From NCBI GenBank assembly GCA_922989275.2, contig OV277861.1, positions 38,318,623 to 38,382,622 of the forward strand: DNA of 64,000 nt, in the 5' to 3' direction. Below the pieces are notes generated by a model. It was not told where the DNA came from, did not search any database, and saw only the letters and a program-made list of their open reading frames with translations. The translations under genes and the position numbers were made by a program. The stretch is from Gari tellinella. Taxonomy: Eukaryota > Mollusca > Bivalvia > Cardiida > Psammobiidae. This document shows positions 1-64,000 of the stretch, piece by piece. Within the stretch, counting starts at the first letter, position 1; every line of letters begins with the position of its first letter.

Positions 1-212
1 TTCCTCCGCTGAAGAAAATATATTATAGTTCAAAATTATACCTTCATAAATATAATCCAAAAGAAATATTTTCTATATCCTAAAAGATGTTAGCTTAAAG
101 GAGGCTGAAAGTAAAGCAGAATGTGCCTTAAGGCACATTCTGCTTTACTTTCAACCTGCTTTAAGTGGTCACCTATTTTCAAAACTTGAAAGAGGCCATT
201 GGGTAATGGGTT
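1..212. mobile_element. E-family MITE cut by the window edge
   Basis: Contains core II (93-167) and the right end AATGGGTTAA. Confidence 0.8.
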
Positions 213-379
213 AATACTTAATTGACTTTGCTAATGCAATTAACTAATCTGCTCAATATCTATGAACCATCTATAACGAAGTTAATTTTGCTGTTTTGAG
301 ACAGATATGCTTAAACATCAAGACATAACTGACAAGATGATAATTAGTTGGTAAATGATAAGGTTATAGAGAAGTGTCT

Positions 380-606
380 TACAATGGAGAGGATGTTATT
401 CTTTCCTAATAAACAAGTTTATACTAAAACGATTATTTGCATTGCAAACAGTTTGGAGCCAGTTTAGATACCGGGTAACCCGGCGTCTGATCAGGCTCAA
501 AATAGTTTGCCACTCAGATAAAAAGGTATCATTTAGAAATTGCAAAACAAAGACATTTTCTACATTTTATAACAATGTTTGCTTTTACCCTGGGAGAAGA
601 AAAATA
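380..606. mobile_element. A-family MITE, diverged
   Basis: The left end CAATGGAGAGGATG and a decayed core I (428-502, apex GGGTAACCC) are present. The right end is eroded. Confidence 0.6.
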
Positions 607-734
607 CCTAGTTTTGAAGCTGTCATAGAACCAGGACTTTATAGATTAATTCTTTGATGTTTAACTCTTTCTAAAATGAACATAAACTAGACATTTTTTC
701 AAACCTAGATAGTCAATATAATAAGTTCAGTATA

Positions 735-1045
735 AAACGGATCAATCTAAACTGGTCAGAACACAATCACTTCTTATCAGTTAATGATTTCCCAAATAAT
801 GACAGGTCAATTCGGAAACGGACCTTACATACTCTGAAAACAAATTATTTATTTTCAGAGCTTCACTGAAGAATGGGCTCATTTTTTTCATGTTTAATCT
901 AGCTGATCATCAGAACAAATGGTGGAAAGTCAATTCTTATCAGAGATTGCTTTCCAAAGTAATGATCTACAGGTCAATTCCCAATTGGACCTTGAGCAAA
1001 CAAAATCATACTCATAAAACAAATTATTGTTTTCAATGCTCTTAA
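735..1045. repeat. Diverged tandem repeat, two units of about 155 bp
   Basis: GTCAGAACA, CTTATCAG, TTTCCCAAA, ACAGGTCAATTC, GACCTT and AAAACAAATTATT recur in the same order from 755 and from 908. Confidence 0.6.
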
Positions 1046-1257
1046 CAATATTTTTTCTTAATGAGATACACTTTAAATTTGATCATTCCAACTATGTTCT
1101 CCAAAAATATCCCATTGATCATGTCAATGACCAGATATAAACAACTATCTTGATATATCAGTTTCAGCAAAGAATTTCTTATTTAGATAATTATGAACAT
1201 TGTTTATCTCAAAACCTAAATAACACTATTCCAGCTACAATGTATTACCATCACAGT

Positions 1258-1448
1258 CGGGCTCCAGATAAGAGGGAGTAAATTGAAAAATCCAACATTT
1301 TATTGCTTATTTTAGCACCAAATCCTATGGTGTTACTACTCATTAGAATCGTCTCAAAGAGACAATTCTAATGAGTAGTGACAACGTAGGGTTTAATGCA
1401 GAAAGACAGATTTTAATTTTTGAAATACCCCCCTTATCTGGAGCCCTG
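1258..1448. mobile_element. J-family element
   Basis: GGGCTCCAGATAAGAGGG and CCCTTATCTGGAGCCCTG ends; centre CTCATTAGAATCGTC and mirror. Confidence 0.82.
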
Positions 1449-2040
1449 CTATCATTCTATTGGAGATTTTTAACACAGTGTAGACTGAGATCAGACAGCT
1501 TCTTCGATCAGGGTTAGGGTGAGTGGGTTATTTTTAACATGGGCTTGAATGTTTAATTCTTTCCCATGTTACTAATGATCGTGTCAAAGAATTTTTGTTA
1601 GATGTTTTACATGTATTTACTTACTGTGCTGGCGGTCTTTTTGATTGTGAGGTTGTGGAACAGGGTTTATATTTTATGTACACTGTTCGTCTTTATAGGT
1701 GAATATAGGAGATAAGAGTGAGGTTGGGCGCCCCTAAACCCAGTTTTAACCCCCCAGTGGTAGTTAATGGTTAATTTATAATTAATTATTGATTGCTGCT
1801 GACCGTACCAAGGCGGGCTCCTATGTTCACTTTGCTTTATGTTTGTCTTGCGTGTTGTTTTCTATTTAGTGTGTAGATGAAGGAATGGGATTGTGCGTGT
1901 GTGTGTGTGTGTTTGTTATGGTATGACTGTGTGTGTGTTCTGCTTGAGAGGTGGGTGTATTGTTTGTGTTGCGTTTCCTGCTTGAGTTTTTCGTATTTAT
2001 TTGTACAGTTTTATCATACGATATGTCTGGCACTAGTCTG
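1449..2040. other. Unassigned stretch
   Basis: G/T-rich on the plus strand with a GT microsatellite. GAGGTTGGGCGCCCC and CCCCAGTGGTAGTTAATGG look like a dispersed repeat body, but no ends or coding were found. Confidence 0.4.
1888..1945. repeat. (GT)n microsatellite, interrupted
   Basis: GTGTGTGTGTGTGT and a second run GTGTGTGTG a few bases on. Confidence 0.85.
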
Positions 2041-2187
2041 CCACCTGCTTTAAGTTGTAACCAGTCTTCAAAACTAGAAACAGGCTATGAGATAAAGAGT
2101 TAAGGAGCATTCTGCTGTACTTTCAACCTGCTTTACATGACCACTTTTATTCAATTTCACAAAAACACAATGTGGTAATGGGCTGAG
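2041..2187. mobile_element. Two E-family right halves in tandem
   Basis: 2041-2104 and 2105-2187 each carry the CTGCTTTAAG...CAGTCTTCAAAACTAG type right arm and a GGTAATGGG-like end. Confidence 0.6.
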
Positions 2188-2259
2188 CTCCCAGATGTCT
2201 GTTACAAACAGCATCACTGAATGAAGGCATTCTATGACAATAACATATGGAGGAAATGG

Positions 2260-2706
2260 GGGTCCGTCTAAAGACCCCAAACCTCCCCAAACCTGCCTAA
2301 AGCACTTGAAAACAAATCAAACCACTTAAATTCCTTTATATCTAATCAAAAAGAGCTTATAAATGGCAAATTTAAGCTAAACAATGAAAAAATGTTAATT
2401 TAATATTATATATTCGATGTTTTTCTTTTCAAGGGGAACAACTCGAACAAAACTTAAGATCACTTATCACAGTTACATGTACCTCTAAATATTAACTCAT
2501 TATCCTAATAGCCTGTTCCTGGTTTTGAAGACAAGTATTCTCTTAAAGCAGGTTGAAAGTAAAGCAGAATGTGCCTTAAGGTGCATTCTGCTTTACTTTC
2601 AGCCTGCTTTAAGCTACAATCTACTAGAATTGTAAAAACTTGCTTTTAAAAGTGGTTTTGGGAGGTTTGGATAAGTTTGGGGAGGTTTGGGGTCTTTAGA
2701 CGGACA
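2260..2706. mobile_element. 447-bp TIR element with 9-10 bp target duplication
   Basis: Ends GTCCGTCTAAAGACCCCAAA and its exact mirror, extending about 35 bp. GAGGAAATGG occurs on both sides (2250-2259 and 2707-2716). A 9-10 bp duplication suits Mutator-type elements, but the class is inferred. An E element is nested at 2492-2638. Confidence 0.75.
2492..2638. mobile_element. E-family MITE, right end truncated
   Basis: TTAACTCATTATCC start, perfect core II (2545-2612). Confidence 0.7.
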
Positions 2707-2708
2707 GA

Positions 2709-2788
2709 GGAAATGGTTATCCAGCAATCATTGAAGGATGATCCTATTTTGGAAGACTACAATCAGCTTTGGCAAGACAAGATTTAAT
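2709..2788 (+). CDS. Possible short 3' exon
   Basis: An open frame (EMVIQQSLKDDPILEDYNQL and on to TAA) follows an AG at the right edge of a 447-bp TIR element. The same frame crosses the duplicated target copy at 2250-2259, so it existed before the insertion. No convincing pyrimidine tract was found, so this is weak. Confidence 0.2.
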
Positions 2789-2897
2789 CAATTACATGTA
2801 GTTGTGTCTCAATATTTCATTATTTCTATTCTCTAATGCACTACATAATATCCAATTACCTCAATGCTCACAATACTGTCTATAAAATCTTTTCTTT

Positions 2898-3131
2898 CAG
2901 GGCTGCCATTTCTCCCGATTTTTCCTAAATCTTCGGATTTTTTTTCTAGTACATGGTAGCTTTAAGCAGGCTTTAGGCACATTCTGCTTTACTTCCAGCC
3001 TGCTTTAAGCAGCCATGTGTCAATAAAACTAGAAACAAGCAATGGGGTAAAGGTACGATTCGTAAAACCCCACTTGAAAAATGCAAATTTTGAAATCTTA
3101 GGATTTTTTATGTCAACTTATGGCAGCCCTG
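2898..3131. mobile_element. TIR element, CAGGGCTGCCAT ends
   Basis: Perfect 12-bp inverted ends enclose 234 bp that include an E-type core II fragment (2955-3045). An imperfect repeat of about 25 bp (ACAATACTGTCTATAA type) lies left of it and again right of it; the right copy is split by the next element. Confidence 0.65.
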
Positions 3132-3653
3132 TCAATACTGTCCAGTCCCGGATTTACCGGGGGGGCACAGGGGGCACGTGCCCCCCCAGCTGAGCCGTTT
3201 TTTTTTTTTTTTAACTTACTCTTTTTAACTTCTGAGACACCACTAAGCTCTACTGTATTGGCGTGTGCCCCTTATTTGGCCCCTACATTTTACTGTCTTG
3301 ACACTGCGGGGTGCCTTCTTTATTTAGATAACATTATAGCCCTGGGGCACATGTTTGGTAGTGGAACAATACACCCTTACACTGGTTTAATCATGTTTTC
3401 TAAGCGCTTTGTTTTACAGCTATTTCAACCTAATAAGCGTTTTAGTGATTCGGATCACAGTTAACAGGTGCATCATGTTCCCTATTAGACCCTGGCAGCA
3501 GGAGTTTGGTTACTATTAGGGATGTCAACGGATATTCGGATATTCGGATAGCTCTGGACGAACTTTTTTTTTTTAATTTCTCTTTTTTTCAACTTATTTG
3601 ATTTAAATTACGACACCAACCCATTCAAGTTCCAATACTACCGCAAGCGTTGA

Positions 3654-4193
3654 CGATTATTTATTTTTGCTTTTCGGTGGATTACCACGATATAGCAGTG
3701 GATGATCACTTGGTAATCCACTGCAGTGGATTATCACCAATCGCTTTTATTATGAATTTTCCCCGTAGGGCTCCCCAAGAATCGTAGTCAATCGTGTCTT
3801 ATCGTTAAATTCCGGCAGTCCGATTTGTCGCGAACTACTCACCGGAAGAGCACGAATCCAAACTCGGGAGCAACGAAGTCATTCGGATGACGTCATTATA
3901 CCGCCAAATGTCACGCACATGTGTTCGACATAAAACGTGGGGCTCAACACGGGATAAATAATGTACGTTCGCTTTCCATTTTTAAACAATTTCGTTTAAA
4001 AAGTGGCTTAAAAGCATAAATAAATAGAATAACTGTGTTTTTTCAGTGTAAGATCGAATTTAATCCATTTCGTGAACATCAGACTGTTATATTTTCACTC
4101 GTGGCTTCGCCACTCGTGAAAATATAACGTCTGATGTTCACTCAATGGATTAAATTTCGATCTTACACTGAAAAAAACAGTTATCCTCTATTT
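3654..4193. mobile_element. M-family element
   Basis: One end is a long palindrome (4023-4187) around CACTCGTGAAAATATAAC. The other end is single-copy and starts near TTTTCGGTGGATTACC. It is inverted relative to the copy at 11643. Confidence 0.7.
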
Positions 4194-5150
4194 CATTGTC
4201 TGCCTGAAGATACAGGTAGCGATCAAACTGTTACATAACCAGTGCAATTACCCATGATCCCCTATTGTAACATAGCGGTAAAATTGTGTTCGGAGTTTGC
4301 AAACATCGCCCTCTATACTGGCCTTTGACATCAGTTAAAACAACATGTGTGTAATTGTTATGGTGTTCTTGTCGCGGATTAAAGGTCATTGTTTTGATAA
4401 CGGCTATCACAGTTTGCCTGGATCAGCAGGGCTGCATGGGTCGCATTGTCTGGGGGCAATTATCACAAGTCACTAATGAGGTATTAGGAGCTTGACTTAG
4501 TGCTAATTGGGTTATGCTTATAAAACTTTAGTTTTAGAACTATACCAATTTGATAGATATGTCAGTAAAATGTTAAAATAAGTAGATCTTTGTCGTTTAT
4601 TATTATTTTTCTTGTCCAATTTCAGTTGATATTGTTTTAAGTTCTGATGAATTCTCGGAGGTGTCACTCCTCTGTGTGAAAGACGTAATTTCATAAGCAA
4701 TTCGACAACAAGTTATTAAAGGCCTAAACATATCAAGTCCCAATTCTAAATCAAGAGTGATGCTAGACCCTTTTATATCCGATTATAAAGATTGGTAAAT
4801 TAAATCTGCACGTATTTCACAAAAAAGGAGACTAAGTTAACAAGTTCATTGTTTGAAGTTTAATGGCTGTTTTATACTGGCCCGGAAGCTGCACAAACAC
4901 AGCGACGATAAACTACACATGTGTAATACATGTAAGGTTAACATGATTAGCTAGCGCGTGCAACTAATTATCATAATAATAGGAATCGACGTGTAATAGG
5001 TATGAAATTAAACAAGATTTACAAGTAATTGTTCCACAAAGAAACTTTATTACGGTATATATACAAATTATTTGATACGTGCAGACTATATACGTGCAGA
5101 TTTAATTTACTTTTGAATAATCAACAACAAAAAATGTCGTCGGTATTTTC
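4194..5150. other. Non-coding interior of the 1.7 kb TIR element
   Basis: AT-rich, no open frame above 60 codons, no further MITE recognised. Confidence 0.5.
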
Positions 5151-5410
5151 CATGTGATTTGAATGGATGCGAATATCCGAATACTATCCGGATACTCATA
5201 CGGATATCCGAATAGTGAATTTGGTATCCGTTGACATCCCTAGAACTTACTATGGAAATGAAAGTCTGGTTAAGTTCTTATAAGGAAAAATACAGATCAC
5301 GCACAGTTACTGTCACCATGAAAAGCAAGTTGGGAAGAATAGATTCATTCCAAAACTGCGACCATCGCATCGTTTACACTGGTTACAGAAAGATGAGAAA
5401 AGACAGTTAC

Positions 5411-5654
5411 TTAACAGTTTACCCCATAGCCTGCCTTTAGTTGACAGGTGACTACTTAAAGCAGATTGAAAAGTAAAGCAGAATGTGCATTCAGGCACAT
5501 TCTGCTTTATTTCCAGCCTACTTTAAGTTACCATCTACAATTATACTAGGCTATAAATACAAAATGTATTTCTTATGGTAAATATTCGTGACTGTCTAAA
5601 TAAGAAATAATTTTTTCAGTGGATGAATAAATTAGAGGCGTGTGTATGGGTTAA
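5411..5654. mobile_element. E-family MITE
   Basis: TTAACAGTTTACCCC start, core II (5458-5526), GTATGGGTTAA end. Confidence 0.72.
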
Positions 5655-5678
5655 TCCTTCAGAAGTCCTCGATCAGGG

Positions 5679-5744
5679 TCTACACTGTCTGTCATTATAT
5701 AAAGTATTGGTCTACACTGTCTGTCATTATATAAAGTATTGTAA
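5679..5744. repeat. Tandem duplication, 33 bp x 2
   Basis: GGTCTACACTGTCTGTCATT and the next 13 bp occur twice back to back. Confidence 0.85.
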
Positions 5745-5785
5745 AAATCGTTTCTTAGTGTCACTGGAATTGTTCATTTGATGTT

Positions 5786-6036
5786 TTAACTCTTTCCTCC
5801 CTGAAACTTCAAATGGACAATCCCAGTTTCCATTTAAGTATAGTCCATTTCTGACCTTTAAGGGTTGTTTTTGTCAATGTTTTGCGATATGACAAACAGT
5901 AAAGACCCAAATCAGAGGGCTGCGTAAGGAGCCCTCTGATCTGGGTGTTCACTGTTTGCATAGGACAAGTGCACTTTTCACATGTATACTGTTTGAAAAG
6001 GACGCCTAAATGTGGGACTAGGTTTCAAAGGGTTAA
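5786..6036. mobile_element. F-family MITE, complete
   Basis: TTAACTCTTTCCTCCC and CAAAGGGTTAA ends; hairpin arms GATCAGAGGGC and GCCCTCTGATC. Confidence 0.82.
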
Positions 6037-6049
6037 GGGAGAATGGTTT

Positions 6050-6470
6050 AAGTTTGAATTAACTGTAAGTAAACTGCAGTGTACTAGTGACCAGAACTCT
6101 TGTCCTGTACGAGCAATGCTGACCCAGACCAGAGGGTTTGTAAATGAACCCTCTTATCCCGATCTGCACTGAAACAGTGCATAAAGAGCTTCTGGGGCCT
6201 GCACTGTGTGTACTTTTGTAATAAATTGAATATGTTAAAAGTTAAGTAGTGACTGGAAAACTTGTTCTGTACAAACAGCGAATATCCAGGTCAGAGGGCT
6301 CATAAACGCCCAGGTTCTGCATTGTTGACGTTTTGTAATAAATTGTATAAAACAACCTTAAATAAAGTAAAACGTGGACGAGTCTTAATTGGAATTGTCA
6401 ATGTAATGTTTGTGGGGAGAGTTAGTTTCAATGTGCACTATGTCATTTTGTGATATATTGTAAAAGTAGA
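6050..6470. mobile_element. Decayed F-family pieces
   Basis: Two diverged half elements (GACCAGAGGGTT near 6130, GGTCAGAGGGCT near 6291) with TTGTCCTGTAC type blocks. Confidence 0.45.
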
Positions 6471-6779
6471 ACCTTGAATTTAATCGTAAATAAGAGGGCA
6501 TTGAAGGCATTGATACCGCTCACCTGTTGTAATGAAGCCTGATAGGTATACCTTTGAGTTTCACCCAAAATCGAAGTTAAAAAGCTTAATCTAAACCAAT
6601 CCCAATTTGTAAACAATATTGGAATACAATATATATTTTAGTATAATCGAGTACATCAAGGGCCGATGAACTGCGCATTGAGTGTACATGTTGTCGCAAT
6701 TTTATTAACTTCCCCATGAGCTATGCCCAATGACAGGGACAGTTTATACTATGAATATTAAACATGTAGTATCATTATC

Positions 6780-7840
6780 TCTGAACCACTTTTGGGGTTT
6801 CATAAAGGATATTTACATCATTCATTTGAAGTAAACTTTCTTCTGAGAATATTCTCAGAATGCCACCAGAATGCACCATTTTATTGTTAATTTCAAAAGA
6901 TTTCATCATATTATGTACTGTTTTCAGCGCTGGTTTTGTCAAGTATCGTTAAGAAAAGTTGCATCTTCTTTCTGTCTTATGAAACCACTTTTGGCATTTC
7001 ATAAAGGATATTTCAATCGTTCTTTTGAAGTAAACTTTCTTCTATGAATGTTCTCAGATGCCACCAGAATTCACCGTTTTAAGGTTAATTTTAAAAAAAA
7101 GAACTGTATTATGTACTGTTTTCAGTGCTGGTTTTGTCAAGTAAAAATGTTCATCTTCTTTCCGTCTTTTGAAACCACTTTTAGGGTTTTATTTAGGATA
7201 TTTAAACCATTTTTTTGAAGTAAACTTTCTTCTAGGAATGTGCTCAGAATGCCACCAGAATGCACCATTTTATTGTTAATTTCAAAAAATTTCGCTGTAT
7301 TATTTACTGTTTGCAGTGCTGATTTTGTCAAGTATCGTTAAAAAATTGCATGCATCTTCTTTCTGTCTTATGACACCATTTTTGGGATTTCATAAAGGAT
7401 ATTTATATCATTCTTTTAAAGTAAACTTTCTTAGAAGATTGTTCTCAAATGCCACCAGAATGCACCATTTTAATGTTAATTTCAAAAAAGTTCCGGGTTT
7501 TTTCCCTCTTTATGACGATTGTAACTTCTTTCTGTCTTATAATACCACTTTTGTGGTGTTTGGATATTTACATCATTCTATTGATGTAAACTTTTTTCTT
7601 AGAATGCCCCCAGAATGTATCTTTTTGGTGTTAATCAAAAAAATGTCCGACCCTAAATTATAGTTGTCTGAGAATCGATTTTTCTTCTTCTCAAGTTTAC
7701 GTTTAAATCTTCTTTCTGACTTATGAAACCACTTTTTTTTGGTGTTTCATAGGGATGTTTACATCATTCTAGAATGCCCTCAGCATGCACCATTTTGATG
7801 TTAATTTCAAAAATTTTCCGGGGGAGGTCCCCCGTACCCC
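6780..7840. repeat. Tandem array of about 190-bp units, six copies
   Basis: Units begin near 6784, 6979, 7169, 7372, 7540 and 7726 with a CCACTTTTGG-like block. Each carries TAAACTTTCTTCT and GCCACCAGAATGCACC. Spacing is 168-203 bp. The array ends just inside the right terminus of the 4.8 kb element. Confidence 0.82.
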
Positions 7841-7961
7841 ACTTATGGGAGGGGTTCCACCCCTCCCATACCCTCCCCAAGTGTGCCCCCCCACTCAGAA
7901 ATTTCTGGATCCGGGCCTGCTGTCTATATTATCTTTTCTTCTAATGCTTGTATTTTGGTGC

Positions 7962-8190
7962 TTAACCCTTTCCCCATTAGCTTGTTATCAGTTTTGACGA
8001 CAGATGGTTGCTTAAAGCAGACTGGAAGTAAAGGAGTAATCTGCTTTACTTTCAGGCTGCTTTAAGCTACCATCTGCTAGAATATAGAATTCATTTTTAA
8101 TGGTTCATATTCATGACTCTATTAAGGGGAAATGTTTTCTTCAATGGAGGAATCAAATTAAGGTGCAGACATGCATAATTTTGGGGTTGT
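7962..8190. mobile_element. E-family MITE
   Basis: TTAACCCTTTCCCC start, core II (8009-8075), right end eroded. Confidence 0.65.
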
Positions 8191-8194
8191 GATA

Positions 8195-8520
8195 AGTGGT
8201 TGCTAAGAGCAGGTTGAAATTAAATCCTAAAGCTTCTGTAGAAGCTGTCTGCTTAACCCTTAGCCCGCCAAATAAATTGTCGTCTGCTATATTTCTCGTC
8301 TGCTTTAAGTTTCAAAGTGCTTCAAAGTTGCTCAACATTGCTGAAAATGTTGTCCGAGTGTCAAACAGCGTGGATCCGGATGAGACGCCGAGTTAGTCGG
8401 CGTCTCATCCGGATCCACGCTGTTTGCATATGGAGCTATAGTCGTGAGTGGCAGGCTAAGGGTTAACTTTCAGCTTGCTTTCAGTAGCCACATGTCACTA
8501 TGTTTAAATAATTCACTTAA
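8195..8520. mobile_element. E-family MITE hosting a G element
   Basis: Left part to GCTGTCTGC and right part from ACTTTCAGCTTGC flank the G element. Confidence 0.6.
8253..8466. mobile_element. G-family MITE nested in E
   Basis: TTAACCCTTAGCCCGCCA and its mirror; perfect hairpin CGTGGATCCGGATGAGACGC around GAGTTAGTC (8366-8431). Confidence 0.8.
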
Positions 8521-8556
8521 CCTCAAAAATCTAAGAGACAGACAAAGTACTTTTGT

Positions 8557-8794
8557 TTAAACCATTTGTGTCCATTGGATTTATCTATATATGCTTATAT
8601 ATTGGAATAGTCCATTTTTTATCTACATGTATACTGTGCCTGGTCTAAATTTTCATTTTTGTTTTGCGTTATTTTGAAATTCCTTTCAGCAAACAGTGTA
8701 GACGCTAATCAATTGCCACATTTTGCGGTGTCTGATCAGAGTCTATACTGTTTGCCTATGTCCTATATATAGGACGTGGGCACAAATGTGTTAA
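8557..8794. mobile_element. H-family MITE
   Basis: TTAA ends, ATTGGAATAGTCCATTTTTT, and core I in the GTAGAC...CTGATC form. Confidence 0.65.
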
Positions 8795-8965
8795 AAAGCA
8801 ATTTTCCAAACTCTCTCAAATCCTCATTGTTAAATAGACAATTCAACAATCATGTCAGCTTATGCCGTCTCATTCTTTTAATGAACGGGAGATTCAGCGA
8901 AATTTGTAAAAATAGGCAAGTGCTATGAAAGAGAGAGTTTGACTATGCTCTTGGGCTTTTTAACC

Positions 8966-9210
8966 CTTTCAACCCAACAGCCCTCTGTAGAGATTACTGA
9001 TTACAAATGCAAACAGTGTAGACCCAGATCAGAGGGCTCCTAAAGGAGCCCTATGATCAGGGTCTGCACTGTTTGAAAGTTTCATTGGTCTTTGTTGTCA
9101 CACCCAAAATGCAACAGTAGACTGGTTCAAAATACCTGTACTAGAAGAGTACAAAAGGATTATAAATACCCACAAGAGAAATTTTGGGTTAAAAGGGTGA
9201 ATACTTTCCC
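8966..9210. mobile_element. F-family MITE with replaced right part
   Basis: TTAACCCTTTCAACCC start and hairpin GATCAGAGGGCTCC (9016-9071). The rest is unrelated up to TTAAAAGGGTGAA. Confidence 0.6.
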
Positions 9211-9251
9211 TTGTAGATTGGTTTCAATGCGTAACATAGGTAGCTGCTTTT

Positions 9252-9479
9252 TTAACCCTTTACTCCACAGATAAGCATTTTTACAAATCAAATTTATTCT
9301 TCCACAGAAGGAAATAGTTCCAATTTATGTTGTCATGAATATGAGCCATAAAAACATATTTTCTATCCTAGCAGATGGTAGCTTAAAGCAAATTGAAAGT
9401 AAAGCAGAATGCACTATACTTTCAAAATGCTTTAAGTGGTAACCTGTTTTCACAATTAGAAACAGGCTAAAAGAGTTAA
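9252..9479. mobile_element. E-family MITE with shortened hairpin
   Basis: TTAACCCTTTACTCC to AAGAGTTAA. The core II apex is lost (GCAGAATGCACTATAC). Confidence 0.7.
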
Positions 9480-9520
9480 ATACAGATGGATATAAATAAA
9501 TTGGCTTAATGCAGGAAAGA

Positions 9521-9990
9521 GTCAACCCATTACTCCCTAAATACACATTTTTCATTCCTCCAACCTAGAGCTCAAATTTATACAGTCAGGAATATGTATC
9601 ATAAGAAATATTTCTTATATCATAGAAGATGGTAGCTAAGGGCAGACTGAAAGTAAAGCAGAATGCGCCTTACCCCTTTACCCTATAGCCTGATTCTAGT
9701 TTTGAAAAAAGGTGACCATTTAAAGCAGGTTGAAAGTAAAGCAGAATGCACCTTAAGGTGCATTCTGCTTTACTTTCAGCCTGCTTTGAGCTATCATCTG
9801 CTAGAATATAGGAAATACTTCATAAGAGATATCTACATGAATATATAAACTGGAACTATTTAATGCATTGAAGGAATAAATTAAAGGCGTATCTTTTGGG
9901 TAATGGGTTAAGGTGCATTCTGCTTTACTTTCAACCTGCTGAAAGTAGTCACCTGTCTTCAATACTAGAAACAGGCTATCGAATATAGGG
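9521..9990. mobile_element. E-family MITE split at its hairpin apex by another E
   Basis: The left half ends GCAGAATGCGCC and the right half starts GGTGCATTCTGC; the inserted E lies between at the apex TTAA. Confidence 0.78.
9670..9911. mobile_element. E-family MITE nested in E
   Basis: TTACCCCTTTACCC start (one A short of TTAA), core II (9719-9790), GGTAATGGGTTAA end. Confidence 0.82.
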
Positions 9991-10276
9991 TAAAAGATGC
10001 TCACATTCAACTATCTGAGGAAGATCACAAACAAGTCTAGCTTGTCTATGCATGAATCATTTATCACAGAGTCTAGACTAGCCAAGTTTTTCCCTGTAAA
10101 TAATAACATGCTGTCTTACGGGCCTGTAACATTTCCTCCCTATGCATTTTATTCTATATCGAGACTGTAATATCTCCCCGTCTTACGTGACCAGTGATTG
10201 TTAAAGTTTACCCAAAGAGAACCTGTCACTAACAAATAAGACAGTTTATAGTGACTTTCTCTGTGTGGTAGCAATT

Positions 10277-10455
10277 AACAGTAAAAACTCTCTTTTACGA
10301 GGTGTAAAAGACAGGTGACTGCTTAAAGCAAGGTGGAAGTTAAACAGAAAGCTTCTTTAGGAACTTTCTGTTTTACTATCATCTTGCTTTAAGTTTTGTT
10401 AGAGGTCTTTTATAGTTCAATTAGCCTTCTTTTAGCACTTGTAATAGAGAGGTTG
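10277..10455. mobile_element. C-family MITE
   Basis: ACAGTAAAAACTCTCTTTTACGA and GTAATAGAGAGGTT ends; core II ending GAAAGCTTC on the left and GAACTTTC on the right. Confidence 0.72.
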
Positions 10456-10780
10456 CTTTTTTTCAGTGGGCATATGGTAGTTGGTTTACAGTGACTTTTA
10501 CAATGAATAGTAATAACAAAGATTATTACCAAATGCTCTATATAACTTGTAATTTGTTATTTTTGACTGTTTTGTTGTGTTTTTCTGACATTGCATAATC
10601 CGGAGGAAACAGTTTTAACTGTTGCCCTCTTAGGACGAACCCTTTCCATGCGCGAAAAAGATGCGTAGAAGTTTTAAAATCAGGCTCATTGAGAAGTTTT
10701 CCCGTACCCGTGATTGCTGTTCTCTAATAAAACAGTATTGAATAATTGTCATTGGTTGGTGTGTGGTGAAGGTATAATAC

Positions 10781-10870
10781 AGTGAACCCCCTCTAAACCG
10801 GAACCTCTTAATTCCGGAATTCTCTCTAAACCGGACAAAAGCTAAAAATTGGTCCCGTTTCCAACCCGTC
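10781..10870. mobile_element. TA-flanked TIR element end, Tigger/pogo-like
   Basis: TACAGTGAACCCCCTCTAAA with an internal second AACCGGA repeat. Only one end is visible. Confidence 0.5.
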
Positions 10871-10889
10871 TTTATTTTTACCAATTACA

Positions 10890-11000
10890 CAATAATTCAT
10901 AATAATAATAATACTTTATTTCATCCTTTATTATTATTTATAACAGTACTATAACCAATGAGACGAGTTTGTAATACACATCAAGTTTTGCCGCTATCCT
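10890..11000 (-). mobile_element. Probable LINE 3' tail, minus strand
   Basis: Reads GATGAAATAAAGTATTATTA on the minus strand, a polyadenylation signal then a short repeat. Confidence 0.4.
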
Positions 11001-11204
11001 TTATACCCATAAACAAAAAGGCCCCGAACAATACAATAATGTGCGGATGTAAACATGCAAGTGCTTACAAGACGACACTGATCAGTCATCAGACGTCTGT
11101 CAAAAAACTCAAAATGTATACTAAAATTTAATTTAATTTGTATTTTGGCTCAAAATAATTCTTTTTGAAAATCTAGTTAGCCCTATATAGAGTATTAGGT
11201 AATA

Positions 11205-11335
11205 AAACAATTATTTCATGTGTGTTAGGGGAACAGTCAAAACTATTGGCTTCGGGCAACAGTTCGAAATTCTTCCCTGATACCTCGGGCCAATATTTTT
11301 GACTGCTCCCCAAACACACATGAAATAACTGTATA
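11205..11335. repeat. Palindromic element
   Basis: Arms TTATTTCATGTGTGTTAGGG and AACACACATGAAATAAC with more pairing inside (CAGTCAAAACTATTGG). Unclassified. Confidence 0.7.
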
Positions 11336-11642
11336 CTGTTAGACATGGGAATATTGAAACCTCTTTTATCAAATAAACCCCACTCTGACAGTGTAATAAA
11401 AGCTATGTATTATTTTTCGTAATACACATGTAATATCTTTCAATGGGATCCAGCCCAGCTCTGTTCATTTGTGAGTACTGCAATGCATAAAGTGGGACAA
11501 CAAAGGACATCATTTGTGATGACTTAACAAAAATAGGCCCATGATCGGTCTGCACTGTTTGTGTGGGACAAATTTACTCTTAACAGGTACACTGTTTGCA
11601 AAAGACAAGTATACATATTATTGCTAGGTTTCAATGTGGTAA

Positions 11643-12130
11643 GGTTAGAGATAAAAAGAGGATAATTGTATTTTTTCAGTATAAGATAGAAATTTAATCC
11701 ATTTCCTGAACATCAGTGAAAACGAGTGAAAATATAACGGTCTGATGTTCAGGAAATGGATGAAATTCAATCTTATACTGAAAAAATACAATTATTCTAT
11801 TTATTTATGCTTTTAAGCGAAAGTGAAAGCGAAAGTACAATATTTACCCCGTGTTGAGCCCCAAGTTTATATCGAACACATTAACGAAACAGTTTCCCGT
11901 ACGATGATGTCACTTATTTATTGATTTGATGTCATCCGAATTACGTCGTTGCTCACGATTTTGGATTCGTGTTCTTCCGTTGAGTGGTTCGCGACAAATC
12001 GGACTGCCGGAATTTAACGATAAGCCATGATTGACTACGATTTTTGGGGAGCCCTACGGGGGAAACGGCGATTGGTGATAATCCACTGCTATTTTCCGGT
12101 AATCCACCGAAAAGCATAAATAAAGTTGGA
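11643..12130. mobile_element. M-family element, second copy
   Basis: Palindrome 11655-11800, then GTTGAGCCCC, GCGACAAATCGGACTGCCGG and TAATCCACCGAAAAGCATAA. It aligns with 3654-4193 over its full length in reverse. Confidence 0.72.
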
Positions 12131-12196
12131 TAATTGCCAATATCCATCAAACACTCATTACAAGCTTTCTTACACTAACCAAAGACACTAAGTAAG

Positions 12197-12558
12197 TACA
12201 GAGCTCCCTCTCTACAACGACACCCAATTGGAGACAAAATATGTGTGCGTTGTTTGGAGGGAGTCATTATAGGGAGGGAAATTGGTTTACATTTGCAAAC
12301 AGCTTCAATCCAGATCAGACGCCGCGTAACGCGGCCTCTGATCAGGATTCAAGCTGTTTGACACTCGTCATTAAGGTTTTTTCTGTCAAAATGTCAAATA
12401 TGTAACTTTGAGAAAAACAGCAGACGACAATTTTAAACATATTACATTGCAGTCGTGAATAGGTTGGACATAATTGTCCTGTATAGGGAACTTCCGCAAG
12501 GGTGGTTGTAAGAAGGGAGTCATTGTTGGGAGGGCCATTGTAGAGAGGGAGCGCTGTA
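12197..12558. mobile_element. B-family MITE 10 bp from exon 6
   Basis: TA-flanked ends CAGAGCTCCCTCTCTACAAC and GTAGAGAGGGAGCGCTG, with core I in the AAACAGCTT...AATCCAGATCAGACGCC form. It carries the CAGCAGACGACAATTTT block that G elements also contain. Confidence 0.82.
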
Positions 12559-12568
12559 GAAATCATAC

Positions 12569-12665
12569 CCTGAGGAGTCGCCTGATGCAAAATTTGGATT
12601 CTGTAGACTGGTTATCACTTCCAGGAAGTCTTTTGGTGCATACACTGGCCTTATCTGGCTGAGAT
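12569..12665 (-). CDS. Exon 6 of the split gene
   Basis: The acceptor is CTGGTTTTCAG. The first two bases complete an Asp codon from exon 5, then LSQIRPVYAPKDFLEVITSL, then a short tail ending GDSSG. It is 97 nt, phase 1 in and phase 2 out. The donor is CTCAGG before GTATGA. A B-family MITE ends at 12558, only 10 bp into the intron. Confidence 0.66.
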
Positions 12666-15600
12666 CTGAAAACCAGTCAAACCTGTGTGGTGGTGTTGTC
12701 AGGTTTTTTTTTATAAGAAATACTCGTTTCGCTGCAATTAGTTATTCTGTTACATCACAAATATGCCTTTTTAAGCCCTAAATTTTATTCTTCCATGAAT
12801 GAAATATTTCCACTTTATACAGTCATGAATATAAACCATAGATATGTTTTCTATATTTTAGCAGATTGTGGCTAAAAGCAGAATGTGCCTTTAGGTGCAT
12901 TCTGCTTTACTTTTAACCTGCTTTAAAAGGTCACCTATCTTCAACTCTAGAAACATGCTATGGGGTAATGGGTTAACTAACCCTTTCTTCTTTAGCCATC
13001 AGTGCAAATCAGATATATATATAGAGGATCTTGTATGAGTGCTCATTATTTATCATTTTTAATAAACGAGTTGACTAAAATAATATGACGCGAGCCTTGG
13101 CGAGCGTCATATTCATTTTAGTCAACGAGTTTATTAAAAATGATAAATAATGAGCACGAATGTGAGATTCTATTTATCACATAACAAGTTTAAGCAACTA
13201 TTAAATTGATTAAAGCCGTAGATTGTAGACCCTCCGCTATATAGATTTTCCGCGAAAACGTTACATTGTTTACGTTAACGTCATAGTAAATGACGTCATT
13301 TGGCATCCCGCTACATGCAGCGCTTGTGATGGAACAAGCTGGGCCGGAGCCCAAAAAATGATATTCCACTAGTGGATTACGATATTTATACAATCGCTTT
13401 ATGCAACTCCCAGACCGCAAATTATGTGATAAAACATACTAAGCAATAAAAATTCCTCTATGTTGAAAGCAGGCATATGATGGAAGCAAGAAGAAAGTAA
13501 GGCATGCAGAAAGCTCCTGCATGGGATATCTGCTTAACCCTCATATTGCATTAGGCTTTCACATGCATTTGACACCATCACATAATCCTGAGGCAGAAAC
13601 ATCCTAATGTCCCTCAATGTAACAGGGCTCCAGATAAGAGTGAGTGAACTGAATTAATCCAACACTTTCTCACTCATTTCAGCACCAAATCCTATGGTGT
13701 TACTACTCATTAGAATCGTCTAAAAGAGACGATTCTAATGAGTAGTGACAACATAAAGGTAAAGGTAAAGGTGGAGTTTATAAAGTCTGCTATTATATAC
13801 ATATTCTGCTGACTTTTACATTTACCTCCCTGATCATCGAGTCACAAGTCGGCCATTAATAGACGGCGCTACTAGCAGCCATGACACATTGACTTATTAA
13901 ACATAGGGTTTAATGCAGAAATAAAGATTTTAGTTTCTGAAATACGCCCCTTATCTGGAGCTCTGATGTAAGGTAAAAACTTCCTATGGCACTTACATAA
14001 CCCATTACTCCATAGACACACATTTTTATACCTTTAACCCATTATCCCATAAATACCCCTTTCTACGCCTTAAACTTATTCCTCCTCTGTAGAAAATAGT
14101 TCAATTTTATACAGTCATGAATATGTATCATAGGAAATCTTTTCTTTATTCTAGAAGATGGTAGCATAAAGCAGGCTGACAATAAAGCAGAATGAGCCTT
14201 AAGGCGCATTCTGCTTTACTTTCAACCTGCTTTAAGTAGTCACTTATCTTTAATTCGAGAAACAGGCTATGGAGTAATCGGTTAATTTATTCCTCAATTG
14301 AAGAAAACAGTTCATTTTTATTCAAGGAATATAGTTTGTAGCCGCTCCACCATATATATTTACTGTCAAAACATGACATTTTTTATGATAACACTAAAAG
14401 TATCCAATATTTGCAAGAAATTGCCGTTTTCTACATTACACAGCATTGCATAAAATTTGTGTTTCCTTGACTTTGGATAGGAAAGAAAAACGTATTCTCT
14501 GCCTATGGTTTCAGATTTAGAAGACTTAACCCATTACCCCATAAATACCCCTTTTTACGCCTTTAATTTATACCTCAAAGTGAGGAAAATATTTCAAGTA
14601 TATACTGTCATGAGTATGCAGCATCCCAAATATTTTCTTTACTCCTACAAATTTAAGATATCCTAGAACATGATACCCATTACCCCATAAATATGCCTTT
14701 GAATTATTCCTTTACAGAAGAAAACAGCCCAACTTTATATAGTCATGATTGTGTACCCTAAGAAATATTTTCTATTTCCTAGCAGATTGCAGCTTAAAGC
14801 AGACTGAAAGTAAAGCAGAATGTGCCTTCAAAGGCGCATTCTGCTTTACTTTCAACCTGCTTTAAGGGGTCTACTATTTTAAATATTAGAAACAGGCTAT
14901 AGGGTAATGGGTTAAAGCAGGCTGAAAGTAAAACAGAATGTGCCTTAAGGCGCATTCTGCTGTACTTTCAACCTGCTTTAAGTAGGCACCTGTCTTCAAA
15001 ACTAGAAACAGCTTATGGGGTAATGGGTTAAGCATTGGTTTAGTATACACTTTTTCAAGATGTAGCTATAGAAGATACCTGGTCCATCTGTGCCTAATTC
15101 TGTCCATCTAGATATCAAGTCCCTCTGCTCCTTGTCTGGGCGCTACATAATCATAATGAAAACATAAATCAAATAAACAAAATTGCAATAAAAACCTTTT
15201 GCACATCAGGCACTTGTTAAACAAAACAATTTCTACAAAAAGATTACTGCTTACGGTTGAGGACCCCTAATAAGATCGGACTAATTTTGGTCAATATCGG
15301 AACACCAGGGAGGATGATCGGCCATTCTCGGTAACTGCCTTCCTGTTCCGAACCATGCTAAAGCATGGTTCGGAAAAGAGCTGCAGTTGACACGAATGGC
15401 CGATCACTGAACGTAGAGTTCTGACTTGGGTTCAATCTCATTAGGGGTCCTCAACCTTAACTCATCTACCCCTGAAAGTTCTATTGACAATTCTCATTTC
15501 CAATAAAGTCTAGACCTTGTTTGACTACATAGGCTTGTTTTATAACATTTATTGCAAAACAACAAACAGTGCAAACCTTAGAGAAGCTCTCTGATCTAGA

Positions 15601-18600
15601 TCTACACTGTTTGCATACGACAAGTGTACTATTCACAGATACACTGTATTCACAAGCTCACTGTAGGGCTCAATGGGGTAAAGCAGCACCAACCTCCCTC
15701 CATCTGAAAGTTTCTGCATAATTTTGTCCTTCATTAAGTTACAATTAACCCCTTTATCCCATAGCCTGTTTCTAGACTAAGTTCTGAAGACAGGTGACCA
15801 CTTAACTCTTTCCTCCCTAAAACTTTAAATGGACAATTCCAGTTAACATGTTAGTCAAGTCCATTTCTGACTTTTAAGGGTTGTTTTTGTCACTGTTTGG
15901 CATTATGACAAACAGTGAAGACCCTGATCAGAGGGCTCCTTTCGGAGCCCTCTGATCTGGGTCTTCACTGCTTGCATAGGACAAGTGTACTATTCACATT
16001 TACACTGTTTGAAAGGGACGCCTATATGCGGGACTAGGGTTCAAAGGGTTAAAGCAGATCGAAAGTAAGGCAGAATGTGTATTAAGATGCATTCTGCTTT
16101 ACTTTCAGTCTGCTTTACAGTACCATCTGCTAATAGGTTAACCCCTTACCCAATTAATACACCTTTTTACGCCTCAAATTCATTCCTTCACTGATGGATA
16201 TAGTTCCATTTAATGCAGTAAGGAATATGTACCATAAGAAATATTGTCTATATTCTAGCAGATAAAAGCTTAATGCAGTTCGAAGTGAAGCAGAATCGCA
16301 TTAAGGGGCATTCTGCTGGATTTTCAACCTGCTTTAACCCTTTCCCACATAGCATGTCTCTAGTATTGAATATAGGTGTCCACTTAAAGCAGGTTGAAAG
16401 TAAAGCAGAATGCGCCTTAAGCGCATTCTGCTTTACTTTCAGCCTGCTTTAAGCTATCATCTGCTTGAATATAGAAAATATTTTGTATGATACATATTTA
16501 TGACTGTATAAATTGGAACTATTTTCTTCAGTGAAGGAATAAACTTAATGCGCTAAAAGGCGCTTCTATGGGGGAAGGGTTAAGTGATCACTTGTCTTCA
16601 AATGTGGTAATGGGTTAAGAAGTCATCATCTGTTTTTGCAGGTATCAACATCACTGAAACAAGTGGTCAAGTGAACAGTGAATAGTTAATACAAGAGTGT
16701 CTGATCATGTTTTCCCTAATTTTGTACAAATGTATCAAAATAAAATATGCTCCTTTAAGAAATTGGAAATATCACCTGGAATCAATTTCACAACACTCTT
16801 CCAGAAACTAATCACATTTCGTGGCAAAGAAATCAAACGAATTGCAAAACAATTTCTTAAGTTTAAATGTTTTGCACAAGTCTTGCTGATAGTAAAATTC
16901 ATAATAATTATCTTAAATTACTTTAAAGGCATATCAAATTTAATATTTCACTTTAATTTACTTCAGTGTTCTCACCTTTCTTGCCAACGGAATATTCAGC
17001 TCTGTGCACATACTGTTTAAACTTTTGAGAATTCTCTTCTCCCATCCTTGCTACAAAGTAAAAAGGAATATAATTCAGGGCTCCTGTTTAGAGGGAGTAA
17101 ACTGCAGAAATCCAACATTTTCGATCTTATTTTAGCATCAAATCCTATGGTGTTACTAATCATTAGAATCGTCTCTTTGAGACGATTCTAATGAGTAGTG
17201 ACACCATAGGGTTTTAAGCAGAAATAAAGAATTAAGTTTTTGAAATACCCCCCTTATCTGGAGCCCTGATAATTTCTGCAAAATCTATATTGTAAGAATA
17301 ATCAAGTGTGCTCTAGCGATGAGTACACTTATCATTTACAGAGTACCTGTGAAGAGTACATTTGTCCTGTGCAAAATCATGATTATAAAACTTTTGCAAA
17401 CAGTCTGGATCCTGATTAGGCCTCACTAAACGTGGGCCCTGGACAGGTACCAAACTGTTTGTCACTTAAATCTCTTTTTCTTTGTAAATATAAGGCATCT
17501 AAACCTATTCAAGAAGTTAAGCAGAAGGCAGTTTGACCCTCTGACAGTTACTCAGTGTTTAACCCATTACCCCATAGCCTGTTTCTAGTATTGAATATAG
17601 GTGGCCACTTGAAGCAGGTTTCAAGTAAATCAGAATGTGCCTTAAGGCACATTCTGCTTTACTTTAACGTGCTTTAAGATACCATCTTCTAGAAAATAGA
17701 ATTTTTTTCGTATGATATATATTCATAACTGTATAAATTAGAACTATTTTCTTCAGTGGAGAAATAAATTAAAGGTGTTAAAATTATTGAGTAATGGGTG
17801 AAAGAGTTAAACAAGTAAAAGCTTAAATTTGCAATAAAATTCAGCTCATATTACCCGACTCTTTAATTCTGTTGTACCACCACAGGTGGCAGCTTAACCC
17901 ATTACCCCATAAATCTGCCTTTTTACGCCCCTCATTCATTCCTCCTCGGATGAAAATAGATCTAATTTATACAGTCAAGAACATGCACTGTAAGAAATAT
18001 TTTTTATATTCTAGCAGATAATAGCTTAAAGTTGGCTGAAAGTAAAGCAGAATGCGCCTTCAGGCGCATTCTGCTTTACTTTCAACCTGCTTTAAGTGGT
18101 CAACTGTCTTCCAAACTTTAAACAGGCTATGGGGTAAAGCTGGATGTAAGTTGTGCAAGGGGTTCCTATTTGAAGTTTTCAGTTTATCTTTCAATCTGCT
18201 ATAAGCAATCACCTGTTAGTATGTAGATCAGTTTTCCTAATACTCTATATCAGGTCCCGGTAGAAACATAAATATGTATTTCTACAAAGTATCGGTGACG
18301 GCACGAAAAGGAAACTTGTTTACTAAACAAGACTAAGATGGAACAATTGTTTCATTAATACCAACTGCTTTTTTAAGACATAGATTAAGCAGTCACCTGC
18401 CTTAATATAAGTCGCCAATTCAGCTACAGCGCTTCCTCCCCACAACGGCCCTCTGAACAACCATTCCCTCCTTACAACGACGCTTGCCGCAGTTTCCAAG
18501 ACAATTATGTCTATCGCTTCCACTGCTGCAATATACCTCTACTTAAAACTGTTGTTTTCTTTTTTTTCTTACATAACGGACATTTTGACAAATAAAACAT

Positions 18601-21600
18601 AATGATGAGTGACAAACAGCTTGAATCCATATCTGGATTCAAGCTGTTTGCGAATGTAAGCCAATTTACCTCCCCAGAACAACTCCCTCTGAACAGCACA
18701 CAAAATGTTTGTCTCCCATTGGGTGTCCTTGTAGAGAGGGAGCGCTGTATTTCTCATGACTGATTGCCTTGAAACAGGTTTACATAGAGATTTAACCATT
18801 TCACTGCCCCCCCCCCACCCTCTCACTAGAACTACTCCCCCCCCCCCCCCCTGCCCCTAGAAGTACATTTTCTATGCTTCTATATTGTGTACTGATTCAG
18901 GCCTGCGGAACTTGTTTCCTGCATCCTCATATGTTGATGCTGTAAGCAGGCATAAAGTAATGCAGAAGCTCCTTTGGATCGTTCTCCTTTACTTTCAGTT
19001 TGCTTTAAGCAAACACCTGTCATAAAGAGTGAATACAAGTTATTTGGGGGAGGGTTCAACATTATTGCTATGATTAACCCTTTACTCTGTTGTGATTGGT
19101 TAACCCCTGACCTCTACGGAACTACTTCGCGTATGAATCGGTACTACTTTATGTAGAAGCGCGGGTCAGGGACGGCATAAATAGGCACTCGCGCCATTTG
19201 CAAATTGAGTTCATTGCCACAAGCCAAACTAAACAGGAGTCAAGATCAGTCGTGACAACTTATATACAAAGTGGGTGAGTCAGTTTACTTAGTTACTCTT
19301 GATGCTTTATATGTGAACACTTTAACTCCATAGCCTGTTTCTAGTTTTGAAGACAGGTGAATTCTTAAAGCAGGTTGAAAGTAAAGCAGAATGTGCCTTA
19401 AGGCACATTCTGCTTTACTTTCAGCCTGCTTTAAGCTTCCATCTGCAAGGATATAGTAAATATTTCTTAATTTACATAATTCATGACTGGATGAATTGGA
19501 ACTACTTTCTCCAGGGGAGGAATGAATTAAATGCGCTAAAATGCGCTTCTATGGAGGAAAGGGTTAATGGATCTTGGTTTTTTTTCCTACCAACCTGGGC
19601 TTTTCTCAGGTAGACTAGAGGTTCTTTGATGTGTTCTGTTGGTGTTGTGCTTGGGTGAGGGGTGACTGGATGGGTCTGTAGGTACTGGTATATAGCATTT
19701 GCCAGTTTCTTGTCCCAGCCTAAAACATGATTATAGAACAATTATTTTACACTCAATTAAACAACAATTGAAAATACAATGTGGTAGTATTCTTAAGAAC
19801 TTACTGAATACTTCTGTAGTTTCACCAAATGAAATCACCATTAAAAGGCTGTTGCTTTGTTTTATTGATTGAAAATCCTACTTGTCCATGGATAATCAAG
19901 TCAGGAAAATTCACTTGTCCATACCAAAAAATGTCCACCTCCCATCAACAGGGACAATCGAATTTGCCACCCCTGAATAATGCACAAAACTGATATAACT
20001 TAATGACCCTATGTATTGGGACAGATATATCTAGGCAAACAGTGTAGCCCTTGATCTGACTGCTCCCTGAGGAACAGTCTGATCAGGCTATACGCCATTC
20101 GGCTAGCACCTTTTGGACAAATTATCCTCTACTCTGGTAGTTTTGGACAGCCTGGTATAGTAGTTTTGGACACTTAAAAAATTACACAAAATGGAACACA
20201 TCCACTTGCTTCAGCATGCCAGAATTCTGTCAAAACTTTGGAAAGAACGTTATTTCGCCTTTTAAAGAAGAAAACACCAGGATTATTGACTGTTAAAGAA
20301 TTTGACTGATTGATCATATTGCAATACAAAATTACCATCGAAACCTAGTCATGTTTTGTCTTGAGAAAATTACTTCCACAAATGTTTTATTCTCTGACCT
20401 TCACGTATAAATAATTCACATCTCGTAATATCCTAAAAGTGAACTGTAGTTGCATGCAAACTTTTCGTCATAAGCCTCCATATGACGTCATTAATCAGAT
20501 CGTCCGAATCTACCAGTAGCACTTCAGTGATACAGATGGATCAGGGGGCATGTATGTACGCATTTTTCAAATGCATTTGTTAGATTCTCAGTTGACTATT
20601 TTAAAGAATTTTTGTTGTGTTTGAGTTTTGGAGTAAGTGCACTTGCCCAGATAAACGGTTAAGGTGTCCAAATCTACCCTACTCCAGGCTACTATTTGTC
20701 AATATGTGATAATTAAAAGAAATCAGTTTAATTGTTAGGCACATATACAGGGTATCCCTATTTTAAGATCCGCAATAGCTGAAAGATAGCGAAAGCTGCT
20801 GTGGAACTATCTTCCTACCTGTAAACAAGTAGTGCGAACGGCAAGAGATATTCTTCCGCCTAGCAAATGATAGACATATGGGAAAAGTATTCCCTATGAG
20901 TTCTAGTATCGAGTACAGTGGTGCCCCATAGAAGATATGGAGGGGAAAACTGACTGCTATTTATCATAAAACCACCATATTTTACTAATCACGGATCCCC
21001 TCAGTGCTTTCAGCACTTTGATTAGTATTTACTGTACCTGAAACAGCCAATCCATTCTGAACGCCTTTTTTTAGCTCAGAAACTCGTATGTTGGTTTTGG
21101 AAATTTCAATCTGAAAAAAAAATAAAAATAAATAAAATTACTTGTATTAGTTTCTGACATATGAAATAAGAGGTGCTAGTAAGAAATAAATGCATAACAT
21201 TAGCTTAAGCAGCAGAACTTTGTGTTAATTTACAGAAACTTAAAATATCGAAATTCAGCCCCATCACGCATCAGCACAATTTATGGAACTTGGCACAAAT
21301 AAATTTCCTCCCCATAGCACAGAATAATACACACTGTGACACATATGTGTGTCATATTCTGTGTCCATATAGGCAACATAAGACCCTGACTGAGACAACC
21401 AGCTGCATGGTTCAATGGTAGAGCATCCGCTTGCAGTGCAAGAGGTTGTGGGTTCAATCCCCTGCCATGGCAAACCGAAGACTTAAAAATTGGCAGTAAT
21501 ATGGCTTCCCTTCTTGTCGCTCAGGATTTTGGGTTAGCATTAAATTACGACTGGTTCATCATGTCAGGATAAAGTGACCGGCCGGGTAGTGTACCTGGTG

Positions 21601-21835
21601 CACCCCGTAAGTGCCCCTGCTCTTAATTATTACCCGAAAGGGATGTATATATAGCAGTATCAATAAAACAAACAAAACAATCCTCATAAAATTAGCATGC
21701 CATTACCGACATCCCAGAGGTAAGAAACTAGGGTTAACATACCTGTGCAGCGTTTTGCAGATCCGTATAAATCTTAGCTGATTTTAGGTGTTGTAGTAAA
21801 CTAAGAACATAAGGTTGAGAGAAAAATGGATCCAT
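12569..21835 (-). CDS. Split host gene, six exons found, product not recognised
   Basis: Exon blocks on the minus strand are 21835-21743, 21110-21038, 19719-19595, 17050-16976, 15142-15079 and 12665-12569. Every boundary has AG before and GT after the exon. The phases (0, 0 to 1, 1 to 0, 0 to 0, 0 to 1, 1 to 2) join into one open frame of about 175 residues with no stop. The protein starts MDPFFSQPYVLSLLQHLK, has a lysine-rich helical second exon, a Pro/Thr/His-rich stretch in exon 3, a WEKRILKSLNSMC segment, an RPDKEQ segment, and RPVYAPKDFLEV near the end of the visible part. The last two have the look of conserved motifs, but I cannot name the family. The introns (about 0.6-2.5 kb) are filled with MITEs. 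No downstream exon or stop was found below 12569, so the 3' part is missing, diverged or missed. The joining of exons is inferred from splice signals and phase; no transcript was seen. Confidence 0.72.
12780..12977. mobile_element. E-family MITE
   Basis: Left arm with ATTTTATTCTTCCATGAATG, core II (12868-12928), GGGTAATGGGTTAA end. Confidence 0.7.
13022..13450. mobile_element. O-family element, second copy
   Basis: A long palindrome (13041-13157, GTGCTCATTATTTATC and mirror) is followed by a body that matches the copy at 26.6 kb (GACGTCATTT, ATGCAGCGCTTGTG). It also contains CACTAGTGGATTACGA, close to the GTAATCCACTG motif of M elements. TTTATCACATAA and its mirror lie at 13176 and 13419. 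Exact ends are uncertain. Confidence 0.5.
13623..13965. mobile_element. J-family element split by a SINE fragment
   Basis: CAGGGCTCCAGATAAGAG and CTTATCTGGAG ends; central palindrome around CATTAGAATCGTC. The insert lies between AACATA copies. Confidence 0.8.
13756..13899 (-). mobile_element. 5'-truncated SINE
   Basis: Matches the 3' half of the SINE at 50256-50550. On the minus strand it ends in repeats of ACCTTT. A 6-bp direct repeat (AACATA, 13750-13755 and 13900-13905) flanks it. Confidence 0.75.
13991..14345. mobile_element. E-family MITE split by another E
   Basis: The left piece ATAACCCATTACTCC and the right piece starting TTAATTTATTCCTC flank the nested copy; the join falls at an internal TTAA of the family. 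Confidence 0.65.
14034..14285. mobile_element. E-family MITE nested in E
   Basis: TTAACCCATTATCCC to GTAATCGGTTAA; core II 14167-14236. Confidence 0.8.
14526..15031. mobile_element. E-family MITE split by another E
   Basis: Left part to about 14665, right part from AGCAGGCTGAAAG (14916) with its own core II, ending GGTAATGGGTTAA. Confidence 0.72.
14668..14915. mobile_element. E-family MITE nested in E
   Basis: CCCATTACCCC start, core II 14796-14865, AATGGGTTAA end. Confidence 0.78.
15079..15142 (-). CDS. Exon 5 of the split gene
   Basis: The acceptor ends ATTATGTAG and the donor is GGACCAG before GTATCT. The exon is 64 nt, phase 0 in and phase 1 out, and encodes RPDKEQRDLISRWTELGTDG plus one residue. 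It joins exon 4 to give an ARK-RP junction. No exon is needed between them; a weaker AG-to-GT block near 15711-15740 was left out. Confidence 0.68.
15255..15456. mobile_element. Palindromic TIR element, GGTTGAGGACCCC ends
   Basis: The ends match for about 22 bp (GGTTGAGGACCCCTAATRAG). The centre is a palindrome (CCGAACCATGCT and mirror). TTA lies at or near both ends, a Harbinger-like hint only. Confidence 0.65.
15459..15683. mobile_element. F-family MITE, diverged
   Basis: ACTCATCTACCCCTG start; hairpin reduced to GTGCAAACC...GATCTAGATCTACAC; AATGGGGTAA end. Confidence 0.55.
15747..16138. mobile_element. E-family MITE hosting an F element
   Basis: TTAACCCCTTTATCCC to GGTGACCACTTAA, then F, then AGCAGATCGAAAGTAAGGC with the rest of core II. 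Confidence 0.75.
15805..16051. mobile_element. F-family MITE nested in E
   Basis: TTAACTCTTTCCTCCC to AAAGGGTTAA; hairpin GATCAGAGGGCTCC around TTTCGG. Confidence 0.85.
16139..16617. mobile_element. E-family MITE hosting another E
   Basis: Left part to TTTCAACCTGCTTTAA, right part GTGATCACTTGTCTTC to AATGGGTTAA. Confidence 0.72.
16333..16582. mobile_element. E-family MITE nested in E
   Basis: TTAACCCTTTCCCACATAGC to GGGGAAGGGTTAA; perfect core II. Confidence 0.82.
16976..17050 (-). CDS. Exon 4 of the split gene
   Basis: The acceptor is TACTTTGTAG and the donor CAAGAAAG before GTGAGA. The exon is exactly 75 nt, phase 0 in and out, and encodes 25 residues beginning QGWEKRILKSLNSMC and ending LARK. 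A J-family element starts 26 bp upstream of the acceptor. Confidence 0.7.
17076..17268. mobile_element. J-family element beside exon 4
   Basis: CAGGGCTCC and GGAGCCCTG ends, flanked by ATAATT on both sides. The central palindrome is GAATCGTCTCTTTGAGACGA. Confidence 0.82.
17290..17556. other. Intronic stretch with a degenerate F/G-like hairpin
   Basis: AAACAGTCTGGATCC and CCAAACTGTTTG (17398-17460) flank a mispaired centre; little else. Confidence 0.45.
17558..17810. mobile_element. E-family MITE
   Basis: TTAACCCATTACCCC to AAAGAGTTAA; core II 17605-17672. Confidence 0.78.
17893..18138. mobile_element. E-family MITE
   Basis: TTAACCCATTACCCC, core II 18026-18096, end CTATGGGGTAA. Confidence 0.78.
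18425..18749. mobile_element. B-family MITE with shortened hairpin
   Basis: Ends CAGCGCTTCCTCC and GAGGGAGCGCTG. The hairpin (18602-18652) lacks the apex half: CTTGAATCCA runs straight into TATCTGGATTCAAG. Confidence 0.8.
18804..18853. repeat. Poly-C tracts
   Basis: Two runs of C (about 11 and 16) in a C-rich stretch. Lengths may be assembly-sensitive. Confidence 0.85.
19322..19567. mobile_element. E-family MITE 28 bp from exon 3
   Basis: TTAACTCCATAGCCTG to AAAGGGTTAA; perfect core II 19367-19434. Confidence 0.8.
19595..19719 (-). CDS. Exon 3 of the split gene
   Basis: The acceptor ends TTTTAG. The exon opens with two bases that complete the glycine codon begun in exon 2, then reads WDKKLANAIYQYLQ. 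A Thr/Pro/His-rich stretch follows and it ends LVYLRKAQ. It is 125 nt, phase 1 in and phase 0 out. The donor is GTTGGT. An E-family MITE ends 28 bp beyond the donor. Confidence 0.7.
20148..20692. mobile_element. Possible TIR element of about 550 bp
   Basis: Inverted ends of about 25 bp around AGTTTTGGACAC and GTGTCCAAATCTACC, roughly 80 percent matched. The body is AT-rich with no gene. Confidence 0.4.
21038..21110 (-). CDS. Exon 2 of the split gene
   Basis: A long T run and CAG precede ATTGAAATTTCC, and the exon closes TTTCAG before GTACAG. It is 73 nt, phase 0 in and phase 1 out, and encodes IEISKTNIRVSELKKGVQNG and a few more residues, a charged and probably helical segment. Confidence 0.7.
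21408..21690 (+). mobile_element. tRNA-derived SINE
   Basis: The head has a pol III A box (TGGTTCAATGG) and B box (GGTTCAATCCC) and looks like tRNA-Cys (GCA in the loop), but the anticodon stem does not pair. A body (GACCGGCCGGGT) and a tail ATCAATAAAACAAACAAAAC follow. Confidence 0.68.
21743..21835 (-). CDS. Exon 1 of the split gene (start codon)
   Basis: The ATG at 21835-21833 has G at +4. The exon encodes 31 residues, from MDPFFSQ to NAAQ, and ends CAG before GTATGT, a near-ideal donor. It ends in phase 0. The start is the only in-frame ATG, and the upstream sequence is AT-rich as expected of a short 5' UTR. Confidence 0.68.
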
Positions 21836-22127
21836 AATCACTACAAAAAGCTAGGCAATTTAGACCAAACCCAGCGCTTATCCATGTGCCCTCATAGCAA
21901 CCAATTAATATCACATTGACAGATGTCGTGGCCAAGAAAAATATGAAATAGTAAAGATGTGTTATCAAAACTTAAATAACTGCATTTTTATGTCTCGATG
22001 TGATCAATTGCGTAGACACACTTGGCTGAAATCTTATCTGAAAGGCTTAGGTTGCAGGATTGTTTACATTTTCTTAAACCGGATATGATTGTCTTGAGTT
22101 ATCTCCCTTTGGCTTAGCAATATAAAA
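21836..22127. promoter_or_regulatory. Upstream region of the split gene, possibly bidirectional
   Basis: These 292 bp lie between the minus-strand ATG and a candidate plus-strand ATG. No TATA box in a convincing position was seen for the minus-strand gene. The stretch contains AGTTATCTCCCTTTGG (22098-22113), a string I associate with bivalve dispersed repeats. Promoter status is inferred from position alone. Confidence 0.3.
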
Positions 22128-22205
22128 ATGCGCGAGTGTAAAATTTGCGGGATAATGCACGGTGACAAAATGATCTCCTTCGTACAGAGTGGACTTCGAG
22201 GAACG
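22128..22205 (+). CDS. Possible divergent first exon
   Basis: An ATG reads 26 codons (MRECKICGIMHGDKMISFVQ and on) and then meets ACG before GTGAGAG, a good donor. It lies 293 bp from the divergent ATG of the minus-strand gene, so a shared promoter is possible. The reverse strand is open here too, so coding on either strand is uncertain. Confidence 0.2.
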
Positions 22206-22299
22206 GTGAGAGAAAACAACAACAAACAAGATGAACATGGTGAACAAGACAAACACTTATGCAAGTATCTGGATCAACTCAAAATGTGCGACAAAGAAG

Positions 22300-22410
22300 G
22301 GGTTGCTTTTTTGTTGTTGTTGTTTTATAAACAAAAAACAACAAAACAACAACCTCAATACTATTGTGCCAACAAGATTCATCATCATCGTCATCATCAT
22401 CATCATGAAT
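22300..22410. repeat. Low-complexity TTG/AAC palindrome and (CAT)n
   Basis: TTGTTGTTGTTGTTTTATAA faces an AACAACAAAACAACAAC run, then CATCATCATCATCATCAT with one change. Confidence 0.8.
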
Positions 22411-22429
22411 AATGCACCCCTTCAATAAA

Positions 22430-23000
22430 ATTGAAGTTTATATGCAGGCGCTGGTCAAACAAATGTTATAGGTGTTTACATAATAATATTTGTTACAAGT
22501 GCTCTGATTAAATCACTGTTGCAGAGTCCTTCTCTATTTCTTTTCAAATGTGTCATTTTTTAAAAGTCGATTACAACATTTAAATTTAGCTTTATGTAGA
22601 TTCTATATAGCTAATTACCGATATAATGTAACATGCACATTAAACATATGTAGCTGAAAGCAATTAATAAATTTAAAGGTGTTTTTAAATCATTTTTTTT
22701 TTACAAACGAGATTTTTACATTTTTACTTAAAACATAACGGAGCTAATCCTTACTGACACCTAGTGATGAACTGCAATTTAATCAGGAATCATCAAATGC
22801 ACCAACATTTTATTCGTCGACTAATTAGTAAACTAAAGCAGAATATTCATGAAGAAGTGTTATAATTACGCTTTAAAGAGGCTCGCAACCTGATTTAGCA
22901 TTAAAAATAGTAATTTGTAAATATATGTCAAATGCTTATATAAATGGGTAAGATTTAGTTTGGGATAATAAATTCTGTTAAAAAATGCATTTCAAAAAAG
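22430..23000. other. AT-rich stretch, nothing recognised
   Basis: No open frames, no inverted repeats of note. Confidence 0.5.
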
Positions 23001-23017
23001 AAAAGAAAAAGGAAGTA

Positions 23018-23105
23018 CTCTGGTGGGATTCGATCCCGCGACCCTCCATGCGGAGACAAACATGAAAACAAAGGCGAACGCCTTAACCACGCGGCTACTG
23101 GGGCT
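23018..23105 (-). tRNA. tRNA-like sequence, probably a SINE head or pseudogene
   Basis: A box GTGGTTAAGGCG and B box GGATCGAATCCC are present. The acceptor strands do not pair and the region between the boxes is long, so a working tRNA is unlikely. Confidence 0.45.
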
Positions 23106-23109
23106 CACT

Positions 23110-24097
23110 ATCTATATGGTAGCGAATTAACGTACTTCACTGGTAGCGATTGATTTATACATATTCAGCTCGGGTTTATGTCTGAGCCCGTGTAGAGAAG
23201 CAACAACAACAACTATACCGTCAGCTGATGCTATAAAAAACGATGGAAAATATCTAAAAAACTAAGATTCGGTGACGATTCTTGAGACTTTTTTTGGACT
23301 GATCATATCTTTTTAATGTCAGAAGCCAAACAATGCCACAAATTTGCTTTTATTTGAGTATTTTATATTATTTTGACAAGTACACCATCCGGTTGCGAGT
23401 CCCTTTAAACAGTAACCAGTATTTGAAACTGAACTATCTATAGATCTAGAATAATTTAAAGGGTAAACTTAACGGATCACTTATTTTGAAATAGTTTCTT
23501 TAAATATTTCTGTATCCTAGCAGATAGTTAATAGGAGACTGAAAATTAAGCAAAATGCGTCTTCAGGCGCAGTATTATTCACGCTCAATCCAGGGTAACC
23601 TGTCTTCAAAATTAGAAACAGGCTTTATAGAGTAATGGGTTACATGTTAACGGTTAGAAGTGTAGAACAAGTAAAACTTTCATATTTTTTCTTTAATGCT
23701 AAAATCCAAATTAATTAATCATAAAGTAGTAGACAGTTTTCTCTGATAAATCGACTCCAAAACAGACCGATTAACAACACTGCTGACGCCAGTATCATTA
23801 AAATGAGTCATGATTAATTACGAAATGATTACATACATTCTTGTTCAATCTTCGTTTTTGTTTCAACAATTTAACATGTTTTCTGTCTTACCTCGAGTAC
23901 ATCGGTTGTTTGCACCATGATCATATATCCTACAAAACTAGGCATCTTAATAATAGTATACGTCAAATGTTATGTACAATATAACTGTTTTCAATTTACT
24001 AAAGATTGAAGTTTAAAAACAACAACAAAACGCGAATGTCAATTGTTAAAAGCAGATGCACTGACGGCAGTGAAGTTGTTAAGTGGGTACATTTGAC
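23110..24097. other. AT-rich stretch with one decayed E element
   Basis: Apart from 23450-23643 nothing was recognised. Confidence 0.5.
23450..23643. mobile_element. E-family MITE, diverged
   Basis: Only the outer arms (TCCTAGCAGATAG, ACCTGTCTTCAAAATTAG) and GTAATGGGTTA remain. Confidence 0.5.
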
Positions 24098-24301
24098 TCT
24101 TTCACTGCCAAGTTCTATCGTCTGCTCAAAGCTCTCATCGCAAAAATGTCGTCTGAATTGATATATGTAATGTTGTCGTGTAAAATTTAGGACTTTTTGA
24201 CTGACGAAATATCAATTCGGATGTTAAATAGTTTAGATCCTGATTAGACGCGTCTGATCAGGGTCCAAACTGTTTGTAAAGTCGTCTTTTGGCGCCATTA
24301 A
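24098..24301. mobile_element. G-family MITE with shortened hairpin
   Basis: GACTCTTTCACTGCCAAG start. The apex is deleted, so GATTAGACGCGTCTGATC folds directly. Confidence 0.7.
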
Positions 24302-24928
24302 CAGCAAATAGTACATTTTAGAATCAGACTGATGTACGGCCAATTAAAAGAGGATGTTTCATGCAATGGACGCTAGTTAAATTTAAATGTAGAACAAAGC
24401 TAATGTAAACACACTAGATAAGTTATTTTTTCTGCACCAAAGAACAAATAGCTTTTAGATTGGTTGATTATTTAATTGAGTAGGGTTTTTCGGCTCAGTG
24501 ACACATAAAATGGTCATATGGCGACACCAAGGGTTTTTTAGAGTGTGTGCACGCTTCTCCGCATACGCGTTTGTTCTTATCATAGATATCGTCCAAAAAA
24601 TACTCATGTCCTAAACTTTCGGATTTTACGATTTGTGGGAACGTAACATTGAGCGAATATTGATTTGAGTGCTACTCTAAAAGAAAATGAAAACCAAATG
24701 ATATATTTGCAGTAAAATTGAAAAAAAAATGCCCCAAAACACAAGCAAATATTTGGCATTACGGTGCCAATTGCGTTTTACAAATACATGTATGATTGGT
24801 TTAAAAACATCCTCAAGACAAATGTTTAGATTGCTCCTGCATGGTATCCACTTTCAAATAAGTGTAAATGCTAACCGAGTCCACGGCAGCATCACATGCT
24901 CACGTGTTTATTACAAGTAAATCTTGTA
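24302..24928. other. AT-rich stretch, nothing recognised
   Basis: A 63-codon frame at 24729 has no family resemblance and is probably chance. Confidence 0.5.
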
Positions 24929-25168
24929 TTAACCCTTTCCTCCCTGAAACCTCAAATGGACAATTCTAGTTTTAAATTTAGTCCAGTCCATTTCTGACAT
25001 TTTAGGGTTGATTTTAACAATATATATCAAAATGACAAACAGTGTAGACCCTGATCAGACGAGCCCTCTGATCTGGGTCTACACTGTTTGCATATGACAA
25101 ATGTACTCTGCACAGATGCACTGTTTGCAAAGGACGCTTATATGCGTGACTAGGGTTCAAAGAGTTAA
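24929..25168. mobile_element. F-family MITE, complete
   Basis: TTAACCCTTTCCTCCC to AAAGAGTTAA; the hairpin apex is reduced (GATCAGACGAGCCCTCTGATC). Confidence 0.8.
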
Positions 25169-25257
25169 GCAGGTACTCATTTGTGTAGTGTAGTGATATG
25201 TAAAGAGTGTAGAATGTATATAATGAAGAAAGCTCATGTAACATGGTAAGAAAAATA

Positions 25258-25338
25258 TGCAGCCAGACCGGGGCTCGAACCCGGGACCCCTTACTTACAG
25301 GACAAGTGTTCTACCGACTGAACCACAGTGCCGCTTAC
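25258..25338 (-). tRNA. tRNA-Thr-like sequence (TGT loop), probably a pseudogene
   Basis: A box TGGTTCAGTCGG, T arm CCGGGTTCGAGCCCCGG with perfect stem, anticodon loop CCTGTAA. The acceptor stem pairs only with a 3-nt gap. Confidence 0.5.
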
Positions 25339-25501
25339 AAATCTCTCTCCATTTAATTATAAACTCAACCCGGCTACACACACCCCTCTACACACAAATT
25401 CGTCCCGCATTCTTACTTACATGTAAGAACACTCCACGAGTTTCTTATTATTATTTCTGTTCACTCTACAGGTTACATATTATCACACGGGTTATTTACG
25501 T

Positions 25502-25624
25502 TGGGCGCCAAATGGGTTTTTCGAATATAACAAGATGCCGTTCGGGTTATCAAATAGCCCGGCAACGTACCAACGTCTAATGGAAGAATGTCTCGGAGAC
25601 TACAATATGAAAATATGCAAAATA
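25502..25624 (+). pseudogene. Ty3/Gypsy-type reverse transcriptase fragment
   Basis: About 41 codons read GFFEYNKMPFGLSNSPATYQ followed by RLMEECLGD. This matches the well-known Gypsy RT block around MPFGL.NAPATFQR.M. The catalytic YxDD that should follow is absent; the frame runs into unrelated sequence after KICKI. No LTRs or other pol domains were found nearby, so this is a truncated scrap. It sits 165 bp from a tRNA-like sequence. Confidence 0.72.
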
Positions 25625-25760
25625 TTAGAACTAGAAAACTACCGCAAATTGCATCATGTCACACTCATATACGAGCTTTCTCTATTATTTCTATTCTTCA
25701 TTAAGTTACAACTGACATTTAAGGCTACATGTGGCCATGGACCATCCATTAAGTGGTTTC

Positions 25761-25965
25761 TTAACCCTATCACTGCACTAGTTATTTGCAGAAAATTTGG
25801 ATCCTAATCAGACACCACGTCATACGACGTCTGATCAGAATCCAACCTGTTTCACGGTCATTTCAAAATTTTCTTAAGTCGAAATACCTAAAAGTTTAAA
25901 TTTGAGAAATAAAAGCAGTTGACAATTATTTGAAATTTATGACGTCATGGCAGTGAAGGGGTTAA
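25761..25965. mobile_element. G-family MITE
   Basis: TTAACCCTATCACTGC to GTGAAGGGGTTAA; hairpin apex CGTCATACG. Confidence 0.8.
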
Positions 25966-25998
25966 TACAATATCAACTAAACCATACTGAGTCGGTAA

Positions 25999-26248
25999 TA
26001 CAGTGGAGAATCTGTTATTCTTTCCCAATAAACGCGTTTACGCTAAAACTATTATTTGCAGTGCAAACAGTTTGGAGCCAGATCAGACGCCGGGTAACCC
26101 GGCGTCTGATCAGGCTCCAAACTGTTTGCCACCAAGATAAACAAGAATTATCAGAATTGTCCAAAAGTTGTTCTTTTCTACGTTTTAGTGCTTTGCGTTT
26201 GCGTACGTTTGCGTTTAAACGGGAAAGAATAACAGATTCTCCACTGTA
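25999..26248. mobile_element. A-family MITE, complete
   Basis: TA-flanked perfect ends TACAGTGGAGAA and its mirror, the subterminal block TTATTCTTTCCC, and core I with apex GGGTAACCC. This is a reference copy of about 250 bp. Confidence 0.88.
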
Positions 26249-26360
26249 GCTACTGAAAGTCTCAGCTGCAGTCAGTCTAAGATACAATTATCTTTCGAAA
26301 AAAAATCCACTTTGCTCATGTTATTCGCACGCACAATCCCTGAACTTAAAATGTTACAGT

Positions 26361-26965
26361 GACAGTAGAGAAGACGTTATTCTTTCTCGTTTGAACGCAA
26401 ACGAAGCAAAATTCACAAAGCGTAGAATTTGACAACTTATGACAATTCTGACTATCTATTTGCACCTGACTGGCAAACAGTTAGGAGTCTGATAGGGCAC
26501 CGGGCTACCCGGTGTCTGATCTGGCTCAAAACTGTTTGCAATGGAAATATGCGTTTTACAGTAAACGCGTTTATTGGGAATCCCTATGAGTGTTGATGTA
26601 GGATAGGAATTCCCCCACCCGAGGGTCAGTAAATTCATGCAGCGAGTCTCTGCGTGAATTTTCTGACCCGAGGGGGAGAAATTCCTATCCTACATCAACA
26701 AAACAAATGGTGGATTTTTTTTCTTCTCCTTATTAAATCATTAAAACATGATACAAATGACCAAATAAGTGAAGTTTGTGTACATGACGTTGTTTATAGT
26801 AACGTCATCACAAATAATGTAATTTACTTACCCGCGTCATGCAGCGTTTGTGGTAAAGCTGGGCAAAATATAAATGTCATAGCTATGAAGGATAGAGTGA
26901 ATCCCCATGGGACATACCCATATCACACATAGGCGAAAAGGAAGAATAACATATTCTCCGCTGTA
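26361..26965. mobile_element. A-family MITE split by an O-family element
   Basis: The A element runs to TTATTGGGAA at 26580. It is interrupted by 26581-26937 and resumes with GGAAGAATAAC and an end ending CCGCTGTA. The bases GGAA occur on both sides of the insert, a possible target duplication. Confidence 0.72.
26583..26933. mobile_element. O-family element, one-ended palindrome
   Basis: It starts CCTATGAGTGTTGAT and ends ATCACACATAGG, approximate inverted ends. A near-perfect palindrome fills 26591-26700 at one end. The remaining 230 bp is single-copy and matches 13260-13350 (GACGT-rich, then GCAGCGTTTGTGGTAAAGCT). No coding. Confidence 0.6.
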
Positions 26966-27188
26966 AACACCGATATTACGTGCTCAATGGCAATAGAATA
27001 TCGATTATTCGGAATTCCTATAAACATCCTTGTGTGCCCTGGCTATATGACATGTTTCCTCAGTATATACAGCTACAAGGATCCTACTTACATGTAGCAG
27101 ACTCTCTAAACACATCACTCAAAGGTAGTTCTTACGTCTCAATATGGATTGCGATCCAACAGGAGCACTATATAGACATGCTCTTTAT

Positions 27189-28365
27189 CTCAGACAGTTA
27201 CAGGAAAAGTGCATAGAATAGAACCAGTCACTGTACATGGTATTTGTTGATCTCACAAAGGCTTTTGATACAGTAGGATTGATAGGACTGTGGAAGCTAC
27301 TGCAGAAGTATGGATGCCCCGAGAAGTTCACATCCATGGTTGAATCTCTTCACACAGGGATGAAGGCACACGTCAGCGATGAAGGAGAAACATCAGCAGC
27401 TTTTGATATTACAAATGGTGTCAAGCAAGGTAATAAATGGTGTCAAGCAAGGTTATATACTGACCCGACACTCTTCTTCTTCATATTCCTATATCAATGC
27501 TGGAAGAGGCTTTCCAACGCTTGGAGGAGGGTGTCTATATTCAGTCCAGAAAAGATGCTGACCTCTTCAATGTGGCACACTTCAAAGCCAATTCAAAGTG
27601 GTACCAGGTATTAATTCGGGAATTGTTGTTCGCAGATGACAGTGCACTACTTTCCCACTCACAAGAGATTCAGATATCATGCATACTTTCTCTTATGCAT
27701 CAAAGATGTTTGGTCTGAACATTACAAAAAAACTGAAGTGATGTACCAACAAGACTCACCAGGCGTCCTAGTGGTAGACTATTGATGTTGAGATTCAGAA
27801 AAGAATGGCAAAAGCTAGTGCATCTGTCAGAGATTATGGAACAATCACCATGTGTCAACGTAGGTGAAAGGTGCAGTGGAGAATCTGTTATTATTTCCCG
27901 TTTAAACGCAAACGTACGCAAACGCAAAGCACTAAAACGTAGAAAAGTACAACTTTTGGACAATTCTGATAATTCATGTTTATCTTGGTGGCAAACAGTT
28001 TGGAGCCTGATCAGACGCCGGGTTACCCGGCGTCTGATCTAGCTCGAAACTGTTTGCACTGCAAATAATAGTTTTAGCGTAAACGCGTTTATTGGGAAAG
28101 AATAACACATTCTCCACTGTAAGATCTACATAGCAATTGTGATAGGTACTCTCTTGTATGGAGCTGGATCCTGGACAATGTACAGACGCCATGTGAAGAA
28201 GTTGCATGCCTTTATGATGCGACATCTTCGATCCGTCCTGGGGTTATCCTTGAAGGACAAGGTGACAAACATGAAAATACTGGATAGAACAGGACTGCCA
28301 TCCATAGAAGTCCTCCTGATATGAAATACTTTCGATGGACTGGACATCTTATGAGGACTCGCGTT
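27189..28365 (+). pseudogene. Broken non-LTR retrotransposon (LINE) RT fragment
   Basis: The block holds RT motif A (FVDLTKAFDTV), the NGVKQG motif and the catalytic FADD box. A C-terminal region of the type LLYGAGSWTMYRRHVKKLHA, then a GLPSIEVLL segment, is typical of craniofacial-development-protein-like LINEs. It is dead: an in-frame TAG at 27219, frame changes near 27430 and 27720, and a 22-bp tandem duplication at 27415-27458 that repeats the VKQG codons. A complete A-family MITE (27872-28121) splits the C-terminal part. A palindrome begins where homology ends. The endonuclease domain and 3' tail are missing. Confidence 0.8.
27872..28121. mobile_element. A-family MITE inside the LINE
   Basis: The ends CAGTGGAGAATC and GATTCTCCACTG (one mismatch) enclose core I with apex GGGTTACCC. 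The right flank has TA; the left has TG, perhaps a mutated TA. LINE homology resumes right after it. Confidence 0.85.
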
Positions 28366-28370
28366 AGTCC

Positions 28371-28438
28371 AAACATACCCATATTTCAAAGTTAAAACGT
28401 GGTTTGGCTACGTTTTAACTTTGAAATACGGGTATGTT
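28371..28438. repeat. Palindrome, CATACCC type
   Basis: Inverted arms AACATACCCATATTTCAAAG and mirror with a 9-bp spacer. It lies where LINE homology stops, and is related to the palindrome at 29466-29525. Confidence 0.7.
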
Positions 28439-28911
28439 CGTCTTAAGAGAGATAGAGTTATTGAAATGAATTTTATGTAATACTGGTAAGGTAGAAGTAT
28501 CAAGTTTCGACTGTATAAGTTAGACATGTTTGATAAAATCGTACCGGTAATTCGTTTTGGGCAAAAGTTATTTTCAGGGGCCGTCCTTTTGAGAAGTATG
28601 GGCTTTCTAACTAGTAGTGGCTTCTTATTGAATAAAAGATCTAAATGCAAATACTTCTACATGTATAAGGTATTTCCGCTTTACTTTTGTCCTGTATCAA
28701 TGATAACCATACATACACTCAGTACAAAAAGAAACGCACACTTTTATTACAATATTATCTGTATGTAGAAGGAACGTATTTGCGAAATAATCTTTTCATT
28801 ACAGTCAGTAGTTCCGTCTTGGGCTATCAATGTTGAAAATGGGAGGCTTATCATTGAATTGGTATCATCACAACCTGCACAAATCGGTGCGGTGTTTTCA
28901 ACAGGCACTAG

Positions 28912-29157
28912 TTAACTCTTTCGCTGCCAAATTAATCGTGAGCTTTTTATCCCACCACCGTTTCGTTGTCGTCTGCTTCAATTTGTTGTTTGCAAGATCG
29001 TTTCAAAGTAAGATTCAAAGTAGTATGACTTAAAGTATATCTATACGAGTGTCAAACAGTATGGATCCTGATCAGACGCCGCGTTACGCGGCGTCTGATC
29101 AGAATCCAAACTGTTTGAAAACGCGCCTTTTGACGTCATTAAGAGTGAAAGGGTTAA
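28912..29157. mobile_element. G-family MITE
   Basis: TTAACTCTTTCGCTGCC to AAAGGGTTAA; perfect hairpin GATCAGACGCCGCG and mirror. Confidence 0.85.
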
Positions 29158-29344
29158 AAGACAGCACAGTAATTTTAAGTATATGTTTTTTCTGAACTTG
29201 TTGCAGAATTAAATTGATCTTGAGATATGGTCTTAGTATCTTAAAACAGTATCTTAATCTGCGCCAGAGCACGATGTGCGTTTCTTTTTGTGCTGAGTGT
29301 ATATCATGGCTGCTATTTCTTTTAGTGACGTCATACAGAGGATC

Positions 29345-29690
29345 CTTTCCCAATAAACGTATTTTGGCTGAAACAATTGTCAAAACTCGACACCTCAAAA
29401 TCAATTAAATAGAAATTACCGGTATTTCAGAAATTTGATTGCGATAACTCGATTTCACCTAATTTGACATACCCGTATTTCAATGTTAAAACGAGACGTT
29501 TTAACTTTGAAAGATGGGTATGTTCGAACTTGAGCGAGTTCGAATTATCGAGTTTCGACAAATGTCCATTGCAAATAGTTTGTAATCGAGTAACTAATCA
29601 TCCGACCAGGAATCAAACAGTTTGCTACAAAGATTAATTAAATAGAAAGTCAATATTTTAAATGTTTTTTATCATTTTTCTACATGTTAT
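29345..29690. mobile_element. Decayed A-family MITE with a nested palindromic element
   Basis: A-type blocks TTTCCCAATAAACG and ATTGCAAATAGTTTG flank 29379-29562. That insert has ends TTGTCAAAACTCGA and TCGAGTTTCGACAA and a palindrome on CATACCCGTATTTCAA, also seen at 28371-28438. Confidence 0.5.
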
Positions 29691-29802
29691 TAAATTGCTC
29701 TCCATTTCGTTTCCTTTAAATATAAACTTATAACGTCTCCAAACATGTTCTTATGGGCAGCAACTTTCAGCAAAGAAACATGTTCCAATTTTGGCACACA
29801 CC

Positions 29803-30054
29803 TACAGTGGAGAAAACGTTATTCTTTCCCAATAAACGCGTTTACGGTAAAACTATCATTTCCATTGCAAACAGTTTGGAGCCAGATCAGACGCCGGGTA
29901 ACACGGCGTCTGATCAGGTTCTAAACCGTTTGCCACTCAGATAAAAAAGCAATAATTAGAAGTGTCAAGAAATGGTTATTTCCAACAGTTTAGCTATTTA
30001 TGTTTGCGTTTAGTTTGCGTTTAAACGGGAAAGAATAACGTGTCCTCCACTGTA
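29803..30054. mobile_element. A-family MITE, complete
   Basis: TA-flanked ends CAGTGGAGAAAACG and CGTGTCCTCCACTG, core I with apex GGGTAACAC. Confidence 0.85.
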
Positions 30055-30324
30055 GCAACAGAACAGACAGACAGATAGAGAGAAGAAGTCGAGGTCGATC
30101 ATCAACTTAGAGTACGGATTCTGTGTAAAATGGCGCCAACTGACAAACTGCAATTATTTATAACAGGCGTTCAAGACTGCATCCAGACAGCCAAAACATA
30201 TTTATGGGGTTGTCCATACACTGTCTTATTCCTTTCCATCCAAATCGTGACTTGAGTGATAATTTCAAACAGTTGAAATTCGATATTTCGACTCGCTTAA
30301 ATTCAACTTACCCGTAGTTCATCT

Positions 30325-30546
30325 ATGACGAGTTCAGTAAAGAAATCGATGGCCGTCGACCGGCCATCAATTGCGAGTTGGCTACTGGTCTGAAAAACAG
30401 TAGAACCACCGACCTTCCGCAAGCCAGCTGGAAGGCTTCCCCACATGCCAAATCCAAATGCCCAGACCGGGATTCGAACCCACAGCGGTGAGGAGCTTCT
30501 TGATAGTAAATCACAGTGACTTAACCACTAGGACGACACGGAGGCC
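30325..30546 (-). mobile_element. tRNA-derived SINE
   Basis: The minus strand shows the A box AGTGGTTAAGTC, B box GGTTCGAATCC, and a body GGAAGCCTTCCAGCTGGC to GTCGACGGCCATCGATTTC. A partial second head (30546-30592) follows it. Confidence 0.72.
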
Positions 30547-30959
30547 CAGACCTGGATTCAAACCACAGCGATGAAAAGCTAGGCCTTGTTGGCCCCAAAG
30601 CACATTCCAATGAAACCCGTTATTTACACATGTGCTAAGCGCGTGGCTAAGATAGAAAAACTGCAACCCACTCTCACTGCCACTCTATCATAACTGCGAC
30701 CCCAACCCCTCTAAAACATCAAATTTTATCTTCCAACGTTATATATTTTGTAAGTGTGAACATTTTCTGATCAAACCTAACATTGTGTGTAATATTAATG
30801 ATATTATCAAAAAAAATTGTTTTGATAAGAAAATGTTAACAATTACAAAATATAATGTTTGCGGATAAAATGTGATGTTTTAGAGAGTGGGTGGCAGTTG
30901 TGGTGGTGAAGGGATGTATATATTGAGCGAGCGAGAGAGGAAGAGAGAGCTGCGACATA

Positions 30960-31143
30960 GGGGCCCGTTTCATAAAACGTCGTACGACAAATGTTGTCGT
31001 AAGTCAGATTATAAAATTCTCAATTGACGATTCCAAAAAGGTGTCACAAGACAGGATTAGATAGGGACATTAGAGATTAAATGTATTTTAAAGTTTTGAC
31101 TTACGACAGCATTTGTCGTACGAAGTTTTATGAAACGGGCCCC
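30960..31143. mobile_element. I-family palindromic element
   Basis: GGGCCCGTTTCATAAAAC and its mirror, inner arms GTACGACAAATG and CATTTGTCGTAC. Similar ends are common in invertebrate MITEs. Confidence 0.78.
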
Positions 31144-32149
31144 AGAATAGGTCATATAGCGCCGGATGAGTGATGAAGGATGATAAAATTGTTGCAAAGT
31201 TGCGTATGGGATCAAGCAAACCGACTTGCCTTCCTTTTAGCTCTTGACAGAGGTGATACTCTAGGTTATATAAACAGGCACATTTCCCATGACAATTAGG
31301 CCCCAGAAATGCAATAGAATGGGAGACAGTGGAATAATGTGTGGTCATGTAAAATCGTATACAATGTATATTAACAAAACCGCTGATACTCATTTAAATA
31401 CCTTACCCCAAAAATGGTAATTCTAGGAAAGCGATCTCATCTCGTGATAAGCGTGTACTCCTTGGCATTTACAGACAGTTTGAATCCAGATATGAAACCA
31501 AGTAACTGGACCCCGGAGTCTGATCTCGATCCAAATTTTAATGGAATGAAACTGCTGCTGGCGACAATGTGTCAGTACACGGTAAATACACACTTATAAG
31601 GGTGAATTTGATTAAAAAAAGATTTAGCAATGAACATGAGGGATTACCCATCGGTAAAGATAAAATATTAATTCTATAAAGTGAGTGATAATTAAGTCAC
31701 AAATCTTATTAAGAATCACAAATATCCATTTTACTGTAGAGTAACATTTGTAAGACATAAACCCCTCATATATTAATGTTTATTTTAACCAATGAATTCA
31801 GTGATTGTAACAGAACATTATGTCATTGTGACGTTTAGGAACTAGAGGGATTATACCACAATGTATCAAGGGACCATAGGGAATGGCTTTCACATATACC
31901 ATTAAATGTATATTTGGGATATTCACTATATAATGACGAAAACAAAAAATGATGAAAACACCCATAAAAAGTGAAATATGTACTGAACTAAATTGAGAAC
32001 TGGGCTATACCATTAATAGTTCCTGGGTGGATTAATTCATTGAACATGTCTGGCTTTTTAAGTACATTTTGCTAATTGAGGACAGTATTTGGTTAATTTT
32101 ACTCGTAACTCTCCCAAAATCATATACAAATCCGGAATCATTTACTGAA
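31144..32149. other. Unassigned stretch
   Basis: A minus-strand 101-codon frame (31088-31393) overlaps the I element and shows no recognised domain. A faint core I remnant lies at 31476-31540. Confidence 0.4.
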
Positions 32150-32292
32150 ACTGATAATATACTGATTTATTTGTTTGTGAATATGTATGTATTGTTTATG
32201 TACATTTTTTGTTCCTCATGTTTTGTCTATGTATATTGTCTGTTCCTCATATTTTCATGAACTGAGTATAATAAAGAAATTGAAATTGATAG
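32150..32292 (+). mobile_element. Probable LINE 3' tail
   Basis: A T-rich stretch ends TATAATAAAGAAATTGAAATTG. An AATAAA signal followed by a short simple repeat is typical of CR1-like LINE ends. Confidence 0.5.
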
Positions 32293-32527
32293 ACATATCT
32301 TATTATATGTATTACCATATAAATTATTATATAAGTAAGGTATGATACATAATTTTATAAAAAAAAGCTTTTTATGTCAAGCATGTAAAATAAGTGATGT
32401 CGACCTCAATGACAATTAACATATGATATGTAATATAGAAGCAACGTAATACAGAACGATCGCTTCCGTTAGAAGTATTCTGTACTTCTTTTATCCTGAA
32501 ATCTAACACACATCGCGTACACCCGTA

Positions 32528-32777
32528 TACAGTGGAGAATCTGTTATTCTTACCCGTTAAAACGCAAACGTACGCAAACGCAAATCACTAAAACGTAGAA
32601 AAGTACAACTTTTGGACAATTCTGATAATTCATATTTATCTCGGTGGCAAACAGTTTGGAGCCTGATCAGACGCCGGGTTACCCGGCGTCTGATCTGGCT
32701 CGAAACTGTTTGCACTGCAAATAATAGTTTTAGCGTAAACGCGTTTATTGGGAAAGAATAACACATTCTCCATATAT
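32528..32777. mobile_element. A-family MITE, right end damaged
   Basis: Left end CAGTGGAGAATC and core I with apex GGGTTACCC. The right end reads TTCTCCATATATA instead of TTCTCCACTGTA. Confidence 0.82.
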
Positions 32778-33321
32778 AAACAAAGAAGGAACGTATCTAT
32801 GTTTAAATTAGCTACAAAACACGCGCGTGCTATAACAGCTTAATGTGACGTAATATGACTTTGATAATTCGTGCATCAAGAAATGTAGCACCGTTGCGGC
32901 GGTGCAATATTGTATGAGTGGAGATGCATAGTAATTACAAATCACTCGGCCTACGGCCTCCTGATTTAATTAAGTTGCGCATCTGAACTCTCACCCGTGG
33001 TATATTGCAAGTTAATTCACTGGTATGAATTGATCATTCCTTAATTAAACATCCACATGATTTTAAAATGTTTCCTTCACCTACTCGACAGTTTCACTGT
33101 CAAATTCTACCATTTATAATTAAATAATGTGGCAAACAAAATATCGCCTGCTAAACTCTGTCATTTTCAAGTTTGTTCCGAATTCGCGGCGCCTAGTTTA
33201 GACCCAAACTGCTCTCAAAGTCGACATGAACGAGTTAAACCTTTTTAGTAAAGTAGGTTGGGTTACATGTAACTGTTTTTATCATACTGTAAAGTAAACA
33301 ATTATGGTCTCTAATATCAGG

Positions 33322-33571
33322 TACAGTGGAGAATCTGTTATTCTTTCCCGTTTAAACGCAAACGTACGCAAACGCAAAGCACTAAAACGTAGAAAAGAAC
33401 AACTTTTGGACAATTCTGATAATTCTTGTTTATCTTGGTGGCAAACAGTTTGGAGCCTGATCAGACGCCGGGTTACCCGGCGTCTGATCTGGCTCCAAAC
33501 TGTTTGCACTGCAAATAATAGTTTTAGCGTAAACGCGTTTATTGGGAAAGAATAACAGATTCTCCACTGTA
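33322..33571. mobile_element. A-family MITE, complete
   Basis: Perfect TA-flanked ends. Very similar to the copies at 25999, 52162 and 62795, which suggests recent spread. Confidence 0.88.
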
Positions 33572-33748
33572 ATAAAGATAACCTTCAATAAATAAAACTT
33601 CTGCTTGAAATATATAATTCGACCAAAAGTACAGGAAATCATGTCAAAGTCCGAATAATTTTAGCGACCCGAATGTCTAAGATGATTAATGAAGATTATA
33701 AAAACCACGTACGGAGTAATAATACCTTTCTCTTGTGATGATATATCA

Positions 33749-34000
33749 TACAGTAAAGAAGATTTTATGATTTCCCAATAAACGTGTTTGTACTAAATCA
33801 ATTATTAGAAATTATTAAAAATGTTGGAACCTGATCAGACACCGGATAACCCGGCGTCTGATCAGGCCCAAAACTGTTTGTCACTCAGCCTTAACAGAAT
33901 GGTCCAATTTTAAAGAACATGTAATTGCTTACAAGTTAGTGCATTGCAGCTGCATTTCGTTTGCGTTTAAATGGGGAAGAATAGCGTGTCCTCCATTGTA
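33749..34000. mobile_element. A-family MITE, diverged
   Basis: Ends CAGTAAAGAAGATT and TCCTCCATTG; core I apex GGATAACCC. Confidence 0.75.
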
Positions 34001-34018
34001 TCAAGATGTACCGAAAGT

Positions 34019-34235
34019 TAACCCCTTCACTGCCTTACCCCGAGCACAACAGTTTTTTGCAAACAGTTTGGATCCTGATCAGACGCCGCGTTACGCGGCG
34101 TCTGATCAGCATCCAATCTGTTTGACACTCGTTTCAATATTTCTTAAGTTAAAATACCGAAAAATTGTGTTTTAGAAATAGAAGCAGACGACAATTGTTC
34201 AAAATTGATGACGTCACGGCAGTGAAGCGGTTGAT
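34019..34235. mobile_element. G-family MITE
   Basis: TTAACCCCTTCACTGCC to CAGTGAAGCGG; perfect hairpin apex GCGTTACGC. Confidence 0.8.
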
Positions 34236-34359
34236 GGTATGACCGAGTATGAATCTAAACATTGTACGGTCAGTCACGAACATATTCGGCCAAAAGGAAT
34301 TCAATATATCTGAAACACTCCAGATTAGAGTAGTATATCAATCAAAGAATTGGACACAA

Positions 34360-34610
34360 TTAACACATTGAACCCTAGCGACGGGTATAATCGTCATTCA
34401 CAAACAGTGTACCTGTGAGGTTTACGCTTGTCCTATGTCCTATGCAAATAGTATAGACCCTGATCAGAGGGCTCCTTAAGGAGCCCTATGATCAGGGTCT
34501 ACACTATTTGTCATTTTTAAATATATTATTAAAATCATCACCAAATAGTCAAAAATGGACTAGAAGTATTTTTGAAATTGGAATTGTCCATTACAAGGTT
34601 CACTGCCTTA
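34360..34610. mobile_element. F-family MITE
   Basis: TTAACACATTGAACCC start and hairpin GATCAGAGGGCTCC with mirror (34451-34511). Confidence 0.75.
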
Positions 34611-34739
34611 GGCCAAACAAATAATAACCTGGTTTTCCTATTACAATTACAATTTACTTGCCAAACAATATTATGATCGGTGATTCGGACAATTTTCTGG
34701 GTTTTTTTACACATACAATTATACATGTACATTTAACTT

Positions 34740-35065
34740 GCTGATGAAATCATCATCATCATCTTCAGTAATCGCCTCACTTTATCTTGCTTTGGTTGAC
34801 TATTCTTAGTTTTTCTTTATTCTCCTTTTTGCACGGCTTTAATATGTTAAAGTATTATTATAAATTGTAACATTTTATTCATTTGTATCATACTGTGATG
34901 TTATAAATATCTGTGTTATACATGACATGTTATGTCATTTATATCATCTCTTATAATTCCTTTAAGGAATGGCTTTGCGCTATTTTTAAGATTCTATTGT
35001 ATATGTTCTTATATGTATTGAATGTGCATTGATGAGAAGTAAATAAAGATTCTATCTATCTCTGC
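34740..35065 (+). mobile_element. Probable LINE 3' tail
   Basis: A (CAT)n start, a long T-rich UTR-like stretch, and the end AATAAAGATTCTATCTATCT. Confidence 0.5.
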
Positions 35066-35225
35066 GAAGAGTATACTCGCGATTTGGTTAAAAACTGGTC
35101 ATGTGCAGCTACTGGAATATTTGTTATAATTATATGCATGTATGAAAATATATATTGACGTATTTTATTGTGCAGAGTCCTGGGTCATTTTATTACAACA
35201 ATTATTAATAAGCGGTGAAGGGGTT

Positions 35226-35344
35226 AAAACCTCACGGTAAATTGCAAATTAAGTGGCAAACAATTCTGATCCTGATCAGATGCAACAGGATCAAAACTGT
35301 TTGCAAATGCGCTCTATGACGTCATTGAGAGTGAAAGGGTTAAC
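35226..35344. mobile_element. G-family MITE, reduced
   Basis: TTAAAACCTCACGG to GAAAGGGTTAA. The hairpin is cut to GATCAGATGCAACAGGATC. Confidence 0.65.
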
Positions 35345-35631
35345 GGGCTTACATATCTAATCGTTGCATATGATTTACTGAAATCATTTCATTTTATACA
35401 AACGCGATAACAATAATTTTTCTCAAAACGTTCGAAACTCTTAGAAAGATAACACTATTATATACTCAAATATTGTCCGATTTTTCCGACTTGTCCGAGT
35501 TATTTTTAGAACAGAATAGTTCACAATGGTAAATAGATAACAGGGTAATATGATATATATCGGATCTATATCACTTTCTAACTTGAGATAAGCATGCTCC
35601 TAGTGCAGCACGAGACAGCTGCGCTAATTTT

Positions 35632-35847
35632 ACTGATATGTTATTCATTCTCAACAAACGTGTTTATGCTAAAACTATTATGTCCATTGCAAACAAGTTG
35701 GAGCCAGATCAGACGCCGGGTAACCCGGCGTCTGATCAGGCTCCAACCTGTTTGCCACCCTAAATTCAAAAGATAAAATTATTTTTCTACAGTTTTGTAC
35801 ATTGTGTTTGCGTTTTTTCGGGAAATAATAATGTCTTCTCTACTGTA
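35632..35847. mobile_element. A-family MITE, left end lost
   Basis: Core I (35690-35755) and a right end TTCTCTACTGTA are intact; the left terminal bases are gone. Confidence 0.72.
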
Positions 35848-36062
35848 CATTACGCACAATAAATACAGCTTTCCGTATCCCTGGCTCACTACATACGGAA
35901 ATCAACGATTATTCTCGATAAGTTTTGACCTGTCAGTTTATGAATATTCCGTCTTTTTCCTTAAGCTATTTTTATCTTCCGGAAACAACAAAACAGTGTA
36001 TAGTAAATAAGCCATTCAACGATGAGTCGAATTTGATTATATTATCTGATAAGGATAACTCC

Positions 36063-36130
36063 AGTCGGTAATAGCTCAGTGGTTATGTATCTGCGCTACC
36101 AAAGTATGGGTTATGGGTCCGATACCCGAT
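36063..36130 (+). tRNA. tRNA-like sequence, degenerate
   Basis: A box TAGCTCAGTGG and a B-like GGTCCGATACC. The cloverleaf does not close well. Confidence 0.4.
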
Positions 36131-36277
36131 AGAGTTTATTTTGTAATATTTCTTAATGTGTCTTTTTTTTTTTTTTTAACTTTTTGTGGTAGACACATAC
36201 AAACCATGTTATTCACTCAATTGTATAAAATAAAGTACAGTGAACTTCCTAAGGAAAGTTGGATAGACAAGTGCGTG

Positions 36278-36493
36278 TACAGTGGAAACAATGTTATTCT
36301 CTGCCATTTAAACGCAAACGAAACGCAAACGCATAACAGTAAATCATAGACAATTATTGCTATTCATGTTGATCCGAGTGGCAAACAGTTTGGAGCCGAT
36401 CAGACGCCGGGTTACCAAGCGTCTGATCTTGCTCCAAACTGTTTGCTATGGAAATAATAGTTTTAGCGTAAACGCGTTTAATGCTCCACTGTA
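36278..36493. mobile_element. A-family MITE with internal deletion
   Basis: Left end CAGTGGAAACAATG; core I with one arm changed (GGGTTACCAAGC). The right subterminal block is missing, so GCGTTTAATG joins CTCCACTG directly. Confidence 0.75.
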
Positions 36494-36659
36494 GCAACAT
36501 TACGTTATGCAAAGCACTCTCTGGCAAAAAAACACTCTTTGTTATTTCTGTATTTCGTTAAGCAGCAAGTTTTTCTTTACCCAAACGTTTACTGTTTTAT
36601 CTTAGTAAAATATATAATTATCGAAAAAAAATACATGTACCGGAAGCCGACGTTTACAA

Positions 36660-36735
36660 AACAGTGCCTAGAGTCGAACCAACGACCCTAGCACTACAAG
36701 TCAATGGCACTATACACCAATCTAAATTGCGACAG
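36660..36735 (-). tRNA. tRNA-like sequence, degenerate
   Basis: B box GGTTCGACTCT, a T arm and a TGT loop context are visible on the minus strand. The A box is poor. Confidence 0.4.
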
Positions 36736-36951
36736 TGGCGTTAGATCGACTGAGTATACTACCTGAAGTTTTCATTGATCTATAAATAAAGCATACGGAA
36801 ACTTCCGATGGTATCAACGAAAGTTTACGGAAAGTGATGACCGACAGGTCAAACCTTATGGATAATACGATGATCATATCAAAATTTTAGAATGTTCCAA
36901 TCTAAAAATAACCCTGACAGGTCAGAGGAAACACTAATACTATTGGGAAAT

Positions 36952-37010
36952 CGGCATGGCCAAATGGTCAACGTACTTGACATAACGGACCGTCTCTCTC
37001 CAGGAATCAT
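36952..37010 (+). other. Weak tRNA-derived SINE head
   Basis: GGCCAAATGGTCAACGTACT resembles an A-box region, then GTTCGGAAC. Very degenerate. Confidence 0.2.
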
Positions 37011-37130
37011 GTCATGTTCGGAACATTAGGTAATCCTCCATGGTGCTTTGATATAACGGTAAATGATGAACACAGACTAGACAAACGCATATGGCTATGG
37101 TTAATGACATTCTTTTTTTCTTGTAATGAT

Positions 37131-37200
37131 ACAGTGGAGAAGACGTTATTCTTTCCCATGAAACGTGGCAAATGACCAGTGAAACAAAATACAGTGCTCC
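37131..37200. mobile_element. A-family left-end fragment beside a B element
   Basis: CAGTGGAGAAGACGTTATTC starts the fragment. It is cut by the B element at 37190. A similar A-type left end resumes at 37570. Confidence 0.6.
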
Positions 37201-37568
37201 TTCCCTACAACGGCCCTCCCAACATCAACTCTCTCCTTACAACGACCCTTGCTGATGTTCCCCAAACAAGACATTTATGTCCAACATTTTTATAGCTGCA
37301 ATACCGTCTGCTTAAATTTGTCGTCTGCTGTTTTTCTCTCAAAGTAACATATAAGTGGACATTTTGAAAGAATAAAATTAAATATGATGGCGAATGTCAA
37401 ACAGCTTGACTCTAGATCAGAGGCCGCGTAACGCGGCGTCTGATCTGGATTCAAGCTATTTGCAAATGTAAGCCAAATATTAATTTTCCCTCTCTGTAAC
37501 GACTCCCTCCAAACAACTCACACATTCTGTGTCTCCCATTGAGTGTCGTTGTAGAGAGGGAGCACTGT
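37190..37568. mobile_element. B-family MITE
   Basis: Ends CAGTGCTCCTTCCCTACAAC and GTAGAGAGGGAGCACTG; core I at 37399-37462. Confidence 0.82.
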
Positions 37569-37569
37569 G

Positions 37570-37815
37570 GAGTAAACGATGTTCTATCCTACTAAACGTG
37601 TCAAAAATGACCATTGAAACGAAACAAATTCTATCTTATAACAAGAATGTACGTAAGAAATCTTGTGTCCATTGCAAACAGTTTTGAGCCAAATCAGACG
37701 CCGGGTACCCTATGTCTTATTGGGTTCCAACTCAAATTCAATTAAGTGTTCCCATTTTATTACAAAAGTTGCGTTTAGTTTTTGTTTATTCAGGAAAGAA
37801 TTTCACCTTCTCTAC
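37570..37815. mobile_element. A-family MITE, diverged
   Basis: A-type left block, a truncated core I (37674-37730, GCCGGGTACCC) and a right end CCTTCTCTACTACA that merges into the B element at 37816. Confidence 0.5.
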
Positions 37816-38090
37816 TACAGCGCCCCTCTCTACAACAAAACCCAAAGGGAAACAATAATTTTGAGTGCTGTTCGGTGGAAGTTGTTTTGTTTAGGAAAGG
37901 AATAAAGTGCTGAGCACGTCTTGTCTACAGTTTTCAAACAGCTTGAATTCAGATCAGACGTCGCGTAACACGTTGTATGATCTGGATTCAAGCTGTTTGT
38001 AACTCGTCATTATATTTCTTTTGTCACAATGTTACATTGTATCTTTGATAATTTAAAGCAGTCGATATTGCAGCAGAGAAAATGTTGTTT
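37816..38090. mobile_element. B-family MITE, right end lost
   Basis: Left end CAGCGCCCCTCTCTACAAC and core I (37935-38000) are present. The terminal inverted repeat on the right was not found. Confidence 0.6.
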
Positions 38091-38155
38091 TGGGAACAGA
38101 GGCAAACATTTTTGTCAGGCGGGAAACGTTGTTAGGGTATATCAATAAATGAATG

Positions 38156-38364
38156 TACAGTAAAACCTCTCTATTACGACCACTAAAAATAAGGCTAATT
38201 GGTTGTATAAAAGACAGGTGACAGCTTAAAGCAAGGTGACGGTAAAACAGAAAGCTCCTACAGGAGCTTTCTGTTTTACTGTCACCATGCTTTAAGCAGT
38301 CACCTGTTCTTAATCCCTAATAACCAACACACTTTATTGGTCGTAATAGAGAGGTTTTACTGTA
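38156..38364. mobile_element. C-family MITE, complete
   Basis: TA-flanked ends CAGTAAAACCTCTCTATTAC and mirror, with core II in between. The ends resemble those of Tigger/pogo-like non-autonomous elements, which also use TA. Confidence 0.85.
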
Positions 38365-38509
38365 CATGTAACACTTGCTTAATGACATTATGCAAGTTGC
38401 AGTTATTGTTTGAATACTAGCCGTACATCATTTTTCTGCTTAAAAGCATTATTTTGCGAAAAAGAATCGAAATTCCCAAGAGAACCATGTCAAAGTTTGT
38501 AAATGTATA

Positions 38510-38720
38510 CGTCTCCACTAATGGTGGAGAGCAAATATATTTAACTAAATAATTATGTTTATTCAAAAGTGTCGGGGTTTTATATACATGCAAACCTGAG
38601 TTACAAACACTTTGGAGTTTGATCAGACAACGGGTTACCCGCTGACTGATCTAGATTGAACTTGTTTGCAATGATTTAGCATGCACATTGGGAAATAATA
38701 ACGCTTTCCCCATTCTATCT
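38510..38720. mobile_element. A-family MITE, diverged
   Basis: Contains a degenerate core I (38601-38672, CGGGTTACCCG) and AATAATAACGCTTTCCCCA at its right end. Confidence 0.5.
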
Positions 38721-38731
38721 GTAAAATATAG

Positions 38732-38945
38732 TTAACCATTTCACTCTCAATGACGTTTTAAAGCGCGTTTTCAAACAGTTTGGGTCCTGATCAGACGCCG
38801 CGTAACGCGGCGTCTGATCTATACCCAAACTGTTTGACACTCTTATCGATGTATATTAAGTCATACAACCTGAAATATTACTTTGTAACGTGTATTGCAG
38901 ACAACAATACTGAAGCAGACGACAATTAAGTGGTGAAGGGGTAAA
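38732..38945. mobile_element. G-family MITE
   Basis: TTAACCATTTCACTC to GGTGAAGGGGTAA; hairpin apex GCGTAACGC. Confidence 0.78.
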
Positions 38946-39295
38946 ATATCCCGAATAATTTGACCATGAAAAGATTAAATCAAGGCTATATTTTCTTAAC
39001 TAAGGTTTTTAGCATAAATCGTTTATTTGGAAATAATAACGGCTTCTCAATTGTTTCCAATGTACAGAGTTAACATACAATGTATACAGTGTGGAAGGCT
39101 ATTAAAAAGTCAAACTAAGCGAACACTCAATGTACAAAAAATGTAGGAAAACGGAAAAAATCATGTTCGAACTGTTTATTCTGAATGACCATTAGTTTGA
39201 AGTCTGGACACTGGACACTATTGTTTCAGCACAACGGAATTTACTGAGGCAGAATAACGTCTTCTCCACAGTACTGTAAACTGTCAGTAGTGTAT

Positions 39296-39420
39296 AGACC
39301 GATGTTTTCATCTGGCAGGGCGGAGCTAACCTTTGGCAAAGATAATTTGCATTTGACTTTAGCGGTGAAAGGTACAGTTCCGTATTATATCGTTATTGTC
39401 CGATACTTTTGACATGGAGA
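39296..39420. mobile_element. P-family fragment
   Basis: ATCTGGCAGGGCGGAG and GTTCCGTATTATATCGTTAT match the nested P element, with the right end missing. Confidence 0.5.
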
Positions 39421-39463
39421 ATCACAATTTATGCATGCAGCATATTATCGTGAAATGGGTATA

Positions 39464-39950
39464 TACAGTGTTACCTCTCTACAACAACACTCAATTGGAG
39501 ACAAATATTACGGGTTTTGTTCGGAGGGAGTTGTTATAGGGAGAAAAATTAAGACTTGGCTTACATTTGCAAACAGCTTGAATCCTGATCAGACGCCGCG
39601 TAACGCGGCGTCTGATCAGGATTAAAGCTGTTTGTCACTCGCCATTGTATTCCCTCTGTCAAAATGTCCACTTACATGTACAAACCGATTTTATTGAACT
39701 GTCAGGGCGGAGTTTCGATGCGGACCATTGCATTTCAACTTTGGGGGCGACAGCACGCTCTTTTATTATCGGAATTTACCGTTCTCCATGTTGAAAGTAT
39801 CGGACAATAACGTTATGATACGGAACTATACATATTACCCGTAAAATAAAAAGTAAATAAGTTGGTTAGCTTCGCCCTGCCAGTTGCAAAATCCCGGCCT
39901 ATAACGTTGAGAAAAAAGGCAGACAACAACGGTAAATTCCTATAATAAAA
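39464..39950. mobile_element. B-family MITE interrupted by a P element
   Basis: Left end CAGTGTTACCTCTCTACAAC and core I (39570-39633). B sequence breaks after CTTACATGTA and resumes at ACGTTGAGAAAAAAGGCAGA near 39905, then is lost into another P fragment. Confidence 0.65.
39684..39902. mobile_element. P-family TIR element nested in B
   Basis: Inverted ends around CCGATTTTATTGAACTGTCA and TGCCAGTTGCAAAATCCCGG enclose a non-coding body. Fragments of the same family lie at 39296-39420 and, inverted, at 39944-40021. Confidence 0.6.
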
Positions 39951-40021
39951 GGACCGTAAAGTTGAAATACAATGGCCCCCATTGAAACTCCGCCCTGCCA
40001 GGTCAATAAAATCGGCCTATA
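39944..40021. mobile_element. P-family fragment, inverted
   Basis: ACTCCGCCCTGCCAGGTCAA then TAAAATCGGCCTATA is a P end in the opposite orientation. Confidence 0.5.
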
Positions 40022-40045
40022 TATAGCATTATATACATGCATATA

Positions 40046-40400
40046 AGAATACTAATTGACCGTATAAAAGACAGGTTGACAGCTTAAAGCTATGTGTAAG
40101 TAAATCAGAAAGATCTTTGCTTTAACTCATTCACCCCTAACATTTTGATGGACAATTCCAATTTCAAATAAAGTTTAGTCCAGTTTTGACTTTTCAGGGC
40201 TGATTCTAATAGTATATCTCAAAATGACAAACAGTATATACCCTGATCAGAGGGCTCCTTCAGGAACCCTCTGATCACGGTCTACACTGTTTGTATGGGA
40301 CAAATGTAATCCTCTCACTTACACTGTAAATTTGTAAATTACGAGTATACTCGTCGCTAGGGTTGAATTTGTTAAGCAGTCATCTGCTTTAGAGACCTGG
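40046..40400. mobile_element. C-family fragment hosting an F element
   Basis: CGTATAAAAGACAGGTTGAC to GATCTTTGC, then an F element between TTAA copies (40132-40375), then GCAGTCATCTGCTTTA. Confidence 0.62.
40132..40375. mobile_element. F-family MITE nested in C
   Basis: TTAACTCATTCACCCC to GAATTTGTTAA; hairpin GATCAGAGGGCTCC and GGAACCCTCTGATC. Confidence 0.78.
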
Positions 40401-40620
40401 GGCCCATTTTAATAAAATTTTGTACGACAAAAACGGTCGTAATTCAAAACTTTAAAATACCTTTAATTTCTGATTTCTTTATCTAATCCTGTCTTGTGAC
40501 ATCTCTTTGGAACAGTCTTTTCTAGACGGTTGCAAGGAGATGTCACAAGACAGAAATAGATGGACTTTTATAATCTGACTTACGATAACATTTGTCGTAC
40601 GATGTTTTATGACAAGGGTC
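40399..40620. mobile_element. I-family element, first of a tandem pair
   Basis: GGGCCCATTTTAATAAAA to GACAAGGGTC; central palindrome GACATCTCTTTGGAA and mirror, imperfect. Confidence 0.7.
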
Positions 40621-40862
40621 CGGACCCGTTTCATCAAGCTTCGTACGACAAAAACGGTCGTAAGTCAAAACCTAAAAATACATTTAATTTCTGAATTCTC
40701 TATCTAATCTTGTCTTGTGACATCTCTTTGGAATCGTTATTTCACGACCATTCCAAAGAGATGTCACAAGATAGGATTAGATAGAGAAATAAATAATAAT
40801 TGAGACTTTTATAATCTGACTTACGACAGCAGTTGTCCTACTAAGTTTTATGAAATGGGTCC
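40621..40862. mobile_element. I-family element, second of a tandem pair
   Basis: GGACCCGTTTCATCAAG to TATGAAATGGGTCC; inner arms GTGACATCTCTTTGGAATCG and CATTCCAAAGAGATGTCAC. Confidence 0.72.
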
Positions 40863-40986
40863 CTGCTTATTAATACAATTCAGTATTCGTAAAAGAGAGG
40901 TTTACTGTACACTTTCACAACCAATAAAACCGAAAGCGTGTTGATTTCATTTAATTTCTGATACTATTTATTTTATTTATTTCCAG

Positions 40987-41013
40987 TATAAAGAGCACAT
41001 GAATATGGACGAG
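40987..41013 (+). CDS. Possible 27-nt microexon
   Basis: A long pyrimidine tract ending TTATTTCCAG is followed by nine codons (YKEHMNMDE) and then GTAATC. The acceptor is strong and the donor moderate, in a stretch without MITE sequence. It could belong to the same plus-strand gene as the cysteine-rich exon at 44126, but the phases do not join directly. A block this short can arise by chance. Confidence 0.22.
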
Positions 41014-41298
41014 GTAATCTGTTTTGTTTAACATGTACTTGTTGGACATTAAAATGGAAATTCCGTGATAACGGTTTGTTATTTTATTTACCCTTATTTC
41101 AATACTTTAAATATATATAAAAATATTAAAAGTGTGTACAACCGTATTAAAAATACATGTATCGGCGACTGATTTTGATGCAAATTTTCCTTGACTTCAA
41201 CTTGCCTTTCAAACTTGACTGACATCGGGTTGTCTCCAAACTGAGCTCTGCTGCATTTTCCGGATAACTTATATTCCTCTCCGACAGATCAATGATGA

Positions 41299-41549
41299 TA
41301 CAGTGGAGAAAACGTTATTCTTTCCAGTTTAAACGCATACGAAACGCAAACGCAACACACTAAAATGGAGAAAATGTCAACATTTTGTTAATTCTAACTA
41401 TTCATTTTAATCTGAGTGGCAAACAGTTTGGAGCCTGATCTGACGCCGGGTTACCCGGCGTCTGATCTAGCTCCAAACTGTTTATACTAGAAATATTAGT
41501 TTAAGCGTAAGCGCGTTTATTGGGAAAGAATAACGTTTTCTCCACTGTA
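41299..41549. mobile_element. A-family MITE, complete
   Basis: TA-flanked ends CAGTGGAGAAAACG and mirror; core I apex GGGTTACCC. Confidence 0.88.
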
Positions 41550-41635
41550 ATTATGATAAATTCTGAGAGGGTTTTACGTCCACTCAAAGCCATATATTGA
41601 TGGGACCTTTCAATCACGTTCAGCCTGTTAAATAG

Positions 41636-41845
41636 TGTAAAACCTCTTTAAAACGACCACTAAATTATATTACTTATTAGGTGTTTAAGACAGGTGACTG
41701 CTTAAAGCAAGGTTGCAGTAAAATAGCAAGAACTGCTTAAAACAAAGACAGTTAACCGGAAAGCTTAAAGCTGTCACCTCAAATGCATACAGTACAATCA
41801 ATTGGGCCTTTTTTAGTGTTAGTAACAGTGAGGGTTGATCGTATA
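41636..41845. mobile_element. C-family MITE, diverged
   Basis: AAAACCTCTTTAAAACGACC start, core II remnants around 41690-41780, right end decayed (AACAGTGAGGGTT). Confidence 0.55.
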
Positions 41846-42264
41846 CGAGAAGTAAAACATTAAATTTTCTTTTTGGTAGGTTTCGCCATTCTCTCAAACA
41901 CCAGATTTAAGATTAAATGTAATTGTGAAAGTCAAACTTAAAAGTGTCTAAAAGCCTGACTAAACCATTTATAATATGAAATTATTGAATTTGCTTTTAT
42001 TTAATATTTTGCTCTCTAAAAGACTATATTAGATACAATCTGATTATCTTTGACCCCCCGTAGAGATATAGATATATCAGATAAGGGTAAATTTAGTAAT
42101 ATTTATATTAATCTATATACAATGTAACGAAAACTTTTTGACAAAATTATCGTTGTAAAAAAGTACGTAAGGAAACGCAATCACGACATATCAGATATTC
42201 ATTTAAAGTGTAAACATTTTTACGATATATAGATTTCGTAAGCAATTGTCTGGAATGCATTAGT

Positions 42265-42507
42265 TACAGTGGAGAAGACGTAAATCTTTCTCGTTTAAAG
42301 GCATACGAAAAGAAACCGTTTGCGATAAAATGACGAAAATGTCAATTTTTAGATATTTTTTATGATGTTTTTTTTATTTGAGTGGCAAACAGTTTGGAGC
42401 ACAATCCGACACCGAGTAACCCGGCGTCGGATCTGGCTCAAAAAAAGTTTGTTGTGGAAATACAATAAACGCGCTTATTGGGAAAGAATAACGTCTTCTC
42501 CACTGTA
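42265..42507. mobile_element. A-family MITE, diverged core
   Basis: TA-flanked ends CAGTGGAGAAGACG and mirror; the core arms read ATCCGACACC and GGCGTCGGAT, a partly compensated change. Confidence 0.82.
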
Positions 42508-42780
42508 TATACATGTATCCTTTTTTGCCTGGTATAAGATATTCGTAGAATGTCATTACGTGCGTTTGCAGACATGTAACTTAATAGTTCATCAAGTTCA
42601 AAACTTCCTGCAGAATTGGTTACAAATTCTGCCACAGCGAAAGTACAAAAAAAATGATAATCAGAAAGTTCATTTCGAAGCTTTCTGCTTTGCTTTCGAG
42701 TTGCTTTAAAACACCTAACTCTTTGAACTCAATGCTTCGTCTGCAATAAATGTGTGCTATTGTTATTGAATAAAATGTTC

Positions 42781-43032
42781 TTAACCCTTTACCTCATAGC
42801 CTGTTTCTAGTTTGAATTTCAGGTGACCACTTAAAGCAGGTTGAAAGTAAAGCAGAATATGCCTTAAGGCACATTCTGCTTTACTTTCAGCCTGCTTTAA
42901 GCTAAAATCTGCTAGGCCATATAAAATATTTGTAATGGTAATTGTTCATGAGGGTAAAAACTGGAACTATTTTCTGCAGCGGAGGAATAAATTAAATACG
43001 CTAAAAGTCGTTTCTATAGGGGAAAGGGTTAA
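42781..43032. mobile_element. E-family MITE, complete
   Basis: TTAACCCTTTACCTC to AAAGGGTTAA; core II 42832-42901. Confidence 0.83.
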
Positions 43033-43078
43033 AAATGCTTCCAAAATAGTGCCAGAGTGTCAAACAGTTTGGAACCTT

Positions 43079-43321
43079 GTGGCCCGTTTCATACCACTTC
43101 GTAAGACTAAAACGGTCGTAGGTCAAAACTTTAAAATGCATTTAATCACCGATGTCCCTATGTAATCATGTCGTATGACATCTCTGTAGAATCGTCTTTT
43201 CAAGACAATTCCAAAGAGGTGTCACTAAACAGGATTAGATGAAGACATTAATCATAATTCAAACTTGTATAATCTGACTTACGACAACAGTTGTCGTACG
43301 AAGTTTTATGAAACGGGCCCC
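43079..43321. mobile_element. I-family element
   Basis: GGCCCGTTTCATACCAC to TATGAAACGGGCCCC. Confidence 0.76.
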
Positions 43322-43380
43322 TGGTGAGATACCCGATTACCCAGCATCTCGTCAGGATTTAACCTGTTTGCAAAGGTAAT

Positions 43381-43732
43381 TACAGCGTTCCCTCTCTACA
43401 ACGACACCAAATGGGAGACAAAGATTGTGTGCGTTGTTCAGAGGGAGTCGTTACAGGGAGTGAAATTGGCTTACACTTGCAAACAGCTTGAATCCAGATC
43501 AGACGCCGCGTCACGCGGCGTCTGATCTGAATTCAAGCAGTTTGTCACCCGTCATTATATGTATTCCATCAAAATGTAATTTTGAGAAAAAACAGCGGAC
43601 GACAATTTGAAGCAGACGATATTGCAGCAGTAAAAGTGTTAAACATTTTGTCTTGTTTGGGGAACAGCCATAAGGGTCGTTGTAAGGAGGGAGTCGTTGT
43701 CGGGAGGGCCGTTGTAGGCAGGGAACACTGTA
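43381..43732. mobile_element. B-family MITE, complete
   Basis: TA-flanked ends CAGCGTTCCCTCTCTACAAC and GGCAGGGAACACTG; core I apex GCGTCACGC. Confidence 0.85.
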
Positions 43733-43788
43733 CAGTATCGCCTCTTGAGTGCAAATAGTTGATACATGTACGTTCAACGTTGAACCTT

Positions 43789-44009
43789 AACTCTTTGCAT
43801 GCTGGATAATCTTGTCGTCTGCAACAAAAGTCGTCTGCTGATGTTTTATAAATAGAATTTTCTAATTTTGTTTTCAAACAGGGTCAGAGTGTCGAACAGT
43901 TTGGATCCTGATGAGACGCCGCGTTACGCGGCGTCTCATCTTGATCCAAACTGTTTTCAAATGTAATCAATGTGGCAGATATATCCGCCGCTAGCATGCA
44001 AAGAGTTAA
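43789..44009. mobile_element. G-family MITE
   Basis: TTAACTCTTTGCATGC and its mirror GCATGCAAAGAGTTAA; hairpin GATGAGACGCCGCG and mirror. Confidence 0.85.
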
Positions 44010-44125
44010 TTGAAGCTAGTGAGCCGTATTTCATACAGGCTGGATTATGTCTGGAACGGTTCACCATTACAAATGATATCATTATTATCCGTACAATAAA
44101 ATAAACAATTTGTTTGTTTTAACAG

Positions 44126-44325
44126 TCCAATGCCCGATGAATGATTATTGTTGTTATTCGAAGGCTATCTGTTTCAGTCAAAATGAAAACCAGTATTATA
44201 ATGACAGAGATGATATCTTCCCAGGAAACTTGTCAACATTATCCGGAACAAAAACGGCCTTTGTTTGTTCTCTTGCAGGTATGCTGATTGATGAAGATGA
44301 GACGAACGCGTGTAGTAACAGTTAA
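44126..44325 (+). CDS. Cysteine-rich candidate terminal exon
   Basis: A T-rich acceptor ending TTTTAACAG precedes an open phase-1 frame of 65 residues and a TAA. The six cysteines follow the spacing C-x5-CC-x5-C-x31-C-x14-C, which suggests a secreted or extracellular disulphide-bonded domain. A GT donor context also exists at 44279 (TTGCAG before GTATGC), so an internal 153-nt exon of symmetrical phase 1-1 is an alternative. I do not recognise the fold. A TC microsatellite lies just downstream. No joining upstream exon was established. Confidence 0.42.
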
Positions 44326-44341
44326 TAACACAACTTGATAC

Positions 44342-44385
44342 TGGCCTCTCTCTCTCTCTTTCCCTGTCGCTTTCTCTCTCTGAAT
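44342..44385. repeat. (TC)n microsatellite
   Basis: CTCTCTCTCTCTCT with interruptions, downstream of the cysteine-rich exon. Confidence 0.85.
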
Positions 44386-44586
44386 ATCCATCTATTTTGT
44401 TGGTAGATTAGGATCCACGCATACTTAAACAACCCTAGTCGTGATAAAGGGAACTGTGTCATTAAAATATCGCTTAAAAGTTGTTATAAAGTCAGTAGTT
44501 TGTGGTTTGTGGTTTTGGGTAAATGGCAAAAGCCACTGAACGGAACGAGCGTTTGATTGGATTACCCCAAATGCTATAAATAACTG

Positions 44587-44693
44587 CTGCCCGGGCAGAG
44601 AAGCATAATGCTGCCCGGGCAGTATCTAGATTATTCTGCCCGGGCAGCAAATAATCATGCTGCTCGGGCAGTATCTAGATGCTGCCCGGGCAG
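44587..44693. repeat. Array of five 12-bp palindromes (CTGCCCGGGCAG)
   Basis: Copies at 44587, 44611, 44636, 44660 (one mismatch) and 44682. Start spacing is 24, 25, 24 and 22 bp. TATCTAGAT-type spacers separate some copies. No MITE boundaries were seen around it. Confidence 0.9.
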
Positions 44694-45002
44694 CATCTAT
44701 ACTTTAGTATGCATACTTTAGACCCCTTTGGTACACCATAGTATCTAGCGTTGCGAAAACCAAGAACATGACAGGATGCATATCATGCATTAAGCAGACA
44801 GCGGCTCATATAATATATCGCCACATTTCCATCCGGAATGCCATTATCAGCAAGATATAAACATTATTCCATCTTATCCAAATGTGAAATGCGATCAATT
44901 GTTAAGTAGCTTGTCTAGATGAGATATCAACGGTTACTCTTGCATTCTCTAAATGCATTGGTCAGCGTTATTTGTGGACAAAACATTGAGTTGTTTATCT
45001 GT

Positions 45003-45402
45003 TACAGTGCTCTCTCCCTTCAACGGATCTCCGAACAACGATTCCCTCCTTGCAACAAAGCTTGCCGCTGCTCCGTAAACAAAACAACAATGTACATGTA
45101 AAACGCTTTCTCGGCAGCAATATTATCTGTTTAAAAATTGGTGTCTGCTGTTACATGTATCTCAAAGTAGAGTATTTGATATTTTGACATTAGAAACATA
45201 CAGATGAACGACAAACAAATTGAACCCAGATAAGACGCCGCTTTACGTGGCATCTGATCTGAGTTCAAACTGTTGGCAAACGTAAGTCAAGTTAATCTCA
45301 GTTCTCTTAGGGTATGTTTTCTTCCCTATATAACAACTACTTCCGAACAACACACACTATCTTTGTCTCCTATTGGGTGCTGTTCTAGAGAAGGAGCTTT
45401 AT
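45003..45402. mobile_element. B-family MITE, diverged
   Basis: Ends CAGTGCTCTCTCCCTTCAAC and TAGAGAAGGAGCTTTATA; core I at 45211-45275 with several mismatches. Confidence 0.7.
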
Positions 45403-45550
45403 ATTTATGTTAAGAGTATTTATTACAGCTGTGATACTGCTATGTTGTCCTGTTATAAAGTAATGATTCAACTTTCATATTGAAATTTGATAGTTTCGGA
45501 TATTTCTTTGTAAAATATTAGATAAATGTTTTGTTACCAATAGGCAAACA

Positions 45551-46110
45551 AGCAGTGCGCCCTCCCTACAACAGCTCTTAGAACAACGAGTCAGTCCTTA
45601 CAAAAACGCTTGTCACTGTTCCCCAAACAAGGATATTTTGTCTTACCCTTTCACTGATGCAACATAGTCTGCTTAGAATTGTCGTCTGTTGGGATTTTCC
45701 TCAACGTTACATATCGGTCATTTTGATAGAGAAAAAAGACAATGACGACTGGCAAACACTTTGAATCCAGATCAGATGTCGCATTACGCGGCGTCCAATC
45801 TGGATTCAAGTTGTTAGCCATTGTAAGAAAAGTCGTTCTCAACACATTAAGGGTGTTAAGCTTCTCACCGCATTACGCGCCGTCTGATCTGGATTCAAAC
45901 TGTTTGCCATTGTAAGCAAATTTGTGCTTAACACGTTAAGGGGGTTAAACTTCTCACTGCATTACGCGTTGTCCGATCTGGATTCAAGCTGTTTGCAAAT
46001 GTAAGCAAAGTCGTGCTCAACGCTCTAATTGTATATACCTTCTCATCCTATAGCAACTGCTTCCAAATAACACACACACTTTTTGTCTCCCTTTTGGTGT
46101 TAGAGTTCGT
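45551..46110. mobile_element. B-family MITE expanded by an internal tandem repeat
   Basis: Left end CAGTGCGCCCTCCCTACAAC. The right hairpin arm and about 60 bp beyond it occur three times (units starting 45781, 45870 and 45959). Confidence 0.68.
45781..46040. repeat. Three-copy tandem repeat, period 89 bp
   Basis: Each unit opens GCATTACGCG and runs through the right half of core I to CTTCTCAC. The spacing is exactly 89 bp twice. Confidence 0.8.
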
Positions 46111-46179
46111 CGTTTGTCTGAAAGTATCATAACCTGTTGCGGAAAACAGATGGCGTCGTGTAGATGTGTATTTCTCTTA

Positions 46180-46536
46180 TACAGTGTTCCCCACCCCCCT
46201 ACAACGGCCCTCCCAACAACGACACCCTCCTTACAACGACCCTCGTCACAGTTCCCTGAATAGGATAATTATGTCCAACCTATTCACGGCTACAATATAG
46301 TCTGCTTAAAAAGTGTCGTCTGCTGTTTTTCTCAAAGTAACATAATGACCACTTTGATAGAAAAAAAAACGTAACGACGAGTGACAAACAACTTGAATCT
46401 AGATCAGACGCCGCGTTTCGCGGCGTCTGATCTGGATTCACGCTGTTTGCAAATGTCCCTCCCTATAACGACTCCCTCCGAACAACGCACACAATTTTTT
46501 TCCCGTTGGATGTCGTTGTAGAGAGGGAGCGCTGTA
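46180..46536. mobile_element. B-family MITE, complete
   Basis: TA-flanked ends CAGTGTTCCCCACCCC and GAGAGGGAGCGCTG; core I apex GCGTTTCGC. Confidence 0.83.
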
Positions 46537-46866
46537 TAAACCTAAACACATGGTTGTACGAGAAGTGGCGCGAAAATAAAAAATAATCTGAAGATGTTTG
46601 TCTTTGGAAATTATAAATTAAGCATACTTTTGTTTTGTTTTTGGTAAACATTTACGCAGACATATTCAACATCGAAACATGAGTTGGCCGTATCTAAATC
46701 ATAAATGTGAATTTAATTCACAGGCGCTAAATCTATCAAAATGCGTTTTTCTCGGCATGAAAGTTAAAATAATGTTATTTATTCCAAGTGTTAAACAGTA
46801 GCGTGTTCATTTATCACTGTTCGCTGTTAAGGCTAGCAGTTTGTGCCCCGTGTGCAGCGTGCAGAA

Positions 46867-47103
46867 TACAGTAGAGAAACAGTTTTATTTCCAAATAACC
46901 GCGTTTACGCTTAAACTATTATTTTCATTGCAAACAATTTGGAGCCAGATCAGACGCCGGGTAACCCGGCGTCTGATTAGGCTCCAAACTGTTTGCCACT
47001 CAGGTTAAAACTGGTGGTCAGAATTGGTAAAAAGTTGTCATTTTCTATATTTCATTGCAATGTAATTGCGTTTGGACGGAAGAATATCGTTTTCTCCACT
47101 GTA
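46867..47103. mobile_element. A-family MITE, complete
   Basis: Ends CAGTAGAGAAAC and GTTTTCTCCACTG; core I apex GGGTAACCC. Confidence 0.8.
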
Positions 47104-47172
47104 TTTCAGACCGGTAGCCAACTCGCAATCGATGACCATCGACGGCCATTTATTTCTTTACTGAAATCATGG
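47104..47172 (+). mobile_element. SINE body fragment
   Basis: CAGACCGGTAGCCAACTCGC and the 35 bp after it match the reverse complement of 30340-30400. This is the body of the SINE at 30325-30546, caught between two A elements. Confidence 0.6.
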
Positions 47173-47776
47173 CAGGTTTACAACGGAGAAGACGGTATTC
47201 TTTTCCTATAAACGCATTTTTGCTAAAACAACAATTCCAACTGCATCAAAGCCGGGTTACCCGGCGTCTTATCAAGCTCCAATGATGAAGAATAAAACTA
47301 CTATTGTCAAAAAGTTGTCATTTTCAACATTTTATTTAAAAGCGTTTGCCTTTTGCTTGCATTTAAAGCCGCATTGTATATTTGAGAAACCTGCATAAAA
47401 TGGCTGTTTGGGGTCCCATTTGAACTACGTAGGACGTGATTCTTTCACAAAAACCGGCTTTATCTAAGAAATTCGCTTTTTAAATGTTATTTATAATATT
47501 TTTGTGCTGCACAAATTAAAAAGCCTCCCTCGTGAATGGAGAGAAGGACAACTCTGTAAATACAGGGCACCAGATAACGGAAGTATTTCGAAAAACTAAA
47601 ATCTTTATTTCTGCTTTTAAACCCAATGGTGTCATACTCATTAAAATTGCCTCGAATAGACGGTTTAATTAGTAGTAACACCATATAATTTGGTGCTGAA
47701 ATGAGTGAGAAAGTGTTAGATTAGTTCAGATTACTCTCGCTTACATCTATAGCTGGAGCACTGAGAATTACCCAGT

Positions 47777-47988
47777 TAACCCTTATTCTGCTGCACAGAC
47801 GTCTGCTTTGACATTGTCGTCTGCAAAATTTGTTCAGTTTAGATTTATGCATTGTTTTAATTGAACAAACCTTAAGACGAGAGTCAAACAGTTTGGATCC
47901 AGATGAGACGCCGCGTCACGCGGCGTCTTTCTAGATTCAAACAGTTTGTAAACTCCCGTAAAGTTACGACCAATGGGCACAGGGTTAA
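47777..47988. mobile_element. G-family passenger in copy 1
   Basis: TTAACCCTTATTCTGC start; hairpin GATGAGACGCCGCG and GCGGCGTCTTTCT. Present at the same place in copy 2. Confidence 0.75.
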
Positions 47989-48074
47989 ACACTTCTTGAT
48001 CCAGTGACAACGTGTACATATTATTCACCATGGGTAAGCGATTAAAAACATTACGGAGGATCTATACCTTGAGC

Positions 48075-49030
48075 TTGCTGAAAATGACTGTTTCAGCCTT
48101 GTCCGCTCTCTAACTCAAACACTTCTTTTTTGATCTTCACTAATCTTGCTATAAATGTTTATTAGAATAGAATCTAGCTCAAGTTTGATAACTAGCAAAA
48201 TCGCTTAAGGCATGTCTGAGTTATTGTCCTTGAATAATTGAAAAATGACTGTTTCAGCATTTTCTGCGTTCTAACACAAACACTTTTTATTGGATCTTCA
48301 CCAAACTTGCTGACAACGTGTATTGGTATTAAATCTAGGTCAAGGAAAAAAGTATTTGTGTTAGAGAGCAAACAATGGTGAAACAGTCCTTTTCAATACA
48401 TAAATGGCAATAACTAAGATAATCCTTATGGAACTTTAGTAATAATCACACTGGACCTAGATTTTATATAAATAAAGAATTTCAGCAAGTTTGGTGAAGA
48501 TCCGATGAAAACTCTTTGTGTTAGAGAGCAAAAAAGGCTGAAACAGCCATTTTTTAATAATTAAAGGGCTATTACTCCAACATGCCTCATGCAATTTTAG
48601 TAGGATTCAAACCTAACCTTGATTTTATATTAATGAAAACTTTCAGCAAGTTTGGTGAAGATTAAAAAAAAGGTATTTGTGTTGGAGAGCAACATTTGCT
48701 GAAAACAGTCATTTCTAATACATAAAGGGCAAAAACTCAGATATGCCACATACGATTTTAGTAATAATCAAACTAGACCTAAATTTTATATGAATAAATA
48801 TTTTCAGCATGTTTGGGTAATATCCGATAAAACCTGTTTGTTTTAGAGTGCAAAAATGACTGTAACAGTCATTTTTTTATTACAAAACAGGCAATAACTC
48901 AAAAATACCTTATGCGATTTTCGTAGTAATCAAACTAAACCTTGATTTTATATCAATGAACATTTTCAGCAAGTTTGTGGAAGATCGGATAAAAATTTTC
49001 GAGTTAGAGAGCGGACAAAAAAGTGTGATA
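48075..49030. repeat. About 160-bp repeats, part inverted, in copy 1
   Basis: Two units face left (48075 to about 48350). Forward units then recur at 48356, 48514, 48675, 48837 and 48996 on the GTGTTAGAGAGCAAA block, spacing 158-162 bp. Each unit has AGCAAGTTTGGTGAAGATC. Confidence 0.85.
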
Positions 49031-49430
49031 GTCTAACTGACTGATGGATGGACGGGCGAAGGTAGATAACGGTTGCACATGGTGAAGTTGAATCCGGCTG
49101 TATCACGTGATACTAAGCCGTGTGGTAATGTTTATACAACATGTATCAGACGTTCTATTTTCGGTTTGTTATGATTTTAAATCGCCATTTTTGGTGATTT
49201 AGGTACGTCTTCATCATTTCATAGATCAGTTTGGCCCATGAGAATGTTCAAACATTATTATTAGCCGTTATTGTATTTCAGACATTACGAAAAGGTCTGA
49301 AAACACAATGGGACTTTAAACGGGAAAGAATAATGTCGAATCCAGTATACTTTTGACTAGATACCACGTTACTAGCAGTCTGGTCTGCCTCTCATCTGTT
49401 TATTATAGGCACACAACACATTAGAAAGTG

Positions 49431-49700
49431 TAGTTTTCCCTCCCTAAAACGGCCATCCCGAACAACGATACCCATCTCTCAACAATGCTTTCCACTGTTT
49501 CCCCATATTAGACATTGATATCTAACGCTTTAACTGTTGAAATATTGTTTGCTTAAACGTGTCGATTGCAAACTGTTTGCCATTATGATTAATATATCTT
49601 TTTAGAAATGTCAAATATTGTAATTTCCTGCATTTTATTGTATTGCGTTTGTGTTTCCTCTGCGTTTAAAACGGGGAAGAAAATAACGTGCTCTCCGTGG
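49431..49700. mobile_element. Decayed B and A fragments
   Basis: TTCCCTCCCTAAAACGGCC and the GTTTCCCCATATTAGACATT block are B-like. GCGTTTAAAACGGGGAAGAA near 49660 is an A-type right end. Confidence 0.45.
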
Positions 49701-50025
49701 TGCACCCCTTTATGTAAATTTGAACACATTGAATTTCAACAGTTATTTGCATTGAATACATTTGCTATCAGTCTAAAACGTACGTTTTTTGTGTTGATGA
49801 GTTGTTAAACAAAACAAGCCATCTATTTCACAGCAATGTAATCCATAATACGGCTACTGTTTCAAATGCTGTTTTATCCATTTCCACTCAGTATTCAACC
49901 GTCAGTTTGAAACATTTCACAGACTGAATATTGTCTGCTAAATTTGTTGTCTGCAAGTTTATGTAACACTCAAATCAATAAAGTAATGACTGTGGAGATA
50001 TTGATACGAGTGCCACATAGTTTTT

Positions 50026-50236
50026 GGGCCCGTCTTTACGACAAAAAGGTCGTAATCCAAAACTTTAAAATAGATCTACATCTAATTCCTTATTTTCTTT
50101 TTTTGGAATTGTCTTTTCAAGACGACTCTAAGAGATATCACAAAATATAATTAGATGGAGAAATAAATAATAATTACGCATTTTAGAACATGACTAACGA
50201 CAATATTTGTCGAACGACATTTGGTAAGACGGGTCC
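50026..50236. mobile_element. I-family element, diverged
   Basis: GGGCCCGTCTTTACGAC to GTAAGACGGGTCCC. Confidence 0.65.
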
Positions 50237-50255
50237 CAGCTGATCTTGATCAAAA

Positions 50256-50550
50256 CTAATTGCAATGTATGGGTTTATAAAGTCTGCAATTATTTAATAT
50301 TCTGTCGACTTTTACATTTACCTCCCCGATCATCGAGTCACAAGTCGGCCATTTACATACGGCGCAAGTTGCAGCCATGACACATTGACTTCTTTCTCTC
50401 TCAGGTACCCATTTAATTGACCTGGATGAAGTGCAGCCATGTAGGGTTAATGTTTTGCTCAGATAAAATCCAGTGTTCCTGACAGGACGCGAACCAGGAA
50501 TCTCTCGCTTCCTAGGCAAGCTTCCTACCATTGGACCACCGCCCGTAGGT
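50256..50550 (-). mobile_element. tRNA-derived SINE
   Basis: On the minus strand the A box TGGTCCAATGG and B box GGTTCGCGTCC are followed by a body with TGTCATGGCTGC, ATGGCCGACTTGTGACTCG and GGAGGTAAATGTAAAAGTCG. The 3' half recurs at 13756-13899. Confidence 0.75.
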
Positions 50551-51219
50551 AAATCTTTTGAAAGAATAATGAGCGTGTGTTAGGTTTTTCGACATCTAAT
50601 GGAAAGGTAACGTGGTGAGGTTATTCCGCTTAAGCTGGTGATAGGGGGCGTGAACACTGTTGCATATTTCAGTATTGCTCATGAACAGACTCAATTAAAC
50701 CGAGTCTGCAATTTTCAGTATTTGCTTTGTTGTCCGTGCTTTCAAAGGATCTCCCCTTATTCAGATTTAGATATCTATCGTGCGCCAACCTCTACGATAA
50801 CTGTTCATTTCGTACCTACACCAAATCTTACCCAAACCATTTCGAAATGGTTTTAGTACGATTTGGTTTGGGTACGAAATGACTTGTATCCACTTAAATG
50901 ATCGTCTTTTAACCATTTCACTGCCATCATCAAACATATGTACGCTGGGTAAGTTTGCTCAACAACATTTTGCTTGTAACAGTCCTCAGCTGTGAATACC
51001 AACATCTACCGTATCAAACTGGCTTTCCGTAATTTTACTTATTCACCCATAGCATGCAGAAAGATCTTTGTAAGATCATTTGACCCATATTAACAAAGAA
51101 ACTTTGAAACTTTATAATTTGGTTAAACGCCCATTTTTACAAACCATGCTTTCAAGTGCGTTGTACATCGAGATAGTAGATTATTTCATGCTTATATATA
51201 AAATTAGTTCATTTTTATG

Positions 51220-51380
51220 AAAGAGGTGCCTTGTCTAAATTTTCCTTTTCGTATTGTTTTATATCGAAATTCCAATCACCAAACAGTGAAGACTATAATC
51301 AGACGCCGCATTATGCGGCGTCTGGTAAGAGTCTACACTGTTTGCATAAGTCCCTTTTATGGGACGCAAGGCATACACAT
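51220..51380. mobile_element. H-family MITE, ends eroded
   Basis: Hairpin (51282-51346) AATCAGACGCCGCA and mirror, with ATATCGAAATTCCAATCACC before it. Confidence 0.6.
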
Positions 51381-51640
51381 ACATTAAACGAAATGACCTT
51401 GAATGTCAAGTATATGAATACATTATCGTTCTAAAATATCATGTTTTAATAACAAAACACTGAAGTAGCACTACTGATTTGCGGTAAATCTTTAGGTTGC
51501 GTGTCTAGATAAAATATCATTAGTATGTTTATTGTTTTCTGGACAACTTTAGCCAGACGCATTGGCCAGTTTGGCCTCTAGGTCATGCTACAGTGGAGAT
51601 TATTTTTAATGATCCAAATATATGTCATTGTCCTATTGCA

Positions 51641-51869
51641 TTAACCCATTTACTCCTAGTGTATTTTTACATGTTTATATATTGGATTAGTCCATTTTTT
51701 ATCAAAGGGATGCCTGTTCAAAAATTTCATTTTTATTTTGTTTTATATTGAAATTCCTATCAGCAAACAGTGTATACTCTGATCAGGCGCCGCATAATGC
51801 GGCGTCTGATCAGAGTCTACACTGTTTGCCTATGTCCCATATATCGGATCGTGGACACAAATGGGTTAA
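51641..51869. mobile_element. H-family MITE, complete
   Basis: TTAACCCATTTACTCC to ACAAATGGGTTAA; hairpin apex GCATAATGC. Similar 30-bp stretches lie on both sides (51609-51638 and 51867-51898). Confidence 0.8.
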
Positions 51870-52029
51870 TGGTCCAAATATCTGTCATTGTCCATTGTCA
51901 TTGATGTTTAACTTTTGATATTTTATTCCATAACTCATCGATCATCGTTAATAAGTTGTTAACACGCTTGCATAGAACGCCTGATTGGTCCCGTATAAAC
52001 CCTTAACCAACCTAATTTTACAATCTGAA

Positions 52030-52450
52030 TTAACTCAATACCCAATAGCCTGTTTCTATGGAGATAGTTGACGACTTAAAGCAATATGGAGGTAATGCAG
52101 AATGCGCCTTCATGCTCATTTTGATTTACGTTCAGTCTGCTTTAGCTATCATCTGCTGGGATACAGTGGAGAATATGTTATTCTTTCCCGTTTAAACGCA
52201 AACGTACGCAAACGCAAAACACTAAAACGTAGAAAAGTACAACTTTTTGACAATTCTGATAATTCATGTTTATCTTGGTGGCAAACAGTTTGGAGCCTGA
52301 TCAGACGCCGGGTTACCCGGCGTCTGATATGGCTCCAAACTGTTTGCACTGCAAATACTAGTTTTAGCGTAAACGCGTTTATTGGGAAAGAATAACAGAT
52401 TCTCCACTGTATACATGTATACATGGGGTACATGTATCTAATAGTAGACT
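52030..52450. mobile_element. E-family MITE hosting an A element
   Basis: TTAACTCAATACCC and a diverged core II precede the A insertion; little E sequence survives to the right. Confidence 0.6.
52162..52411. mobile_element. A-family MITE nested in an E element
   Basis: Perfect ends. The left flank is the E-type right arm (AGCTATCATCTGCTGGGA). Confidence 0.88.
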
Positions 52451-52451
52451 G

Positions 52452-52954
52452 CTTCGAATTGTTTCGTGTACATTTTGTAAGCGAAAATTGCGACTCCTAA
52501 CAAATGTATTCAATTCAAATAACAGATGGTAATGTAATCATTTTATTTTGCCGATTTACATAAACTCTTATTTAAAGAAGATGGTTCAGTCTGAAGTGGT
52601 TCTCTCGATAATTCATTTCATTTTGCCTGAGTGATGCCACAGATTTGCGAAAAGCTCGTTATCACTAAAAGACATGTACTGCACGCGCCTTGTTTTTCTA
52701 TACATTAATTCTTCCGAAGTGCTAGCCCTTTCGGAAAGAGCACAGCGTTCAACTTTTCGTACGCATATTACTTGACTGTCGTGTAGTTAAAGTTTCCAGG
52801 TTTTACCACTTTTACTGATCGAAAGGGTGCCTTTCGAAACACGTTGAATCTGAAACGAACGCAGACGTTCCATTGCCTATATTAACACGTAAATATTAGT
52901 TTACGAAAATGATTTATGTAAATAAAAAAATGACGTAAAGAAAACATGAGCTCG
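52452..52954. other. Unassigned stretch
   Basis: Contains an inverted pair (CTAGCCCTTTCGGAAAG and CGAAAGGGTGCCTTTCG) near 52722-52838; no genes. Confidence 0.4.
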
Positions 52955-53035
52955 ATTGGAATTTGAGCCGGTAGACAGAAGGCAAAACAATATATATACT
53001 AAAATTAGCCGACGCTTTGGCTCAATCGACTACAC
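52955..53035 (-). tRNA. tRNA-like sequence with insertion
   Basis: B-like GGCTCAAATTCC and a TAGTCGATTGAGCC front on the minus strand, separated by an AT-rich insert. Weak. Confidence 0.28.
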
Positions 53036-53226
53036 GGTTTTCGTTATCTGACAGTCTATTTTATCCTATGTAGCCGAATTACTAACAAAAAGTCATATTT
53101 TTGGATGACATATTTGTATTGGCCAAATGTATTTAATGTCATATAGACGACAATGGCACACAGTTGCGAGTACCTGCATTTTCTTTTCTTTGCAAATTGA
53201 TTTATTCAATTCGGGTTTTAGTCCAT

Positions 53227-53478
53227 TTAACCCTTTACCTCATAGCTTGTTTCTTGTTTTGAAGACAGGTGACCACTTAAAGCAGGTTGAAAGTAAAGCA
53301 GAATGTGCCTAAAGGCACATTCTGCTTTACTTTCAGCCTGCTTTAAGCTGAAATCTGCTAGGATATATAAAATATTTGTAATGGTAATGGTTCATGAGTG
53401 TATAAACTGGAACTATTTTCTTCAGCGGATGAATAAATTAAATATGCTAAAAGTCGCTTCTATGGGGGAAAGGGTTAA
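53227..53478. mobile_element. E-family MITE, complete
   Basis: TTAACCCTTTACCTC to AAAGGGTTAA; perfect core II, apex GTGCCTAAAGGCAC. Confidence 0.83.
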
Positions 53479-53549
53479 AGTGAAAATCGTGATATTTACA
53501 CAAGTACAGTGGCGATAGTGTTATTATTCACCAATTGACACGTTTATGC

Positions 53550-53775
53550 TTAACTCTTTACCGCCGGAGTCGCATGAAATCGACTTTGCAAACAGTTTGG
53601 ATCCAGATCAGACGCCGCATATTGCGGCGTCTGATCAGGGTCAAACTGTTTGACATGTGTATCGATATTTCTGGAACTGCTATCTTATATCTAACTTTGT
53701 ACCGATCTTGCAGACAACAATATTGAAGCAGACGACAAAATAACAAAGAAGACGTAAAAACCGCACGATTAAGTT
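53550..53775. mobile_element. G-family MITE
   Basis: TTAACTCTTTACCGCCG start; hairpin apex GCATATTGC; the right end is weak. Confidence 0.68.
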
Positions 53776-53870
53776 GGTACCGAAAGGGTGAATAGTGAAT
53801 ACAATTTCATTCATTGCAAACAATTCGGAGCCAGGTCACACTATCATAAACCTGTAGTTTCTACGTTATT

Positions 53871-54060
53871 CAGGGCTCCAGGTATGGGGAGTATTTAAAA
53901 AAAATCTCTTTATTTCTGCGTTTAACCCTATGGCGTCACTACTCATTAGAATCATCTCTCCGAGACGATTCTAATGAGTAATGACACCATAGGATTTGGT
54001 GCTGAAATAAGTTAGAAAATGTTTGATTTGTTCAGTTTACTCTCTTTTATCTGGAGCATT
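53871..54060. mobile_element. J-family element
   Basis: CAGGGCTCCAGGTATGGGG and TTATCTGGAGCATT ends, GTTATT on both sides. Confidence 0.78.
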
Positions 54061-55053
54061 GGTTATTGCATTCGGGCATTTTCTTTTGACGTTTAATCTC
54101 CCCTGTACAAAAGTGTAGTTTTATTTCATGCCATTGGAGACATTTATGTGTAAACAGTTCGGACCCAGACTAGCCATATGTATTCAGTCATAATGCAAAA
54201 CATCTAAATAACAATGGCACAGGCAGCATGTCTAACAGAGACGATGCCACTTTTTTCTCTACCGGTCCACCATACCCTTCTTTTCGGCAACACATGTTTG
54301 GCGTAAATTCTAGTACTGTGTTAGCCAGTGTCTTTTAAAATAAACTAGAATTCATGTACCCCCCCCCCCCCCCCCACCCCCCATAAAAAACTAAACAAGC
54401 AAAACAAAACAACAACAAACAAACAAACAAAAACACTTTTAAAAGCAAGTCTAATGATCTACAGTTGTTTAGTCATTGTACATGTATTCCGCGTTTGATT
54501 ATGAACATTATAATCATCAACTGGTTAAATGGGTTTACCATCAGCATACACGAAAGGTTCTAAGATTTATCTCAGGTTTTCGACTGGAAACTAGAAATTC
54601 GACATATTATTTCACAGAGCATTTCCGTTGATTTTAATCTATGTATTTTATTGTGTTATATTTTAAACTCAGCCAACTAAAAAAAGGCAAGCAAGTAATC
54701 TGTGGCAGAGATAGAAACAAACATGTATTTGGCGGTGAAAGGGTTTAAAGTACTGAACATATAGAGCAAATGGACGCATTATATCAATTTGATAGTTTAT
54801 TTTTGTGGAGTGAATCATCAAAGAAGTCATGCAATGGATAAAACATGAATATATTCGACTTCCATTAAATACGATAGTTAATTAGTTATGATGTATGTTA
54901 ATGTAAAGAAAGTGGAATACTAATAGTCACTAATGGAGTCTACATTAACACTAATCACGCAAAAATAACTATGGCTTTCTTCAAATTTGTGCAGGATTAA
55001 AATGTAAACGCGTTTCAAGAACACTGATTAGAGGCCAAATTATTTGTGTCAAG
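54061..55053. other. Unassigned stretch
   Basis: Poly-C/AAAC low complexity in the middle, otherwise AT-rich; no exon or MITE recognised. Confidence 0.4.
54357..54435. repeat. Poly-C tract followed by AAAC repeats
   Basis: About 19 C, then CCCCCC, then AACAAACAAACAAACAAA. Confidence 0.85.
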
Positions 55054-55115
55054 TACAGTGGAGTTGACTTTTTCGTTCTCGTTTAAATGCTAACGAAACG
55101 CAAACGCAATGCAAA
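55054..55115. mobile_element. A-family left-end fragment
   Basis: TACAGTGGAGTTGAC and GTTTAAATGCTAACG; the rest is missing. Confidence 0.55.
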
Positions 55116-55267
55116 GAAAACACAGCTTTAGTTCTGACTGTGAGAATATAGATCACGTGGTAAAAGGGTGTTTAGAAGTTATTCATTCCAATAAGTTTGT
55201 ACTCAAGTAACTGATGCTCATCGCAAAAATGTTTAAAATAGACATCGTGTACAGTTATTTTCCGTAT

Positions 55268-55375
55268 ATAGTAGAACCTCTCTATTACGACCACTAAAAG
55301 AAGGTTAATTGTCTGTATAAAAGACAGGTGACAGCTTAAAGCTATGTGAAAGTGAAACAGAAAGCCCCTGTTATG
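55268..55375. mobile_element. C-family left half
   Basis: AGTAGAACCTCTCTATTACG to AACAGAAAGCCCC. Confidence 0.6.
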
Positions 55376-55542
55376 TTTTTGTTTATACGGGTATTGATAA
55401 TGTATTCTCCACTACATGATCAGGGGTTGCACTGCTTGACTCTCATATATAAATGAATCACAAAAAGTGTCAATAATCTTCACGTACTACAATTGTATTG
55501 CCTTATGTTTAACCGTTTACTCCTTAGATATCCTGTAAGTGT

Positions 55543-55792
55543 TGCAGTGGAGAATCTGTTATTCTTTCCCAATAAACGCGTTTACGCTAAAACTATTATT
55601 TGCAGTGCAAACAGTTTGGAGCAAGATCAAACGCCGGGTAACCCGGCGTCTGATCTGGCTCCAAACTGTTTGCCACCAAGATAAACAAGAATTATCAGAA
55701 TTTTCCAAAAGTTGTTCTTTTCTACGTTATAGTGCTTTGCGTTTGAGTACGTTTGCGTTTAAACGGGAAAGAATAACAGATTCTCCACTGTA
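55543..55792. mobile_element. A-family MITE, complete
   Basis: Ends CAGTGGAGAATC and mirror; core I apex GGGTAACCC. The left flank is TG, not TA. Confidence 0.87.
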
Positions 55793-55821
55793 AGCACAGT
55801 TATGCCAACAACAATAACAAC

Positions 55822-56052
55822 TCCATAAATATGCCTCTTTACGCATTTAATTATTTCATCCTCTAAAGAAGATAATTCTATTTTATACTGTCAAGTATAT
55901 GCTGCATAAGAAACACTAACGTTATCCTAGCAGATGGTAGCTGTAAACAGGCTGAAAGTAAAACAGAATGCGCCTTATAGCACATTTGGCTTTATTTTCA
56001 ATCTACGTTTAGTGAGCGGCTTTCTTCAAAACTAGATATAGGCTATTGGGAA
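55822..56052. mobile_element. E-family MITE, diverged
   Basis: ACTCCATAAATATGCC, core II with many mismatches, TATTGGGAACAG end. Confidence 0.5.
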
Positions 56053-56157
56053 CAGTATTGTATCTTAAAGTAACTAGTTATACTTATAAAACAGATGTTT
56101 AGGTTTAAATTGCACAATAAAAAGACATTACATTTGACTTAATGAAAGAACAATTGC

Positions 56158-56309
56158 CTATAGGATTTGTTTAATCACTTCGACTTTCTTGTAAAAAACA
56201 CTCTTATTTGTTCTTTTCAGCCATTTCATTAGCACACTGCGTTGTTTCTTTGCACATAACATTAATACCAGCATTTTATGCTTTTTCTGCTTTTCATTCT
56301 CCAACAAGC
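56158..56309 (-). CDS. Candidate terminal exon or transposase remnant
   Basis: A strong pyrimidine-rich acceptor (TTTTTTTTGTATTTTAAAG) opens a 49-codon frame ending in TAG. The peptide is basic and helical (KKHKMLVLMLCAKKQRSVLM, then KWLKR). The run of basic residues followed by a Trp is a little like the N-terminal region of Harbinger-type transposases. That is an impression only, and a host exon is equally possible. Confidence 0.3.
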
Positions 56310-56968
56310 CTTTAAAAATACAAAAAAAAACAACCATTTTAACGCAGAACGTAGTAAATTAAGGCGCACTAATGTAGATGTACAATGTAAATATGCGATT
56401 TGAACGAAAGTATCGGTACCAAATGAAAATAAAAAACGAAATGAAACGAAAATATCCGTTTTCATTTTGATACGCTGCATTACTCAGTGGATCAAGGAAC
56501 GTACATGTATATAAAATGTATATACGTTCCTGGTGGAAAACCTTTCAATTACGACCACTAAATTGTGTTAATTATTGGGTTTCTAATGCAGATAACTGCT
56601 TAAAGCCGCATTGTGCTTTTGAGAAACCTGCATAAAACGGTTGTTTGGGGTCCCATTTGAACTACGTGGGACGTGATTCTTTCACAAAAACCGGTTTTAT
56701 CTAAGCAATTCGCTTTTTAAATTTTATTTATAATATTTTGGTGCTAGCACCAATTAAAAAGCCCACCTTGTGAATGGAAAGAAGGACAACTCTGTAAATA
56801 CAGGGCTCCAGATAACGGAAGTATTTCGAAAACTTAAATCTTTATTTCTGCTTTTAAACCCAATGGTGTCATACTCATTAAAAGTGTCTCGAATAGACGG
56901 TTTAATCAGTAATAACACCATAGCATTCGGTGCTGAAATGAGTGAGAAAATGTTAGATTGGTTCAGAT

Positions 56969-57926
56969 CACAGGGCCCCGACACGATTGCGTTTTGAGAG
57001 AGAAAATCGTCAGAAGGTATATATAGAGACAAGGGGTACAACTGATTGTTAGTACATTCTCACCCTATCTCGACAAAACTGGGCATATCGTGAATAATAA
57101 TTGATGAAACGACACCCTTTTTGCACTTCTGTCTAGCTAATATAATACCCTTCCATAAAAACATAACATAAAACCAACTGTAAGCATGCACTTTTAAAAG
57201 TAATTGCATTTACTCACATAAATCAACGACATTTGGAAAACGGGACAGGTGTTCGTTCACAGTTGACACCGCATTCACCACTACTGTGTGCTTGTTTAGG
57301 CGGTAATATCGAACATGACAGTCATACAGTTCCATAGATATCCATTTTTTACACCGATCAAGGCTGATTTATACTCAAACCATTGCAATACCAACAACAA
57401 ATTCGCATGTTTTCATCGGCAGTAAAGCTATTCTTGTACATGTAGGCTTTTTTGTACGGCAATGATTTGAGAAGAAATCAGTTTTGATCGGTGTCAAAGA
57501 TGTATATTTATGGAACTGTATGACTGTCATGCTCGATATTACCGCCTAAACAAGCGTACAGTAGTTGTCAATGACTGTAACACTCGATTACCGCCTAAAC
57601 AAGCGTACAGTAGTGGTCAATGCTGTGTTAGCTGTGAACGAACACCTGTCCCGTTTTCCAAAAGTCGTTGATTTCTGTGAGTAAATGCAATTACTGTTGA
57701 GAGTGCATCCTTATAGTTGGTTTTATGTTATGTTTTTATGAAAGGGTATTATATTAGCTAGACAGAAATGCAAAAAGGGTGTCGTTTCATCAATTATTAT
57801 TCGTGATATGACCGCTTTTGTCGAGATAGGGTGAGAATATACTAACAATCAGTTGTACCCCTTGTCTCTATATATACCTTTAGACAATTTTTTTCTCTCA
57901 AAAATCAATCGTGCCGGGTCCCTGTG
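56969..57926. mobile_element. 958-bp foldback element with 8-bp target duplication
   Basis: CACAGGG and CCCTGTG ends; GTTCAGAT directly repeated at 56961-56968 and 57927-57934. Copy 1 has a single GTTCAGAT at the same place. Arms of roughly 420 bp pair nearly throughout, leaving a loop near 57388-57461. The right arm holds an internal duplication (57530-57620). The 8-bp duplication and ends suit the hAT superfamily. No transposase. Confidence 0.82.
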
Positions 57927-57966
57927 GTTCAGATTGCTCTCGCTTACATGTTTAGCTGGAACATCT

Positions 57967-58172
57967 GGATAACCCTTATTCTGCTGCACAGACGTCTGCT
58001 TCGACATTGTCGTCTGCAAAATGTGTTCAGTTTAGATTTATGCATTGTTTTAATTAAACAAACCTTAAGATGAGTGTCAAATAGTTAGGATCCAGATGAG
58101 ACGCCACGTTACGCGGCGTCTTTTTAGATTCAAATAGTTTGTAAACTCCGTAAAGTAGGCACAGGGTTAAAC
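57967..58172. mobile_element. G-family passenger in copy 2
   Basis: Hairpin GATGAGACGCCACG and mirror, aligned with the passenger of copy 1; its left TTAA is altered. Confidence 0.7.
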
Positions 58173-58254
58173 ACTATGAGATTCAATAACAACGTGTACA
58201 TATCTTTCACTGTGGGTAAACGGTCAAATAAACTATAGAGAATGTATACCTTGA

Positions 58255-59075
58255 GCTTGCTGAAAATGACTGTTTCAGCCTTGTCCGCTCTCTGACTCAA
58301 ACATTTCTTTTTGGATCTTCACCAAACTTGCTACAAATGTTTATTAGTATAAAATCTAGGTCAGGTTCAGTAACTAGCAAAATCGCATAAGGCATGTTTG
58401 AGTTATTGCTGAAAAATGCTGAAACAGTCATTTTTTAATACATAAAGGGCAAACACTCAGATATGCCACATGCGATTTTTGTAATAATCAAACTAAACCT
58501 AAATGTTATATACTTAAACATTTTCAGCAAGTTTAATGAATATCCGATAAAAACTGTATGTGTTAGAGTGCAAAAAGTGACTGAAACCGTCATTTTTCAT
58601 TAATTAACAGGCAATAACTTAGATATACCTTATGCGCTTTTAGTAGTAATCATACTAAACCTTGATATTATATCAATAAATATTTTCAGCAAATTTGGTG
58701 AAGATCCAATAAAACGTATTTGTGTTAGAGAGCAAACCTTGCTGAAAACAGTCATTTTTTAATACATAAAGGGCAAAAACTTAGGTATGCCACATGCGAT
58801 TTTGGTATTAATGAAACTAGACCTGAATTTTATATGAATAAATATTTTCAGCATGTTTGGTGAATATCCGATAAAAACTGTTTGTTTTAGAGTGCAAAAA
58901 TGACTGAAACAGTCATTTTTTATAAATTAACAGGCAATAACTCAAAAACACCTTATGCGATTTTAGTAGTAATCATACTAAACCTTGTTTTATATTAATG
59001 AACATTTTCAGCGAGTTTGTGGAAGATCGGATAAAAGATATTCGAGTTAGAGAGCGGACAAATAAGTGTGATAGT
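58255..59075. repeat. About 160-bp repeats in copy 2
   Basis: One inverted unit, then forward units near 58551, 58718, 58880 and 59041. Fewer units than copy 1, so the array has changed in number since the copies separated. Confidence 0.82.
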
Positions 59076-59717
59076 CTAACTGACTGATGGATCGACCGTC
59101 GAAGGTAATTGCGGTTGCACACGGTGATGTTGACTCCGGCTGTATCACGTGATACTAAGCCGTGTGGTAAGGTTTATGGCAGACGCTCTATTTTCGGTTT
59201 GTTATGATTTTAAATCGCCCTTTTTGGTGATTTAGGTCCGTCTTCATCATTTCATAGATCAGTTTGGCCCATTAGAATGTTCAAACATTATTATTAACCG
59301 TTATTGTATTTCAGACATTATGAAAAGGTCTGAAAACACAATGGGACTTTAAAACAAGGTAACAGTAAAATAGAAAGCTCCTTAAGGAGCTTTTTGTTGT
59401 ACTGTCACCTTGCTTTAAGCTATCTCCTGTATGTTTCTACCATCAATTTCCCTACGTTTTAGTGGTCGTTATAGAGACGTTTTACTGTAGTTACTTATGT
59501 CGGTGAAATGATAAAACCCACCTGGCCCCTACATAAGGATAGTTTCCTGTTATTATTTTAAATTCATAATAATGTTTTACCGACACTTATAAAGAGATCT
59601 ACTATAATAATTGATAAGTCTCAGGCTTGAAGTAAAACGTCCATTAACCTACATTTCTCTTTTAGTATTGATGTTTATTTAAAGCAGGCTGAAAGTTAAG
59701 CAAAATGCTCCTTAACA

Positions 59718-59836
59718 CATTCAACCCTAGTGACGAGTATACTCGTCATTTACAAACAGTGTACCTTAGAGGATAACACTTGTCCCAAGCAAACAGTGTA
59801 GACCCTGATCAGAAGGCTCCCTAAGGAAAAAGGTAT
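59718..59836. mobile_element. F-family left half in a core II remnant
   Basis: TTAACACATTCAACCC to GATCAGAAGGCTCC; it enters E/C-type sequence at GCTCCTTAA. Confidence 0.65.
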
Positions 59837-59975
59837 GTACAGTGCTCCCTATCTACAACAACATCCAATGGGATACAATTACTACGTGTGTTTTTGGAGG
59901 GATTTGTTATAGGGAGGGAACATTAAGACGACTTTCATTTGCAAACAGCTTGAATCCAGCTCAGACGCCGCTGAT
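59837..59975. mobile_element. B-family left half
   Basis: TACAGTGCTCCCTATCTAC to a core I left arm (GCAAACAGCTTGAATCCAG), broken within the hairpin. Confidence 0.65.
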
Positions 59976-60463
59976 CTATATGTCCAGTATACCACAAGCG
60001 AAACAAAATTTAACATAGAAAAGGACAATCGTTTGACAATACTGATCAATTATTTTAATCTCAGTGGCATTTGGAGCGTGACCAATCGCAAGGTAACCTG
60101 GTCTCTGATCTGGTTCTAAGCTGTTTCAATTGAATCATGTTTTCTGCATAAATGCATTTATTTGCAGAGAATTTGCGTCTTTTCCTCTGTATATTATGCT
60201 GGTTGGTTTGTGGTGGTACATTCGAGACAATTAAGTTTTAGCTAAAACCAATTTGGAGCAAACGGTTTTGAGCCAGTTCATATAAGCCAAGTTATTGGGC
60301 CCCATACCAGGCGCAAAACCTTTGGCCATATAGGTATAAAATGAAATGTCAGTTATAAGATGATGTTGCAGATTTGGTTAAATATGTCCCTCAAGACACT
60401 TAATGATGCGCCATTCTTCCATTTTCGACGACGGCCATTAACAGTGTATTAAGGTTTGGACAT

Positions 60464-60670
60464 TAACCCTTTCACTCTCAATGACGCTTAAAAGCGCGTT
60501 CGCAAACAGTTTGGATCCTGATCAGACGCCGCGTCACGCGGCGTCTGATCAGGATCCAAACTGTTTGACACTCGTTTTGAAATTTCTTTAGTCATACTGC
60601 CTTTCCTATTAAATTTGAAACGACATTGCAGACAACAAAATTGAAGTGATGACATGAACTTATTATTGCC
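60464..60670. mobile_element. G-family MITE
   Basis: TTAACCCTTTCACTCTC start; perfect hairpin GATCAGACGCCGCG around TCA. Confidence 0.76.
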
Positions 60671-60785
60671 TGGATATTGCAATGAACTATCCCTGTATAC
60701 TTACTGGAAGATTTCATTGTTGATATAAATAAGTGATCAAACGACACTGCAATGTATGTCCATGCAGCAGAATAGTTCATGTAAT

Positions 60786-61445
60786 ATAGCAAACAATGCA
60801 GACCCTGATGAGACGTCGCGTAACGTGGCATCTCACCAAGGTATAGACTGTTTGCCAATGTCCACGTTTGTAGCCACTAGGTTTGAATGGATTAATTTCA
60901 CCAACAATAACACCTGACCACATAAATATGCCTGATGTATGGACTGTAAATATATAATCATTGTAATTATTTGAATATGTTGTCTTCTTAACTGTTTGCC
61001 AATGTCCACGTTTGTAGCCACTAGGTTTGAATGGATTAATTTCACCAACAATAACACCTGACCACATAAATATACCTGATATATATGGACTGTAAATATA
61101 TAATAATTGTAATTCTTTGAATACGTTGTCTTCCTAACTGTTTGCCAATGTCCACGTTTGTAGCCACTAGGTTTGAATGGATTAATTTCACCAACAATAA
61201 CACCTGACCACATAAATATACCTGATATATGGACTGTAAATATATAATAATTGTAATTCTTTGAATAGGTTGTCTGCGTAACGCGGCATCTCATCAGGAC
61301 TTACACTGTTTACCAATGTCCACGTTTGTAGCCACTAGGTTTAAATGGATTATTATCACCAACAATAACACTTGAATACATGAATATGCCTGATGTATGG
61401 ACTGTAAATATAATCATTGTAATTTTTTGAATAGGTTGTCGGCGG
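60786..61445. repeat. Tandem array from half of a core I element, four units
   Basis: Units start at 60847, 60991, 61137 and 61305 with ACTGTTT(G/A)CCAATGTCC. Each continues with a shared 120-bp tail (GTAGCCACTAGGTTT onward). Periods are 144, 146 and 168 bp. The unit before 61305 also contains a right hairpin arm (AACGCGGCATCTCATC). Confidence 0.85.
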
Positions 61446-61477
61446 TTTTCCCCTGACTTAGTCATCAAAATGAGTGC

Positions 61478-61640
61478 AGTTAAGAATCTCTATTACCATT
61501 ACGGTCACTAAATTATGTCAGTTTATAAAGCGTTTAAAGAAGGTTGCTTCTTATAGCAAGGTGAAAGTAAAACAGAAAGCTTTATCACGTCCACTTTGCT
61601 TTAGACTGTAACATGTATAAGTTGGAGTTTATTTTCTTTT
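61478..61640. mobile_element. C-family fragment
   Basis: AAGAATCTCTATTACC, then GCAAGGTGAAAGTAAAACAG and CACTTTGCTTTAGACTG. Confidence 0.5.
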
Positions 61641-62064
61641 GTGGAGCAATAACTCAAATGCGTAAAAACGAGTAAAATGAGTTAAAAATTCCTGTAGAAA
61701 ACTCATAACAAAATTTATATTTATTTTCAAGCAACTTCTAAGTTCGTCCATGTGAAGTGTTATTAGTTGTTTAACTAGCAGAAGAATTTAATAAGCAAAA
61801 TTTGCTTTCTTTCTCATCCTAATGTATATTTATGTTTGATTATAAAATATGTACTATTTTGAAATAAAATATGTTTAAACTAAACTAACTAGCAGAAGAA
61901 CACTGTATTTATCGAAAAAAGCAAACAAAAGCAAAATCTCAAGTTTAAATTGGAAACTCTATAAAACACTGTCGCAGAAGTTAATAAGCAGCTACAAAGA
62001 AGACTCACGGACATTACGCAGATAATGAAAGATGCACATTTTCTTATAAACGTATCCCCTTGTG
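61641..62064. other. AT-rich stretch
   Basis: Holds ATTTTGAAATAAAATATG (a polyadenylation-like string, possibly a LINE or gene tail); nothing else. Confidence 0.4.
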
Positions 62065-62314
62065 TACAGTGGAGAAAACGTTATTCTTTCGCGTTTAAAC
62101 GCAAACGAAACGCAAACGCAAAACACTAAACTGTTGAAAATGGCATCGTTATTAAATTTCCGACTATCTATTTTAATTTGAGAAGCAAACAGATTTGAGC
62201 CTGATCAGACGCCGGGCAACCCGGCGTCTGATCTGGCTCTAAACTATTTGCAATGGAAATAATAGTTTTAGCGTAAACGCGTTTATTGGGAAAGAATAAC
62301 GTCTTCTCCACTGT
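62065..62314. mobile_element. A-family MITE, complete
   Basis: Left TACAGTGGAGAAAACG, right CGTCTTCTCCACTGT; core I apex GGGCAACCC. Confidence 0.85.
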
Positions 62315-62518
62315 TTTCCCTATGTTTCACTTTTAGTTTAACCTATTTCGGGATAAAAGGATTGAAAATGAAATTCACTATCATGTTTTTTTGTTTCTGT
62401 TTTTTGTTTTCTCAAATATTCATCAAGAATGAGTTTGGTAACCCTCGCGTTGATTAAATTATTGTCCTTAATCCATTCGTTACTGGGAATTAAAATTACA
62501 ATATTCTTTTATTCGTTT

Positions 62519-62764
62519 TACAGTCTAGTGTTTTGCCTATAAATAAACTCGTTTGTTCTAAAACAATTATTTCTTCTACAAACAGTTTGAAGTCCGATTC
62601 GACGCCGGCTTACCCGGCGCCGAATTAGTATCCAAACTGTTAGGCACTAAAATTAAAATAAATCGTAAAAAATATCTAAAAATTGACATTTTCGTCCTTT
62701 TATCGCAAAACGTTTGCGTTTCGTATGCGTTTAAACGTGACAGAATAGCATCTTCTCCACTGTA
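62519..62764. mobile_element. A-family MITE, left part decayed
   Basis: Right end CATCTTCTCCACTGTA is intact. Core arms TTCGACGCCGG and CCGGCGCCGAA keep pairing although the sequence differs from the family. Confidence 0.72.
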
Positions 62765-62794
62765 ACAAACATCGATATGGGTAGCAAATACAGT

Positions 62795-63044
62795 TACAGT
62801 GGAGAATGTGTTATTCTTTCCCAATAAACGCGTTTACGCTAAAACTATTATTTGCGGTGCAAACAGTTTGGAGCCAGATCAGACGCCGGGTAACCCGGCG
62901 TCTGACCAGGCTCCAAACTGTTTGCCACCAAGATAAACATGAATTATCAGAATTGTCAAAAAGTTGTACTTTTCGACGTTTTAGTGCTTTGCGTTTGCGT
63001 ACGTTTGCGTTTAAACGGGAAAGAATAACAGATTATCCACTGTA
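62795..63044. mobile_element. A-family MITE, complete
   Basis: Ends CAGTGGAGAATG and ATTATCCACTG; core I apex GGGTAACCC. It abuts the B element that follows. Confidence 0.86.
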
Positions 63045-63369
63045 TGCCTCTCTTCAACGGCACCCAATGGGAGACACAGATTATGTGTGTTGTTCGGAGG
63101 GAGTCGTTGTAGGGAGGGATTATTATGACGTGTCTTACATTTGCAAACAGCTGTTTGTTACTCGTCATTAGATGTAATCTATCAAAGTATCTACTTACAC
63201 TTCTTTTATATGTAACTTTGAGAAACAACAGCAGACGACAATTTTAAACAGACGATAATACAGCAGTTAAGGCGTTAGGCATAATTGTCCTGTTTAGGGA
63301 ACCGAGGCAACTGTCGTTGTAAGGAGGGAGTCGTTGTTGGGAGGGCCGTTGTAGAGAGGGGACGCTGTA
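63043..63369. mobile_element. B-family MITE with collapsed hairpin
   Basis: The left end is joined to the preceding A element. The whole hairpin is reduced to GCAAACAGCTGTTTG (63141-63155). The right end is GTAGAGAGGGGACGCTG. Confidence 0.78.
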
Positions 63370-63475
63370 GTGTGAATGTTGAGTTACTGTTAACTAGTGT
63401 TTGTACTTGGGTAAATACAGAGAAGAGAACAGACGCATTATTTCAATGCCTGGCTGATTACCGACAATATGTGCA

Positions 63476-63823
63476 TACAACACCCCCTCCCTACAACGAC
63501 CCTTCAAACAACGACTCCCTCCTTACAACGACCATTGCAGCAGTTCCCCAAACAAGACAAGTATACCCAACATATGCACTGCTGCAATGACGTCTGCTTA
63601 AAATGGTCGTCTTCTGTTTCCCTCAAAGTTACATTAGTTGCACATTTTTGACGGAAAAAACCTTAATGGCGAGTGGCAAACAGCTTTAATCAAGATCAGA
63701 CGCCGCGTTTCGCGGCGTCAGAGACTGGATTCAAGCTGTTTGCAAATGTAGCCAATTTCCCTCCCTATAACGACTCCCTCCATTGTCTCCCATTGGGTGT
63801 CGTTGTAGAGAAGGATTGCTACA
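63476..63823. mobile_element. B-family MITE
   Basis: CCCCCTCCCTACAACGACC and GTTGTAGAGAAGG ends; core I apex GCGTTTCGC at 63676-63742. Confidence 0.78.
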
Positions 63824-63863
63824 TACATTCATAATCGCAAGAATAAAATGGTTCAATGTAGAT

Positions 63864-64000
63864 TTAACTCATTTATACCCAGTGTATTCTTCCATGTTTA
63901 TATGTTGGATTTATCCATTTTTTATCAATGCCTGGTCAAATTTTTCATTTTCATTTTGTTTTGTATTGAAATTTCTACCAGCAAACAGTGTAGACTTTGA
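63864..64000. mobile_element. H-family MITE cut by the window edge
   Basis: TTAACTCATTTATACCC and the left hairpin arm AAACAGTGTAGACTTTGA at the edge. Confidence 0.75.

Follow-up and report, generated by a model that had tools for sequence, protein, structure and literature searches.

A long hairpin of one plan is carried by short mobile elements of a bivalve genome whose ends differ, as an earlier note on this DNA had claimed. In the window, i.e., the entire analysed stretch of 64,000 nucleotides, profile searches yielded 66 matches to a class-1 hairpin (CAAACAG..GATCAGA..; nhmmer, E ≤ 0.01) and 34 to a class-2 hairpin, whereas ten dinucleotide shuffles of the window contained neither class. 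A joint nhmmer search with 200 kb more gave 63 class-1 matches in the window. The explanation which we regard as moderately probable is that the hairpin is a conserved part of an old superfamily of TTAA mini-transposons, that new ends were gained by nesting and that the hairpin was kept through better propagation. The hairpin would then be the heart of a very abundant non-autonomous (piggyBac-type) superfamily in this bivalve. Where one mini-element lands within another, the composite would spread with the ends of the outer element and the family would thus gain new ends. Copies with an intact hairpin would propagate better, either as the folded arm might bring the ends together or as a factor might bind the CAAACAG and GATCAGA motifs, while in individual insertions the hairpin would have no role for the host.

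Hairpin classes and mini-transposon families

Twenty stretches of 10 kb from elsewhere in this 1.6-Gb genome contained 142 class-1 and 81 class-2 hairpins. Eight hand-picked hairpins folded as DNA at −32.8 to −41.7 kcal/mol, and for each of them none of 200 shuffles was equally stable. The class-1 hairpin is common to the TA-ended families P1 and P2 and to the TTAA-ended families T1, T2 and T3. By our own mapping, families A and B of the earlier note are P1 and P2 (TA), F, G and H are T2, T1 and T3 (TTAA), and C and E are the class-2 types ii (TA) and i (TTAA). Class-2 hairpins have TTAA at their base, and their types differ from each other solely by two-sided changes (6, 7 and 8 in hand-typed consensuses). 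When typed consensuses of the two classes are paired, 17 of 18 pairs have their peak of ungapped arm matches in one common register, the sole strong pair being P2 and class-2 type i (19/31, p = 0.0005 before correction for 18 tests); a relationship of class 1 to class 2 is suggestive only. Papers found by the letters of the hairpin motif appeared to be unrelated, and viral contigs gave no match to one hairpin pattern.

The elements and hairpins mapped in the window are as follows:
380..624, minus strand: P1 element with partly decayed ends, at the left limit; hairpin 445-509
5786..6036, plus strand: T2 element; hairpin 5893-5958
8253..8466, plus strand: T1-type element (8362) with TTAA ends and TIR TTAACCCTTAGCCCGCC, resembling that of an autonomous piggyBac (L030)
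12197..12558, minus strand: P2 element; hairpin 12296-12360
15802..16052, plus strand: T2 element with TTAA ends and a GATCAGAGGGC hairpin at 15909-15974; the TTAA at the right end of the element also serves as the base TTAA of the class-2 hairpin at 16049
19365..19434, plus strand: class-2 type i hairpin, TTAA family
25999..26248, minus strand: P1 element in opposite orientation; hairpin 26064-26128
28912..29157, plus strand: T1 element with TTAA ends; hairpin 29053-29117; relic of a second TTAA-type terminus 34 nt inside the outer end
33322..33571, plus strand: P1 element with TA ends, 250 bp; hairpin 33442-33506
37190..37569, plus strand: P2 element with TA-type ends (right one mutated) and an inner TTAA-type hairpin MITE; hairpin 37398-37462
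38226..38295, plus strand: class-2 type ii hairpin within a TA element, TIR TACAGTAAAACCTCTCTATTACGACC
43381..43732, minus strand: P2 element whose inner TTAA relic scores best (TTTAACACTTTTACTGCTGCAATATCGTCTGC); hairpin 43480-43544
43787..44009, plus strand: TTAA element (core 43895), TIR TTAACTCTTTGCATGC; hairpin 43895-43956
45753..45815, plus strand: hairpin of a P2 copy, with the relic of a TTAA-type end, GTCTTACCCTTTCACTG, in the B arm
51764..51828, plus strand: T3 hairpin, TTAA family
60790..60854, plus strand: divergent TTAA-type hairpin (T4), A arm common to 61274
63476..63823, plus strand: P2 element at the right limit, ends decayed; hairpin 63677-63742

The outer limits given earlier, 380 and 63823, are therefore the outer ends of a P1 and a P2 copy. 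P1 is the commonest family, with 20 P1-labelled cores in the window. The consensuses of P1, P2 and T2 (250, 363 and 251 bp) have matching ends and are, as MITEs should be, short and repeated with terminal inverted repeats (TIRs) and constant ends; mean identity to the consensus is 0.83–0.94 in parts inside the element compared to 0.41–0.54 outside. Both ends of P1 and P2 consist of TA followed by CAGT, and we take these two families to be Tc1/mariner-pogo-type MITEs. Among copies with both arms classified, TA stands at both ends in 38 of 48 for P1 and 7 of 13 for P2, although TA is palindromic and a duplication itself is thereby not proved, and TTAA stands at both ends in 7 of 11 for T2. Of the remaining copies, one P1 and one T2 copy lack both of the expected ends, and all others lack one. 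T1, T2 and T3 have the TTAA of piggyBac-type MITEs, the ends of T1 and T3 being read by eye only, and the ends of the TTAA families are, again by eye, of a TTAAC(C/T)C type; judged from these letters, they would be better treated as one superfamily. As P1 copies occur in both orientations, some apparent families may be one family on the other strand. No coding frame was noticed in the P1 and P2 consensuses.

Origin of the shared hairpin

The TIRs of TA and TTAA families differ outright. The claim that the outer arms of the families are unrelated does not hold for P2 and T1, which have in common about 110 bp of the arm next to the hairpin, including the CAGACGACAAT block that had been noticed before in B and G. 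This similarity stops at about the TTAA end of T1, of which a decayed relic is kept in P2. A profile of the P2 B arm matched 47 stretches, i.e., 20 P2 arms reaching profile positions 170–197 and 27 others, 19 of which stop at positions 105–113, the site of their own TTAA-type ends. In pairwise comparisons with P2, 31 of 33 T1 B arms scored more than 5 above the highest of 30 shuffles. Among these 31 alignments, 24 start at P2 positions 72–99, the relic lying at about 90–94, and 7 start elsewhere (16–40 or 111–119); 17 start no more than 10 nt from a TTAA-like end. Local alignments may overrun an end by chance. In 19 of 20 P2 arms the alignment of the relic to TTAACCC starts at one of its first three letters, a count without shuffle control, and the letters TTAA are still present in only 2 of the 20. 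An inner TTAA-type relic 32–34 nt inside the outer end was also found in 8 of 33 T1 copies (0 of 660 shuffles), and a branch with a support of 99/94 has P2 as one side (15 P2, 29 T1). P2 has TA ends and contains an apparent TTAA hairpin MITE, and the hairpin probably entered this family via mobile-element traffic. Together, the apparent decayed element in P2 and the second inner ends in T1 support the nesting route. For P1 this route is not shown, as none of 57 inner P1 B arms scored above the 99th percentile of shuffles against T1, i.e., no homology was detectable.

The arm labels of the five families require four changes, the minimum possible, on a tree of 99 hairpin cores (65 columns, 3 of 88 inner branches well supported; mean of shuffled labels 48.2), and for 97 of 99 copies the nearest neighbour by core alone is identically labelled by its arms. 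No mixed-arm copy was found among 72 with both arms classified (48 P1, 13 P2 and 11 T2), a count that leaves out T1 and T3, for which there is no A-arm profile. The families in this sample are thus supported as not having mixed since they acquired the hairpin, and the continuing exchange or gene conversion proposed previously, with the hairpin cassette moving between MITE families even now, appears quite improbable. P1 does share little with T1 and P2 beyond the hairpin and, in older copies, a flanking GAGTG seen by eye, and its inner arm has no detectable relation to T1; a rare ancient exchange into P1 may have occurred. A core tree that fits the arms, together with a simple common ancestor, had been set beforehand as the outcome that would make cassette exchange unnecessary. 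The fit was found, but a simple common ancestor does not account for everything, since a TTAA-type end persists within the TA-ended P2. For the same reason, and as TA ends are not readily produced from TTAA ends, it is unlikely that all families arose by simple vertical descent from one ancestral hairpin MITE whose arms and ends, unlike the hairpin, drifted beyond recognition. Such descent would fit the common type of end of the TTAA families, the weak similarity that the inner arms of T1 and T2 retain over 45 nt (p = 0.001, uncorrected for 30 arm tests) and the lower within-family variation of the hairpin described below, and it may well apply among T1, T2 and T3. The suggestion that the hairpin is itself a mobile unit inserting into MITEs could draw on the TTAA at the base of class-2 hairpins. 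It is, however, extremely unlikely, since 73 class-1 cores with unassigned arms, in which TTAA- and TA-type ends were sought, comprise 28 partial cores, 27 with one or more TTAA-type ends no further than 140 bp away and 18 without a recognised TTAA end, several of the latter scoring low.

A preference of TTAA elements for the TTAA sites of hairpins was also considered and rejected. At class-2 apices, 4 sites read as occupied versus 56 intact TTAA apices (both strands), and so did 8 of 110 sites at the hairpin base, of which two or more were false by eye. Against a background of 367 of 2562 TTAA sites that read as the end of an element on one side or both, there was no enrichment.

Variation within the hairpin

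An earlier comparison of identities was biased, as its copies had been found by the hairpin itself, and was replaced by one in which copies were found by one arm and the hairpin was compared with the other arm, copies less than 50% identical there being dropped. The six resulting comparisons are two per family and not independent. In all six, the hairpin had a smaller proportion of columns with a shared minor allele than the other arm (p from 1.8e-6 to 0.037): 5/65 versus 34/120 and 4/65 versus 15/65 for P1, 5/65 versus 74/199 and 7/65 versus 30/99 for P2, and 19/66 versus 49/107 and 10/66 versus 24/78 for T2, where the difference is weak (p = 0.037 and 0.032). The frequency of singletons did not differ between hairpin and arm in five of the six comparisons, and was higher in the hairpin in the sixth (p = 0.0087). 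Inserted copies thus show no protection of the hairpin. Low shared variation combined with an arm-like singleton rate fits selection during propagation rather than host use of single copies, and the slower change of the hairpin in lineages that spread suggests that it helps spreading. Of the common function that the earlier note had considered, a role in propagation is hence suggested, while no sign of a host use was seen at single copies.

The stem itself bears on what keeps the palindrome. Summed over ten pairs of family consensuses, 49 stem differences are two-sided with Watson-Crick pairing, 22 are one-sided and 8 are two-sided but unpaired. Within families, two-sided changes, not all of them complementary, exceed the independent expectation (11 versus 4.5 in P1, 26 versus 11.3 in T1, 3 versus 2.1 in P2 and 6 versus 3.2 in T2). 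Both observations (the former as 49 of 79 differences), as well as the purely two-sided differences between class-2 types, would also be expected if template switching between the arms during replication, and not selection, preserved the palindrome. This is a possible but less than likely alternative, as letters and not pairing alone are conserved, CAAACAG being present in all five family consensuses, and as changes in single copies are mostly one-sided (126 in P1, 42 in P2, 32 in T2 and 142 in T1). The hairpins might instead serve the host, e.g., as precursors of small RNAs, given their length, their very high copy number and the known microRNA genes derived from MITEs (excerpt of PMC1784062); with singletons about equally frequent in hairpin and arms, however, such a role is highly improbable. 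Tentatively, and as a rather unlikely extension of the propagation reading, the hairpin could be a portable cis enhancer of propagation that is selected during amplification and not after insertion, serves mini-transposons mobilised by transposases of two unrelated superfamilies and has enabled the elements that carry it to make up a major share of the 1.6-Gb genome.

Here, the change of ends in a MITE family through nested insertion, presumably with a change of transposase, can be traced, and the contrast of private and shared variation allows selection that acts during transposition to be told apart from a function after insertion. Should amplification indeed be enhanced by the hairpin, this would help to explain the very high copy numbers of some MITEs, an old open question.

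Autonomous elements and known systems

Five autonomous piggyBac copies of two kinds from the same genome, read at both ends, contained no hairpin inside, and these autonomous elements therefore do not need it. The autonomous copies L023, L025, L026 and L030 have TTAACCC-type ends like the TIRs of the TTAA MITEs, and the TIR TTAACCCTTAGACCGCC of L030 may correspond to that of element 8362, the two being compared by eye only. Apparent cases of a hairpin belonging to an autonomous piggyBac were dismissed: the match at L021/L022 sits in a separate TTAA-bounded flanking stretch of about 200 bp, and those near L025, L026 and L030 are at the edge of the element or beyond it. At L027 and L031/L032, hairpin-like matches were seen upstream of the transposase frame, and no element end was found there. 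The TTAA families resemble piggyBac-type MITEs in their ends and TIRs, but differ in their conserved central hairpin. P1 and P2 resemble Tc1/mariner-pogo-type MITEs in having TA ends followed by CAGT, but P2 holds what reads as a whole TTAA-type insert.

The nearest precedent for the hairpin families is the CMITEs of Acropora corals (Wang et al., 2010; PMC2872659), TTAA-flanked piggyBac-type MITEs with differing TIRs and an internal region that is more conserved between families, for which the authors proposed a role in transposition. One of them, CMITE-IN, is a new element formed from a MITE inserted into another element. As in CMITEs, the class-1 hairpin is more conserved between the bivalve families than the TIRs. 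However, CMITEs as described are TTAA elements of about 100 bp, whereas the bivalve module sits behind both TTAA and TA ends, and the available text on CMITEs does not use the words hairpin or secondary structure, whereas in the bivalve a long hairpin with compensated changes forms the module. Searched with the 60-bp consensus printed for the coral, blastn gave a best E of 0.41 against 264 kb of bivalve DNA, within the range of 20 shuffled queries. A further likeness exists to the V highly-conserved domain of SINEs found within a MER6 mariner MITE (excerpt of PMC6887750), in that a conserved module is common to different element classes and carried by the replication of DNA transposons. The MER6 module is, however, SINE-derived, whereas the bivalve module is a palindrome and both of its hosts are DNA mini-transposons.

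Abundance and ends of the two hairpins

The hairpin cassette that the earlier note had described from the window is real and occurs beyond chance. Profile searches yielded 66 hairpins of class 1 (CAAACAG..GATCAGA; 38 seed hairpins) and 34 of class 2, a second hairpin with its own profile (13 seeds), versus no match with either profile in ten dinucleotide shuffles of the window. Eight chosen hairpins, folded as single-stranded DNA, reached -32.8 to -41.7 kcal/mol, and none of 200 shuffles was as stable in any of the eight cases. The window, situated at about 38.3 Mb of contig C6 in an assembly of 1,597,604,326 bases and 80 contigs, contains three frames that are 120 codons or longer; the one that was scanned exhibited a reverse-transcriptase match (E 1e-4) below Pfam's cut-off. 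For a glucosylceramidase frame elsewhere in the assembly (L019), the nearest named relatives among the 120 listed of 1337 matches belong to Mercenaria (64%), Mactra (59%), Dreissena (57%) and Mya (55%), and the top match overall reaches 70%; the host is accordingly taken for a bivalve close to the venerid clams, and the hairpin elements for animal mini-transposons.

Twenty further 10-kb stretches, hand-picked on contigs C1-C13, contained 142 class-1 and 81 class-2 hairpins (0-15 and 0-14 per stretch). Assuming that these 200 kb are typical, extrapolation gives about 1.1 million class-1 and about 0.65 million class-2 hairpins for the genome. Together with their arms, the recognised cores, i.e., the hairpins themselves, account for 14.2% of the sequence in the 200 kb and for 25.7% of that in the window. 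In the combined 264 kb, 733 of the 100-bp tiles occur 20 times or more; 668 of these are at most 200 bp away from a hairpin, compared with 2109 of all 5238 tiles, a closeness which is partly built in as the hairpins are themselves repeats. Within its range of 0 to 15 per 10 kb the class-1 density is very uneven (mean 7.1, variance 28.6), and the densities of both classes are uncorrelated across the twenty stretches (Spearman 0.16, p=0.50).

Outward reading from the hairpins and arm profiles revealed two class-1 families with TA ends, P1 (terminal inverted repeat TACAGTGGAGAA) and P2 (TACAGTGCTCCCTC), and three with TTAA ends, T1, T2 and T3. The 205 class-1 cores in the 264 kb comprise 58 of P1, 33 of T1, 21 of P2, 17 of T2 and 3 of T3, while 73 have no recognised arm. 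The sides of the hairpin are fixed in the labelled families, the B arm being the longer and the A arm the shorter one. By eye, class 2 repeats the TTAA/TA split of class 1.

Near-full-length copies with the class-2 hairpin, by eye
Type i: TTAA ends, TTAACCCATTACCCCATAGCC; 70 copies
Type ii: TA ends, TACAGTAAAACCTCTCTATTACGACC; 11 copies
Type iii: apparently related TA ends, common flank of the form GACAGGTGAC; 5 copies

One divergent class-1 hairpin (L018:360-560) lies, by eye, between inverted GGGCCCGTTTTACTAAAC..ACTTACGCAAAATTTTGCGTAAGT-like flanks. These flanks may stem from a nested insertion or be hairpin-element ends of a third type.

Proposed exchange between families and the probable origin of the P2 hairpin

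The earlier note had proposed, among other options, that hairpins pass between families, a need which would vanish if core trees matched the arms exactly. In a tree of 99 cores with a minimum length of 58 bases (out of 132 family-labelled ones, with labels from the arms alone), the labels take four changes for five families, which is the minimum, versus an average of 48 for shuffled labels; this tree rests on 65 columns, with 3 of 88 inner branches well supported. By core alone, the nearest neighbour carries the same label in 97 of 99 cores, the exceptions being two T1 cores closest to P1. No mixed copy occurs among the 72 in which both arms could be classified (48 P1, 13 P2, 11 T2). This count relies on the A-arm profiles of P1, P2 and T2, so that a foreign A arm of an unfamiliar kind in a T1 or T3 copy would escape it. 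Exchange as a continuing process is therefore not supported. As T1 requires three changes in a one-against-rest count, it may be the stem group.

In P2, the arm adjoining the hairpin is the T1 arm. The P2 B-arm profile matched 47 stretches, of which 20 extend, like P2 copies, to positions 170-197, and 19 of the other 27 stop at 105-113, the site of their own TTAA-type ends. In pairwise comparisons with P2, 31 of 33 T1 B arms scored more than 5 above the highest of 30 shuffles; the alignment starts at P2 positions 72-99 in 24 of these 31 and elsewhere in 7, and in 17 it starts at most 10 nt from a TTAA-like end. Around positions 90-94, P2 reads TCTAACGCTTTTACGGCTGCAATATCG (single copies TTTAACACTTTTACTGC and TTACCCTTTCACTG) where T1 has its TTAACCC-type ends. 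In 19 of 20 arms the alignment of this relic, which reads as a decayed TTAA-type end inside P2, to TTAACCC starts at one of the first three letters (a count without shuffle control), and TTAA itself is still present in 2 of the 20. Beyond the relic follow about 90 bp absent from T1, and then the TA end. At the opposite junction, TTAATTT was seen by eye in three P2 A arms (37463, 39569 and L010 707).

Judged from these junctions, the P2 hairpin was probably captured once through nested insertion: a TTAA hairpin element would have landed in a TA element in a single event, and the composite would then have spread by its TA ends. The reverse course, a TTAA family arising from inside P2, would have to begin at exactly the relic point and appears less likely. 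The branch that separates P2 from T1 has a support of 99/94 (bootstrap not fully settled). P1, the commonest family, has in common with the others the hairpin and, as seen by eye in its older copies, a GAGTG preceding CAAACAG. No homology to T1 was detectable in the inner arm of P1, with 0 of 57 copies above the 99th percentile of shuffles; in the same test 15 of 21 P2 copies were above it. An ancient capture of little beyond the hairpin is possible.

Nested insertions can also be observed directly. A T2 element (15802-16052) lies at the base TTAA of a class-2 hairpin and, by eye, an autonomous piggyBac element (L026) at that of a class-2-like hairpin. Terminus stacking recurs within T1: in 8 of 33 copies, a further TTAA-type end lies 32-34 nt inward of the outer one, versus 0 of 660 shuffled arms, with motifs picked after the copies had been seen. 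Coral CMITEs are described as TTAA MITEs with differing TIRs and an internal region that is conserved and whose origin is unexplained, and one new element arose by nested insertion (PMC2872659); the printed CMITE sequence has no match here. Another module common to different elements is the V domain of SINEs, which is described as lying inside the mariner MITE MER6 (PMC6887750). Among the matches listed from open-licence literature, at the level of titles and abstract starts, neither this hairpin nor any hairpin module common to TA and TTAA MITEs was recognised as described.

Hairpin conservation

Hairpin and other arm were compared in copies that a single arm profile had detected by itself (E<=1e-4, with minimum lengths); those with the other arm less than 50% identical to the consensus were dropped, which if anything favours that arm (P1 copies retained in the first run: 53 of 55 and 61 of 61). 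Shared-allele columns, where 10% or more of the copies and no fewer than three carry a minor allele, are rarer in the hairpin in all six comparisons (Fisher p 1.8e-6 to 0.037).

Shared-allele columns, hairpin versus other arm, two comparisons per family
P1: 5/65 versus 34/120; 4/65 versus 15/65
P2: 5/65 versus 74/199; 7/65 versus 30/99
T2: 19/66 versus 49/107; 10/66 versus 24/78

Singletons, which are mostly post-insertion mutations, show no difference between hairpin and arm in five of six comparisons and are more frequent in the hairpin in the sixth (23.2 versus 15.4 per 1000, p=0.0087). The stems of the five family consensuses exhibit 79 differences summed over ten pairs: 49 are two-sided with Watson-Crick pairing kept, 22 one-sided and 8 two-sided but unpaired. 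Changes in both stem arms coincide above expectation in every family pair (p 0.0002-0.0078). As two-sided changes also exceed the independent expectation within families (observed/expected: P1 11/4.5, T1 26/11.3, P2 3/2.1, T2 6/3.2), mutational correction from arm to arm may contribute.

The statistics support conservation of the hairpin in the lineages that spread. Read in the simplest way, these lineages are the ones whose hairpin is intact and bears the motifs, and copies decay freely once they have inserted. This speaks against a use of single copies by the host. That the hairpin itself has a role in spreading is a tentative suggestion, with slightly less than even odds. A T-T mismatch at stem pair 17 is common to a P1 (33442-33506) and a T2 hairpin (15909-15974); the consensuses of P2 and T1 have a proper pair there.

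Autonomous piggyBac elements and other repeats

At least 86 piggyBac transposase domain matches are present in the genome, and the best 19 of these have open frames of 449-635 aa. Over about 3.1 kb, four copies (L023, L024, L025, L026) share 97.5-99.8% identity; three of them end in TTAACCCTTTCGGCGCC, and the fourth, L024, no longer has TTAA at either end, being off by one base or more. A second kind, L030, ends in TTAACCCTTAGACCGCC on one side and TTAACCCATAGCCCGCC on the other, and by eye its end resembles that of a T1-type hairpin element in the window (8253..8466). With these piggyBac copies, the genome contains plausible drivers for the TTAA mini-transposons. The hairpin does not belong to these piggyBac elements, as neither the class-1 nor the class-2 profile matched inside any of the five copies.

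Hairpin-like matches do lie upstream of diverged piggyBac transposase frames at L027:829-897, L031:857-921 and L032:3181-3245. L027 and L031 are about 71% identical, and no element ends are recognisable at the three loci. The association is perhaps old; chance is likely because the hairpins are so dense.

Among the 60 most repeated of 354 tiles far from hairpins, the only dispersed family noticed was GGGCTCCAGATAAGAGGGAGTTATTTCAACAAATC.., a high-copy interspersed repeat without either hairpin nearby (window:1350-1450, L015:6650-7800, L009:8700-8800). Highly repeated tiles distant from hairpins also make up a tandem array at L008:7150-10000, whose unit (TACTTGACATTC..ACACATGTAGGCAGGCATCACAGTGGT) measures about 59 bp by eye. 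In the window, repeat tables place units of about 161-162 bp, arranged in tandem and having long inverted repeats, at 48081-49000 and 58263-58991.
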